DNA of 62,453 nucleotides, taken from the NCBI RefSeq assembly GCF_000003605.2, contig NW_003122908.1, forward strand, positions 1,067,259-1,129,711. The letters are read 5' to 3'. Below the pieces are notes generated by a model. The model saw nothing but the letters and a program-made list of their open reading frames with translations. It did no database searches and was not told where the DNA came from. Source of the stretch: Saccoglossus kowalevskii (taxonomy: Eukaryota > Hemichordata > Enteropneusta > Harrimaniidae). Below, in pieces: positions 1 to 62,453 of this stretch. A program made the position numbers and the translations under genes. Position 1 is the stretch's first letter, and each line of letters begins with the position of its first letter.

Positions 1-418
1 GGGCAGATGCAGGTAGGGCGGAATTAAAAAAAAAATCACAAAATCAAAATCAAAGTAAAATAATAAAATAAAAGGGCATTAATAACAAAAGTAATAAAAA
101 ATAAAATTAAAATAAGTTTATAGCCAAAATAATTAAAGCCCGTACACTACATCAGATTTTAATCAGATTGTTGAAGGAGCAACTAATATTTTTCAACCTG
201 GTATTTTTTTTAGATTTTAATTTTCATTCTTTTCGTCTGTTTTTTCGAGTTTAAAAAATGTGAGCTGGCTGGAGCCTTCATCCCTTGTCTATTTCTTACA
301 CTAGATACCAGCCGATCCTCCCCCCCCCCCGCTCATATTGAGTGCGTACAGTTGATCATAGTTCCTGGGTTCCCTGTGGCTTGACCCGACTGACTATATG
401 ATCTTTCTGTTCAACTGT
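1..418. other. AT-rich flank, no gene seen
   Basis: Runs of A and AT-rich text dominate, with a poly-C run near 321-330. I see no exon with coding character on either strand. The dehydrogenase whose first exon lies at 953-1122 runs through here on the minus strand, so this is probably its intron. Confidence 0.4.
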
Positions 419-422
419 TTAA

Positions 423-546
423 GCGCGGTGGTCGTCGCGTAGCCCGTGTTCGAATTTGATGTAAATAAACAATGTATTTTACACGCGTTGTATACGTCGC
501 TATGAGTCCCATATCGAACAGGACGCGGCACGACGACCGCCAGCCT
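423..546. mobile_element. 124-bp TTAA-flanked MITE (Kolobok/T2-like)
   Basis: TTAA at 419-422 and 547-550 flanks two inverted ends of about 30 bases. The left end reads GCGCGGTGGTCGTCGCG and the reverse complement of the right end reads AGGCTGGCGGTCGTCG, both continuing to GTTCG. The flank plus right end (TTAAAGGCTGG) fits the TTAAAGG start known for T2 MITEs of the Kolobok superfamily. The GGTGGTCGTCGCG core recurs in the elements at 18268 and 42244. It is too small to code for anything. Confidence 0.7.
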
Positions 547-786
547 TTAAGCTAGGATTTATTACCGTTATTATTATTATATTGTCACGTGATTTGTTCC
601 ACCTTATGTGTAATGTCTTAAGTATCTTTATTGTAATTTGTATATACCAATTCGTATATACCGAACAAATGACCCCGATTGAAGTTCATGTATTTCGTGA
701 CGTCGCCAGTTCGTGTGTCACGGTAGATACGGCTTCTGGAATTGTGCCCTGGTCGTTAAAGTGGAACCTGTGTTCAATATATCAGA

Positions 787-926
787 TAGCTGTGGTTCCA
801 AAGCTCTGCTTGTGTCGATCTGACGATATATTGAACGTATGGTATTGCCGACACAGTAGAGCTAATGCCATACGACGTTTGATATACCATCAGATCGACA
901 CAGGCAGAGCTATGGTCCCACAGCTA
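787..926. repeat. Long imperfect hairpin (foldback)
   Basis: The left arm starts TAGCTGTGG and continues through GTGTCGATCTGA; the right arm, reverse-complemented, starts TAGCTGTGG and also reaches GTGTCGATCTGA. Inner arms continue the pairing (ATATTGAACGT...GTATGG against ATATCAAACGTCGTATGG) around a loop near 848-864. It lies about 25 bases past the splice donor of the dehydrogenase exon, inside its intron. It may be a MITE or foldback element; I found no target duplication. Confidence 0.7.
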
Positions 927-952
927 TATATCAGACTACTGAATTACTATAC

Positions 953-1122
953 CTTTGCAATTGTTCTTTGAGAGGTTCAACGTCCACCTCAGACCGCCTT
1001 CCATGCAGAATAATATCAAATCCATTTTTTGCTAGGGACTTGGCAATCGCATAACCAATACCGTCACAGGACGTGGATCCGGTGATCAAAGCGACTTTTC
1101 CAACACCAGCTGCAACAGCCAT
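953..1122 (-). CDS. First exon of a short-chain dehydrogenase/reductase (partial)
   Basis: The minus strand starts with ATG at 1122 and encodes MAVAAGVGKVALITG, then the cofactor-binding turn, a helix (YAIAKSLAKNGFDIIL) and HGRRSEVDVEPLKEQLQR. KVALITG, the glycine turn and the following helix are the Rossmann entry of classical SDR enzymes that bind NAD(P)H; the wording resembles 3-hydroxybutyrate dehydrogenase-like members. The exon ends at 953 with a clean donor, CAAAG|gtatag. Canonical SDRs have TGxxxGxG; here TGSTSCDGIG has two extra residues before GIG. Later exons, including the catalytic YxxxK, are not found and presumably lie left of the window. The family is clear; the substrate is not. 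Confidence 0.75.
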
Positions 1123-1433
1123 CGTATCTGCGATGAACTTTGCCCTAACACTCTACCGCTGAGGGCAGCATTAAAATTTAAGTATACTAGGGAAGCTAGA
1201 TATTGGAATAATGATGAATTAAATAGTATACGTGTCAAATATACATAAACATAGATAATATGTGTTTTTATAGTTATTTTCTTTATCGGTTTTCCACGTA
1301 TCGGATAAATAGAGAAAGTCGTACGTATGGCATAAGGAATATTTAACAGCGCCATCACCAACTAATGACGATTGCGCTTTATCTCAACGACGTGCGCGAT
1401 TGCGTTTCGCTATGAAGAAGATATTGCGCTTAA

Positions 1434-1968
1434 GGTAGAAGCCTAGTCATAGTTTTTGACAAAATTAGTCATAAATAGCATGATAATGTTCATTATGTAC
1501 AATCATGAAGCTCTATGAAGTCCTATGGTACAATGAAATAGCATTATTTTGTGTTTTACAGTTAAGCTTTTTGAGAAATGTGTCCTAATATTTGTTGAAA
1601 ATTGGTAATTTTAGAACAATTCCATAGAACACAATGTTAAAAAAAAAATGCATTTTTTGACACTTTTTAAAACCCAGATTTTTTTTAATATTCCAGAACA
1701 ACAAAAAGTACTCAATCATTAATAATATATGATTTTTTCAGCCTATGTCGTCCAACTGTCTAGATTTTGAGATATTGCATAATATCTCTGCCATAGGAAC
1801 CTGTGGTAAAAGTGTTATAATAGTGTCAAAATGGCAACTTTCCACTAACATACAACCATCAATTTCTCCCAACTTTTTTTAGGTCAATATTCTTATATTG
1901 CCTTGGAGTTCAGTTTATCGCAAAATGAATAAATTCTGGGTATTTTAATTTATGAGTAGGCTTCTACC
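1434..1968. mobile_element. 535-bp TTAA-flanked DNA transposon, non-autonomous
   Basis: TTAA at 1430-1433 and 1969-1972 flanks inverted ends: GGTAGAAGCCTAGTCATA on the left and, reverse-complemented, GGTAGAAGCCTACTCATA on the right. The interior is AT-rich with no reading frame. A TTAA target is typical of Kolobok and piggyBac elements. The GGTAG start is shared with the element at 51999. Confidence 0.75.
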
Positions 1969-1972
1969 TTAA

Positions 1973-3287
1973 AACAAAATAGACGCGGAATGACATGACT
2001 TCATTTTCGGACAAGCCGCGTACCAGACTTGTAAAAGCCATGTAATAATTATATATAACCTCAGGGTATTTCCTCTTTGGTTGACGTTAGCAGGCACGTG
2101 TGATTACCGCCAGTTTGTTTATCTATCCGAGCCACATGTGACTGATACAATCCGTAGTTATGGGACCGTGAACAACCATGGCAACATCGTACAATTTCCG
2201 ACAGCGCGTACAGTCAATAAAGTTCGGCAGTATGTTACGTAACTCTGTGGTGATATGGGTTTTTGATCTGCCCTGTCTTACGCCACATTGTGGTGATATT
2301 CAAGTTTCCGACAAACAATAAATATATTAATATTGCCAATTTTCCTGTTTTGTAGAACAGTTTGTTTCATGGAAAGGTTGACATGGGCTAAACAAATCGT
2401 TAGGAAGGAAGTGAGATACATTGCCACAGCTTCAAATAATCCAATAGTTATGCGCTGAATCAAATTATCTTATAAGCGAACTAATATCGTTTTCAGGTGG
2501 AATATTGTATAAGGGGAATTTATAAAAATGACAAACACTGCGCGGTTTTCTATTTCAACGTCAGCACCAGCCTGATCAGAAATAATTGCAGTGTTCTTAA
2601 ACAGTTCGGATCAACTAGTTACAAGACAATATATTTTTTTGTATAATTATGTAGTCTCCAGGCCTAACATTATCATGTTGTATATATGACATGTCTGTTG
2701 TAAGTTACCGGCAATGAAAATATGATTTCGAAACGCAATACTAATAATAATAAATTACCGACACGAATTTTGTGTTTGTACGGATATGTTACAAAATAAA
2801 CGAAATGGCATTCTCTTCCATCTGAGGAGCATTTAGTTAAATGAAATCACCAATTTTGGTATTAGCATGAGCGGAAAAACACAGTTTTGACCTTTTTCAT
2901 AACGTCTATTTGCGGAAAAGTGAAATTATAATTTATTCTACAGATGTGCGTTTACAGTTTGACTGCAAGCTAAATGACCGAACATAATCATTTAGGGATT
3001 TCTTCATTTAGTGATAGTATAGTAATCATTAACAATGAGAAAAACAATTCTTGAGTGCCAATTATCATCAAGGTAAAATTATTACTGGCAGGCAGGCTTG
3101 TATTTCGAAATCCCCCCAGAATCACGATTTTCTTTTTCAAATCTGACCAATAACAATGCATTGACGAACGTACTATAAGTATATACCATGGTATATGTTA
3201 GTAATTTAAATATATTCTGTTCTGTGCAACATCGTTGTATCCCATCATATCCGGCTTACTGAAACGGCAACGGTTGACTGATACATC
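1973..3287. other. Upstream region of the GPCR, no gene seen
   Basis: AT-rich sequence with no convincing exon on either strand. It must contain the promoter of the receptor at 3288, but I cannot point to a specific element. Confidence 0.35.
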
Positions 3288-4259
3288 ATGAATAACAGCA
3301 ACAGCACGACCGAGAACAGCGACATTACAGCTGCAAACGAAGCCCCCAAATGGGTGACTCAATTTACCGGTTATATAGAGCTGATTTTCACAGTAGTGGC
3401 CTTATTTGGAAACATTGTATTTGTTGTTGCTGTACTCATCAGGAAGCGGCTGCGCACCACTGCAAACTTGTTCTTGGTCAATCTCGCCTTCACAGATATT
3501 ATAGCAGCGCTGCTCGTCTCGACCTTCGCCGCTGCAGCCCATCTTCGCCGTGGATGGTTCTGGGGACATACATACTGCATTGTACACTCTGTGATACAAC
3601 CATTCTTACTAAGTATTTCACTTTACGTTAGTGCCTGTATCGCCTTCAATCGATACGTGTACATCGTACATAGAGAAAAATATCAAAAAATCAACAACAA
3701 ATTCAGCGTTGTTATTTTCCTACTCTTTTCCTGGCTGTTTCCCATAATCGTCAGAGGCCAGCAGTTTCTCAAGTCACCGTTTTTCTACTCATCGTCAGTA
3801 TATAGATGTCGTTACAGCACTACCCAGGTAATCACGGCGCTGATAATTTACGTCCCGTGCGCTATTGTTGTCATTTGCTACACGCGCATTTTCATCTATG
3901 TCCGTAAAAGCAGATTACGAGTCCAGGCTCACCAGCAAAGTCTGCCAAACACAGCTACAAACAATACACCGAAAGGTCCCAGCAAACAAGAACTTCGCAT
4001 GATCGCCGTCTTTTCCAGCGTGTTTATTCTGATTCTGATGGGGTACCTGCCATTCATCATTCTTGTGAGTGTATATCAGGCAAAAGGACAGAGACCTCCT
4101 GTTGGCATAACCATTTTACTTTACCCATGTTTACATCTTGCAGGAGTTCTAAACCCAATCATTTACGGACTGAGCAACAGACATTTCCGTGCGGCTTACA
4201 AAGATATTTTCACAAAATTTTCAAATTCAAACTCTGTCATCGTTGATGTGAATATATAA
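3288..4259 (+). CDS. Rhodopsin-family (class A) GPCR, melatonin-receptor-like, single exon
   Basis: A 323-aa seven-helix receptor in one exon. The N-terminus has sequons at N2 and N5. Class A anchors are all visible: GN at 41-42, LAFTD with D70, the disulfide pair C97 and C174, NRY at 121-123 in place of DRY, W149, P190, P255, and NPIIY at 289-293. IAFNRYVYIVH after helix 3 and IIYGLSNRHFR after helix 7 resemble melatonin receptors and related invertebrate orphans, which also use NRY. Helix 6 has GYLP where most have CWxP, so the toggle tryptophan is absent. Loop 3 is short and the tail is about 20 residues past helix 8. It is intact and intronless, possibly retroposed. I infer a Gi-type peptide or amine receptor; the ligand is unknown. 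Confidence 0.93.
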   Translation: MNNSNSTTENSDITAANEAPKWVTQFTGYIELIFTVVALFGNIVFVVAVLIRKRLRTTANLFLVNLAFTDIIAALLVSTFAAAAHLRRGWFWGHTYCIVHSVIQPFLLSISLYVSACIAFNRYVYIVHREKYQKINNKFSVVIFLLFSWLFPIIVRGQQFLKSPFFYSSSVYRCRYSTTQVITALIIYVPCAIVVICYTRIFIYVRKSRLRVQAHQQSLPNTATNNTPKGPSKQELRMIAVFSSVFILILMGYLPFIILVSVYQAKGQRPPVGITILLYPCLHLAGVLNPIIYGLSNRHFRAAYKDIFTKFSNSNSVIVDVNI

Positions 4260-5913
4260 CTCGGGTTAGATAGACATACACATTAATGTTTAATCAACTT
4301 TTATGGACGGCATCTTATGTATACTGTGTTTCCATCAATGTTGTGTGTTTAACCGTTATTGTTGAATATTGAATCCGAACTGTTATATTTACGAACAATT
4401 ATACGTGAATGTGCGCTATACATTTACATTTTGGAATGTAATCGTTTGATACATAATATTTTTGTTTTTGAAAATAATGTTTCATTGATACATGTATAGT
4501 GTATATTACTTTTGATTCGTTAACATATTGTATTTTGAGAACATTTAATATCACTTTATTGAGAGCATATTTAGATGTATTCTAACTTGTTTCTGTGGGG
4601 AGATTGATGGACCATTTAACATTAATGTTATTTCTACATTAATTGTGTGTAAATTTATGTTTATAGTTTATATTTATAAAATGAAGCTGTTTAATTCAGT
4701 ATCCACAAGCCGGCCGTGTTTTCTTCTTGATAATGTGTGATAGGGATATCTGTGCTATTTGGTGTGCTCGTAGTGGGGAATACCAATCAATAATGTATTA
4801 AGTACATCAATATAACTCACTGGTGGATGCGATGTTTAGTGAAAAAAAGGTTTCAGGACTTTATGTGTTTGTGTTCAACTGTATATGTCTACTGGGCCTG
4901 GTGCATGTGGTCCTGGCCCCGGAGTATGCTAGTCACTGTGCGAAAAAAATGAATTGACAAAGCATCATGTTGTATGTCAAAGTGAACTAAAACGTCCGTC
5001 AGTTTACCAGATGTACACGGAGTTCACCCAAGTCGCTAATTGTAAATCATCATATCAAGTATACGCACAATTGGTACAAAGTGTTGCAAAGTCTTCAGGT
5101 TCATGAAGTAATTTTTAAACTTGATGTAGTCAGTTTCCAAGGATGAACTTCAGCACCAATATAACGAAAATGACCTTAGTGTATTGTACCCTTATTTAAC
5201 CTTATTGAACATACAATTTGTTAAGGAGCCAAAAACTGAGAATATTTATTTTATTTTAGACCACACTTCACATAATCTTTTTGTCAGTTCCTAATCATAC
5301 TCGAAACTATTTGCACTAATGTTCCACTCACTCTACTGGTTTATTTTGATACAAAATTCATAAAACGAACGGAATTACAATCTCCCAATCGCATTTTTAT
5401 TGAAAACGTAGTAGTTTTGAGAAGCAACAAATAATATCGCATACTAGTATTTGAATTTCCTAATAATTTATACCGAGGTGTAAAAATTTACGCTCACGCC
5501 TCACAGCTCCATATTACACAGAATTCACTATGATTCTCATCATTGACAATTCATTTTGCTAAAACTGACATTTTAGACCATATTTAAAACGGGGGAGGTG
5601 GGTGTGCTGTCAGTATTAGTTTTACAAAGTTCGTTTAATTTGCAAATGGCTCCAGAAATGTCCAATTTACCACAAAGCCTGGCGAAAGCAATTTATAATA
5701 AAGGCACTAAAATGTTGTCAACCCTAATACTAGTCTTCATAACGTGGCAGCTAATCTGCATATTTCATTCATTCAAAGACAAAAGAAGGTTTTGAGTTCT
5801 GAACTAAGTTTAGTTTATGTTTACTTAAAATACTACTTTACTAGCAATACCTAAAACTATTCAGCAATTCGAAGAAAATATATTTTACATAATTTACGAT
5901 TACAATCAATGTG
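4260..5913. other. 3' flank of the GPCR, no gene seen
   Basis: AT-rich, with several stretches that could be 3' UTR. Short open frames here, for instance 5598-5795, show no family resemblance or codon bias. Confidence 0.35.

Positions 5914-5974
<61 letters not shown>
5914..5974. repeat. (AAT)n microsatellite
   Basis: About 20 uninterrupted ATA/AAT triplets. Confidence 0.95.
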
Positions 5975-5977
<3 letters not shown>

Positions 5978-7799
5978 CACACACATAGCAGTCCGTCATC
6001 TGCCGAATTTATATGCTTCTCACAAAGTGAGATTTATGGTAAGAGTCGCATTAGGCTGATAGATGATGAACTCCGCTAAAAATACATGTTTTAGCTGTTG
6101 CCATGGCAACGATGAGCTATGGTTTTTAGCAGATTTTACCACCTAACATGAGTTAAGGTGTGACGATGCCTGTCAAGTTTATACAAAATCGACAGATACG
6201 TGAAAGCGCTAAACACACACTTAAACACACAGACAGTACAAGGGCAATCCTAGCGGATCGGATCACTAACAAACCGCAGTTCAATAATCAGTAGCAAGGA
6301 AATAAAGTGTTTTTATGTTATTATTTCTTGTTTATGGCTTATCAAATTGTAATTCTTTCGATTCCTGCAATCAGGCTATGACTAATGGTATACTCAACCG
6401 ACCATGTATAATTTTTCAAAAATTTGATTAAGTAGAATGTTTCAAATTGGCCAAGGCCAAAGCATATGTAACTTTGTCGAAGCACAATGTTTTCAGAAAC
6501 GAAGAGAAGTGGCCGTGAAAATAAGTTGTATTTATACATATATATGTCTGAACAAGATATGTTGCTAAATGCATATAGTCATATAATTTTAGACGACAAA
6601 TATCACAAATACTACAAATATAAATTGTTGGAAAAATACACGGCATTTTCGATAAACGTTGTAAACGAACATATAAACAGACAGGGTCCATATATAATCA
6701 GGTATAATTAATAATAGTAAGCGGTATCTTGTTGTCTTCGCAGGATGGCGAGATTCTTAGTTAAGTTGGAAAATTACACCGGAAATTACAAAATTCCCTA
6801 ACGGAATACCCCCAACACAATTTAAACTGTTATAATGATTGTTGAACACTCAATATATTCACTAATAATAATTCGACTTTTACAGGAAACAAAAAATGTC
6901 ATGCCATTAAAACGTCTATATTAATTTAACATGTCACATTACCCAGCAATCATAGATAGATGCCTCTATTCAACTAAACATATTTGTTAACAGTTATCAC
7001 ATGGCCATGGTGTCGCAGCGTATTATTCATAATTATAACGTTTACATGAATGATCAATCATATTCATGATTCATAATTAACAGATAGAGAAAGAGTCGTG
7101 ATGCTGCACTGGGTAACACGATTTGCTTTAATATATATTAAGAACATTTACTAATATTTATGTCATGAAAAAATAAAATATCTTGTAGACAATTTATTAA
7201 ATACTAACAATACATTAGTAATTTTATATGTTCTTAATTGCTAGTAATTAACGATTTTCTATTTAAAAGAATGTACTCATGGAAGCGTGTTTTTTTTTGC
7301 TTTAATTATAAGTTGTCATGGTTAATAAATGTTAACAGTACTGTATCCGTAACACAGTCCCCCATGTAATTTATATTAGTCTGGTTCTGTATTTATGCCA
7401 TGTGCCACACATCAAATTTATATGGATAAGTTTCATCACCAACCCCTGCAGTTCTATGTCAATTTTATATGAATTTGTCTTAAGAGCGTCATCTGAACTA
7501 TTTGTTCACTTCATCGTTTCAAGTTCTTCTTTTTATTATTTCTATTTATGCTGATTTCCACATATCCAGAAAGAAACCATTGAATTTCTCATTTTGATAG
7601 TGATCAATATCAACATGTACAAGCACGCTGTGAAGAACATATCTACGTAAAACCACGACACTCGCCTTGGTAGCGAAAAATAAATGACATTATTATACAC
7701 CTGTCACCGAACGCCATAAGTTACAGCGTGCCGTAATTTAAGGAAATACGAATTACAAATATGCAATGATAATATATAATCATAAAAACAAACTGCCAT

Positions 7800-7960
7800 C
7801 ATAGTTTGACCGGACTCCACACAAAGAAGTTCGTTGATTCTGTTCTAACCCTTTGGGATTTCGGCATTCCCATGATGAATTCTTGGAAGGAAGATATGTA
7901 TATTAATAAGGTTATTACGAGGATACCTCAAAGTACGAACGAAGACAGTACAGCGGAAGT
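7800..7960 (+). repeat. Dispersed repeat, inverted copy near 43200-43400
   Basis: The text TTTGACCGGACTCCACACAA and what follows matches the reverse complement of 43200-43400. The plus-strand frame here (7806-7994) stays open for 62 codons, but the other copy is broken, so it reads as an interspersed repeat rather than a gene. Confidence 0.55.
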
Positions 7961-9429
7961 GTCGACCGATGTGACGGCGTACCGTCTAATATAAATTATT
8001 TGATATATTGTTAATCCTGAAGAATAAGATATATATGGATGATAGGGTAACTTGTATAATACACACGTTTACGTAGGCGTCATGTGGGTGACAGGAATGG
8101 ACAAAAGGACAAATGTTTTGCACACGCTGTACATATGAGAGGTAAGGAAGGTGGCACCGGTAATCTAATCTGTCGCTGTCAATTTCATAACAATTAACAT
8201 GTACGCTTACTCTTGCAGCATCCAATGATACTGCGATGTACTAGAAATATCAAAGGTCGAGACATTTAGTACACAAGTAGATCAAATAAGCGTTATGAAA
8301 ATGTCACGACATCGTCATTGAGTGAGGTTGCTCTTAGTGACCTATTTGACCATATTATCTAGTTATGCTACACAGTGGAAATGAAGGTCACGGAAACATG
8401 ACATTTAGGGTATAAAAAGTCCTGCAATAGGGTATTCTGAGTGTTCGAGAATCACGATCCGATCACAGTAAAGCTACATTCACTGGTTATGTTGCCACGA
8501 ATAGTAATAAATAAATAAATTATTGAAAGTCAAGTCAAAGTTCCAATACCAGCTGTATCACTGCTGAATAAATATCCTTTATTTTTTGGTTGCCACAAAC
8601 AGATGTTTCTGAATATACATCAAAATTGAAAAAAAAAATCCTAATACGCAAGCTTCTTTTGTATGAATCTACACATGTCAATGCAAGGGACAATTCAAGT
8701 CAATTCCATTCAACACTCAATCGGCAATAAATAATGCAACATTTTCAACTAAGTCATCATTACGTATTATTTATACTCACATTGACCAGTGATGACAATG
8801 TGAATTTTCACTCCCGGTCTTTCGCGCACTTTCATACACAAAACCGACTAATCATTTCGTCTAAGTATACAACGCTATGATACACTTTCTCAGAACCTTT
8901 GAGACGCGTGCAGAAAAATTGTTTAAAAAAGATACTCCTTAGTAGTTTAAAAAAAATCTTCAAAACTCATAATCCTTGCTGAGCAAAGTTGTCAACAAAT
9001 ATATCCCATTTAGACATTTTTGCCAAACTAGGCCACTAAACACAGGGCAAATAAAGAATACTATTATAGACGAATGTAATATTATAGCTTGCGTATATTT
9101 CTTTCAAAACTTACATAATCATGATACAAATATTCTCATTCTGTTTTCATAACAAGTTTGCTCTAAATATCAACGTGCGATTTGGTTTGCAATCCAATTC
9201 GTTTTGAATCACAAGTGTCATTGTTGAAGAAACTACAATTTTAGCTGATGTTAAATTGTTGAGTTCGTAAGCTGCCTGCTTTTTATAGTATATAATGGCA
9301 GCTTCTCAATAAAACGTGTCACAGTGTAAGACCAGCTTATTCATATTGAGGGGAACACCCATATACCTCACACCGAATATTTCTTTCGCTGTTAGAATTG
9401 GGTAAACAAGACATTAGATTTGTAGTACT

Positions 9430-9580
9430 CGAAATAAAATAAGCACACACAAAATATCAAGTTAAAGCTTCTGGCTTTAATACTTCTCAAAATACAGAAA
9501 ATAATAAAATGAATAGAGGATTTCCTAGGGAAGTGTGCATCGGTAATAACCCACAATTCCAGGATGTAATAATATGCCAA
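9430..9580. repeat. Dispersed repeat, second copy at 34660-34830
   Basis: The two copies share AATATC(A/G)AGTTAAAGC, CTGGCTTTAATA and GGGAAGTGTGCAT in the same order and spacing. I could not find the ends. Confidence 0.55.
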
Positions 9581-10539
9581 TGTTAGTATAACATACCATT
9601 TACTATTATTCGTGTTTACTACAGATAATATTTCCGCGAATTTAACATTTTTATTTTTAGCTGTTTACAAAAATGACTAATTTTCCTTTTCGTGACATTT
9701 TACCATTTATTATAACAAATGAAAAAACCTTCTGGTCATATCTCAAATTGTGTTCAGTTACTTGCAATGTAAATATCATATATGTTCTTGGCTGTCATGG
9801 ATCATAACGAAATTCTGACGATTTAATATTTTTGTACGAAATTATGCTTAAGGATGTAGTAGAGGTTATTGCTATTGCAATTGCATAGCACATTTGTGAA
9901 GTAACATATTCTTTGAATCCCATAAAGTTATATATTTTTAGAAAGCTTATTTTTCAAAAAAATATGAAATAAATATTCCAACAAAAAAATGGCACCGTGT
10001 AATCACGTGATCACTGTGCAAATAGAGAGGTGTTATTTTCGAAGAAACCGAAATAAGGCCACAGAAATGATGTTCGCGGAATTCAGAGATACTATAGAAG
10101 GTTTGAATTTAATTTCCCAGTTCGTCTACTGTTGCGTGACCTAGATTTGTACCTCATAACGCTTTTTTAAAAACATCGTCAACGTTGTTTTGAAATATGG
10201 TACCTGTTTCAGAGATCACATAGGGGAGAGTTTTCTAAAGTCAAAGTGGTAAACAAACTATCTTTGCCAGATTTCATTAGCAGCTATCAGAGAATACCTA
10301 TGCCAAAAATCACCATCGTGGAGCAGTTGGGAGTCGAGATCAACTCTCTAGACTATCCCCAAATACCGATGTTTACTTAAGCGTGAACAATCACAAAAAA
10401 TAAAAAATATAAAACACACTGTATCTCAAATTTATTCAAAATGTATTACCCTCCTAAACCATCTCTACAATTGTTTTTTCTAGTTAAATGCATGCTTCAT
10501 ATATTGGTCTTTTATATGCGTATTCATTCCTATTGTTTC

Positions 10540-12000
10540 ACTCATGCTTGACCACGAAGGCAACGTTTTGATTATATTTACCATAGTTCAACTAACGTTC
10601 CCTTTTGGGTGTTGATCTTTAGTGGATAGTTATTTTCCGGCGCAGCGGAAAAGCAGTTATTTTTGCAATATCAGTCCTGTTTTGGGTTCGAAATTGAACA
10701 CGCACACAATTGCCCTCGAGGGTAATACACTTCTCATTTAAACTAAATTTCTTTGAATGTACCTTAACGATGTTTGATGAGTAAAGCTCGTGTCACAAGA
10801 ATAACGAGTTGCTTTTCCGACAGGTGACAGTGGTGCTTGTTATAATAAAACACAAATGCAAATCTAACGTCGCTGATCAGAAAAAGAAAACAGCACTTTT
10901 ACTGGAGTATTGAAATGGATTAGCTTCAGGATGAGACGCTTGGATAATTCATCTTTTTTATTCATACAATAGACTTGATTTTTGCCTGAACACAGCATTT
11001 TAAGGAACAAATTATGAAAAAGTAATTACCATGAAAACGTTTAGTGTCTGATTTTGTACTAATTAATAATTTTACGAAGATAAAAACGGGGTCGCAACAA
11101 TCACTGACAATTGGATACACATGTTCCGTTTAAGATATCATGAATTACAGACAAAGTTCTGGGGCTTCAAAGATATTTTAAATTTTTGTTGAGTGCTTAA
11201 GATAAACAATACAATTTTCTGATTGCATAACCCGCTCGAGCCAGAATGTGTACGAAATCTCGCAAGATTCGATTTTGTTTCTCTTCGGCAATGTATATAC
11301 CAAGATACGTTGTGGACAATTTGCTTAAAGTTTATTGTTTTTATCGTATATTTAGACTACAAAATATACAAAATATACAGCTCACTCTCGAAAAGGCCCA
11401 GTTACATGATCAATCCCATTTGGCACGGTTCGATTCCAAGGAAGGAACGTTTGTTCATTACCTTTAATGTGATTGTATACCCAAACGACTTTAGTAACAC
11501 TGCAGATTTCGGTGTGTTCAATTACATGACGTGCTGAAATCGGTATATGACCAGAAAGAAATCTACGATCCCACGAGTCATTCAAAAAATATAAACTTTA
11601 TTACGCTGTAATGTCTTGGTACCCAATACTCTGTGATGCCTATTGCAAGTTGAATTCCACACTTATAGACCATTTTGTCAGGTCAATAGTTTTGTAGATT
11701 TAATTGTGTGGAGAATGTATTCTGATATAGACCTCGTATACACACATTTCATTGACTATAGGCTAAAGAACAATATTTGTTGTGATAATATGTTAATTAT
11801 CTAGTTTGCATATCACTTTTGGGTGAAAATAAAGTTTCCCGCCTACTATAGTAATAGCATTTTGACCCGGTTTGCGCCAGCACCAGCTTATTTGTCTCTG
11901 GCCACATTTTGTTAGGAGTACAACAAATTATACAGACTTCCTTAATTCTATTGACTAGTACGATGCTAAATACGTTGGTGTTGGCTTGCGCATGCCCCAA
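10540..12000. repeat. Block P of unit 1, left part
   Basis: Matches 36826-38390 and, in part, 58990-59610 in the same orientation, with many small differences. Anchors in all copies include AAACTATTTAGACAT-like text near 11350, GGGTGAAAATAAAGTTTCCC near 11820 and TTGGCTTGCGCATGCCCCAA near 11980. Open frames in the three copies do not stay in register, so I do not call a gene. Confidence 0.75.
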
Positions 12001-12695
12001 AATGTCAACCTGATTTTCCCAATATTGTTACATGAAATGTGTCCCGTGAACGTTATCCACATTACCAGTATCATATGACAACAACACAGAAGAAACCAGC
12101 TCAAAGTATACTCGTATTTCGCGGTTTTTCCATGAAACTGAATGAACTTGAAATTTGACTTAATTATATGCACCAAAAGTTGCCACACATATGTTATGTT
12201 GTGCAACAGAAACAATCAAAAGCTAGGCAACAGGCAACCTAAGTATGGTGGACGTTATCCCACAAAGTTCAATAGAGAATATGACCTTGAAAAATAAACC
12301 ATTTACAAGAAAACGTAAATCAAATATGGTGTTTAACTGAATACTGGCTAATTTGATGACCTCACAAATAATAAAAATGAATTACTTGACCAAACAAACC
12401 TATTATTACATGTATTACACATGATAATATTGCATGTGTCAAAAAATATTGAAATTACGGTTTTTGCTCATTAAATATTCAAAATGGCCACCGTTATCAT
12501 ACAAAATATGAGGAAAATGAACACTGAATCCCAGTTTAATCATTGTTACGACTTGATTTTTATTGAGCAGACCCCAATGGTTAAAAAAATGTTGTATGGT
12601 AGAGTTGTGGGAGGGGGTGCACGATAGCCCATCCTGTCCAATGACCTTTCGAACGTTCACTGCTTTCCCTCTATAAGCAGGAAGTGCATTAACTT
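12001..12695. other. Insertion-derived sequence in block P, no gene seen
   Basis: The other two P copies lack this text; they pass from the TTGGCTTGCGCATGCCCC anchor straight to sequence equivalent to 15860. The stretch up to 15229 is therefore inserted or rearranged DNA. Confidence 0.4.
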
Positions 12696-13290
12696 ATGAT
12701 GAATTTACGTGTACAACTAATCCCATTGTTGCTTCACCATTTTTCATCTATTTTTTCACTCTGCAAGTTACAAATCTGTTTACTTGTCTTTGATCTCAGC
12801 AATAAATATTTTGTACATGATATTTACAACTATTTGGATCTTATGTCCCATAATTATCAAACCCGTTTAGCATGTAGCTTGAACTACTATACTTCAAAAC
12901 TGAATCTTAAACTCAACCAACACAGTCTTAAATACTCTGCAACAAAACATTGGAACTCTTTGCCTGATGCATTTAAAACCATCACTAAGAGACATATATT
13001 TAAAGCAAAGTTAAAAAACTATCTCTTAAAAATTTGATTTGTAATATTTTTTCTCTTTCTTTCTTTATTTGGAGATTTGTGTGATTAAACTATGAAATTA
13101 TATATACAGGGGTTACGGACTCGACTAGTTCTGATGAACTATATCTGTAATTCCAACCAAAAAAAGAAAAATTATCTAAGTAGAATTCGTTATTTATTTA
13201 TTTATTTATATGTATTTACTACCTGTGCAATTTCTACCTTTACCGGGTTTTTTTTTGGTGAAATAAATTTCATTCATTTCAAAGTGTCTT
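12696..13290 (+). mobile_element. 3' fragment of a CR1/Jockey-type LINE
   Basis: The frame ending at 13037 contains SHNYQTRLA, NYYTSKLN, LKYSATKHWNSLPDAFK and KLKNYLLKI. That is the usual C-terminal tail of CR1/Jockey-type ORF2 proteins (HNYxTR, then a tail with WNSLP and FKxxLKxxLL). Endonuclease and reverse transcriptase are missing, so this is a heavily 5'-truncated copy. The downstream text to about 13290 (GGGTTACGGACTCGACTAGT, TTTATT repeats, CATTCATTTC) looks like the element's 3' UTR. Confidence 0.7.
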
Positions 13291-15229
13291 CATTTTAAAT
13301 AATGTTGCGTACGAAATCGATTCATTTTCCGGCGTTTTTAGTAACGAAAATTCAAGGAATGTGTCAATCTAGGAGTGTACGTAGAGTTTGGTATGCAGTG
13401 AGTTATGTATTCTACAATCATATACCCATGTCAGTGACATTATTATCGAGAATCTAAGCATATCTAACTGTGTTCAAATACTGGAAAAATCAGTTAAATC
13501 AGTCTGATGCGGTCGAACGTTTTAAGAAAACAAGCACAGTATTAAGGAAGTGGCTCTATGATAACACACCATTCCAAAAAGTTACCTACTCAACCTCGTT
13601 GGTTTAATGCAGAATAGCCCCATCAAAAGAATAGGCAGTATAGTTTTTTGAAACGTTATTGTTAGGAGACCAGACTAAACAAATTTTAGAATGTTTTCCG
13701 ATCTCTTAATTTACCCCCACCTTTAACACTGTGAATGAATATCGTACAGGTGAATAGAATAAAAAGTGAAACACAAACTCAATCAAGTGTGTCAAATTCA
13801 ACAACGCATTTATATCGGGAAAGGAAATGCTAGTCTATTCTGCGTCATGTACCATCAAATAAATTCACTCAGCTAAGTGTGACTTTTCAATAATGGCAGA
13901 ATAGAATAGTATAGACTTCCGCCCTAGGCCGGTGCTCAACTGTCATATAAACATCTCACAGGATGTGCCATCTAGAGAATGCATTGCATATACTAAAACA
14001 AAATTTTGAGTTTATATTTTTCATTTTGTCACTTCTGTGTGCTTCGTAATAGACAGGTGACGTTCCAAGCTTTCAATATGTTATAGATGTTTCCATTAAA
14101 ACTCCACCATTAAATGCCCAACTTGCCGTAAAACCTGATGATAAATCCTACACTGGTTCAGTGTATTACAAATGGGCGATGTGTATTTCTGTGCCAGACT
14201 CTATTTTTAAAATTAGGAAAATGCCGTAACGTCTGTGACTGTACAAATTTGTTCGCAGTTGTAGACGCAGTATTCGCAGCCCAAATTAGCGTTGAACTTA
14301 TTGCATTTTTACAGATGTACGATCCAGTTGTGAGCAAATATAACTGTTTTAATTTAATTAACAACAGGAAGTAGTATGAACCAAGATTTATTTCAGATTA
14401 TGTCCGTTATTCTATGTGAAATCACCCCACTTTTCGAACGCGAACCACTATCGCCATACTGCTTTTGGTGCTAAAGGTCATGCCACAAGATCGACATATT
14501 GTATAGCCGTTTTTCTATTTATAAAGAAGGGATTTCATCATGATGCTGTCCGTGAGTTGTGTATTGTTCCACGACAGTCTCGACTTTTGTTTTGTAATGT
14601 GTCTTACAAACGTAATTGCATATCAATCGCCTTCGACAACAAAATTAGTCTGTCTACAGATTTGTGAATTAAGTATATAGTAGTTGCCTTGAATGCCACC
14701 TTAAGAGCGTGCCAATGGGTATCTCGCCCTCTGGTAACTAACACCATTTATTACATGGCTTCATATGATCAGCTAACAAATACAAGTGGGCACAGAACAA
14801 AGGAAACACAAGAATACCTCACTATTGTTTCCAACCCCAAGCTGTGAACTACTTATCATAACAATAGACTCTCATTAGGATAAACAATACATCTTTTAAG
14901 TCCATGACATCATCTGTTGTCTTGAATAATTTTGCATGAAATTATAGACACTACAATGGGACCAGATGACTGTGACCAGATTATATTGTCCATTTCTGAT
15001 AATGAAGCAATGAGCCAACTATTACCTCTGCGCATGTGTGAACAGTGAACACAGCCAATGTTGTGCTCCTGAGATTTCCACGGGGAAAACTGCCTCAAAT
15101 TTGTTATACTATATTCACTAAGAATGAAGTGCGCGACTATAATACAAAACGGGGAGTGCATTTGTGTCTAGGTGATTTGCAATTGTGTGAGAAATGCAAA
15201 AAGAAACGTTTCCCGCACAATGGTCACTC
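13291..15229. other. No gene seen
   Basis: AT-rich. The open frames 14138-14374 and 14416-14667 have no recognisable family signature and no splice context that I trust. Confidence 0.35.
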
Positions 15230-15238
15230 GGCAATGAC

Positions 15239-15846
15239 TAGACTGGCGCAGTCGGGGCGATTAATTTGTTTTTGTAGTTTAAATAAAATTAAAAAAAAAT
15301 CGCGAAATGGAGGTGTTAGCGCGAAATCACCCCGACTGGTTTATTCTGCAGAAAATTCATTGCTATCAAATATTCATGATGCACATATTATAATGAGGTG
15401 GGCGCGGAAATACGTGCATAATGAGGTCAACATGGTAAAGGTCACACTGCAGACACAACTTGGCGGCTCGTTGAAATTCGAGTTTGTCGTAGTCGTCGTT
15501 TCTAATGTGTAAAAAATGTGTAAATGTGTAAAAAAGTAACTCGTACTAGTCGTGGAATTAAAAAAAATATCGACTGCTACAATCAGCCGACGTCTTCTCG
15601 GTCAGAGGTCAGTTAAAGAGACGCTGTGATTGGCTCAGATGATTGTCAATTATAACACTCATTAACATAATTACCCGTTGAAAAATCGACGGGTTCCTGC
15701 AGTGTCGATAGAGGGCCATGCAGAGTAAACCAGTCCGGGAGATTTCGCAGTTACAAGGGATTTTGCGCTAACATCTTCATTTCGCAATTTATTTAATTTT
15801 ATTTAAACTACAAAAACAAATTAATCGCCCCGACTGCGCCAGTCTA
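15239..15846. mobile_element. 608-bp long-TIR element (Mutator-like MITE)
   Basis: A 9-bp direct repeat GGCAATGAC at 15230-15238 and 15847-15855 flanks the element. Its ends are long inverted repeats of over 100 bases: the left starts TAGACTGGCGCAGTCGGGGC and the right ends GCCCCGACTGCGCCAGTCTA. The match continues through TTAATTTGTTTTTGTAGTTT and beyond. Long TIRs with a 9-bp duplication are typical of Mutator-like elements. The interior has no transposase. Confidence 0.85.
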
Positions 15847-15859
15847 GGCAATGACAGGC

Positions 15860-16411
15860 ACGGTGGTTAATACCTATTCAAATCATGTTTTCAAGGTCAT
15901 CGCCCGGATTGACTTTTCTCACCTAGGCGAAGTCTTATTTTATTACATCAAACATTTTTTATTATCACTTACACTTGACAACTTTTTTTCTCAGCAAATT
16001 ATGCAATTTATTTCATGGTATGTCAATTACCAGCTGCTCGATGAGATTAATTCACCTGTGCATTCATTAGCTTGATCAATCACATTTTTATTTAAACATG
16101 TTAATTAAACTCGAATACACTATTTGTCTTCAAAATATGTTTTTATAATTATATTATTGTTTTACTAACTGAAAACCAAGTAAATGAACTTATTTTGCTC
16201 GTCTTGGTGAAATAACACACTTATACCACATGGTGCATTTGCGCCAGTGCTATTGGATGGTCGATATGCTAAGTTGTCATTAAAATGTCATCTCTGGTGC
16301 GAAGTGTGTGTACTCTAAAATGTTTCGAATTCGTCCTGTCCTGTCCCGTGGTAAGTAATTTTATGTGAACATTTGTAGTGTGAAGCACGTGAAGATAAAT
16401 TTGGATGCTTA
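15860..16411. repeat. Block P of unit 1, middle part
   Basis: Matches 38590-39390 and 61070-61850 (anchors: ATCGCCCGGATTGACTT, ACACTTATACCACATGGTGC, GTCGTCCTG...CCGTGGTAAGTAATT). It stops at the solo LTR. Confidence 0.75.
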
Positions 16412-16959
16412 TGTCGTGATTGTTTTCTATTTGTCTTAAGTTCGGTCACTGATACGACTTGAAAGTTGAATTCCCTTGAATAGGTGGTTTATATCATTCA
16501 TCACTTTTCCATAATCTGTCACCATTTAAGTTCATACGAGGTCCTGGACGGAACTTGAGCCAGTGACTGGAACTAATTACGATATAAACTTTACTAACAG
16601 ACCGTTAATTCTGACAGTTTGGTATGTGTAGTTTCTTAATATAGCAGATTAATCAATAGATATGACGTGTTAAATACCTCGTGTGATTGGCTACACATGA
16701 GTAGAATGTTTGGAGGCTACGCCCCTGTAATTGGCTAAGGTTTGGAGAAGTAAATAAAGCTGGTCTTGGTCTGTCTTGGCGAGCTGAACCTGAGGCAGTC
16801 AGTCTTGCGGGAGTCCTGATGGAGTTTTGGCGGAGTTGCCGGCGAGGCGACTCAGACCAGAAGTTGACATGAATTTTAGATCTGTGTGTGTCTTTGTTGC
16901 GAATGTAGCGGTCCCTGGTACCTGGCGTGAAGTTTAATAACAATAATTAAGCCATCACA
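16412..16959. mobile_element. Solo LTR, 548 bp
   Basis: The insertion starts TGTCGTGATTG and ends AAGCCATCACA, that is TG...CA. It is flanked by the 4-bp direct repeat CTTA (16408-16411 and 16960-16963). The paralogous blocks near 39390 and 61850 read GATGCTTAGATC without interruption, so they show the empty site. There is no internal gag-pol, hence a solo LTR. Four-bp duplications are common in Gypsy-like elements. Confidence 0.85.
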
Positions 16960-17330
16960 CTTAGATCGGAAGGTTAGCAACACATAGTTAACAACTCGAT
17001 CTCAGCATTGGGGAATACAGACAAAACGATAAATACAAAACTGGATCAGAGAGACATGTTTCGAATTTTTTGACTTTGTTTCTTATTTGGCACAGTCACG
17101 TTTGACTTTGGTCAACAATCATTCTGTACAAAAAACGAAACATCTTGCAACAGTTCAACGTGAACCATAAACGAATCATAGAATAATATTTCGTAAAATA
17201 AATCCAAATATTGTCTAGTATTGTTGTTATTAGTCTTGATTTCTTTAAGATCTGATAGTGTAGTGCCAGGTTATATATTATCTTAGAGGCTACATATATA
17301 ATATACATATTCATTACAACCAAAGAATAG
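16960..17330. repeat. Block P of unit 1, right part
   Basis: Continues the match to 39390-39690 and 61850-62160, including TTCTTATTTGGCACAGTCAC and AACGTGAACCATAAACGA. Confidence 0.75.
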
Positions 17331-17660
17331 ACAGCAGGTTGTGTTCAGGGATCCGGGAACTTCGTATCGCTTGGCGAGGTACCAGATTCGACCCAAATGA
17401 ATACACATAAGTTTATTACAGATAGTCCAGCTTTATTCACACAATCAGTCAGACGAGGCAAGCCTCGCTGCACTGTTCTCTCGTTCTCTATCCCTCTTAC
17501 ACAAGTTTACACACTCTATATTAAAAGTAAAATATCTAAGGCGTGGCAGAGTAACCATGCGACCAGCCAATCGCTGCAGTCGTTGGCACGATCACGTGAT
17601 TACCAGGGATGTGTCTCAAGGTTAAAGCCTTGCAAAGTTGCCACTACTGAATAAAATATG
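17331..17660. mobile_element. Unclassified insertion in block P
   Basis: About 330 bases absent from both paralogous P blocks, from near AGGTTGTGTTCAGGGATCCG to near GCCACTACTGAATAAAAT. It is more GC-rich than its surroundings. Boundaries are approximate and I saw no clear target duplication. It could be another LTR or a SINE-like piece. Confidence 0.45.
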
Positions 17661-18120
17661 TAAACAATCTATTTTTAAATTTCCTGTAATATATGTTTAT
17701 AGTCTCAATCCCAAACATGCAAGATATTGATCCTAAACAATAGTCTAACTACGTGTGAACCAAATGTGCGAACGTGAAGTCGCTATCATAGCATAACAAT
17801 GAATTTAGTTTTCTACCTAACCAGCCAATAAAAACAATGAATCGTTCATAAATAAGACTATGTATTTTACATTGCTTCAATACCTTCAAGTAACGGGAAT
17901 TGTGGGATATTATAGAATATACTATTTGCTGGTAATAATTGTTATACATGTCTTATGTATGTCTTTTGTTTCATTCATATTGTATTCTCTGGCAAGAATT
18001 TATATGTAGTTTTGTATTATCAATGCAAATGATTTTCCATTAAATCTTGTCGATTACTCATGTGTATCACACAAGCTATTTTAATTTTGTATTGTATTTT
18101 TTTTTATCGTTCTACGTATT
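17661..18120. other. Continuation of block P and shared repeat, no gene
   Basis: The segment around 17890-17990 matches 39800-39900 and 62270-62380. From about 17970 the sequence also matches 41941-43060. Confidence 0.5.
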
Positions 18121-18263
18121 TGTTTTACGAATGATCACAATATCAGTACATTAGAGTGTTTACAAAAACTTGCCATGAGACTTACTCTTGTAGCTTCAAT
18201 GGTTACCTGTTAAGTTAACTGCGTTTAAATAATGTAAACCATATCTACAAGGCAACCCATAAC
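18120..18263 (+). pseudogene. Degenerate LINE reverse-transcriptase remnant
   Basis: Read with one frameshift, this gives ISTLECLQKLAMRLTL followed by LPVKLTAFK, resembling the region of CR1-like ORF2 proteins that reads LExLQKxAxRLI...WLPVKxRI. A second copy lies at 42105-42239. No other part of the element is left. The TTAA element at 18268 is inserted directly after it in both copies. Confidence 0.5.
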
Positions 18264-18267
18264 TTAA

Positions 18268-18567
18268 ACGGTGGTAGTCGTCGCGCCACGCATGCGCAAT
18301 ATATATGGATTTCATATAAACAAAGATGGCGACTTTGACTAATGCACAGATCAACGAGTACAAACTGAGACGTTGCCAAGCTTTAATTAGGTATTTCTTA
18401 GATGATTGGAAGGTATTGAAGGAGTCACCGGCGATAATTATTGCAAGTCGCGCCCAGGTCAAACCTCATACTTGTGATTTCCATTAGAAGAGCACATTTG
18501 AATTGTGGGGAAATCAATGTTTATCAACACAAATGTCGCACATGCGCAGCGCGATGACTGCCGTCCT
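18268..18567. mobile_element. 300-bp TTAA-flanked Kolobok/T2-like MITE, copy A
   Basis: TTAA at 18264-18267 and 18568-18571 flanks inverted ends: ACGGTGGTAGTCGTCGCGCC on the left and, reverse-complemented, AGGACGGCAGTCATCGCGC on the right, both continuing to GCGCATGnGC. The right end with its TTAA (TTAAAGGACGG) fits the T2 MITE consensus TTAAAGG. A short frame starts at 18326 (MATLTNAQINEYKLRRCQAL), stays open for about 54 codons, and is broken in the copy at 42244. Confidence 0.75.
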
Positions 18568-18571
18568 TTAA

Positions 18572-20432
18572 CATCAGAGTACAAGTATTTTAAAACAGTT
18601 GAAGTTGTTGAAGAGTACAATTTTCTACCAAGTCATCGTCTGTTTTTAAAAAGACGTGCAAAAACATTTGTTATTACGAGTTTGTCAGAAAATGATTAAA
18701 AAATATTATAATGAAACAAATCTTTTATTTTTCAGTCATATGTCTATTTTGTTCTTTTATTGTCTTGTAATACTTTTCTTACACATGACCTTTATGAACT
18801 GGGGTATTTTTATCTATAAACATTAAATCAAATCAAGTTAAATCACTAAATTTACTTTGGCGAACAAAGTCAAATATGGCGTGAAAAACTACCAACTACA
18901 GGTCAAAGATTGAAAACAAGGTTAATATCGATAAATTTTGTGTGTTGCTATGTGTTGTTGATTTTTTGCCCTGGAGTCAAAAAGTAGTAGAAATCAGCAA
19001 ATAAGCCCAGGGTCAAACACTCAGCTCAGTTGCGATTCCACAGGAACAAATCAATATGGATCACATATGCGTCATCTACAGAGAGTAACAAAATAAAAAT
19101 TGGGTTTCAATGGGAGGCTTCATTCATATAACAATGACACAAGTTTTCATTGTGATGAATCTTGGTATGTCAAATCTAACATGCATGTCTAACATGTTAA
19201 ATTGGGAATGTCTACACAGATTTAATAAAGTTGTGATAATATGTCATGTATAAGAATAACGATAATGACAATGATACGTTGTACCACTCTACTAAAAACA
19301 ATGACGCAATATTGTAATTGTGACAGACGAAAAATTAGTTCAACTTAATAAACATCCATGGTGTAAACTAGGTAAAACCTGTCATTCATGAAAAGTAGCA
19401 AACTGATCTTAAATTGGAAATTACAACGAGTGAATTATACTTTCCTTTTCCTCCTCTGAATATAGATTATTGAATGGAGCTCAATGGGAATAACTTTTCA
19501 AAATTATCCCAGTTCCGAATTAAGCAACCCCAGTTACCAGAAAAAAAAAACTGGTCTCTGACGTTTGCAATTTCCCAGTTCTAAGTTTGCCACCATGGTG
19601 TCTAAGAAAGTTTATAGTGACACGAGACAGGTGGGAGTAAGGTAACTATGACTTTACTATGTAAAATTTCAAATTATCTCTTGGGAAGAATTACTTGCTT
19701 TGCCAGCATATTTTCCTTCTTGGCAAAAGTTAATTAGTAGGACCCCGCTATTCTTAATAAATAGACGGGGTATAACAAATCCCAAGCTGACCAATAGCAA
19801 TTCGCCATATACAACACGTGACCAGCAATTTTTCATCCAATGCTCGTATCATTGTTTACGTGTACCATCATGCTATTCTTCGTACTTTGCCGTTTTTAGA
19901 ACACAGTACAAACCATCTTAAATTATTTTTTTAAATATAATTCACTAATCTGGGCTCAATATCTACTTGTAAAATCCGGAAACTCCAAATAATATCGTTG
20001 CTGTGCGGTCACTATGTCACTAACTAGATAGTTGTCGTCCTGTACATATTTCAACTTAGTTCAATGACGGGGAGAAATAATCTTACCGACAATGAAAAAA
20101 AAAAAAACAATATAACGCCAGCAATTCAGAAAAATATTTGTACTCCAACGTACATGATATGTATGATAACCAGTATGTACATGAACAATTTAGTGTATTA
20201 CTGTATTTCATAACACATTTTTCAGAAGCAGAACATAAAAATTATGTGCCATTTACACTAAAATAATGCGGATATGTTATAGTATGTAGTATGTAGTATT
20301 CGACCGCTCTCCATGAATACAAAAAAATAATGTTCTGGTACGGGAAATCTAGTACGCGGTGCGTCTGAAAATGGAATGCGCTGTATCATTATGGGGTGAG
20401 ACCGGTGCCAGAATTATTTGCATTTGCATTTT
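18572..20432. other. Shared intergenic sequence, no gene seen
   Basis: 18600-19330 matches 41600-41910 and 42560-43140. The segment at 19725-20080 (GGACCCCGCTATTC...AATAGACGGGGT) matches two tandem copies at 44891 and 45301. It lies downstream of the receptor gene's stop and carries no exon I can support. Confidence 0.4.
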
Positions 20433-20600
20433 CTTTGCATTAGGTTGGCATTGTCTTGACATTTTTATATTGTCTTTGCATTGGGTTGGCATTGGCTTGA
20501 CTTTTTTATATTGTCTTTGCATTAGGTTGGCATTGACTTGACATGTTTATATTGTCTTTGCATTAGGTTGGCATTGACTTGACATGTTTATATTGTCAAT
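20433..20600. repeat. 41-bp minisatellite, about four copies
   Basis: The unit starts TTTGCATTAGGTTGGCATTG and ends GACATGTTTATATTGTC. The last two copies are identical and the first two differ at a few bases. It lies about 160 bases past the stop of receptor gene 1, within or just after its 3' UTR. I did not see it at the same place in gene 2. Confidence 0.9.
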
Positions 20601-20758
20601 ATTGCACAAATTTGTCAAAACAAAATTTCATTCGCGGGAGCTAGGACCCATTGGTTCCCGTTTTCTGGCGCTTTGAGGTGCTTATTTCATTTCCAATTGA
20701 GTTTCTTCATTTGATACTCTATATTGAATCATAGATGAAATTACTTACAATGTATACA

Positions 20759-20890
20759 CTACTTATTTTGATAGATAGGTTCTTTCTGTACAGTTTCATA
20801 TACATTTGTCACAATATCATTCAAGTTGATCGTCGCATAGGCATTTTCCTCAGTAACATTATTCTTGTCGACAGCCATAGAGTGTGTTTT
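20759..20890 (-). CDS. Gene 1 last exon: cytoplasmic tail with three tyrosines
   Basis: Encodes 43 residues starting KTHSMAVDKNN and ending EPIYQNK, then TAG. The tyrosines are in NAYATI, NVYETV and PIYQNK. The first two are nine residues apart between motifs (YxxI-x9-YxxV), within the range of ITAM-like pairs. The third fits a YxN SH2-adaptor site. Neither has the I/V/L/S at -2 that defines an ITIM. The acceptor is ...AAATTACAAG|AAAACAC, the one that keeps phase with the helix exon; the upstream TTTTAG acceptor would need another phase. Confidence 0.72.
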   Translation of the reverse strand, partial: KTHSMAVDKNNVTEENAYATINLNDIVTNVYETVQKEPIYQNK

Positions 20891-23800
20891 CTTGTAATTT
20901 CTAAAAGTAATAATTCACAGAGAACACTGAGGGAATTACAGTACACAACTGAAAAATAAAATATATCTGTGATATATTTATAGGACGATGTATTTCCATT
21001 ATATAATATACATTTTACACGATAGTATTGTAGCCCACACACGATATTGTTGCCATACAATACAAGAAACAAATAAAACTACTTGCAGATATTTGAGGCA
21101 ACCAACTATCATACCCACGCCGAAACCAATAGCCAAACACACTGCACCAACACAGGCTAGGATGCCTGTAAATAAGAGTGATATTGTCAGACAAAAAAAT
21201 AGGGTAACACTATTTGCAATCATACAAAATTATCGTAGCTTTTGTATCGAGAAAAAAAAATATAACCTATTGATACAGTGTCACGACTTTCTTCTAATTG
21301 TGGTATAGTATGTGGAGAAAAATATTCACTGTGGTTCATCGTTGAAGATTCTATTTCTATGTGAAAAAATGCATAAAACAATCAGCAAGGTGTATATACA
21401 TATAAGAGACAGTGGGAAGTATTGTTGTGAATACACTGATGATAATATCGACTGAGCTTCAAATTGAATGTACGAGTTATAACAAGGTGTATGTGCAACC
21501 TATAGCCTCAATATATAATACATCATTGTAACTTACTATTGCATATAACGTTATTGTGGTTCCATAGACCACTTTTCTCACATAATGTAACCATCGATGT
21601 GACCGGTTCATATTCATCGGTACAAGTGTATCTGCACTCACTACCATAATTCACACCATCCGAGCATGATGGCCATTCAGTATTTGATCCAGGTGGCGGT
21701 ATATCACAAGTGGTAACTGGAAATAGTGATCAAACAATATTTTTGGTAACATGCGTTTATTCGCGCTGAACATGAATTTAGCTTTCTGATTGTATGGTGC
21801 AATTTCTCTTTATAAGATTATAGTTTTTAATAATAGAAACTTTTTCGACACGAGGTACAAAATGCATTGTTACATTACGTTAGAACTGGGGGTTGTAATT
21901 ATATGGTTTGAATATCTATTGATAATAAATAAATAATTAATTCGACTGCGATTAACAGGCTTGGGATATTACCAATAAATTGATTATTCTCTGAATGCAT
22001 TTATCTCGTCAGTTAAATGGCCACACTCTTCACATTTGTGTAAACAAACACTATTTAGAGAAAACTTACTATTGCACTGAATGCTAGTGTGATTCCATTG
22101 ACCACTTCTATCACATAAAATAACCATTGATGTGGCAGGTTCATATCCATCGATACACGTGTATCTGCACTCACTACCATAATACACACCATCCGAGCAT
22201 GATGGCCATTCAGTATTCAACCCAGGTGGCGGCATATCACAAGTAGTAACTGAAAATAACAATAAAAAATATTTGACATGAGTGTATTCCTAGTTTTTGA
22301 TGTTATGCAGTTATGTCTGGCATGTATGTCACATATGCATAAAAATACTATGCATCCAGAGATAGGGATATTACCAAGAAATTGATTATTCTCTGAATGC
22401 ATTTATCTCGTCAGTTAAAGGGCCACACTCTTCACATTTGTGTAAACAAACACTATTTAGAGAAAACTTACTATTGCACTGAATGCTAGTGTTATTCCAT
22501 TGACCACTTCTATAACATAAAATAACCATTGATGTGGCAGGTTCATATCCATCGATACACGTGTATCTGCACACACTACCATAATACACACCATCCGAGC
22601 ATGATGGCCATTCAGTATTCAACCCAGGTGGCGGTATATTGCAAGTAGTAACTGAAAATAACAATAACAAATATTTGACATGCGTGTATTCCTAGTATTT
22701 GATGTTATGCAGTTATGTTTGGCATGTATGTCACATATGCATAAAAATACCATGCATCCAGAGATAGGATTTACATCAAATGTAAATAGGTGTTGAATTA
22801 ATGATATCGTTAAAATAGAATAAAATAAATCATAACAAATCACTTTTCAGTTTATGCAAATCACATCGACCTTCTACTCTAATGGCGTATGCATGTAGGA
22901 AAAACTATGCAGAAAAGCCTTGCAGGCTGACGTTTTCGTACGGATAGGTTCGGCAAATTTGATTACTAAAATAATCGTCAATACAGTTAATATCAACAAT
23001 CAACAATATTGTCAATACAGATGCAAAAAAAACACACATTGATAATGCATAGTCCCTGTTCAGTATTAGCTGTAGTTGATCTAAATGTTCAGTACAAGTG
23101 ACATGTAGAAATGAAAGATCAATGTTTTTGTAACACTAACACACATTATAGATTGTGTTACTGTTACCTACATGGAAACTTTGAAATGAATTGGACTATA
23201 TCTTACAGAGGAAGCCAGCCAGTCGGGTATTGTTAGTTGTTCAAGTATCTCTAAAAGAAATATGGTTTGCACCGTAACCAAATATATAAGGTCATCATAC
23301 AAAGTTTGATTAAAAATGTCCTATTCAACTTTGAACTGAATCAGGCCATATCGCCCTGTTAAGCTCAAAGAAACAGTTCCCGACATGTTACATAATGATA
23401 TTTTACGTTTTTTTGACAAAATTGCCACCATTTCGACAAATTTTATCAAACCTCAAGACAAAACATGATGTTGTGTTACCTTGCAGCATGTGCACCTATG
23501 TACACACTTTCAAGTGAATCAGGTCATATCTTTCAGAGGAATCGGCACAATAACGGAAAAAAACAAAACGGCCACCAGTCGGTCCAAATTTTGAAAAAAA
23601 AATATGATGTGCACGAGTGACCAAGTATACATAATCATCATACAAAGTTTGAGTGAAATCACTCTGTTCAGCTCCGAGAAACAGTTCCGGACACGTTCCA
23701 GACTGTGATTTTAAGATATTAAACAAAATGGCTGACATTTCGACAAATTTTATCAAATCTCAAAACAAACATGGTGTTGTGTTATCTTAAAGTATAGTAC

Positions 23801-26800
23801 CTATGTACAGACTTTGAACTGAATCAGACCATATCTTAAGGAGGAATCAGCATGAAAACGGACAAGCCAATAAGCCAATATGCATGGTCACCATACAAAG
23901 TTTGATTGTTCAGCTCCGAGAAACAGTTTTGGACACGTTTAAATATCAGAATTTAGCAAATTTGACGGACAAAATGGCTGCCAGTCAGCCATATTTAATC
24001 GAATCATAACGAAAATTGGCGTGCTGTCTCTCGACCACGGTGTGGAAAATTACTAACCTAGCTTATAGACATGTCTTATATTCTAGTATGCCAAGCCGGT
24101 CACGTGAATGAAATAAATCATAATATATCCATCAGTCAATGCAAATCACACCGACATCTGTTCAGTATGAACCAACAGTCACGCTTACTGGCTGCCAAAT
24201 TTGGACATCGAAATGGAAAGGATCAGCAAACTCATTCACTATCACAATCAGAGTAGTGTTATCAACCCAGATGCAGAAAACCACAACGCATTTCACTTGT
24301 GCTACGCGAACAGCTGACACAACAACACAAATGAAGCGTAGAATTTCAATACGTAAACGAACGCACAAGCAGCCGGATCGTCAATTAGGTCGGCAGATGA
24401 CTATTTGACGTCCAAAATTCATGTCAATAAACACGTTGTTCAACATCTACTTTTCAGCACTGTTGTCCGGTACTGTTGTTGCACGTCTCGCTACACCACA
24501 CAATTTTAACAAGTAAACTCCCGAATTTAAGATTACAAAACAAAAAGGACTAGTCGGTGAGCAAATGAGTAATTGATGGAATGTCATTTTTAAACGTTTA
24601 TTAATATTCAATTATACCCAAACGGAGTATAGTGTTATTAATTAGTTCCCGGAAATAGCTAAGCCAATAATAATTATGATTTACAGGTTAAAACAACATG
24701 CAACTAGGCATACGTGATAAATATTTGGGCTTATTAGAACATTAGTGTACAAAACAATTATTGCAACATTGTATACAATTTTATTGTCTGTGAACTGACG
24801 AGTATAATGTTGGATACGAGCATTGGATTGGATATATTAAATTTGGTAATTGGTTTAACTGTCTTGTGGGGACCGACTGAACGTTATCAGTGGACTCATT
24901 TTTTTGTAATTGCCAGAAAGAATATTCGGAATATTTATCGTATGGTGATTGAGTTAATTCCAGGAGAAATGTTGTATTAACAGAATATCATATGTAAATA
25001 TTCAGAAATTAAATATTGGACTCACTGTAATTCTCGCAAACATAACCCCATGGCCGAAGTGTACATGGTAGGTCATTCCACCCATGGATGTTTCTGTAAG
25101 TGAAGTATAACTAGATTTTAACAACTTGTAGTGATTAATTTCCTCACACAATGACATCGGTGATTATAAATATAAAATAAATGGTGAAAGATGTAAAGGC
25201 AATATATTCATTAAAACAGTGTTTTATCATCATTGTGATAACATATTTGATACTGACTGCCCACACGTGGGCAATTAACTGAAAATACGTCATAATAAGT
25301 AACTTATACCGTATCTCCACACAGTCTTCATTCCTTCGGTAATCATCAGGTTGCCCAGGAGACCAATCAGCATACGTCACCTGCCCTCCGTTCACGTACA
25401 CAAACGAATTTTCGTTGTATATATCATTAGCACCAATCCAAACAGACTCTGTGATAAATAAAATTAATATTCATAAGTTAGTAAGCATATGAAGCACATA
25501 CTTCACAAACAGTTGAGATATGGTCAATTAAATAAAGGCAATATATACTATATATGTGTCTGTTTTCACATCTTGTCAGTTAGTACTAGATTATTGGATC
25601 CGATATCTTATTAATAATTTTATTGAAATGCCAAAACATAGATAATGAATATATGAACAACCACCATGTAAACAATACGCATAATTATAACTTGATTATA
25701 TTGTTGAGACATTAAAGATGAGCTTGAAGATATCGACTTCTTCAGTTTAACTGAAGTATTCGATGGTTTAGATAGTTGATATGAATATAGTTGTAAATTA
25801 CGATCTAAGAGTCGCGTATTTAGTTCTAAGATTACCTGCTTCTGGGGGCAGCATTGCCACTACATACGAGTTATCTTCATCAGATCTGATTTCTGCTAAA
25901 TGAGCGTTGATAGACTCACAAGCTTCACGTGCTTCGTACCAGGTAAGTTGACCTTGTACAACCTCATATGCAGGCCTGCCTGGAGAATGTAGTCAGATAA
26001 AGTGTCACATAGGGTAATACTTGCGCAAACAGATTCGACACAATCTTGGATTTATTATTCTATCTACTCTTGAATATTTACATTTGTTAAGGCATAACGC
26101 ACAACGATCACGTTGTACATCCGTTTTTTATGTCTGTCAGATTGAATGTTTAACGTGTATATTTGTATTTTCTTGATCATTTTTAACGAATATGTCGCTA
26201 AAAGTACACGTCAGTAAACTGTCATACTAATTATTTTAAGAAGAATAAATACGATGTTTATATATGAAACAAAATCTTGTTTAATATATTATTCACTATA
26301 ATCATTGCTTTATACAATGTTTGACCTTGGCCAGGCTCAATAAACAGACTAATCAGTCCAAAAAGGGGTCAACATTTACTATAATAAAGTTAACATTTTG
26401 TAAAAGTCTATAGTGCACGATGTTTGCTGCTTCAGTTTCCAATGTCAACATTACATCACACTTCTCATAATTCGTTTGTATTTTTATATTTTATAATTCC
26501 TCCAATATCATTCTCACATTTATGATTTGGGTATGTAATAACATTGTAACAGCAATGCAGAAGCCATTCAACCTGGCCACTCAGACTGTACTAAAAAAAT
26601 CGCAATACAACAACACATTTTCGGGGCAGAAGCCATTTAAACTGTGCTAGTCATAACAATACCTTGATACAATAATTAGATGTATTACACTTTGTTGTAT
26701 GCATCAAGAAAAATGTTACATTTTCGACCGGTTTACAAATTAGACGCAAAAAAATGTGGGAAACAATAGGCAAGAATCAATCTTTAGAATAATATTAACT

Positions 26801-29800
26801 TTGTCCAAGCGCGGATGCAGATATAACGTTCACAGGCAGAAGGGTTAAGAAGAATATTTAACGAAAATGAGCAAATCGAATTGGCTATGAGGCACATTAA
26901 TATATAATTATATTTTAGAAACTGGTTAGGCTACATATTGTTCAGTACTGATTGCTACACGCGTACCAAGTTTTAAATATCAGATTCAGCAGGCTAAAAA
27001 ACATTATGCTTTCGTAATTCAGATTTAGGCAAATTTGGAATTTACCAAAGCACACAACAGTAACTCCTGTTTAACCTATATGTTGTATCCTTGCGAGCAA
27101 GCAGTGAAAAATAAAGTATCTCCAGGCTTATTGAGTGACAGACGTTTCCTTCGATAACGAGGCTTTAAAATAGACAGAATCATTAAGTGGTGCGGTGTCG
27201 GTCGTAAACACAAGTTTCGAAAAATCAATATTTATTCACTTGCTTAAACGTCGGCGAACAAAACCATTTTTATTATGTTTATAAGATGATTAGTGAATCG
27301 TCTATGCATACCATGTGTTCAGTTAATTCTCATAATCTAGTACATGAGAAAACATGTGGTAAAACGTGTAGACATTAACCATGCTCGCCAGCCATGGTAA
27401 TACAGAACAAACACAACCTTAATTGGCTATTGACCTGGCCCCCAAGATTTACAACGTGAAAATCTACTAGAGATTTTATGTTGCATAGTTAAGTATTATT
27501 GTTCAACTCTTAAAATAGGAATTCGTACATACTTGTTGTTGCTAGATAATGGTATGTCGTACTTGTCTAAATAGAGAAGAAACACCCCGAGCATACATTG
27601 CAAAATATGACATTTGGCATGTAGTAATTTGTTACCGCTTTTTATATACTGTTTATATAATCAGAATACCAATACAAACTACGCAGACAAGCCGTGCAGG
27701 CTGACGTTTTCGTACATGAAAATGTACGGAAAGGTTCGGCAAATTTGATTACTAAAATAATCGGAAGAATATTGTCAATGCAGATGCGAAACAACAACAA
27801 TAAACAAACACACAATGACATTTCACGTGGGTTTGCGCAGCTGTCAGGATCGCGTCAACGATAAGCGCAAAAAACAAGAATAGAGCTTACAATTTGAATA
27901 CGAAAAAAAGGCGCAACGAGCAGGTCGGCAGATGACTTTGACGTTACAAAGGTTTTAACTAGGTAATTCCGTTGGTGATCAGGGGCGGACTGATGATGTG
28001 TGCCTTCTAAAAAGTCAATAACGGCCGTCCGATCTACGGCCATCGGGCCTCAGTACTAATCATTCTACTTCAAAATAGCCAACATTCAGAATGAATAATG
28101 GCGTAAAAGTTCAGGGCCGCTTTTTGTTCTCAGTCCGTCCCTGTTGGTGATTGGAAGGTATCAAAGCAGTCACCGCGCCCAACGTTGGATTATAGGAAAA
28201 GTTTAACAACATGAAAAACGCTGTACATGCGCAATACGTCAATCACCACTGCACCACTGCAGGCTTCCTTCTCTCGATCACGTGGTTGCAAATTATTCAC
28301 CCAAGCTTATAGACATTCCTCATGTTCTAGTATGCCAAGCCGGTCACGTGAAATGAAATAAATCATAATATATCCATCAGTCAATGCAAATCACATCGAC
28401 ATGTGCTCAGTGCGAACCAATCAGTCACGCCTTTCACTTGTGCTACGCGAACAACTGACACAACAACACAAATGAAGCGTAGAATTTGAATACGTAAACA
28501 AACGCACAAGCAGCCAATTGGGTCGGAAGATTCATGTCAATAAACACGTCCTTGATCAATATCTACTTTTCAGTACTGTTGTCCAGTACTGTTTTCCTGG
28601 GTTGTTGTACGTCTTGCTGCACCACATGATTTTGACAAGGAAACTCCCGAATTCATGATTACAAAACAAAAAGGACTAGTCAGTGGGCAAATGAGTCATG
28701 CAATTGGTGGAATTTAACTTTTAAACGTTTATTAATATTCAATTATACCCAAACGGAGTATAGTGCTATTATTTAGTTTCCGAAAATAGCTAAGCCAATA
28801 ATAATTATGATTTACAGGTTAAAACAACATGCAACTAGGCATACGTGATAAATATTTGGGCTTATTCGAACATTAGTGTACAAAACAATTATTGCAACAT
28901 CGTATAAAATTGTATTGTCTGTGAACTGACGAGTATAATGTTGGATACGAGCATTGGATTGGATATATTAAATTTGGTAATTGGTTTAACTGGCTTGTGG
29001 GGACCGACTGAACGTTATCAGGGCACTCCATTGCCAGAAAGAATATTCGGAAGATTTGTCGTATGGTGATTGAGTTAATCTCAGGAGAAATGTTGTATTA
29101 ACAGAATATCATATGTAAATATTCAGAAATTAAATATTGGACTCACTGTAATTCTCGCAAACGTAACCCCATGGCCGAAGTGTACATGGTAGGTCATTCC
29201 ACCCATAGATGTTTCTGTAAATGGAGTATAACTAGACTTTGACAACTTGTAGTGATCAATTCCCTCACACAATGACATCGGAGATTATAAACATAAAATA
29301 AATGGTGAAAGATGTTTAGGCAATATATTCATTAAAACAATGTTTTATCAACATTATGATAACATATATTTGATATTAACTGTCCACATGTAGGCAATTA
29401 ACAGAAAATATGTCATAATAAGTAACTTATACCGTATCTCCACACAGTCTTCATTCCTTCGGTAATCATCAGGTTGCCCAGGAGACCAATCAGCATACGT
29501 CACCTGCCCTCCGTTCACATACACAAACGTATTTTCGTTGTATATATCATTAGCACCAATCCAAACAGACTCTGTGATAAATAACATTGAGGTCCATTAA
29601 TATTCATAATTGTAGTATTTTGTATATTACATTTCACACCACGGTAAGTAAGTGTGCATATGAAGCACATACTTCACAAACAGCTGATATATGGTCAATT
29701 AAATAAAGGCAATATATACTATATATTTGAAGGACATGTGTGTCTATTTTCACGTCTTGTCAGTTAGTACCAGATTCTTCAAAAATTTTAATACAAACTA

Positions 29801-32800
29801 GATCATGTTACGTTATAAATTAATTAACTTTTATATTGAAATTTTAGTGTTGGCATTATCTATAAGCCTGATATTTTTTAAATTAATATTGCCTTGCAAA
29901 TACTATTTCCCGCTTTTGGTAAAATATGGACCAATTGGTACCACAGCGTGTATACATCACTTTCTTATTTTTCTTCTACATTAAGTAAAATTATTAAATA
30001 ACTTTTACCCCAGTCATTTTTTCTATAATCACTCATCCGAACCAACAGGTATGTTTGGTTATATCAACTATATATCAACTACCTGATCTTAAAGTCTCGG
30101 TCTTTTTGTAATAATCTGCAAGTATCAGAAACGACTAATCACAGTTGAGCTGACTTGTCGCATGCCAAGTTTAATATCAGATGTTGTTGATACATATCCA
30201 AATGTTTTAAATATCACTCATTAACTTTGGATATATTTAATGCACCCTATTATTATAACGACAAGGGAGAGGGAGAATTCAGTTCAGCATGTCTTGTATT
30301 TGTTATTCATTTCCACATTGAGTATTTACAGTTTATAGAACTCTCGTTCTGGCAAGGTCGAGCGTCCTTATTAACGGCCAAGTGTCTTTAAACCGTATTC
30401 GACCAAGTTAATAACTTTAATTTTGGTGTTTAATACCATCTTCATTACTATAAATAAGTGAGAAAATGTTTCTTACAGGTTTAAACATTGTTATTGAATG
30501 TCATGTCATTCCCCGATTATAAGCTTCGTAGTGGTATTGGCGAAGATATTGAGAATGCTAAAACACAATATCTGGTTCCACATTTTGCTAATTCAAGTAC
30601 ATACGTATTTTTTCTCATTTAGATTCACAGTCCGTAATACTATTCTATTAGATGATATTCCACAAAAGCCATAAACAGTTGATACTGTAGCATGCGACTC
30701 CATAAAATAAAAAAACAGTCTATCGCAGTTTACATACGTCATGATCGGTTTTGAAGTACTGTTACGATTTTAATAAAGTTATTGTTGGACCCGATATCTA
30801 ATTAATAATTTTATTGAAATACCAAAACATAGACAACGAATACGTAAACAATATGCATGATTATAACTTCATTATATTGTTGAGACATTAAAGATGAGCT
30901 TGAAGATATCGACTTTTACAGTTAAACTGACGGTGAAGTATTCGATGGTTTCGTAATTTACAACTATATTCATATCAACTAAGAGTCGAGTATATAGTTG
31001 TGAGATTACCTGCTTCTGGGGGCAGCATTGCCACTACATATGAGTTATCTTCATCAGATCTGATTTCTGCTAAATGAGCGTTGATAGACTCACAAGCTTC
31101 ACGTGCTTCGTACCAGGTAAGTTGGCCTTGTACAACCTCAAATGCAGGCCTGTCTGGAGAATGTAGTCAGATAATGTGTCACATAGGGTAATACTTGTGC
31201 AAACAGATTCGATACAGTCTTGGATTTTTTTATTCAATCTACTCTTAAATATTTACATTTCTTAACGCATATACGGTCTCTGCCTTTTCTGATTATTCAA
31301 CCTCTACTTGTGCATCAGTTTTTTTTTATCTCAGTCAGATTCACTTTTTAACGTGCATATTTGTATTTCTTTGATCCTTTTTAACCAACGTGTCACTGAA
31401 CCCCCAAATAGTTCGCTAAAAGAACACGTCAGGTGAAATATCAGTAAACTCTCAGACTATGTATTGTAAGTAGAAAATGCTTCATTTTTCTCTGTCCTGC
31501 ATGCACTCATATATTTTAGTTTTGACCTGTATATTTGGATACATGAAATAAATACGATGTTTATATATAAAACGTGTTCACTAACAAAATCTTGTTGAAT
31601 ATATTAGTCACTATAATTATTGCTTTATACAATGTTGACCTTGGCCAGGTCAACATTTGTTATACCGAATAAAGTGAACATTTGATGTAGTGCAAATGTT
31701 TGCTGCCCCAGTTGCCAATGTCACTTCTCATAATTATCATAATATTATTCTCACATTTATGATTTTGAGAAGTAACTACAAGCAACGTGCGATCATCCAA
31801 CAATGCAGAAGCCATTCACTCTGGCCACTCAGTCTGTACTAAAACAACGCAATACAACAACTCATTTTCGGGGCATGAGCCATTTAACCTGGCCTAGTCA
31901 TACAATTTCCTTGATAGAATAGTTGGATGTGCTAGACTTTGTTTTGTGCATCAAGAAAAATGTTACATGTGAGAAACTTAATGGGAAAGAATCAATCTCT
32001 AGATTAATAGTAACGTTTGACCAAGCGCGGACGCAGATATAACGTTCACAGACAGTGGGGTTAAGAAGAGTATTCAACGGAATTGAGCATATCTGATTGG
32101 CTATGAGGCACATTAATATATAATTATATTTTAGAAACAAACTGTGGTTAGGCTACATATTGTTCAGTACTGATTACTACACACTTAGCAAGTACTAAGT
32201 ACTAATATTCAGCAGGCTAAAAACAAATCATGCTTTCGTAATTTAGATTTGTCAAATTTGGAAAATACCAAACCAAATAACAGCAACTCCGGTATAGCTT
32301 ATACGTTGTATTCATGCGAGCAGGAAGTGAAAAATGAAGTATCTCTAGACTTGTTGACAGACGTTTCGGTCGATAACGAGGCTTTCGGTCAGACAGAATT
32401 ATTAAGTGCTGCGGTGTCAGTCGTAAACACAAGTTCCGAAAAATCAAGATTTATTCAGTTGCTTGAATGTCGGTGAACAAAAACATTTTTTTATGTTTAT
32501 AAGATGGTTAGTGAATCGTCTATGCATACCATGTGTTCAGTTAATTCTTATAATCTAGTACATGAAATAACAGGTGGTAAGACGTGTAGAACGTAAACAT
32601 CCTCGCCAGCCATGGTAATACAGAACAAACACAACCTTAATTGGCTATCGACTCGCCCCCCCCCCCCAAATATACAACGTGAAAATCTACTAGAGATTTT
32701 ATGTTGCGTAGTTAAGTATTATTGTTCAACTCTTAAAATAGGAATTCGTACATACTTGTTGCTAGATAATGGTATGTCGTACTTGTCTAAATAGAGAAAC

Positions 32801-33123
32801 ACCCCGAGCATACATTACAAAATATAACATTTGGCATGCATTAATTTGTTAACACTTTGATACAATTGTAGGGCTAGCAATTAGCATAACAGAAATTGAG
32901 ATCAATATTTAAAAAATAAATTATTTACTGGTATATAAAATACATACTACATACGATGTCAATTAACAATATCAAATGTTGTTGTTGTTTCTCAAATATT
33001 TCCGATGGTGACACTATTCAGAAGGATTTTAAATCAGTTAAACTCACCATGATTGTTAACATATTCAGAGCTGCATATCGATGCCATAATAACTGCAACC
33101 CAACATGTAATGATCACAATCAT
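20759..33123 (-). CDS. Receptor gene 1: signal peptide-CTLD-CTLD-CCP-CCP-CCP-TM-tyrosine tail
   Basis: Twelve exons read on the minus strand: 33123-33048, 31153-31010, 29571-29433, 29214-29147, 25979-25836, 25448-25310, 25093-25026, 22651-22472, 22249-22070, 21716-21537, 21165-21083 and 20890-20759. All junctions have ag acceptors and gt donors, phases agree throughout, and the sum is 1533 nt, or 510 codons plus stop. The product is a type I membrane protein with two Ca-type lectin domains, three six-cysteine sushi domains, one helix and a 43-aa tail with three tyrosines. By domain order it resembles selectins without the EGF module. I infer a glycan-binding cell-surface receptor, perhaps for immune recognition or adhesion. 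The two CTLDs could be alternatives rather than both included, since each is phase 1-1. The model is by eye, without transcripts. Confidence 0.8.
21083..21165 (-). CDS. Gene 1 transmembrane exon
   Basis: An 83-nt exon between CTTATTTACAG| and CTGCAA|gtagtt. It encodes a hydrophobic helix beginning ILACVGAVCLAIGFGVG and ending in the stop-transfer KYLQ. It enters in phase 1 from the last CCP exon and leaves in phase 0. The counterpart at 46607-46689 has the same length and differs at few residues. Confidence 0.82.
21537..21716 (-). CDS. Gene 1 CCP/sushi exon 3 (membrane-proximal)
   Basis: A 180-nt phase 1-1 exon encoding one sushi domain: TTCDIPPPG, WPSCSDG, YGSECRYTC, SMVTLC, W and VICN. It has six cysteines. 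CTDEYEP replaces the CIDGYEP of the other repeats, so the usual GY is EY here. Closest to the membrane-proximal CCP of gene 2. Confidence 0.85.
22070..22249 (-). CDS. Gene 1 CCP/sushi exon 2
   Basis: A 180-nt phase 1-1 exon, one six-cysteine sushi domain (CDIPPPG, WPSC, GSEC, YTC, VILC, IQC). It is nearly identical to exon 1 at 22472-22651, and the surrounding intron is duplicated with it. Confidence 0.87.
22472..22651 (-). CDS. Gene 1 CCP/sushi exon 1
   Basis: A 180-nt phase 1-1 exon: CNIPPPG, WPSC, GSVC, YTC, VILC, IQC. It differs from exon 2 at a handful of residues (for example CN for CD, SVC for SEC, CYRSGQWNN for CDRSGQWNH). It joins the phase 1 end of the CTLD exon. Confidence 0.87.
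23160..24000. repeat. Degenerate tandem repeat, unit about 315 bp, three copies
   Basis: The motif ACTTTxAAxTGAATCAGxxC, then ATATCTT and GAGGAA, recurs near 23175, 23503 and 23817. The linked motif CATACAAAGTTTGA recurs near 23300, 23640 and 23895. It lies in the intron between the CTLD and CCP parts of gene 1. Confidence 0.65.
25026..25979 (-). CDS. Gene 1 second CTLD (three exons)
   Basis: Exons 25979-25836 (144 nt), 25448-25310 (139 nt) and 25093-25026 (68 nt); the module begins and ends in phase 1. The first encodes the helix region LTWYEAREACESINAHLAEI, the second WIGANDIYN, then TYADWSPGQPDD and EDCVEI, the third GWNDLPC and WGYVCENY. The four canonical CTLD cysteines are present. QPD with WND predicts Ca-dependent binding of galactose-type sugars. 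The donor after AATTACA is gtgagt. Nearly identical to the first CTLD. Confidence 0.87.
27690..32850. repeat. CTLD module, duplication copy B
   Basis: Partner of 22850-27650. The match resumes at 27690 with CAGGCTGACGTTTTCGTAC and ends near 32850, short of the signal-peptide exon at 33048. Confidence 0.75.
29147..31153 (-). CDS. Gene 1 first CTLD (three exons)
   Basis: Exons 31153-31010, 29571-29433 and 29214-29147 have the same sizes and phases as the second CTLD. Text differs slightly: FEVVQG for YEVVQG, NENTF for NENSF, IYGWND for IHGWND. QPD and WND and all four cysteines are kept. It splices in frame to the signal-peptide exon (giving NNHD then RPAF) and also to the second CTLD (NYS then RPAY). 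Confidence 0.87.
33048..33123 (-). CDS. Gene 1 start exon: signal peptide
   Basis: ATG at 33123, then MIVIITCWVAVIMASICSS, a hydrophobic secretion signal probably cut after CSS, then EYVNNH and a phase 1 donor ATG|gtgagt. The copy at 55746-55821 has the same length and donor and reads MIVFITCWFAV at its start. No ATG lies close upstream in frame. Confidence 0.83.
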
Positions 33124-33213
33124 CGTTTCAAACGTTTCGGCTTTGTAGATATAAATGTATCAGAATCCGTCTTGTTTTGGAAGTGTGTGTACTCGGATTT
33201 CACCACGGATTAA

Positions 33214-34184
33214 CAATAGAATACGTGTCACGTGCTAATACTTTGACCTCTTCTATATCCCTAAAAAGTACTGACATGTACCAACTAGTTTGAGGTGTTA
33301 AATAAAATCGAGTTGGGTCAACGGTATAACGAGAACAAACATAAAACCGTAACTATTTCACGTCGGCAATGATTGAGTCAGCTACACACAAACAACTCAA
33401 TGGTTTCCGAGGTAATATTTTCTAGATTAGTTAGACACACAAACATATTATTTCGTTTTTTTTTACAAAATATGCGTAAACATGAACTTAGTCATATGAT
33501 GAACGAATATTTTAAGTCGTCCCGTTTTCGTGGTAGACTTAATGAGTCTACTATGTTGGTTTAGTTACTAGTCTATGGTTGACAATGTACAGAATACAAG
33601 TCGCTGATTTTTTTTACTAATTTTCAGTATTAATTCCAAAGAAATATAGACGATGTTTCTTTTGAAAATGCGCGTGAAAACGTATATGCCACAGTAGTTC
33701 AGAGTGTGTTTTTGCTTTCTCCAGACGTCTATAATTACACAAATGGAATATATTATATGTATTCATTATAGAATATATATATATATAAATATATATAGCA
33801 TAAACTATACCCCCTATTTTTGTGTAATTTTCTACATTTATTTTGATAGTTTTGAACCAAATGGATATCATTCTCAAGGGTAGATGTTGGGAAAAATATG
33901 CTGTGGGTTATATTTTATGAAAAGTGACCTAAATTGACTTCGGTTCTAGGTGGGTTAAATTGTAATACAATATATTTCGACCAAGCTGCCCCACTCACGT
34001 AGCTGTGACATTGTAACAAACCTACTTTAGAAACATTGAAGTTTAGTGGCTATCGAAGTCGATACAAATAATGTTTAAGATAAAACTCTGTCCACAAATA
34101 ATAACATTTTACATATATAATTTAGTTTATCAACTCGCACATACGCACATACAAATTATCAGACTTCTAACGAAAAAAAAGAGA
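33214..34184. other. Upstream region of receptor gene 1, no gene seen
   Basis: Matches 55910-56850 upstream of gene 2. It includes an (AT)n-rich stretch near 33770-33800. The minus strand reads TTTTATTTAACAC near 33300, a weak TATA-like candidate about 175 bases before the ATG. Confidence 0.4.
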
Positions 34185-35938
34185 TTAGATAAACCTGAAA
34201 ATGGTTGTTAAGTTTGGGTTGCCAAACTGCATGTATTTGAAAATCTCTGGAATGGGATTTATATTTAAGTAGCCAGTTGCATTAAAGAATTCCCACGTAT
34301 TATGTGGTGTTAATTTGGAAAGTGCGTCATATACAGCAATAGGTAAGTTCCCGTGCAATAATTCCCTGTTGTAGTCACATTTAAGTATGATTTTCAATCT
34401 GTTAAGGTAGTTTTCAGCAGGATTGAAATCTGGAGAATAAGTTCAAAATCATCCAGTAAATTAAAAAGCAATCTTTCTGTCTCGCGGTGGTGAATCGGGA
34501 CATTGTCCACAACAACTGTATCACCTTGTGTTAACAATGGTTCGCCATCAACATTGCACGCTTCCGTTGCTTAGGTGAAAAAAATTAAACAGAACAGAAC
34601 TCACACTAGACAGGGGGCTCTTTCACTGCTGGTATGGGGTAGACAAGACAATAGTAATGGAAATGACATACACATACACCAAAATATCGAGTTAAAGCAC
34701 CTGGCTTTAATAACTCTCAAAAAAAAATTACAAGAAATAAAGCACAGAAAAATACTATGAATAAAGTCACTAAAATAGGGTATTGCTTAGGGAAGTGTGC
34801 ATTAGTGATAACTCACAGTTCCAGGATGTATTAATGGACGACAGTCAATGGCTTCTGCAACACTGCAACGAAGAAATACAGGAGTCTTGCTTGCAGAGGA
34901 ACGCTGGTATTCTGGAGGGCACCGCTGAAAGCAGGAGATCGCAGAGCAGTTCATACAAGTCTCACAGAATGATGGTTGTAGCCTGTATCACTTGTCAAAC
35001 AATATCGTAGCAGCCCCCACACAGGAAAGCAGGTTAAAATGACGGACACCAAGTTGAAATGATCGACCCAAACTGTCCTGAGTCTGTCCAATTTATAGGT
35101 ATAATTCAGTGACACCACCTGGGTTTTCACATGAGCCAATCAGAATGTAATCTTGCTAGCAGCTGTGTCACGTAGGCAACTCAGTAGATCATAAACATCC
35201 TTTGTTATTCAAATAGCAGCACACCTGGTAGATTCCAATTCTCCTTCCAAAGTTGTAAACACCCTTTGTTATGTAAATTACAAGCACACCTGGTAGAACC
35301 CACTGTTCTTCCAGAGTTGAAAACAAGTATGACATGTCAACCACCTTTATGACAGTTATCACAATGTACACCGTTTCTTCCCATGATTCCATGCACACTT
35401 CCATTTGCAGGGTTTGAGGTAGTATGACAAAAACATAAAATAAAGAATGCTGACAGGTTTGCATTTGATTGACCAGTAATTACGGGTGCATACAGACTAA
35501 CTATGAAATTGAGAGTGTGATTCGGCCCCGCATTATGATCAATCTCTACGCACCGGACCACAGCTCTATGTTAATGTCCATAAGCGGATTGTCCCGTATT
35601 CATTTTCACGCCACAGTCATCCATGAACTGCAATGTAGCAGGATTTTTTGTATGCAAATAATCTATAAACGCCTGCGTGTATTGAATATTATATCAACAT
35701 GAAATCTCGCTGCATGAGGAATTGTCATCTTTTTGTCTGTCCCTCCAACAAGTTTATCAGGAACGGCACGTCCGATGCTACTTACATGAATATCATCTAT
35801 CAAGGAATACTGTATTAACTTAACTCTGATTTCTTGATACTTCATCGATGGAAGTTCTCGTTTCAGTGTCTCTATGAAATCTATGTCTTGGTAAGACAAC
35901 TTCCCTCTTCGGTCACCACCTTTCGGTATAGTTATCAA
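34185..35938 (-). pseudogene. IS630/Tc1-like transposase relic, interrupted
   Basis: Minus-strand fragments in order: RRGKLSYQDIDFIETLK, PSMKYQEIR, VSSIGRAVPDKL (35938-35700; DNA-binding helices), then FMDDCGVKM with the first catalytic D, EIDHNAGPNHTLNFIVSL, and after an insertion TVVVDNVPIHH with the second D, then YSPDFNPAENYLN with the third acidic residue and LLHGNLPIAV (to 34185). Frames are broken and a repeat sits in the middle (about 34576-35340). A second relic lies at the same place upstream of gene 2, so it predates the unit duplication. Confidence 0.72.
34576..35340. mobile_element. Repeat insertions within the transposase relic
   Basis: 34660-34830 matches the repeat at 9430-9580. 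34900-35340 matches 54640-54990 in inverted orientation. Inside it, two 63-bp tandem copies (35197-35259 and 35260-35322) share CCTTTGTTAT, then GCACACCTGGTAGA. Boundaries are approximate. Confidence 0.55.
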
Positions 35939-35939
35939 A

Positions 35940-36825
35940 TATAGTTTTTAAACATTCAATGTTAGTTTGTCATTTGTTATGCGTATTTGTCAACAGTCAT
36001 TAGTGTGTATGCCAAGATGTAATAGCGCATATTTACAGCTGGTGTTTGATTGTCCATTCACGTATGTCTCCTCGTACTACATTAATATATACGTAACCAT
36101 ATGTTACTGGAACGTCGATAACCAACACAGACATACTTTCAACGTTTGTATAAATACGTAATGTTACCAGCAACCGCTTATTTCACTGGGCGATTATATG
36201 CTTAACGAGTACGTTAAGGGAAAGCATCCAGCTGACATGAACATCTAAAATTTTTATACGCGATCTTCTGACTTATTCATTTCGAAACAAACATACTTTT
36301 TACATTGCCAAGAAGTCATACTTTTATATGCGATCTGTGTGACGTATAATTTTAGTGCAAACGTGCGGGGCGTTGGACAACTTGGCGAACTGCTTAAAGA
36401 GTACACATTAAAATGTGGTCTAATTTTCACTATTGTTGAAAAACAACTAATCATGTAGAATCAGAATACGTTTAGCTATAAGATCATCAACATTATCATC
36501 ATTATAAAATTTACCACTTTGTAGTTTTGTTCTAATTGATATTATGAAATTCAAATTAAAACAAACGAAGAAAAATATTTCACTTAAACAAAAGTTGTTG
36601 CGATGTAAACTATGAAATAACAGCCGCCGGTCACGAAAACGCAGCATATATCACATTCATATCAATATAATTTTCAGCATACAATGTAATCTTACGATTA
36701 TATATAAATAAGTTTCAATAAACAAAACACGCTTGTCAGTATACGAAGCGTACTTGTTGTTCTGTATACGCATAATTGGTCACCTATATATCTATACATT
36801 TTATACCCAGCATCCTTCGCTCTTA
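35940..36825. repeat. Unit-boundary segment of unit 1, no gene seen
   Basis: 35960-36420 matches 57500-57930 (shared TTGTCAACAGTCATTA, TGATTGTCCATTCACGTATG and AATATATACGTAACCATA). I see no coding exon. Confidence 0.55.
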
Positions 36826-39800
36826 TTGTTTCACTCATGCTTGATCACGAAGGCCAAGTTTTGATCATATTTATCATAGGTTCAACTAACGTTCACTTAT
36901 GGGTGTTGATCGTTATATTATATATATTATATTTATATTATTAGTCCAGTTTTGTGTTCGAAATTGAACACACACATATTCGCGCTGAGGGTCATATACA
37001 TTTTAAACTAAATATCTTCGGATGCACCTTAACGATGTTTGTTAAGCAAAGCGCATGTCACGAGAATACGAGTTGCTTTCTCGAAGGTGACAGTGGTGTT
37101 TGCTATAATACAACACAAATGCAAATATAACGTCCCTGTTTGGAACATGAACAGCACTTTTACTGGAGTATTGAAATGGATTAGCTTCAGAGTGAGACGC
37201 TTGGGATAATTCATCTTTTCTATTCATACAGTAGACTTGATTTTTTGCCTGAACAAATTATGAACAGGGAACAATTTATGAACATGTAATTACCAAAAAA
37301 AAAAAAAACGTTTTAGTATTCGATTTTGTACTGTACAAAAACTGTCATTTTAAACATCATTTCACGAAGATATAAAAGGGATCGCAACAATCAACAATCA
37401 CTGCAATTTGATACATATGTTCTTAAGATATCAAGAAATACAGACAAAGTCCTGTGGGCTTCGAAGATAATTTAAATTCTTGTTTAGTGCTTAAGATAAA
37501 CAACAATATTTCCTGATTTGCATAATCCTCTTGAGCCAGAATGTGTACGAAATCTCGCAAGATTTGATTTTTTCCCCAGCGACAATGTTTGTACCAAGAT
37601 ACGTTGTGCACAATTTGCTGAAAGTTTAATGTTTTTATCGGATATTTAGACATTTCAATTTACCATGACTAAAACACTTTTTTTCGAAATGATGTCGTTC
37701 GTACAACCAACTACTCGCAGGAAATATATACACTGCTCATTCCCGAAAACGCCCAGTTAGATGATTAGCTTTAATGTGATTGTGTATACCTGATTATCTT
37801 CTGCAAATACTCAAAGACTTTAGTAGCATTCCAGATTTCGATGTGTTTAATTACTTGATGTGCTAAAATCGGTATATGATCAGAAAAGAATCAAGGATCT
37901 TACAAGTCATTCAAAAACTATCAGTTTTATTACCCTGTCATGTGTTGGTAGCCAATACTCAGCGATGCCTATTGCAAGAGGAATTCCACACATATTGGCC
38001 ATTTGTTCAGGTCAAATGTTACGTAGAGTTAACTGTGTAGGGAATTTATTCTGATAAAGAAGTCGCATATACACATTTCTTTGACTAAGGGATAAAGAAC
38101 TGAATTCAACAATATTATGCGACAAGTTCTGCTTATTTTTATGATAATATGTATATACCTAGTTCGCATATAAGTTTTGGGTAAAAATAAAGTTTCCCGC
38201 CTGGTATGGTAATAGCATTTGACTCCGGCGAAAATTCTTACCCGGTTCGCACCAGCGTAATGCCTGTGACAAAGTTGTGTTAGGGGTGAACATTGTTATA
38301 CAGAATTCTTGAATTCTACTGACTTGTATGATTTTAAATACGTTTACGTTGGTGTTGGCTTGCGCATGCCCCAAAACGCTCATTTCTTGCATAACAGTCT
38401 GGTTTGAATGTGCTGACGCGTCAGTGAATTTTCCAGTTTTTGTTCATCCAAAAAGGATTTAACAATATATGTTCAACAATTGATGGTAGCAACGGTATTT
38501 GCGAATGGGGTCCCGTAAAAGCAAGTTTAATGCCGCACCAATAACGAAATTTAATGTGATCATACTGACAATCACAATTACATTATTCAAATCACGTTTA
38601 CAAGGTCATCGCCCGGATTGACTTCTCGCATCTTATTTTTTTTATTGTTATTACTTTCACCAGACAATTTCTCAGCAAAATATGCAACATTTACAACAGT
38701 TAAAGAACTTGACAAATCAATTAAATATCAAAATTTAAAAGCGGTTGAATTAAAACTGTTTTGAGTTAACGAAACTGCAAGAAAATGCTTTACAATAGAT
38801 TCAACAGATTAGATTAGATAGGACAAGTATTCTCAATAGCAGAAGTGTTGTTTGGCAGCGTTTCCGAGATATTCCTATAACTTGACACACTCATATATTC
38901 TGAGAATAGGAATAATGAGTTTAGTATATAATAAAATATGTGTAGCGTGGGTGGGCATGCGTTAATAAAAAAACATGGATTCCGCCGGTCTATATCAGTG
39001 AATGACATACTGTTTATATATGGTATGTCAATTATCAGCTACTCGATGAGATCAAATCACATTTTCAATTAATTAAACTCGAATAAACTCTCCGATACAC
39101 TATTTGGCTTCAAAATATGTCTTTATGATTATAGTAATATTTTAATAACTGAAAACCAGGGAAACAAACTTATTTTGCTCGTCTTGATGAAATAACGCAA
39201 ATATAACACACTTATACCACATGGTGCATTTGCGCCAGTACTATTGGATGGTCGAAATGCTGAGTTCTCATAAAAATGTCATCTCAGGTACGGCGTGTGT
39301 GTACTCTAAAATGTATCGAAGTCGTCCTGCCTTGTCCCGTGGTAAGTAATTGTTTAGTGTGAAGCACGTGAAGATGAATTTTGATGCTTAGATCCGAAGA
39401 TTAGCAACAGTTAGCCAATCGGTTGATCTCAACATTGAGACATGTTTCGATTTTTTTAATTTTGTTTCTTATTTGGCACAGTCACATTTGATTTTGATTA
39501 ACAATCATTCTGTACAAAAAAAAAATCTTCCAACAATTCAACGTGAACCATAAACGAGTCATAGAATAATATTTTCGTAAAATAAATCCAAATATTGTCT
39601 GGTATTAATCTTTTTTTCTTTAAGATATGATTGTGTAGTGGAAGGTTATATATTATCTTACAGGTTACATATATATGATACATATTCATTACAACTAAAA
39701 AATAAACCGATTTTTCATTTGTTTCTGTTTTAAATAGGTCAACAATAAATTCGGTTTTCTACCAAAAAACGGTGTATCGTTCATAAATACGAATCGTTCA

Positions 39801-40090
39801 TAAGTTACGGGAATTGTGGGATATTATAGAATAAACTACTCGATTGTAATAATTTTTATATATGTCTTTTGTTTCATTCATATTGTATTCTCTGGTAAGA
39901 ATTGATATTTTGTTTTGCCCCATTATTATTTGAATTCTTGTTCCATGAAAAGTGTTTAAGTGTTCGCCAGCATGGGGGTTGTATTTTAGTGGTGCAATTG
40001 TATTAATTGCGTTGCGCCACAACTTTGTAATATCCATGAAAACCATTTTTCATTACATCTTGTCGATTCCTCATGCATATCATTTTTACC
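36826..40090. repeat. Block P of unit 2
   Basis: Matches 10540-12000 plus 15860-17990 of unit 1 without the LINE fragment, long-TIR element, solo LTR or unclassified insertion found there. It therefore shows the empty sites for those insertions. Confidence 0.8.
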
Positions 40091-40148
40091 TTGCCCATAC
40101 CATCAAAGATGGAAGGGAAAGGTATATTAAGGGAAAATTTTTGTCTGG

Positions 40149-40190
40149 TGTTGTCGTTGTTGTTGTTGTCGTTGTCGTCGTCGTCGTCGT
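40149..40190. repeat. (GTT/GTC)n microsatellite
   Basis: About 14 GTT or GTC triplets. It produces poly-valine or poly-aspartate runs in the frames that cross it, which are not protein evidence. Confidence 0.9.
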
Positions 40191-40501
40191 TAATAATTGT
40201 TATTGTGTGCATAATAACTTTACTAATTCTATTCCAAACTTCATCAAACTTGGTCACCTTATTCATCAGTATAAAGTCTTTCCTGAGTTTGAACAACAGA
40301 TGTTCTGTATGAAAATATCATGCAAAGATTTAGAAAATCTGATAAAATATTTTGACTGTTTCTACTTGACTGATCACTGGTGATACACATCAAGGGTCAC
40401 TGATCTCAGTGGAAATATGCATTGTTGTATGTGTTCAACGAAGCAAATGATTTATCTTGTAATAATATCCTTGGTAATGTATCGCAGAATCCCATACTGG
40501 G

Positions 40502-40913
40502 NNNNNNNNNNNNNNNNNNNNNNNNNNNNNNNNNNNNNNNNNNNNNNNNNNNNNNNNNNNNNNNNNNNNNNNNNNNNNNNNNNNNNNNNNNNNNNNNNNN
40601 NNNNNNNNNNNNNNNNNNNNNNNNNNNNNNNNNNNNNNNNNNNNNNNNNNNNNNNNNNNNNNNNNNNNNNNNNNNNNNNNNNNNNNNNNNNNNNNNNNNN
40701 NNNNNNNNNNNNNNNNNNNNNNNNNNNNNNNNNNNNNNNNNNNNNNNNNNNNNNNNNNNNNNNNNNNNNNNNNNNNNNNNNNNNNNNNNNNNNNNNNNNN
40801 NNNNNNNNNNNNNNNNNNNNNNNNNNNNNNNNNNNNNNNNNNNNNNNNNNNNNNNNNNNNNNNNNNNNNNNNNNNNNNNNNNNNNNNNNNNNNNNNNNNN
40901 NNNNNNNNNNNNN
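40502..40913. other. Assembly gap, 412 N
   Basis: A run of N. Sequence on both sides (about 40090-41590) has no counterpart in unit 1. The right edge opens with a frame encoding SKIVVFEDVDSQEATVL and ending HQLTI at 41006, which may be the end of an unknown exon but is too short to judge. Confidence 0.9.
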
Positions 40914-42239
40914 ACTTCAAAGATTGTAGTGTTTGAAGATGTAGATTCTCAGGAGGCAACAGTACTGTTGACTTCTCCCTCCACTGGACACCAACTAACT
41001 ATTTAAGTTGATTTGCATACAAAGCAGAGATTGCAACATGATAGCTATTCATAAAGGGTGTTTTTGTTTTACTTTTCATATAATACAGTAGTCACACAAC
41101 GAGGCAGTTCATATTTGTCTCAGTAAATCATTAATTTTTGACAGACACCTGTACAAAATACTTGGACAAAAGCCAGCTAAGATTTTCTGTTATCTTGCAT
41201 GTTTTAAGAATCTATTCACGTCTAAATGCAGCACCTTTTTTTGCGATGTAGCATTTGTTTTTATACTATCTATACTATCTATACTATCTAAATATCTGAA
41301 TTACTTTGAATAAAGCTGGAAATTATGTCCCTTAAAATAATTAAACAAATAAGGCACCAATGTTTTTGTAAGATATTTACATCTTTTAAGGACATTCGGT
41401 AGACTGATTCCCCATTGTTGGTTCAACCCCAAAACTTGTTTGTATTCAAAATTAATTATGACAATGCATATTTATATTGAAACAACCTACGATAAAGGGA
41501 ATTATATTATATAACAAAGGGCAAGCTCACCAGAGTTCAACTATGTTTATATTTCTGTCCTATATGTTTGGAGTTTTTATTCTATAACAGTTGTCAGAAG
41601 TTGTTGAAGAGTACAATTATTTACCAAGTCACTGTCTGTTTTTAAAAAGACATGCAAAAACATGTGTTTTTACGATGTTGTCACAAACTGATTTAAAAAA
41701 AAAATTATAATCAAACAAATCATTTAGTTTTTAATCATATGTCTATGTTGTTCTTTTAATGTCATGTTATATTTTTCTTACATATGACCTTTATAAACTG
41801 AGGTATTTTAACCTATAAAGTTTAAATAAAGATTAAATCAATCACTCAATTTACTTTGGCGAAAACAGTCAAATATGGCAGGCGTGCTAGACTACCAACT
41901 ACAGGTCAAAGATTGAAAACAAGGTTATTATCTATAAATTTTGTGTGCTGTTGATATTGTATTCTCTGGCAAGAATTTATATGTAGTTTTGTATTATCAA
42001 TGCAAATTATTTTCCATTACATCTTGTCGATTACTCATGTGTATCACACAAGCTGTTTTAATTTTGTATTGTATTTTTTTTATCGTTCTACATATTTGTT
42101 TTACGAATGATCACAATATCAGTACATTAGAGTGTTTACAAAAACTTGCCATGAGACTTACTCTTGCAGCTTCAATGGTTACCTGTTAAGTTAACTGCGT
42201 TTAAATTATGTAAACCATATCTACAAGGAAACCCATAAC
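40914..42239. other. Repeat-derived region right of the gap
   Basis: 41590-41910 matches 18600-18930. 41941-42239 matches 17970-18263, including the LINE remnant at 42105-42239. Three ATACTATCT-type units lie at 41260-41290. No gene is called. Confidence 0.45.
42105..42239 (+). pseudogene. Degenerate LINE reverse-transcriptase remnant, copy 2
   Basis: Same as 18120-18263: ISTLECLQKLAMRLTLAA, then in a shifted frame LPVKLTAFKLCKPYLQG. It ends where the TTAA element begins. Confidence 0.5.
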
Positions 42240-42243
42240 TTAA

Positions 42244-42542
42244 AGGTTGGTAGTCGTCGCACCGCGCATGCGCGATATATATGGATCCCATATAAACAAA
42301 AATGGCGACTTTGACTAATGCGCAGATCAACGAGTACAAACTGAGACGTTGCCAAGCTTTAATTAGGTATTTCTTGATTATTGGAAGGTATTGAAGGAGT
42401 CACCGGCGATAATTAATGCAAGTCGCACCCAGGTCAAACCTCATACTTGTGATTTCCATTAGAAGAGCACACTTGAATTGTGGGGAAATAAATGTTTATC
42501 AACACAAATGTCGCACATGCGCGGCGCGATGACTGCCGTCCT
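42244..42542. mobile_element. 299-bp TTAA-flanked Kolobok/T2-like MITE, copy B
   Basis: TTAA at 42240-42243 and 42543-42546. Ends AGGTTGGTAGTCGTCGCACC and, reverse-complemented, AGGACGGCAGTCATCGCGCC. It sits at the same place as the element at 18268 (flank CCCATAAC), so the insertion predates the unit duplication. Confidence 0.78.
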
Positions 42543-42546
42543 TTAA

Positions 42547-44890
42547 CGTCAGAGTACAAGAATTTTAAAAAATTTTCTACCAAGTCATCTTCTATTTTTA
42601 AAAAAGACGTGCAAAAACATTTGTTATTACGATTTTGTCAGAAAATTTACTTTGGCGAACAAAGTCAAATATGGCGTGAAAAACTACCAACTACAGGTCA
42701 AAGATTAAAAACAAGGTTAATATCGATAAATTTTGTGTGTTGCTATGTGTTGTTGATTTTTTGACCTGGAGTCAAAAAGTAGTAGAGATCAGCAAATAAC
42801 CCCAGGAACAAACACTCAGCTCAGTTGCGATTCCACAGGACAAATCAATATGGTTCACATATACGTCGCCTACAGAGAAACAAAGCAATAATTGGGTTTC
42901 AATAGGAGGCTTCATTCATACAACAATATGACACAATTTTCATCGTGATGAATCTTGGTATGTCAAATCTAACATGTGTGTCTAACATGGTAAATTAGAA
43001 ATGTCTACACAGATTAATAAAGTTATGATAATATACGAATAATAACGACAATGACTGAAAACAATGACGCAATATTGTAATTATGACACACGAAAAATTA
43101 GTTTCACTTAATAAACGTTGATGATGTAAACTAGTTAAATTATGTCATTCGTGAAAAGTAGCAAACTAATCTTAAATTGAGGATACATCAAAGTATGCAC
43201 GAAGACAGCACATCGACCAACGTGCAGCGGAGGCCGATGCGACGGTGTACTGTCCAACTGCATACTTTGAGGTCTCCTCGTAATAATCTTATTATTATAC
43301 ATCTTTTCCCTTCAAGGATGAATCATGGGATTGCCGAAATCCAAAAAGTTAAGAACAGGATCAGCGAACTTCTTTGTGTGGAGTCCGGTCAAACCCTGGT
43401 GGCAGCCATGTTTGTTTTTATTATTAGAGGGCGCTTAATCATTCCATATTTGGAATTCGCATTTCCTTATATGGTAGTATGAAAATACCCGTAAAAGACC
43501 GCAAAGGTATGGTGACAGATGTATAATAATATAGATTATGGAATGCAACTAATTGGGAATAACTTTCCAAAATCACCCCAGTTCAGAATTAGGCAACCCA
43601 AGTCTCTAACGCTTCCAATTTTCCAGTTTTAAATTTGTGGGAGTAAGGTAAGTATGACTTTACAATGTAAGATTTCAAATTATCTCTTGGGAGGAATTAC
43701 ATGTTTGCCAGCATTTTATGTATCGTATTAAAGAACAGAAAAAACAACAACAAAAAGATGGGTGATCTGCAGCAAATGACCAGCCAAATTCCCAAAGTAG
43801 GAAATGGGGGCGAAACCGGAAATCTTTACAATTAAATAAAGTAACGGTCAATGAGAAATCGTCTCGCCGGTAAAAGATCGTCTAGTCATCATCTCGCCCA
43901 GGGATCAGTTGATTATGGGGCAATGAGGTCGAAGCAAAATAACATATGTATCATTTCTTGTACACAGGATAAATGCTGCTCGATGCAAAAGACCTATCAG
44001 ATTTCAAAATAATAATCTTTCTATTGAGAGACGGAAATCCAGGTCACTCAAATTAACCCTCGGTCAGTATAACAGTGGCTTTTCGGCCAAATATATACAT
44101 TAAAAACAAAGTTGCCTAAAATAAATTCCCTAATTATTTAATGAACAAGAAGTTCGAAAACAAACAACTCGCATATGTAACAAAGTTCACCAAAATCCCA
44201 GAAATACTGTTACTGTGCCTCGTCTGACACGACGTGAAACCATTTGACCATACAATGAACAGATCGTAAACCAATTTGCATATTCAAACGTAGGAACAAT
44301 GAAACTACAATTTTTTGCACACAATAGCATAGACCAGTTCCTAAACCCACATAGTGGCTGTCCCACCACACAGTAAGTGACTTTTAAAAACAGGTCATAG
44401 AACTATGTAGATGCTGCATAATACACCAGTCAGCTGTCAATAGACTTTATTTGAATGACAATGAGTTTCGTTATAACGTCCCGTGTGTCAAAAACAAAAC
44501 CGAAATAAAGATACTGATTTCAACTGAGGTAGACCTTCAGGCACTTTTAGAAATGGTATTCCATGGGATTATAATAAGGGCGGTATCCAAAATTACTTGG
44601 GTTAGTGCAATACTGGAAATAATACATCAATATTTTCTTTCTTGGCAAAAATAGGTTATTAGTAACATTGCAGTAAGAAATACTAAAAGCAATACGACAT
44701 GCATTGCTGTGGTATTATGTTTTCACTCCTATTGGTTTTGCGCCCCTGCTCAAACTGCTAGTTTCAGAATACTACGCCTAGTGCGTACAAGACACAGATG
44801 TGCGCTTTTGAAAACGTTCGAATGTAGGACGCTTTCAACCAGAAATCCTTGTGCGTCGCGTACCAGGACAGTCCCGCGCGTGCCAGCGGG
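42547..44890. other. No gene seen
   Basis: 42560-43140 matches 18600-19380. 43200-43400 is the inverted partner of 7800-7960. 43540-43720 resembles 19470-19700. The rest is AT-rich with scattered short frames. Confidence 0.4.
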
Positions 44891-45690
44891 TTAATTAGTA
44901 GGACCTCGCTATTCATAATAAATAGACGGGGTATTACAAATAAGAATTCGCCATACAGGACACGTGATTATGGTGTACTTTGCCATTTATAGAACACAGT
45001 GCAAAGTATCTTAAATTATTTTAAAACTATAATTCACTAATCTGGGCTCAATATCGAGTGTTTGCTATAAAATCCGGAAACTCCAATAATCGTTGCTGTG
45101 CGGTCACTCTGCCACTAGATGGATAGCTGTCGTCCTGTACATATTTAAACTTAGTTCAATGACGGGGGGGGGGGGAAATAACCTAACCGACAATAGAAAA
45201 ACCATATACCGTTGCAGGGTTGCTGTCGCTGCCCTCGCGTAAGTTATTTTCCCTCGTTCGTCCCCACGCGTGCCCGGACAGTCCCACGCGTGTCCGCGGG
45301 TTAATTAGTAGGACCCCACTATTCATAATAAATAGACGGGGTGTGACAAATCCCAAGCTGACCATTAGTAATTCGCCATATAGAACACGTGACCAGCAAT
45401 TTTTCATCCAATGCTTGTATCATTCAATTTGTTTACGTGTACCATGCTCTTCTTCGCATTATAGTGTATTTTGCCGTTTATAGAACATAGTACAAACCAT
45501 CTTAAATTATTTTTAAAATATAATTCACTAATCTGGGCTCAACTGTTTTGTGTCAAATCCGGAAACTCTAATAATCGTTGCTGTGCGGTCACTCTGTCTC
45601 TAGATGGATACCTGACGTCCTGTACATATTTAAACTTAGTTCAATGACGGGGGGGGGGGGGGAAATAACCTAACCGACAATAGAAAAATT
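44891..45690. repeat. Tandem duplication of about 410 bp
   Basis: Two head-to-tail copies (44891-45200 and 45301-45690) start TTAATTAGTAGGACC and end near a poly-G run followed by AAATAACCTAACCGACAATA. One copy is present in unit 1 at 19725. Both are preceded by GC-rich text with CGCGTG motifs. Confidence 0.7.
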
Positions 45691-46282
45691 ATATACCGTT
45701 GTAGTACCAATGATTCCTAGCAACCAAGCAACTACCCGGGTAACTCTGATTTCCAAACAATATTTGTTCTCCAACGTCAGAGTGTGATGACTTGAAAAAT
45801 TGGATCGACCAATCAAAGCGCGCAAAAAGTCCTTCGTCGGTGGCGGCGCTGTTAAATATTGATAACCTACGGCTTTCTCTATTTATCCCACATGTCAAAT
45901 TGGCGAAGACATTAAATAAAGATATAACGGCACAATATTTAGTTTGTGTGTATATTTATTACGTATATTACGTTATTCATTATTACTTTACAAATAGCTA
46001 GTTACCCGTGGAGCTAAGGGCGTGTAACTAGTACACTTACTTTATTCTACACAAAAAATATATCACTGATCCAACACTTTTGTCTATTGCCCTTGGTTAT
46101 AACCTACATTTATGTGACAAACTCCTTAGTCGGAAAATTTAAAACTGGTCATTCGGCGGCGCTAGGACCCATTGCCGTTTTCTGACACTTTGAGGTGCTT
46201 ATTTCATTTCCAATTTCATTTAATACGCTATATTGAATGTGGTACATAAAAGATTGAACATACCCGGGTTACAATGAATACA

Positions 46283-46414
46283 CTATTTATTTTGATAGAT
46301 AGCTTCTTTATGTGCTGTTTCATATACATTTGTCACAATATCATTCAAGTTCATTGTCGCATAGTTATGTTCCCCAGTTACATTACTCTCGTCGGCAGCC
46401 ATAGAGTGTGTTTT
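46283..46414 (-). CDS. Gene 2 last exon: cytoplasmic tail
   Basis: Same length as in gene 1 (43 aa). Starts KTHSMAADESN and ends EAIYQNK, then TAG. Tyrosines sit in NYATM, NVYETA and IYQNK. All three tyrosines and NLNDIVTNVYET are unchanged, but the +3 residues I and V of gene 1 are M and A here, so the ITAM-like fit is weaker. Confidence 0.72.
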   Translation of the reverse strand, partial: KTHSMAADESNVTGEHNYATMNLNDIVTNVYETAHKEAIYQNK

Positions 46415-49400
46415 CTTGTAATTTCTAAAAGTAATAATTCACAGGGAACACTGAGGGAATTACATTACACAACTGAAAAAATAAAATATATCTCTGATAT
46501 ATTTATAGGACGATGTATTTGCATAATATAATGTACATTTTACATGATAGTATTGTAGCACACATATCATATTATTGCCATACACAATTAAAACAATTAA
46601 AAATACTTGCAGATATTTGAGACAACCAACTATCATACCCACACCGAAACCAACAGCCAAACACACTGCACCAACACAGGCTAGGATGCCTGTGAATAAG
46701 AGGGTGACATTGTCAGACAAAACATTTTTAGCGTAGCACATTGTATGTTTAAAATTAACATCTAGTATCAGTATTTGTTATCTTAAGTGTAATCATACAA
46801 AATGATCGCAGCTTTTGTATCGGAAAGAAAGAAAGTATAACCTGTTATTACATTGCCACAACTTTCTTCTAATTGTGGTATAGTATGTGGAGTGAAATAT
46901 TCACTGTGGTTCACCGTTGAAGAATCTATTTCTATGTGAAAAATAGCATAAAAAATTAGCAATTTGTATATACATATAAGAGACAGTGGGAAGGTTTGTT
47001 GTCAATGCACTGACGATAATATCCACTGAGCTTCAAAATGAGTGTACGAGTTATAACATGAAAGATGTATGTGCAGTCTATAGCCTCAATATAACATGAA
47101 TCCATTATGTTTATTAAACTTACTATTGCATATAACGTTATTGTGGTTCCATAGACCACTTCTCTCACATAATGTAACCATCGATGTGACCGGTTCATAT
47201 CCATCGATACACGTGTATCTGCACTCACTACCATAATTCACACCATCCGAGCATGATGGCCATTCAGTATTTGATCCAGGTGGCGGTATATCACAAGTAG
47301 TAACTGGAAAAGACGATGAAATAATAGTTTGATAATAGATAATTAATTCGACTGCGATTAACAGGCTTGGGATATTACCACGAAATTGATTATTCTCTAA
47401 ATGCATTTAACTTGACAGTTAAAAGGTCACACTCAGTCTTCACATTTGTGTTAAAAACACTATTTAGCAGAGAAAACTTACTATTGCATTGAATACTAGT
47501 GTGATTCCATTGACCACTTCTCTCACATAATGTAACCATCGATGTGACGAGTTCATATCCATCGATACACGTGTATCTGCACTCACTACCATAATACACA
47601 CCATCCGAGCATGATGGCCATTCAGTATTCAACCCAGGTGGCGGTATATTGCAAGTAGTAACTGAAAATCAAAATAAAAAATATTTGACATGCGTGTATT
47701 CATCGTTTTTGATGTTATGCAGTTATGTTTGGCATGTATGTCACATATGCTTAAATATACCATTCATCCAGACATAGGATTAACACCAAATGTGAATAGT
47801 TGTTAAATGAATGTCATCTGTCATATTAAAGTCCACCAAGTGATCGGTCAAATATAATAGAATAAATCATAACAAATCATCTCCCAGTTTATGCAAATCA
47901 CACCGTCCTTCTACTCTAATGGCGTATGCATGTAGGACAAAATATGCAAACACACCGTGCAGGCTGACCTTTTCGTACATCGAAATGCAAAATGTACGGA
48001 AAGGTTCGGCAAATATGATTACTAAAATAATCGGGACAATATTGTCAATACAGAAGCAAGAACAAAAAACAACAACAACAACAAACAAACAAACACACAA
48101 TGACATTTCACATGTGCAGCTGACAAGATCGCGTCCACGATAATCGCAGATAAAACAACAAACAATGGAGTGCACAACTTGAATACGGAAATCAAACGCG
48201 CAACGGGCAGATGACTATTCAATAAATTTGTACGCGGTAAATACTAGTTATTGCAACATCGTATACAGAAGATTGTAATGTTGGATATGAGCGATGGATT
48301 GGATATGTATTGCATATGATGACACACAGTGCCGTTTGCTGATAATTGGTTGCGGGGGACCGACTGAATGTTATCAGAGGACTCCATCTTTTGTAATAGC
48401 CAGTAGGAATATTCGGAATATCTATCGTATAGTGATTGCTTGACTGTCGACAGTCATCGGATATAATGTAATTGTGTATCCTGGACAGTCATGGGAAATT
48501 CGAAGCATTTAAGCTAGGGCCTTTAGTCTGCAGGTTTCTAGTTATGAATAGTTATCAATAATTCATAGTTGATGATGATGTCATGAAATAAATTATATTA
48601 ACATAATGTATGCAGATTTATTCTAAATGCCGCTCCCCGTACGTACGCTGAGGTAGTTTGAATCTCTCAAAGATGGAGCTACGTCACGACACCCCAAACG
48701 TTTCCAGAACCAATCACAAACAGGAATAGACAATGAATTTTCGGATAAATACCTCTGTTTTCCCTCACGCTAACCAACTTTCCCCAACGCTAACGAACAA
48801 ATCTTTTGTTTTCTACTGACTTCCTGATCCTGATCCCGATCCGTCTTTGATAATATTGTCTCGCTGGTATTCTTTGCAAAAAATATCATCCATGATCTAA
48901 ACGTTCCAGCACCTTTATAACGTTAAGATTGGCCACAATAAAATGATAGACATCTCCGAGACTATCATTCGCATATGAAAGTACCCGGATTTGGTCAAAA
49001 GTCTTAAAATTGAATTGCAGCCCGGCCTAGCGCAATTTATTCACGCTTATTACGTTTATACACAATATTTATTATTAATAATAGGCTGTCACTAGTCGGT
49101 CGTACCTAATATTTAATATAATTTGAATATATATTTGAATATATATTTGAAGTATACATGTGTCTGTTTTCACGTCTTGTGAGTACCAGATCAAAATCCT
49201 CGAAATTGTTAATACAAACTAGATCATGTTACATTATAAATTTCATATTGAAATGTTAGTGTTGCTTTTTAGAGTTAATATAAGTGATTGCGTTAATCCC
49301 ACGGGAAATTTTGTATTAAGAGTATATACTAGTATCTTATATAAATATTCAGAAAGTAAATATGGGACTCACTGTAATACTCGCACACACCCCAGAGCCG

Positions 49401-52400
49401 AGATGTACATGATAGGTCATTCCACTTAAACCCATTAGTCTTTCTGTAAGTATAATAACTGGAGATCAATTCCCTCACACAATGACATCGGAGATTATAA
49501 AATAAATAGTGATAGATGAACACGCAACATATTCTTTAAAAGAAAAAAAAGATATGTCCACAAGTAAGCAATTAACAGAAAATAATAATTAACATTCACC
49601 GTATCTCCACACAGTCTTCAATATTGCTATTGTCAGGTTGCCCAGTAGCCCAATTAGTATACGTCACCTGTCCTCCGTTTACATACACAGACGTAGTTTC
49701 GTTGTATATATCATTAACACCAATCCGAACAGGCTCTGTGTTAAATACAAATGATGTTCATTATTACCATAATTGCAGTATTTTGTATATTACATTTCAC
49801 ACCACGGTAAGTAAGTGCGCATATGAAGCACATACTTCACAAAGAGCTGATATATGATCAATTAAATAAAGGCAATATGTACTATATATTTGAAGTATAC
49901 ATGTGTCTATTTTCACGTCTTGTGAGTACCAGATCAAAATCCTCGAAATTGTTAATATAAACTAGATCATGTTATAAATTTCATATTGAAATGTTAGTGT
50001 TGCTTTTTAGAGTTAATAGTGTCTTGCAAATACTATTTCCCACTTCTGGTAAACTCCGAACCAACGAGTACCACAGCGCGTTTACAGCACTTTCTCGTTT
50101 GTTCTGCGACATAAGTAAATTTATTAAATAACTTTACCACCCCCACCCCCCCCCCCCCAGTCATTTTTTTTTCTATAATCATTCATCTAAACCAATGTAT
50201 GCTTGGTAATATGAATGTTGATACATATGCCAGTGTTTTAAATATCACTCATTAACTTTGGACAGATTCAATGCACCCAATTATTATAACGACAAGGAAA
50301 TGGGAAATTCACACGAGTTCGGAATGGCTTGTATTTCTATAATCTTATACATTTCTACAGTTTATATAACTGCCCAGTTTATAAATCATACGAACGTGTA
50401 ACAATTACTTAATTAAGAGTTGGAAGTTCGACCTTGCTTATTGGCGAACAAGTGTTTTTAAACTGTATCATTGATAATTAAATGCTTCTTCGTGCCTAAA
50501 GAAAATCGCTCAATATCTGGTTCCACATTTTGCTGTTTCGTATACATATGTATTTTGTTCTCATTTAGATTCATAGTCCGTATACTATTCCATTAGGTGG
50601 TGTTTCACAAAAATCATAAGCAGTTGATACCATACCATGTGCCACCATAAAATATTGCTGTCATAATCGTTTTTGAAATACAGCTACTTTCTATTAAAGC
50701 GATCTCCTTGCTATTCCGTGGCCGCCTCTACCTTCTGTAACCGATCAATGGAAAGTAATTGCATACATATGTTATGGAGGTTGTTATTTTAGTGGGCCCG
50801 ATTTCTTGATAAATATTGTATTGAAGTATCAAAGCATAGCTAATAAGTATATGAACACCTACCATGTAAAAATAAGCATGATTATAACACGATTATATTG
50901 CTGAGACATTCAAGATAAGCTTGAATATATCGACTTTAAAGTATATTCTTCAATTCAGTTCAACTGGCGGTGAAGTATTCGATGGTTTAGATAGATCGTG
51001 ATTTACAACCGTGTTCATATCAACTAAGAGTCGCGTATATATTTCTAAGATTACCTGCATCTTCAGGCAACAATGCCACTACTTCTGAGTTATCTTCATC
51101 AGATCTGATTTCTGCTAAATGAGCGTATCTAGACTCACAAGCATCACGTGCTTCGTACCAGGTAAGATGATCATTCACAACCACATATGCAGGCCTGTCT
51201 GGAGAATGTGGTCATATAAAGTGTCACATGGGGTAAAACTGGTGCAAACACATTCGACACAATTTTGGATTTATTATTCAATCTACTCTTAAATATCTAC
51301 ATTTGTTAACGCATATACAGTCCCCGCCTTTTCTAATTATTCAACCTCTTAAAGAGAGAGTGCATGGCAATAGTTAGAATTTGGTCGATAATTAATATGT
51401 TTGTTCCGGTAATAAGTGTTCTCATGTTTAACATTACGTCAGTGCCAAAGTAGATAAGGATAAAACATCTGATTTTGCCCCAGAAATTCCGTACATCAAT
51501 ACAATTATAGAATATATGGAGACTGTCTTCAACGACGAAACACTTATCACAGAATAGTGTGTTTCGTATTTTCCATTTGTACGGATTATATCCATTTGGC
51601 AAGATACAATTGAATAAATTTAAATATAAAATTTGACAGTTTTCTGTCATAAGTAGTGTACATACATCTTTTTCTCTAAATATGTTTCCAATATTCAGCT
51701 GGTATGTCATACTTTTTAGACCACATATATTCAACATAAGGTTTTTCAATTTGTTGTTGGATCAAATTTGTGTACACCAACTTTGAAGTTATATTCGAAA
51801 GCATACCGTCATCATTATTAGTGTTAATATCAGATTCCGTGACACTCCCAAGCAAACTTATCCATGGTTTCAGGGCGTTACAAAGCACGTAATATTCATT
51901 TACCCAGAAGTCTTGTTATATAAAATAACGTAGAATCTTGTCCAGGTCTATTTTGTTAGCAGTTATTATGTCTTGCATGTAGATAATATTAGACTTAAGG
52001 TAGCGGGACTATTATTTGCATACTTGTTGTCATCTTCTAATTGTGACCAAACGACTACAGACCCAAGAAAGTATATATTTGTGGAATCGCCAGACTTCAA
52101 GCTTTTCAAAGGTGTGTTTGCCATGCCCGTATCTGCATTCTACGGTGCGTTACTCAATCAAAAGTGAAAAAATACTTTTTTTTGTAAAATAAATAATTAC
52201 GCATTTATGCTGGTGATAAGAAGGTTTTTTTTCACTTTTCCTAGTTGTTCAATAGTCTGGTAAATTGAATGTGTCTGGTCAGTTGTAATTTCTAGCAGCG
52301 CGTTTTGAAAAGTAGTGTCCTGAATTTTAATTTCTGTTTTAGTCGCATTGCCCCCAACTCAAACCACAACACATTGGTCAATAATAATCCATGAAATAGT

Positions 52401-55400
52401 TTGTCTGGACACATTCAAGTTCCTCTCATTGTCACCTTATAGCTGTGAAAATTTGGTGTTAATCCGACGACAATAAGTATATGTTATTTTTTGTTAAAGA
52501 CCTTGTATTTTGAAAAACATAAACTCTTAGAAAACGTCCATGAAGTCACAGCAAAGATTTTCAAGCTTGTTTATCGGTACATGTTTTTCCTTCAAGGTCT
52601 GTTTTAACATATGTAGGGGGCATCCACATGTGTAAGGCTATTGGAAACCAAAAAATAAAGGAATGGGATAGCTATAATTCGATAAAAACGGCAGATGAAA
52701 ACACCAAAATCAATGATTTTTTTCAGTGGCTGTGTGACCTTGTGTCTGAAACATTCATATGCAAATGACTAATCTGTGAAATAAACAAGGGCAAACCACT
52801 AACAAATGTTTGGAAACCACTCAAATGTTTGGAAACACTCATTGTGTGTCAGATAGCTAAATAAAATAAATATTTCAAATAAATAAATAAATAAATAAAT
52901 CGTAATTTTCAACACAAATAATAGTCTCGCTACCTTAATCCAGTTAGAAAAGAATATGGGTTTTCCATAGTAAACAATGAATCTATTACCCCAAATATTT
53001 TTTTAATATAGATTTGGTGCAAATTTGTTTAGAAGGTATCATGTTTGATTGGTGTAATGCATGAATCATTTCTTTATAAAATGCTGGCAGAGATCCAAGA
53101 TTAGGACAGTGTTGGAGATTTGAAAAATTACAGTGAAAAATTATTTTGTGCATGTTATTTTTCCTGAGATAGAAAAATGGTATTAACTTCCAACTGGGTG
53201 CCATTTCTTTATCTGTTTTTTTTTGTCAGCAGTCTTTTTACCCACGCTGCCTTTAACGCTTTATTATGAGCAAAAATATCTATCATTTTGATACCACCTT
53301 TTATATTTTATGGTTTTTGATATTTTATGGTTTTTACTCCCCCATAAAAATTTGAAAAACATAACATCAATCTCTTTCAAGGAATTATAGCTATAATCCA
53401 GAATGGATAAAATACATGTTAATTGTGACAGAGCGAAAGTCTTCAGAATTGTCATTTTACCGTACAGGATAATATTTCGTTTTCTCCAGGGCATAATATT
53501 CTTTTCTATCTGGGCTATCTTAACTTCCCAAATCTTATTTTTACAAAGTGTTATGTCTGTATGAAAGTACACCCCCAAAGATTTAATCGGCTCATTAGGC
53601 AAGTTGATATTTCCCAGAAAATGTTTCCTGTTTTTCCATTTCCTGATCCACATACCATCTGTTTTAGTGTTATTTAAAAGTGTCCCAGCCACATTGCTGA
53701 ATCGTTTGACCGTTTCAATGGCTTCATAAAAACTGTTATCATTTGCTAAAAACAGGGTGGTGTCATCAGCTACTTGGCTAATTTTAATTTGACTTGCCAC
53801 AATGGTATTGATGATATTAATCCCTTCGATTTGTGGATTATTTTTAATTGTAATAGCTAGGATTTCAACCACTAAAAGAAAAAGTAGGGCTGACAGAGGA
53901 TAGCCCTGTCTGATACCTCTAGTGGGCTTGAAATTCCTAGATATATGGCCATTGTTAATTATGACGGAGTTTATGTTTGTGTACATAGTTTTGACATAAT
54001 TAATAAAACTTTGGCCCAAATCAGTTTTGTTTTTCATGTCTGTCAGATTGAATATTTAACGTGTATATTTGTATTTCTTTGGTCATTCTAACAAATATGT
54101 CACTGAACCTTCAGTTTACACAATATGGTAAAATGTCAGTAAACTGTAGTAGAAAACGCTTTTTTTTGTCTATACGAATACAGGAAATAAATACGATATT
54201 TATATATAAAACGTTTTCACTAACACAATCTTGTTTAATATATTATTCACTATATTTATTGCTTTACACAATGTTTGACCTTGGCCAGGCTCTATGTGCA
54301 GAATTGTCAAACCACAAAAGGGTCAACATTTATTATACCGAATAAAGTGAACATTTTGTAAAAGTATGTACTTCCAATGTCAACATTACATCACACTTCT
54401 AAGACTGTACTAAGACTGTACTAAAAAATAAAACTCAATACAACAACACATTTCCGGAGTTAAATGAAAAATGTAATCTAAACTCAACTCAACTCACAAT
54501 GAATGAGTCATAAAATCACCCTGATACAATAATAAGATTAGTACTTTGTTGTATGCATCAATAAAATTGTTACAGCTTTCGACCTGTACAAGTTAGATCA
54601 CGAAAAACTCAAAGGAAAAGAATCAATCTATAAATTGTCAACATCCTTTACTGTGTGATAACTGCCATGAAGGTGATTGACAGGTCATACAACTCTGGAA
54701 GGACAATTGGATCAACCAGGTGTACTTGTGATTTACATAACAAAGAATGTTTACTATCTACTGACTTGCTTGTGAGTGCCTGTATGTCATCGTGAGACAG
54801 CTGCTAGCAAGACCACATTCTGATTGGCTCCTGCGGAAACCACGGTTGTGTACCTGAAACTTGGCCATTTATGTCCTATAACTAGGCTAGACTGAAACAA
54901 GTTGGGGTCCACCATTTCAACTGAGTACTCTGTGTGTTGAATTGCTGCTGCGATATTGTGAGACAAGTGATATAGGCTTCAATCATCATTCCTGACTTTT
55001 GTCCAAGCGCGTAAGCATTATTCAAATACCAATTGATACAAATGTACCAAGTTTTACATATCAGATTCGACAGGCTAACAAAAATATGGTGCCGTGTCAG
55101 TTGTAAACACAAGTTCCGAAAGATCAATATTTATTCAGGTGCGAACGTCGGCGAACAAAACCATTTTTATTATGTTTATACGTTGGTTAGTGAATCGTCT
55201 ATGGATACCATGTGTTCAGTTAATTCTCATAATCTAGTATATGACATAACATATGGTAAGACGTGTAGACCGTAACCATACTCGCCAGCCATTGTAATAC
55301 AGAACAAACATAACCTTAATTGACTCGGCGCCTCAAGATTTACAATGTGAAAACCTACTGTTAGATACTATTACTATACTAGATTTTATGTTGCATAATT

Positions 55401-55821
55401 AAGTATTATTGTTCAACTCTTGAAATAGAAATTTGTACATACTTGTTAATGGTATGTCGTATTTGTCTGAATAGAGAAACACCGCAGATATATAGTACAA
55501 AATAGTATGTAGTAATTTGTTACCACTTGTTATATATTGTTTATATAATCCAAATTCCCATGGAATTGTAGGGCTAACAATTAGCTTAACTGAAATAAAG
55601 ATCATTATTTAAAAAATAAATTATTTACTGGTTTATAAAATACATACTACACACGGTGTCAATTAACAATGTCAAATGTTTTTTTCTTCTCAAATATTTC
55701 CAATGGTGACACTATTCAGAAGGATTTTAAACCAGCTAAACTCACCATGATTGTTAACATATTCAGAGCTGCATATCGATGCCATAATAACTGCAAACCA
55801 ACATGTAATGAACACAATCAT
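46283..55821 (-). CDS. Receptor gene 2: signal peptide-CTLD-CCP-CCP-TM-tyrosine tail
   Basis: Eight exons on the minus strand: 55821-55746, 51198-51055, 49735-49600, 49443-49373, 47661-47482, 47303-47124, 46689-46607 and 46414-46283. All junctions are gt-ag, phases agree and the sum is 1002 nt, or 333 codons plus stop. The product matches gene 1 but with one CTLD and two CCPs. The second CTLD exon is one codon shorter and the third one codon longer than in gene 1, so the frame holds. Intron 1 carries a LINE with a nested DNA transposon. Kept frames, phases and motifs argue for a functional paralogue. The CTLD is the most diverged part, which may reflect a different ligand. Confidence 0.8.
46607..46689 (-). 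CDS. Gene 2 transmembrane exon
   Basis: 83 nt between CTTATTCACAG| and CTGCAA|gtattt. Encodes ILACVGAVCLAVGFGVG, continuing to KYLQ. Counterpart of 21083-21165. Confidence 0.82.
47124..47303 (-). CDS. Gene 2 CCP/sushi exon 2 (membrane-proximal)
   Basis: 180-nt phase 1-1 exon with six cysteines (CDIPPPG, WPSC, GSEC, YTC, VTLC, VICN). GSNTEWPSC and GVNYGSEC match the membrane-proximal CCP of gene 1; here the CIDGYEP motif is intact. Confidence 0.87.
47482..47661 (-). CDS. Gene 2 CCP/sushi exon 1
   Basis: 180-nt phase 1-1 exon with six cysteines (CNIPPPG, WPSC, GSEC, YTC, VTLC, IQC). Counterpart of the duplicated CCP exons of gene 1. Confidence 0.87.
47700..49372. other. Gene 2 intron between CTLD and CCP parts
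   Basis: 47860-48240 matches 22850-23040 and 27690-27950 (CAGGCTGAC and TTTCGTAC motifs). 48240-48440 matches 24770-24960. The 315-bp tandem repeats of gene 1 are absent. No exon is seen in 48450-49150. GTCGGTCGTACCTAATATT at 49096-49114 recurs inverted near 58362. Confidence 0.5.
49373..51198 (-). CDS. Gene 2 CTLD (three exons)
   Basis: Exons 51198-51055 (144 nt), 49735-49600 (136 nt) and 49443-49373 (71 nt). Motifs: LTWYEARDACESRYAHLAEI, RIGVNDIYNET, TYTNWATGQPDN, EDCVEI, KWNDLSC and WGVCEYY. The four cysteines, QPD and WND are kept. The tryptophan of the conserved WIG is arginine here, a core position in most CTLDs, so folding or stability may differ. Confidence 0.83.
51999..52934. mobile_element. 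936-bp TTAA-flanked DNA transposon nested in the LINE
   Basis: TTAA at 51995-51998 and 52935-52938. Ends GGTAGCGGGACTATTATT and, reverse-complemented, GGTAGCGAGACTATTATT. It splits the LINE reading frame. No transposase: the longest frame inside (51973-52167) starts outside it. The GGTAG ends resemble the element at 1434. Confidence 0.82.
53264..54037 (-). CDS. LINE reverse transcriptase fragment
   Basis: 257 codons with core RT motifs in order: RGIRQGYPLSALLFLLVVEI (palm), then the catalytic box as QVADDTTLF where most have YADDT, then SLGVYF and YGKMTILKTFALSQL (thumb). The fingers region is missing at the 5' end. The Y to V change before ADD is at a position where aromatic or A/V residues occur; the two catalytic aspartates remain. 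It belongs to the insertion at 51350-54037 and is not a host gene. Confidence 0.85.
   Translation of the reverse strand: MKNKTDLGQSFINYVKTMYTNINSVIINNGHISRNFKPTRGIRQGYPLSALLFLLVVEILAITIKNNPQIEGINIINTIVASQIKISQVADDTTLFLANDNSFYEAIETVKRFSNVAGTLLNNTKTDGMWIRKWKNRKHFLGNINLPNEPIKSLGVYFHTDITLCKNKIWEVKIAQIEKNIMPWRKRNIILYGKMTILKTFALSQLTCILSILDYSYNSLKEIDVMFFKFLWGSKNHKISKTIKYKRWYQNDRYFCS
54038..55745. other. Rest of gene 2 intron 1
   Basis: 54038-54600 resumes the match to 26130-26760 and 31330-31990. 54640-54990 is the inverted copy of the repeat at 34900-35340. 55080-55640 matches 27190-27600 and 32400-32940. No exon is supported. Confidence 0.5.
55746..55821 (-). CDS. Gene 2 start exon: signal peptide
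   Basis: ATG at 55821, then MIVFITCWFAVIMASICSS, EYVNNH and a phase 1 donor ATG|gtgagt. Same length as the gene 1 start exon, with two replacements (I to F and V to F) that keep it hydrophobic. Confidence 0.83.
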
Positions 55822-55909
55822 CGCTGAGACATACATTTCGGCTTAGTAGATATACATATATATCAGATTACGTCTTGTTTTTGAAGTGTGTGTACTCGGT
55901 TTTTACCAC

Positions 55910-56870
55910 GGATTAACAATAGATTACGTGTCACGTGATAATACTTTGACCTCCTCCATATTCATAGGAAGCACTGACACGTACCAACTTGTTTGATGTG
56001 TTAAATGACATCGAGTTTGGTCGACGGTATAACGAGGACAAACAGAAAACCGGTACATTTTCACTTCGGAAATGATTGGGTCATTTGCACACAAACCACT
56101 CAATGGTTTTACGAGGTAATATTTTCAAGAATATTTAGACACACAAACATGTTATTTCGTTTTTTTCACAAAATATGCGTAAACATGAACTTAGTCATAT
56201 CATGAACGAATATTAAGTCATCCTTTTTGTGATAGACTAATTGAGTCTGCTATTTTGGTTTAGCTACTCGTCTATGGTTGACAATGTACAGAATATAAGT
56301 CGCTGAAATGATTTTTTCACTAATTTTGAGTAAAGATTCCAAGGAAATATAGGCGATGTTCCTTTTGAAAATCGCGTGAAAACGTATATGCTACAGTAAT
56401 TCATAGTGTGTGTTTGCTTTCTCCAGGCGTCCGTAGTTACACAAATGAACACTATATCCCCCCCCCCATCAAAATGTGCATACGACATTTTGTATATTTT
56501 TGTGTAATTTTCCTACAATTATTTTGATAATTTTTTAACCAAATGGATATCAGTCCCTATTGGCTGAAGGGTAGATTCTGTTGGGAAAATATGCTGTGGG
56601 TATGTATAAGTTGATTTTGGTTCTCAATGGATTAAAATGTAATACAACAGAATTCGACCAGGCTGCCTCAACCATGTAGATTTGACATTGTAACAAACTT
56701 AATTTAGTAACATTGAAGTTTAGTGGCCATCGAAGTCGATACAAAAAATGTTTAAGAGAGCACTTTGTCCACAAATACGAACATTTTATATATAGAATTT
56801 AGTCTATCACCTCGCACATACACACATACAAATTATCAGACTTCTAACGAAAAAAAAAGATAGGTAAGGC
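55910..56870. other. Upstream region of receptor gene 2, no gene seen
   Basis: Matches 33214-34180. A poly-C run lies at 56460-56467. No promoter element stands out. Confidence 0.4.
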
Positions 56871-57461
56871 AATAATTCCTTGTAGTAGCCACATTTAAAG
56901 TGTGATTTTCAATCTGTTACGTTAGTTTTCAGCAGGATTGAAATCTGGGGAATGAGTTGGAAGATAACTAATCCAAGGCCAAAATCATCAAGTAAATTAA
57001 AAATCAGGGCATTGTGCACAACAACTGTATCACCTGGTATTAACAATGGTTCACCATCAACATTGAGCGCTTTTGTTGCTTAGGTGAATAAAAAATTAAC
57101 AAATTGGGTTGCATTTGAATTACGGATGCATACATAGAGGCATTCAGACCAACTATGAAATTGAGAGTGTGATTCGGCATCTCTATGTTGATGTTCCCGT
57201 ATCAATTTTTACTCCACAGTCATCCATGAACTTCAATGTAGCAGAATTTTTTGTATGTAAATAATCTATTGTATTGCATATTATATCAACATGAAATCCA
57301 ACAAGTTTATCACGAACGGCACGTCCGATGCTACTTACATGAATATCATCTACCAGGGAATACTGTAATAACTTATATCTGATTTCTTGATACATCATCG
57401 ATGGACATTCTCGTTTCAGTGTCTCTATGAAATATATGTTTTGGTCACTACCCCTCGGCAT
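56870..57461 (-). pseudogene. IS630/Tc1-like transposase relic, copy 2
   Basis: Minus-strand fragments: NIYFIETLK, PSMMYQEIR, VSSIGRAVRDKL, IDYLHTKNSATLKFMDDCGV (first catalytic D), then TVVVHNAL and SPDFNPAEN. The second catalytic aspartate, D in the VVVDN of copy 1, is histidine. Large parts are deleted, so it cannot be active. It lies upstream of gene 2 as copy 1 does upstream of gene 1. Confidence 0.7.
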
Positions 57462-58990
57462 AGTTATTCAATAGAGTTTAACATTCAATGTTACCGTTTT
57501 TTTCATTTGTTATGCGTATTTGTCAACAGTCATTATGTGTATGTCAGATGTAATATAATAGCGCATATTTTTAGCTGGTGTTTGATTGTCCATTCACGTA
57601 TGTCTCCTCGTACTACATTAATATATACGTAACCATACGTTACGGGAACGTCAAAAACCAACACGGACAACGTTTTATAAGTACGTAATGTTACCAGCTA
57701 CCGATTATTTCACTGGGCGAATATATGCTTAACGAATACATTAAGGAAAAGCGTCGAGCTGACACGAACATATAACATTTTAATATTTATTTATTTCGAA
57801 ACAAACAAACTTTTTGCATTGCCACGACGTCATATTTTTAATATGCGATCTTTGCGACGTATATTAAGGCAAACGTAAGGGGCGTTGGACAAACTGCTTC
57901 TAGAATACACATTAAAATGTGGTCTATTTTGCACTATTGCTTTAAAAAACGTTTGGGTGCGTTGAAATCTTAGACAATCAGAACACGTTTAGCTACTTTA
58001 TTATATTAATATAATACCGGTAAGTACCGAGTAAGTTTTAGAAGATAAACCAGTTTTCTAATGTGTGTGTTCGTAAGGCCACAGACTCTGTTGTCAAGCA
58101 AGTTATTCTGTTGTTAATTTGTATCTAATTTAACAGCATTTAAAGCGCTCTGTGTAGCTAATGAGCATTGTTGCAATTGGATAAGATATCGATCTAGGTA
58201 TGTACGTGAGGCAGCTTGTTCGAATTCTGTTGTATATATCTCAATTAGGCTATTTGCGAGTATTGTCGTGAACCTAATGTAATCATGTAAATATTCGAAT
58301 TATTTGTATACAAAAAGACTGTTGACAGTCCTTGGGCTGGGAAATAGTATTAACAGATTAATATTAGGTACGACCGACTGCCGACAGTCTAACAAATACC
58401 CTGTACAACTCTGACATATATTATTTATGTTTAAACAATTTTTTTTTATAAATGACGAAAATGCCGCCAACGTTCATGGTTCATGGTCATGCTTCGTTAT
58501 ATATATTCAGTCTACTTTATTAAGCAATGAAATACATGAATCTGTATTATTATTATTATTTATGAATACGGAGCGTACTTAAACATAATGGTATTTATTT
58601 ATAAATAATGCATTTGGTTTATGGTATGTGAGTAATATTGAATTGTTTCGCATTAAATATAATATTGTTTTCGAAGCCCCTATTTAAAAGTGCTAGCTAC
58701 GGGCCAGGTTTTAGAATTGTCAATGTACATGTCAACACTGAGAGCATGGGAACAATTGAAGAGAGGATAAATAATTTTCTCGATGGGAAGATGTAATGCT
58801 GGATCTACGACAAAAAAATAAATAATCTCCTAAAGCTAAAAGCATATACAGGGACTCGAATTATATTGGCCGGTGACTCGATGAGTTATTTGCCTCATAT
58901 TTGCCCCGTGACCAAACACACTGGTGCTGCGTTCTCAGAGTGGATTCTTAAATATAATCTAATGGTAGTTGGAACTCAAATATCGAAAGG
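57462..58990. other. Unit boundary, partly unique, no gene seen
   Basis: 57500-57930 matches 35960-36420. 57950-58980 has no match elsewhere in the window apart from the short AATATTAGGTACGACCGAC motif shared, inverted, with 49096. No exon recognised. Confidence 0.4.
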
Positions 58991-59861
58991 CCATGTTCCG
59001 TTTAAGATATCATGAAATTTCTGGGGTTTCGAAGATAATTTAAATTATTGTTGAGGGTTAAAATAAACAACAATATTTCCTGATTTAGATAACCCGCTTA
59101 ATCCCATCTTGCAAGATTCGATTTTGTTTCTCTGCGACAAATTTTGTACCAAGATACGTTGTGAACAATGTGCTGACAGTTTATTGTCGTTATCGTATAT
59201 TTAGACATTTCAGTTTACAAACAACTACTCACAGGAAATATATACACTGCTCACTCCCGAAAACGCCCAGGGAAAACTGTGTGGGGAATTTATTCTGATA
59301 TAGACCTCGTATATACACATTTCATTGACTAGGGGATAAATAACTGAATTCAACAATATTATGCGACAAGTTCTGCTTATTTTTATGATAATATGTTAAT
59401 ACCTAGTTCGCATATAAGTTTTGGGTAAAAATAAAGTTTCCCGCTTGGTATAGTAATAGCATTTTTGACTTCGGCAAAGACTCTTACCCGGTTCGCGTAA
59501 TGCCTGTGACAACATTGTGTTAGGGGTGAAAATTGTTATACAAACTTCCTAAATTATAATGACTTGTATGATGTTGGCTTGCGCATGCCCCAAAACGTCA
59601 ATTTCTTGCATAACAGTCTGGTTTGAATGTGCTGACGCGTCAGTGTATTTCCCATGTTCTGATAAACTGGTCATCCAAGAAGGATTTCATAATATATGTT
59701 CAACAATTGATGGCAGCAACGGTATTTGCCAAGGCGCAAGATACGAATGGGGACTCGTAAAAGCGAGTTTAATCATAATGATAGTCACAATTACATTATT
59801 CAAATCGCGTTTACAAAATAATCGCCCGGATTGACTTTTTGCATCTGATTTTTTATTATTA
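58991..59861. repeat. Block P of unit 3, left part
   Basis: Matches 11120-12000 and 37410-38640, with deletions. It marks the start of a third tandem unit. Confidence 0.75.
59617..59834 (+). CDS. Candidate last exon of an unknown small membrane protein
   Basis: After a possible acceptor (CTTGCATAACAG|) the frame reads WFECADASVYFPCSD, then NICSTIDGSNGIC, a hydrophobic stretch VKASLIIMIVTITLF, a basic KSR and a stop at 59834. Four cysteines precede one predicted membrane segment. The copy in unit 2 (about 38398-38628) is broken by indels and unit 1 has lost most of it. I do not recognise the family, and upstream exons were not found. It may equally be a chance frame in a repeat. Confidence 0.3.
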
Positions 59862-59864
59862 TTA

Positions 59865-61069
59865 GGCCACACTGATTTAATTTTATGGATGACATCCTCT
59901 GAAGACCCCAAAACTAATGCGAGAAGGCGAAAAAAAAAATCCTGCCAAAAAAAAAATGTTTCTAAAACCACAGGACTACGGAACTGTTATTACGAATTGA
60001 ACCACAGTGTATCAAAAAACAACAAGTCTTTATTTGTGGGATGCACATGTTGATGTACACATCTCGTACTGTATTACTGTCACAGGTATCATCATCTTTG
60101 ATTTTGAAAAGGCAAGAGGATGAGGCAGATGTTAGCTTTGCCAAAGGCATGCACATCAACTCAATGATAAAGAAAAACTTACTGTGTTGTATTGAAACAA
60201 AAATTAATTAAAAATGAACAATAAGTTTGTCAACAGCAACCTGGAAATTAACTTCTTTGACATTCAAACTACAGCTTTTAAAGTGACACTTCAGATAGAC
60301 TAAGTGTAGACACAAATGCTCTAGAACTACTTCAACTATGTAACAAATTATAAGAGGCTCGATATTGAAAAAAACACCAACAGAGAGTCAACAACAATTT
60401 GAATGCAGAAAATTATTTACATGTATCTTGATGAGAATTTGTCATATGATCAAAATATTATTGACTGTGTGTGCAAGCAAATTATCCGAATCAGAAAATG
60501 AAAAACAAAATAAGAAGAAACTTTTCTTCACCCCGAAAAGGAACTTCTGCCGAGGAGCTTCTTCTGCTTTCGTTGCAGTTTGTCGAATTTAATGCGGACA
60601 AAGCAACCGAACTGACTTGTCGTCTGACCGACTTTTAGGCCACCATACACCTCCATTTCTATCATCGTATAGCTGTGTAAACGTCACATCTCCCAGGCCA
60701 ACGTCAATTGCGTACCAGTCTACAACAATCCCTCCGTTTTACCTCTGAACTTTTATGCTCACGTATTTTGGTGGTGTGGGTGCCATGTTGGATCATTTAT
60801 GACAAAATTGGCATATTTTGAGACAATCTCCTTCCCATAGGTCTTTGCGCTTTACGTAACGTAACGCGCATCTAAATGTGCAGAGTTTGGTTTTGAGGTA
60901 GTCCAAAATGAGTTTTACGACAAGTTGGCGCTTTGGGACAATATGAGTCGGCAAGTTCCGGACAAGAAAACCGATCTGTGGAGACTCGTCGTCGGAGATT
61001 TTTTTTTTGAGAACAGGCAAAAACTAATGCGCGCGCGGATGTCATCTATAAAATTAAGTCAGTGTGGCC
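59865..61069. mobile_element. 1205-bp TIR element with TTA target duplication (PIF/Harbinger-like?)
   Basis: TTA at 59862-59864 and 61070-61072 flanks inverted ends: GGCCACACTGATTTAATTTT and, reverse-complemented, GGCCACACTGACTTAATTTT, both continuing to GATGACATCC, about 33 bases. The paralogous P blocks lack it. A 3-bp TTA duplication and GGCC ends suggest PIF/Harbinger, but I saw no DDE transposase. A minus-strand frame at 60793-61020 is open for 75 codons and unrecognised. Confidence 0.72.
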
Positions 61070-61072
61070 TTA

Positions 61073-62453
61073 CTTTTATTATTACTTACACCAGACAACT
61101 TTTCTTCTCAGCAAAATATGCAACATTTACAACAGATAAAGAACTTGACAAATCGGGTCAATTAAATATCACAGTTTGAAAGCGGTTGAATTAAAACTGT
61201 TTTGAGTCAACGAAACTGCAAGAAAAGGCTTTACAATAGATTCAACAAATTAGATTAGATAGAACAATTATTCTCAACAACAGAAGTGTTTTGTTTGGTA
61301 GCGTTTGCGGGTTATTCCTATAACTTGACACCCCCATATATTCTGAGAAAAGGAATATTGAGTTTTCCGTCAATATAATGTATAATAAAATGTGTGTAGG
61401 GTGGGTGCGTTAATAAAAAAAACATGGATTCCGCCGCTGTCTAATCAATGAATGACATCCAGTTTTTTCTATGGTATATCAATTATCAGCTACTCAATGA
61501 GATCAAATCACATTTTCAATTAATTAAATTCGAATAAACTCTCTGATACACTATTTGGCTTCAAAATATGTCTTTATGATTATAGTAATATTTTAATAAC
61601 TGAAAACCAAGTAAATGAACTTATTTTGCTCGTCTTGATGAAATAACGCAAATATAACACACTTATACCACATGGTGCATTTGCGCCAGTCCCATTACAT
61701 GGTTGATATGCTGAGTTGCCATTAAAAATTCATCTCAGGTACGGCGTGTGTGTACTCTAAAATGTATCGAAGTCGTCCTGTCCTGTCCCGTGGTAAGTAA
61801 TTTTATGTGCACATTTTTTAGTGTGAAACACGTAAAGATGAATGTTGATGCTTAGATCGGAAGGTTAGCAACAGTTAGCCTCTCGGTGGATCTCAGCATT
61901 GGAACATGTATCGATTTTTTTTTGATTTTGTTTCTTATTTGGCACAGTCACATTTGATTTTGGCCAACAAAAATTCTGTACAAAAAAACCTTGCAATAAT
62001 TCAACGTGAACCATAAACGAGTCATAGAATAATATTTTCGTAAAATAAATCCGAATATTGTCTTGTATTAATCTTATTTTCCTTAAGATCTGATTGTGTA
62101 GTGAAAGGTTATATATTATTTTACAGGTTACATATATATTATACATATTCATTAAAGAATAAGAATAAAGAATAAACCGATTTTGGATTTGTTTCTGTAT
62201 TAAATCGGTCAACAATGAATTCGGTTTTCAAAAAACGGTGTATCGTTCAGAAACACGAATCGCTCATAAGTTACGGGAATTGTGGGATATTATAGAATAA
62301 ACTACTCGATTGTAATAATTTTTATATATGTCTTATATATTTCTTTTGTTTCATTCATATTATATTCTCTGGTAAGAATTGATATTTTGTTTTGCCCCAT
62401 TATTATTTGAATTCTTGTTCCATGAAAAGTGTTTAAGTGTTCGCCAGCATGGG
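61073..62453. repeat. Block P of unit 3, right part (cut by window end)
   Basis: Matches 38660-39975 closely and 15950-17990 less closely. The window ends at text equal to 39975 (GTTCGCCAGCATGGG). By analogy the receptor gene of unit 3 should begin to the right. Confidence 0.8.

Follow-up and report, generated by a model that had tools for sequence, protein, structure and literature searches.

The stretch of Saccoglossus kowalevskii DNA analysed here (the window, 62,453 nucleotides) contains two adjacent genes in tandem on the minus strand, gene A at 33123-20759 and gene B at 55821-46283. Models rebuilt with the junctions of the preliminary description reproduced exactly the two closed frames given there, 510 codons in 12 exons for A and 333 codons in 8 exons for B, with phases that agree throughout and no internal stops. 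With the helix/tail junction corrected as described below, the proteins have 512 (A) and 335 (B) residues. The order in A is a signal peptide, two short-form CTLDs, three six-Cys CCPs, one helix, and a tyrosine tail; B has a signal peptide, one short-form CTLD, two six-Cys CCPs, one helix, and a tyrosine tail. The two genes are real, and their earlier description as tandem duplicates is supported. Their exons are listed here by position in the window.

33048..33123, minus strand: A exon 1, start codon and signal peptide, leaving in phase 1 (ATG, hydrophobic N-terminus, donor GTGAGT)
31010..31153, minus strand: A CTLD1 exon a (AG/GT sites, phase 1-1)
29433..29571, minus strand: A CTLD1 exon b, with VWIG, QPD, and EDCVEI (phase 1-2; alignable with the C2261 exon)
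29147..29214, minus strand: A CTLD1 exon c, with WND and the last two Cys (phase 2-1)
25836..25979, minus strand: A CTLD2 exon a (rebuilt model)
25310..25448, minus strand: A CTLD2 exon b (rebuilt model)
25026..25093, minus strand: A CTLD2 exon c (rebuilt model)
22472..22651, minus strand: A CCP1 (six Cys, phase 1-1; Pfam)
22070..22249, minus strand: A CCP2 (six Cys; Pfam)
21537..21716, minus strand: A CCP3 (six Cys; Pfam)
21087..21165, minus strand: A membrane-helix exon (GC donor, GCAAGT, phase 1-2)
20759..20900, minus strand: A tail exon, NYKK..YATI..VYET..IYQNK and stop (open frame, comparison with paralogues)
55746..55821, minus strand: B exon 1, signal peptide (rebuilt model)
51055..51198, minus strand: B CTLD exon a (rebuilt model)
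49600..49735, minus strand: B CTLD exon b, VRIG replacing VWIG, QPD retained (rebuilt model, CTLD alignment)
49373..49443, minus strand: B CTLD exon c, WND retained (rebuilt model, CTLD alignment)
47482..47661, minus strand: B CCP1 (six Cys; Pfam)
47124..47303, minus strand: B CCP2 (six Cys; Pfam; AlphaFold2 model)
46611..46689, minus strand: B membrane-helix exon (GC donor, phase 1-2)
46283..46424, minus strand: B tail exon, NYKK..YATM..VYET..IYQNK and stop (open frame, comparison with paralogues)

All introns had been described as GT-AG, which does not hold for the helix/tail junction. There, the earlier join ran from ..CTGCAA/GTA (the slash marks the splice site) to an AG lying 10 bases into the tail exon. 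In three paralogues at the C2261 locus, the helix exon ends in phase 2 (CG/GTAAGC), and the tail begins right after a pyrimidine-rich acceptor (AG/A AAT TAC or TGC AAG). The homologous donor place in A and B is CT/GCAAGT, that is, a GC-AG donor, and the acceptor is TTTTAG. Because the C2261 paralogues splice at the homologous place and in the same phase, the helix and tail exons of A and B are most likely separated by a GC-AG intron. This correction mends a gene model that the assumption of GT-AG would mis-splice at the tail. A 13-residue tail, read from the GT donor and the first acceptor frame, was ruled out, as this frame is not retained in the C2261 genes. That the repeats at 27247, 32465, and 55144 contain a further CTLD exon was also ruled out, since the flanking introns align equally well, in pieces of 76-100% identity; by eye, no CTLD-exon-like frame was found in the repeats at 32465 and 55144. 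AATAAA does not occur in the first 1.26 kb downstream of the stop of A and occurs twice downstream of the stop of B.

For the corrected proteins, the CTLD and CCP architecture was borne out by the Pfam profiles Lectin_C (2.6e-43 over two stretches in A and 8.4e-17 over one stretch in B) and Sushi (3.4e-20 over three stretches in A and 4.5e-15 over two in B). The Lectin_C scores, 147.6 and 62.3 bits, lie well above the curated cut-off of 22.6, so these are members of the CTLD family, and the four core Cys are present in all four aligned CTLDs (A1, A2, B, and that of a C2261 gene). A CTLD of the sugar-binding type was recognised by the Ca-site motif EPN or QPD together with WND, a motif also given in the part of PMC12842671 consulted. 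QPD, the E of EDC, and WND occur in all three window CTLDs, which by these motifs appear to be of the sugar-binding type; the CTLD of the C2261 gene has E-P-S and WND. In B, the W of the WIG motif is replaced by R. Across the whole domain, CTLD1 and CTLD2 of A differ by three nonsynonymous and four synonymous changes. Each of the five window CCPs has six Cys, which is the selectin kind of CCP module. AlphaFold2 modelling of the B CCP2 exon gave a mean pLDDT of 91.9 for the best of five models and 45.0 for the worst.

The domain order had been described as that of selectins without the EGF module, and this order is supported, but the CTLD profile does not indicate a special kinship with selectins. 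A loose EGF regular expression was run over 20-57 kb of the window and over the CTLD-CCP introns of A, B, and the first C2261 gene. It matched once in this intron of A and once in that of B, in each case a hydrophobic run with Cys and without the EGF glycine pattern, so we find no EGF-like module there; the intron of the C2261 gene gave no match. An EGF module overlooked earlier was thereby ruled out, as the scanned regions gave only such Cys-bearing hydrophobic runs and stray stretches. In the CTLD profile search, the top matches were LY75, PLA2R, and mannose receptors, followed by mosGCTL-1, Fc-epsilon-RII, and collectins, the leaders being multi-CTLD chains whose scores add up. Thus, A and B have no EGF module, no single N-terminal CTLD in a single exon, and, by profile ranking, no CTLD that is nearest to selectins. 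They share with vertebrate selectins the CTLD in first place, six-Cys CCPs, one helix, and a short tail. Could they be true invertebrate selectins that have lost the EGF module? The similar order, the six-Cys CCPs, and the presence of E-selectin among the PDB matches of B (3.4e-12) would fit. However, no selectin occurs among the best 60 of the 169 CTLD-profile matches, again with multi-CTLD chains leading by added scores, and in the CCP profile search E-selectin comes only after complement receptors and pappalysin, at 6e-4, in a ranking likewise led by multi-CCP chains whose scores add up. Furthermore, the CTLD of A and B spans three exons, whereas in the Fugu selectins, as described in PMC514892, it lies in the 5' exon. 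Given that the scan gave no EGF module and that the CTLD is divided over three exons, A and B are not selectins in our reading, and we regard descent from EGF-bearing selectins as very improbable.

Comparison with C2261 shows more conservation of the exons as coding sequence than chance would give. The dN/dS ratios of the modules tested range from 0.16 to 0.45 (CTLD exons a and b, 0.19-0.28; CCP, 0.17-0.45; helix, 0.16-0.39; tail, 0.21-0.41); with dS of 0.5-1.9 these ratios are rough, and they cover the modules just named. Between A and B, dN/dS is 0.61 for the tail and 0.83-0.92 for the CTLD, and therefore the B lectin either is under weak recent constraint or has a changed target. This high CTLD ratio could also mean that one or both genes are decaying, or encode decoys or soluble lectins, with the joined receptor made rarely or never. 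The non-canonical GC donor at the helix/tail intron, the loss of the WIG tryptophan in B, and a paralogue at C2261:2889-2897k in which the CCP frames are interrupted point the same way. Against this, all exons are open in both A and B, the GC donors are kept alike, and the A-B ratios are low for the helix (0.16) and the matching CCPs (0.23-0.39). We consider decay or a soluble product improbable.

Relatives of the stalk occur elsewhere in the genome. With a CCP as query, there were 22 genome matches at E 0.001, 21 of them in four loci (5 in C1550, 7 in C2261, 6 in C2722, and 3 in C2599) and one in C3461. Exactly six Cys were found in the matched stretch for 17 of the 21. The gene at C2722 has a signal exon, a single-exon pentraxin (Pfam 3.8e-37), at least six similar CCPs, a helix, and a tail. 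Its phases, read for the signal, pentraxin, two of six CCPs, helix, and tail, agree with those of the window genes. The helix, IVVAVTVACLVIGLGLGFLIGYLK, gives only a weak match, with a best E of 0.15, to C2261, and the tail has no clear similarity to the window tails beyond its start. At the level of sequence, an exchange of CTLD and pentraxin heads is seen in this comparison. C2599 also has a pentraxin and CCPs; no convincing helix or tail was found there up to 371000. At C2443, a relative of the tail lies near a GP2/uromodulin-type D8C segment, the helix frame looks broken, and no CCP was found in 48001-68000. The second cluster and the pentraxin-headed relative are missing from the preliminary description. 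On the mitochondrial contig C4830, the genes cox1, cox2, and nd1, judged by conserved residues, agree with a code in which ATA is Met, TGA is Trp, and AAA is Lys; a single AGA stands where Ser would be expected, and AGG does not occur.

When A alone was scanned in stretches of 21 residues, the mean Kyte-Doolittle value rose above 1.6 only at the N-terminus and in the helix; the N-terminus reaches 2.71 over 15 residues. In the five aligned helices, charged residues are absent ahead of the terminal K, so pairing with an adaptor by charge is not indicated. The tyrosine tail proposed earlier is upheld by a single open frame, frame 0, in all five tails (those of A, of B, and of three C2261 genes), with one to seven stops in the other two frames of each. 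An ITIM has the form [I/V/L/S]xYxx[L/V/I]. By eye, residue -2 of the three distal tyrosines is N, N, and P in A and H, N, and A in B, so the strict motif is absent, and YxxI/V is found in the tail of A only, not B. In an ITAM, YxxL/I-x6-8-YxxL/I, the two tyrosines are more closely spaced than here; by eye, distal tyrosines 1 and 2 lie 13 apart, and the second is in YETV or YETA, so the tail does not match an ITAM either, which speaks against the signalling reading proposed below.

Furrowed itself is not known to have an EGF module. The statement that no described family has this exact layout does not stand, as TcCTL15/Furrowed (PMC9954269) and the type-A P-selectins of clams (PMC9484242), as described in those papers, join a CTLD to CCPs. 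TcCTL15 of Tribolium, a homologue of Drosophila Furrowed in the CTL-X group, is given in PMC9954269 as CTLD, CCPs, and one helix, in a domain list without EGF, and this layout of a CTLD, several CCPs, and one helix is that of A and B. It differs in its 11 CCPs and F5/8C domain, both absent from A and B, and is described as the only selectin in that genome, whereas here there are 2-4 CCPs, tandem genes, a doubled head in A, and a tyrosine tail exon. The same paper reports that the second CCP of Furrowed mediates homophilic adhesion. With the same kinds of parts, A and B might likewise be adhesion proteins, with CTLD and CCPs binding the same or another cell and a tail that merely anchors or sorts. 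We think this unlikely, given the fewer CCPs, the tail tyrosine contexts kept between the window and C2261 clusters, and the tandem duplication, head doubling, and pentraxin head change, which look more like recognition of varied targets. The bivalve type-A P-selectins (Sinonovacula, Mercenaria) form tandem clusters and are defined in PMC9484242 by CCPs plus CLECT or EGF, a definition that A and B fit; the comparison is by description, and "transmembrane" occurs 0 times in the main text of that paper. CgCLec-CCP of the Pacific oyster has a CTLD with a CCP and a reported immune role, and is reported in PMC12842671 to act with MASP in complement activation. In the VIgL family of Biomphalaria (FREP, CREP, GREP), as presented in PMC5433772, a shared module carries exchanged lectin domains (fibrinogen, C-type, galectin), but these are plasma proteins with Ig domains, unlike the CCP stalk, membrane helix, and tyrosine tail of A and B. 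Among titles and abstract openings of the open-licence literature, we found no report of receptors in which a common CCP stalk with a tyrosine tail bears a CTLD or a pentraxin head. The CTLD-CCP layout is thus already known, and the new part is the pentraxin head of C2722 on a CCP stalk of the same kind with a similar helix.

We suggest, with a probability of about 0.55, that A and B are lectin-headed receptors of a small head-swapped innate family that bind glycans and recruit SH2 proteins through the tail. These tandem paralogues would encode type I single-pass receptors, in which a probably Ca-dependent short-form lectin head, doubled in A, sits on a six-cysteine CCP stalk, followed by a single helix that is rich in glycine and uncharged and by a tail in which three distal tyrosines are spaced apart. 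The heads (CTLD or pentraxin, perhaps D8C) would be exchanged via phase-1 exons placed before a stalk of the same kind, which is followed by a similar helix and by a tail exon joined in the same phase. From QPD, we infer that the head may bind terminal Gal/GalNAc glycans on microbes or neighbouring cells. Clustering would then lead to tail tyrosine phosphorylation and docking of SH2 proteins, which might signal for phagocytosis or for adhesion in cells of the blood or of epithelia. More tentatively, and at somewhat less than even odds, the six-Cys CCP stalk, glycine-rich helix, and phase-2-joined tail may define a family that bears different heads via symmetrical phase-1 exons: a C-type lectin, single or doubled, a pentraxin, and possibly a GP2/uromodulin-type D8C. 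The ligand classes would differ and the stalk would be shared, with the CTLD and D8C members having a related tail.

Diversification of soluble lectins is known from invertebrates, and membrane receptors that carry a tyrosine tail of their own may follow the same principle. Should the stalk and anchor of the pentraxin and CTLD genes be of common descent, these genes would be the membrane equivalent of the VIgL idea, and would allow a direct test of the coupling between different ligands and a single kind of anchor and tail.

Genes A and B are real genes. The animal genome (572 Mb, 4830 contigs) was searched, with the window at C1550:1067259-1129711. The exons of the preliminary description were recovered on the minus strand as two closed frames, of 510 and 333 residues with its own junctions, and Lectin_C and Sushi (Pfam) score far over cut-off in both. 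In window coordinates, the two genes are:

33123-20759, minus strand: gene A, with a signal exon, three exons of a C-type lectin domain (CTLD), three further CTLD exons, three six-cysteine Sushi modules (CCPs), helix and tail
55821-46283, minus strand: gene B, in the same order, with a single CTLD and two CCPs

The signal exon ends in phase 1, the CTLD exons are 1-1, 1-2 and 2-1, every CCP is 1-1, and the helix is 1-2. Aligned pieces of the two units are 76-100% identical, so that by sequence the units look like one segmental duplication; the CTLD segment is doubled once more in gene A.

Other features were also seen. The first intron of gene B holds a reverse transcriptase frame (53264-54055, minus strand; Pfam RVT_1 3.8e-11), probably a LINE remnant. 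A 41-base tandem repeat (20412-20627; repeat family D8) lies directly downstream of the gene A stop, and a rhodopsin-type GPCR occupies a single open frame of 325 residues at 3282-4259, plus strand (7tm_1 4.8e-32). Contig C4830 is mitochondrial (17037 bases, 40% GC). By eye, it carries cox1 and nd6 on one strand, and cox2, atp6, cox3, nd3, nd4L, nd4, nd5, cob, nd2 and nd1 on the opposite strand, the names other than COX1 being likewise assigned by eye. In three mitochondrial genes, ATA is Met, TGA is Trp and AAA is Lys, judged by conserved residues.

The helix/tail junction was compared with three paralogues in a second cluster, on contig C2261. There, the helix exon ends in phase 2 at AATCG/GTAAGC; a pyrimidine-rich acceptor then precedes the tail exon, which opens with A AAT (TAC or TGC) AAG. 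At the homologous codon place, A and B have the donor CT/GCAAGT and the acceptor TTTTAG/A AAT TAC AAG. GC-AG donors usually read GCAAGT. Since the three paralogues splice at the same codon place, the comparison points to a GC-AG intron instead of the gt-ag junction originally assigned, giving 512 residues for A and 335 for B. The gt-ag junction requires an AG ten bases within the tail exon and loses NYK, which the paralogues encode there. The tail reading frame is sure, because it is the sole open frame in all five tails (A, B and three on C2261). A, B and the first C2261 gene all have a third distal Tyr (YQN), whereas the tails of the two other C2261 genes end before reaching it.

A blended query of CTLD exon a gave 13 genome matches, three in the window and one on C2261 at ≥66% identity, and nine at ≤53%. 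The CCP query (E 0.001) gave 22, with five on C1550, seven on C2261, six on C2722, three on C2599 and one on C3461; among the first 21, six cysteines are found in 17 and seven in one, and three are incomplete. The first C2261 gene has CTLD exons a-c, with E-P-S replacing QPD, four CCPs, helix and tail; its signal exon was looked for and not found. The second (C2261:2889419-2896840) has interrupted CCP frames; two of its CCPs are shortened or break off, which points to a decaying gene or a faulty assembly. The third lies mostly within a run of N.

Between A and B, dN/dS is 0.23-0.39 for matching CCPs, 0.16 for the helix and 0.61 for the tail, against 0.83-0.92 over the whole CTLD. Against C2261, the ratios, which are rough because dS is 0.5-1.9, are 0.19-0.28 for CTLD exons a and b, 0.17-0.45 for the CCPs (three of that gene's four used), 0.16-0.39 for the helix and 0.21-0.41 for the tail. 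Selection has therefore long acted on most of the receptor, while the A and B lectin heads are now diverging fast. Gene B lacks the W of the WIG motif and retains QPD, EDC and WND. CCP1 and CCP2 of gene A, a young pair, give 1.28, based on six differences.

The window-type stalk is also found behind a pentraxin:

C2722:171892-180737, minus strand: pentraxin-CCP (at least six)-helix-tail gene, resembling A and B in its exon phases

Behind its signal exon, the pentraxin lies in a single exon (Pfam 3.8e-37); six or more window-type CCPs follow, then the helix IVVAVTVACLVIGLGLGFLIGYLK and the tail RYDKVTFKNEYTKV, which has two YxxV motifs with Tyr nine residues apart. Phases were read for its signal, pentraxin, helix and tail exons and for two of its six CCPs, and all agree with A and B (signal out 1, head 1-1, CCP 1-1, helix 1-2). 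Contig C2599 has a pentraxin exon (Pfam 1.4e-34) and three CCPs, with no convincing helix or tail up to 371000. Pentraxin has 87 genome matches at 1e-10, among them large tandem arrays of frames at C4257:167750-202476 and C350:216184-262948. The C2722 and C2599 pentraxins are 63% identical, and the next match by E-value is at 43%; two short flanks of other pentraxins gave no CCP match.

A relative of the window tail (47% identity, E 0.003) occurs on C2443. About 1.5 kb upstream, two open stretches (C2443:56234-58563), joined as a query, matched GP2 (1.1e-7) and uromodulin (3.9e-6) by PDB phmmer, chains that contain a D8C module. No Pfam model matched these stretches, no CCP was found in 48001-68000, and the helix frame seems interrupted. 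The evidence therefore supports a CTLD/pentraxin exchange, as read from the stalk and phases, less from the helix and not from the distal tail, while a D8C head on C2443 is a lead.

The A and B proteins have a secreted-type start, a lectin head bearing Ca-site motifs and a CCP stalk; five AlphaFold2 models of gene B CCP2 gave mean pLDDT of 91.9, 89.0, 85.4, 84.8 and 45.0. QPD in the head would indicate Gal/GalNAc as the ligand class. The helix is single and uncharged, with spaced glycines, and because it is uncharged, the receptor would signal through its own tail. Tail tyrosines stand in YATI/M, YET and YQN, neither classical ITIM nor classical ITAM. YxN and YxxM/I would suit SH2 proteins such as Grb2 or PI3K, which the tail may dock. 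Analogy with mollusc CTLs (PMC12842671) and TcCTL15 (PMC9954269) makes an immune role likely.

The window receptors are not selectins, because a motif scan of the introns showed no EGF, whose absence had been noted at the outset, the CTLD is not in a single exon, and selectins are absent from the best CTLD profile matches (60 shown of 169). The preliminary description knew no described family with this layout; however, CTLD-CCP-helix without EGF is known in TcCTL15/Furrowed (PMC9954269). Clams likewise have CLECT/CCP genes in tandem (PMC9484242). Lectin domains are also exchanged on a common module in the soluble Biomphalaria FREP/CREP/GREP family (VIgL; PMC5433772). Head exchange adds interest to receptors whose basic layout is already known.
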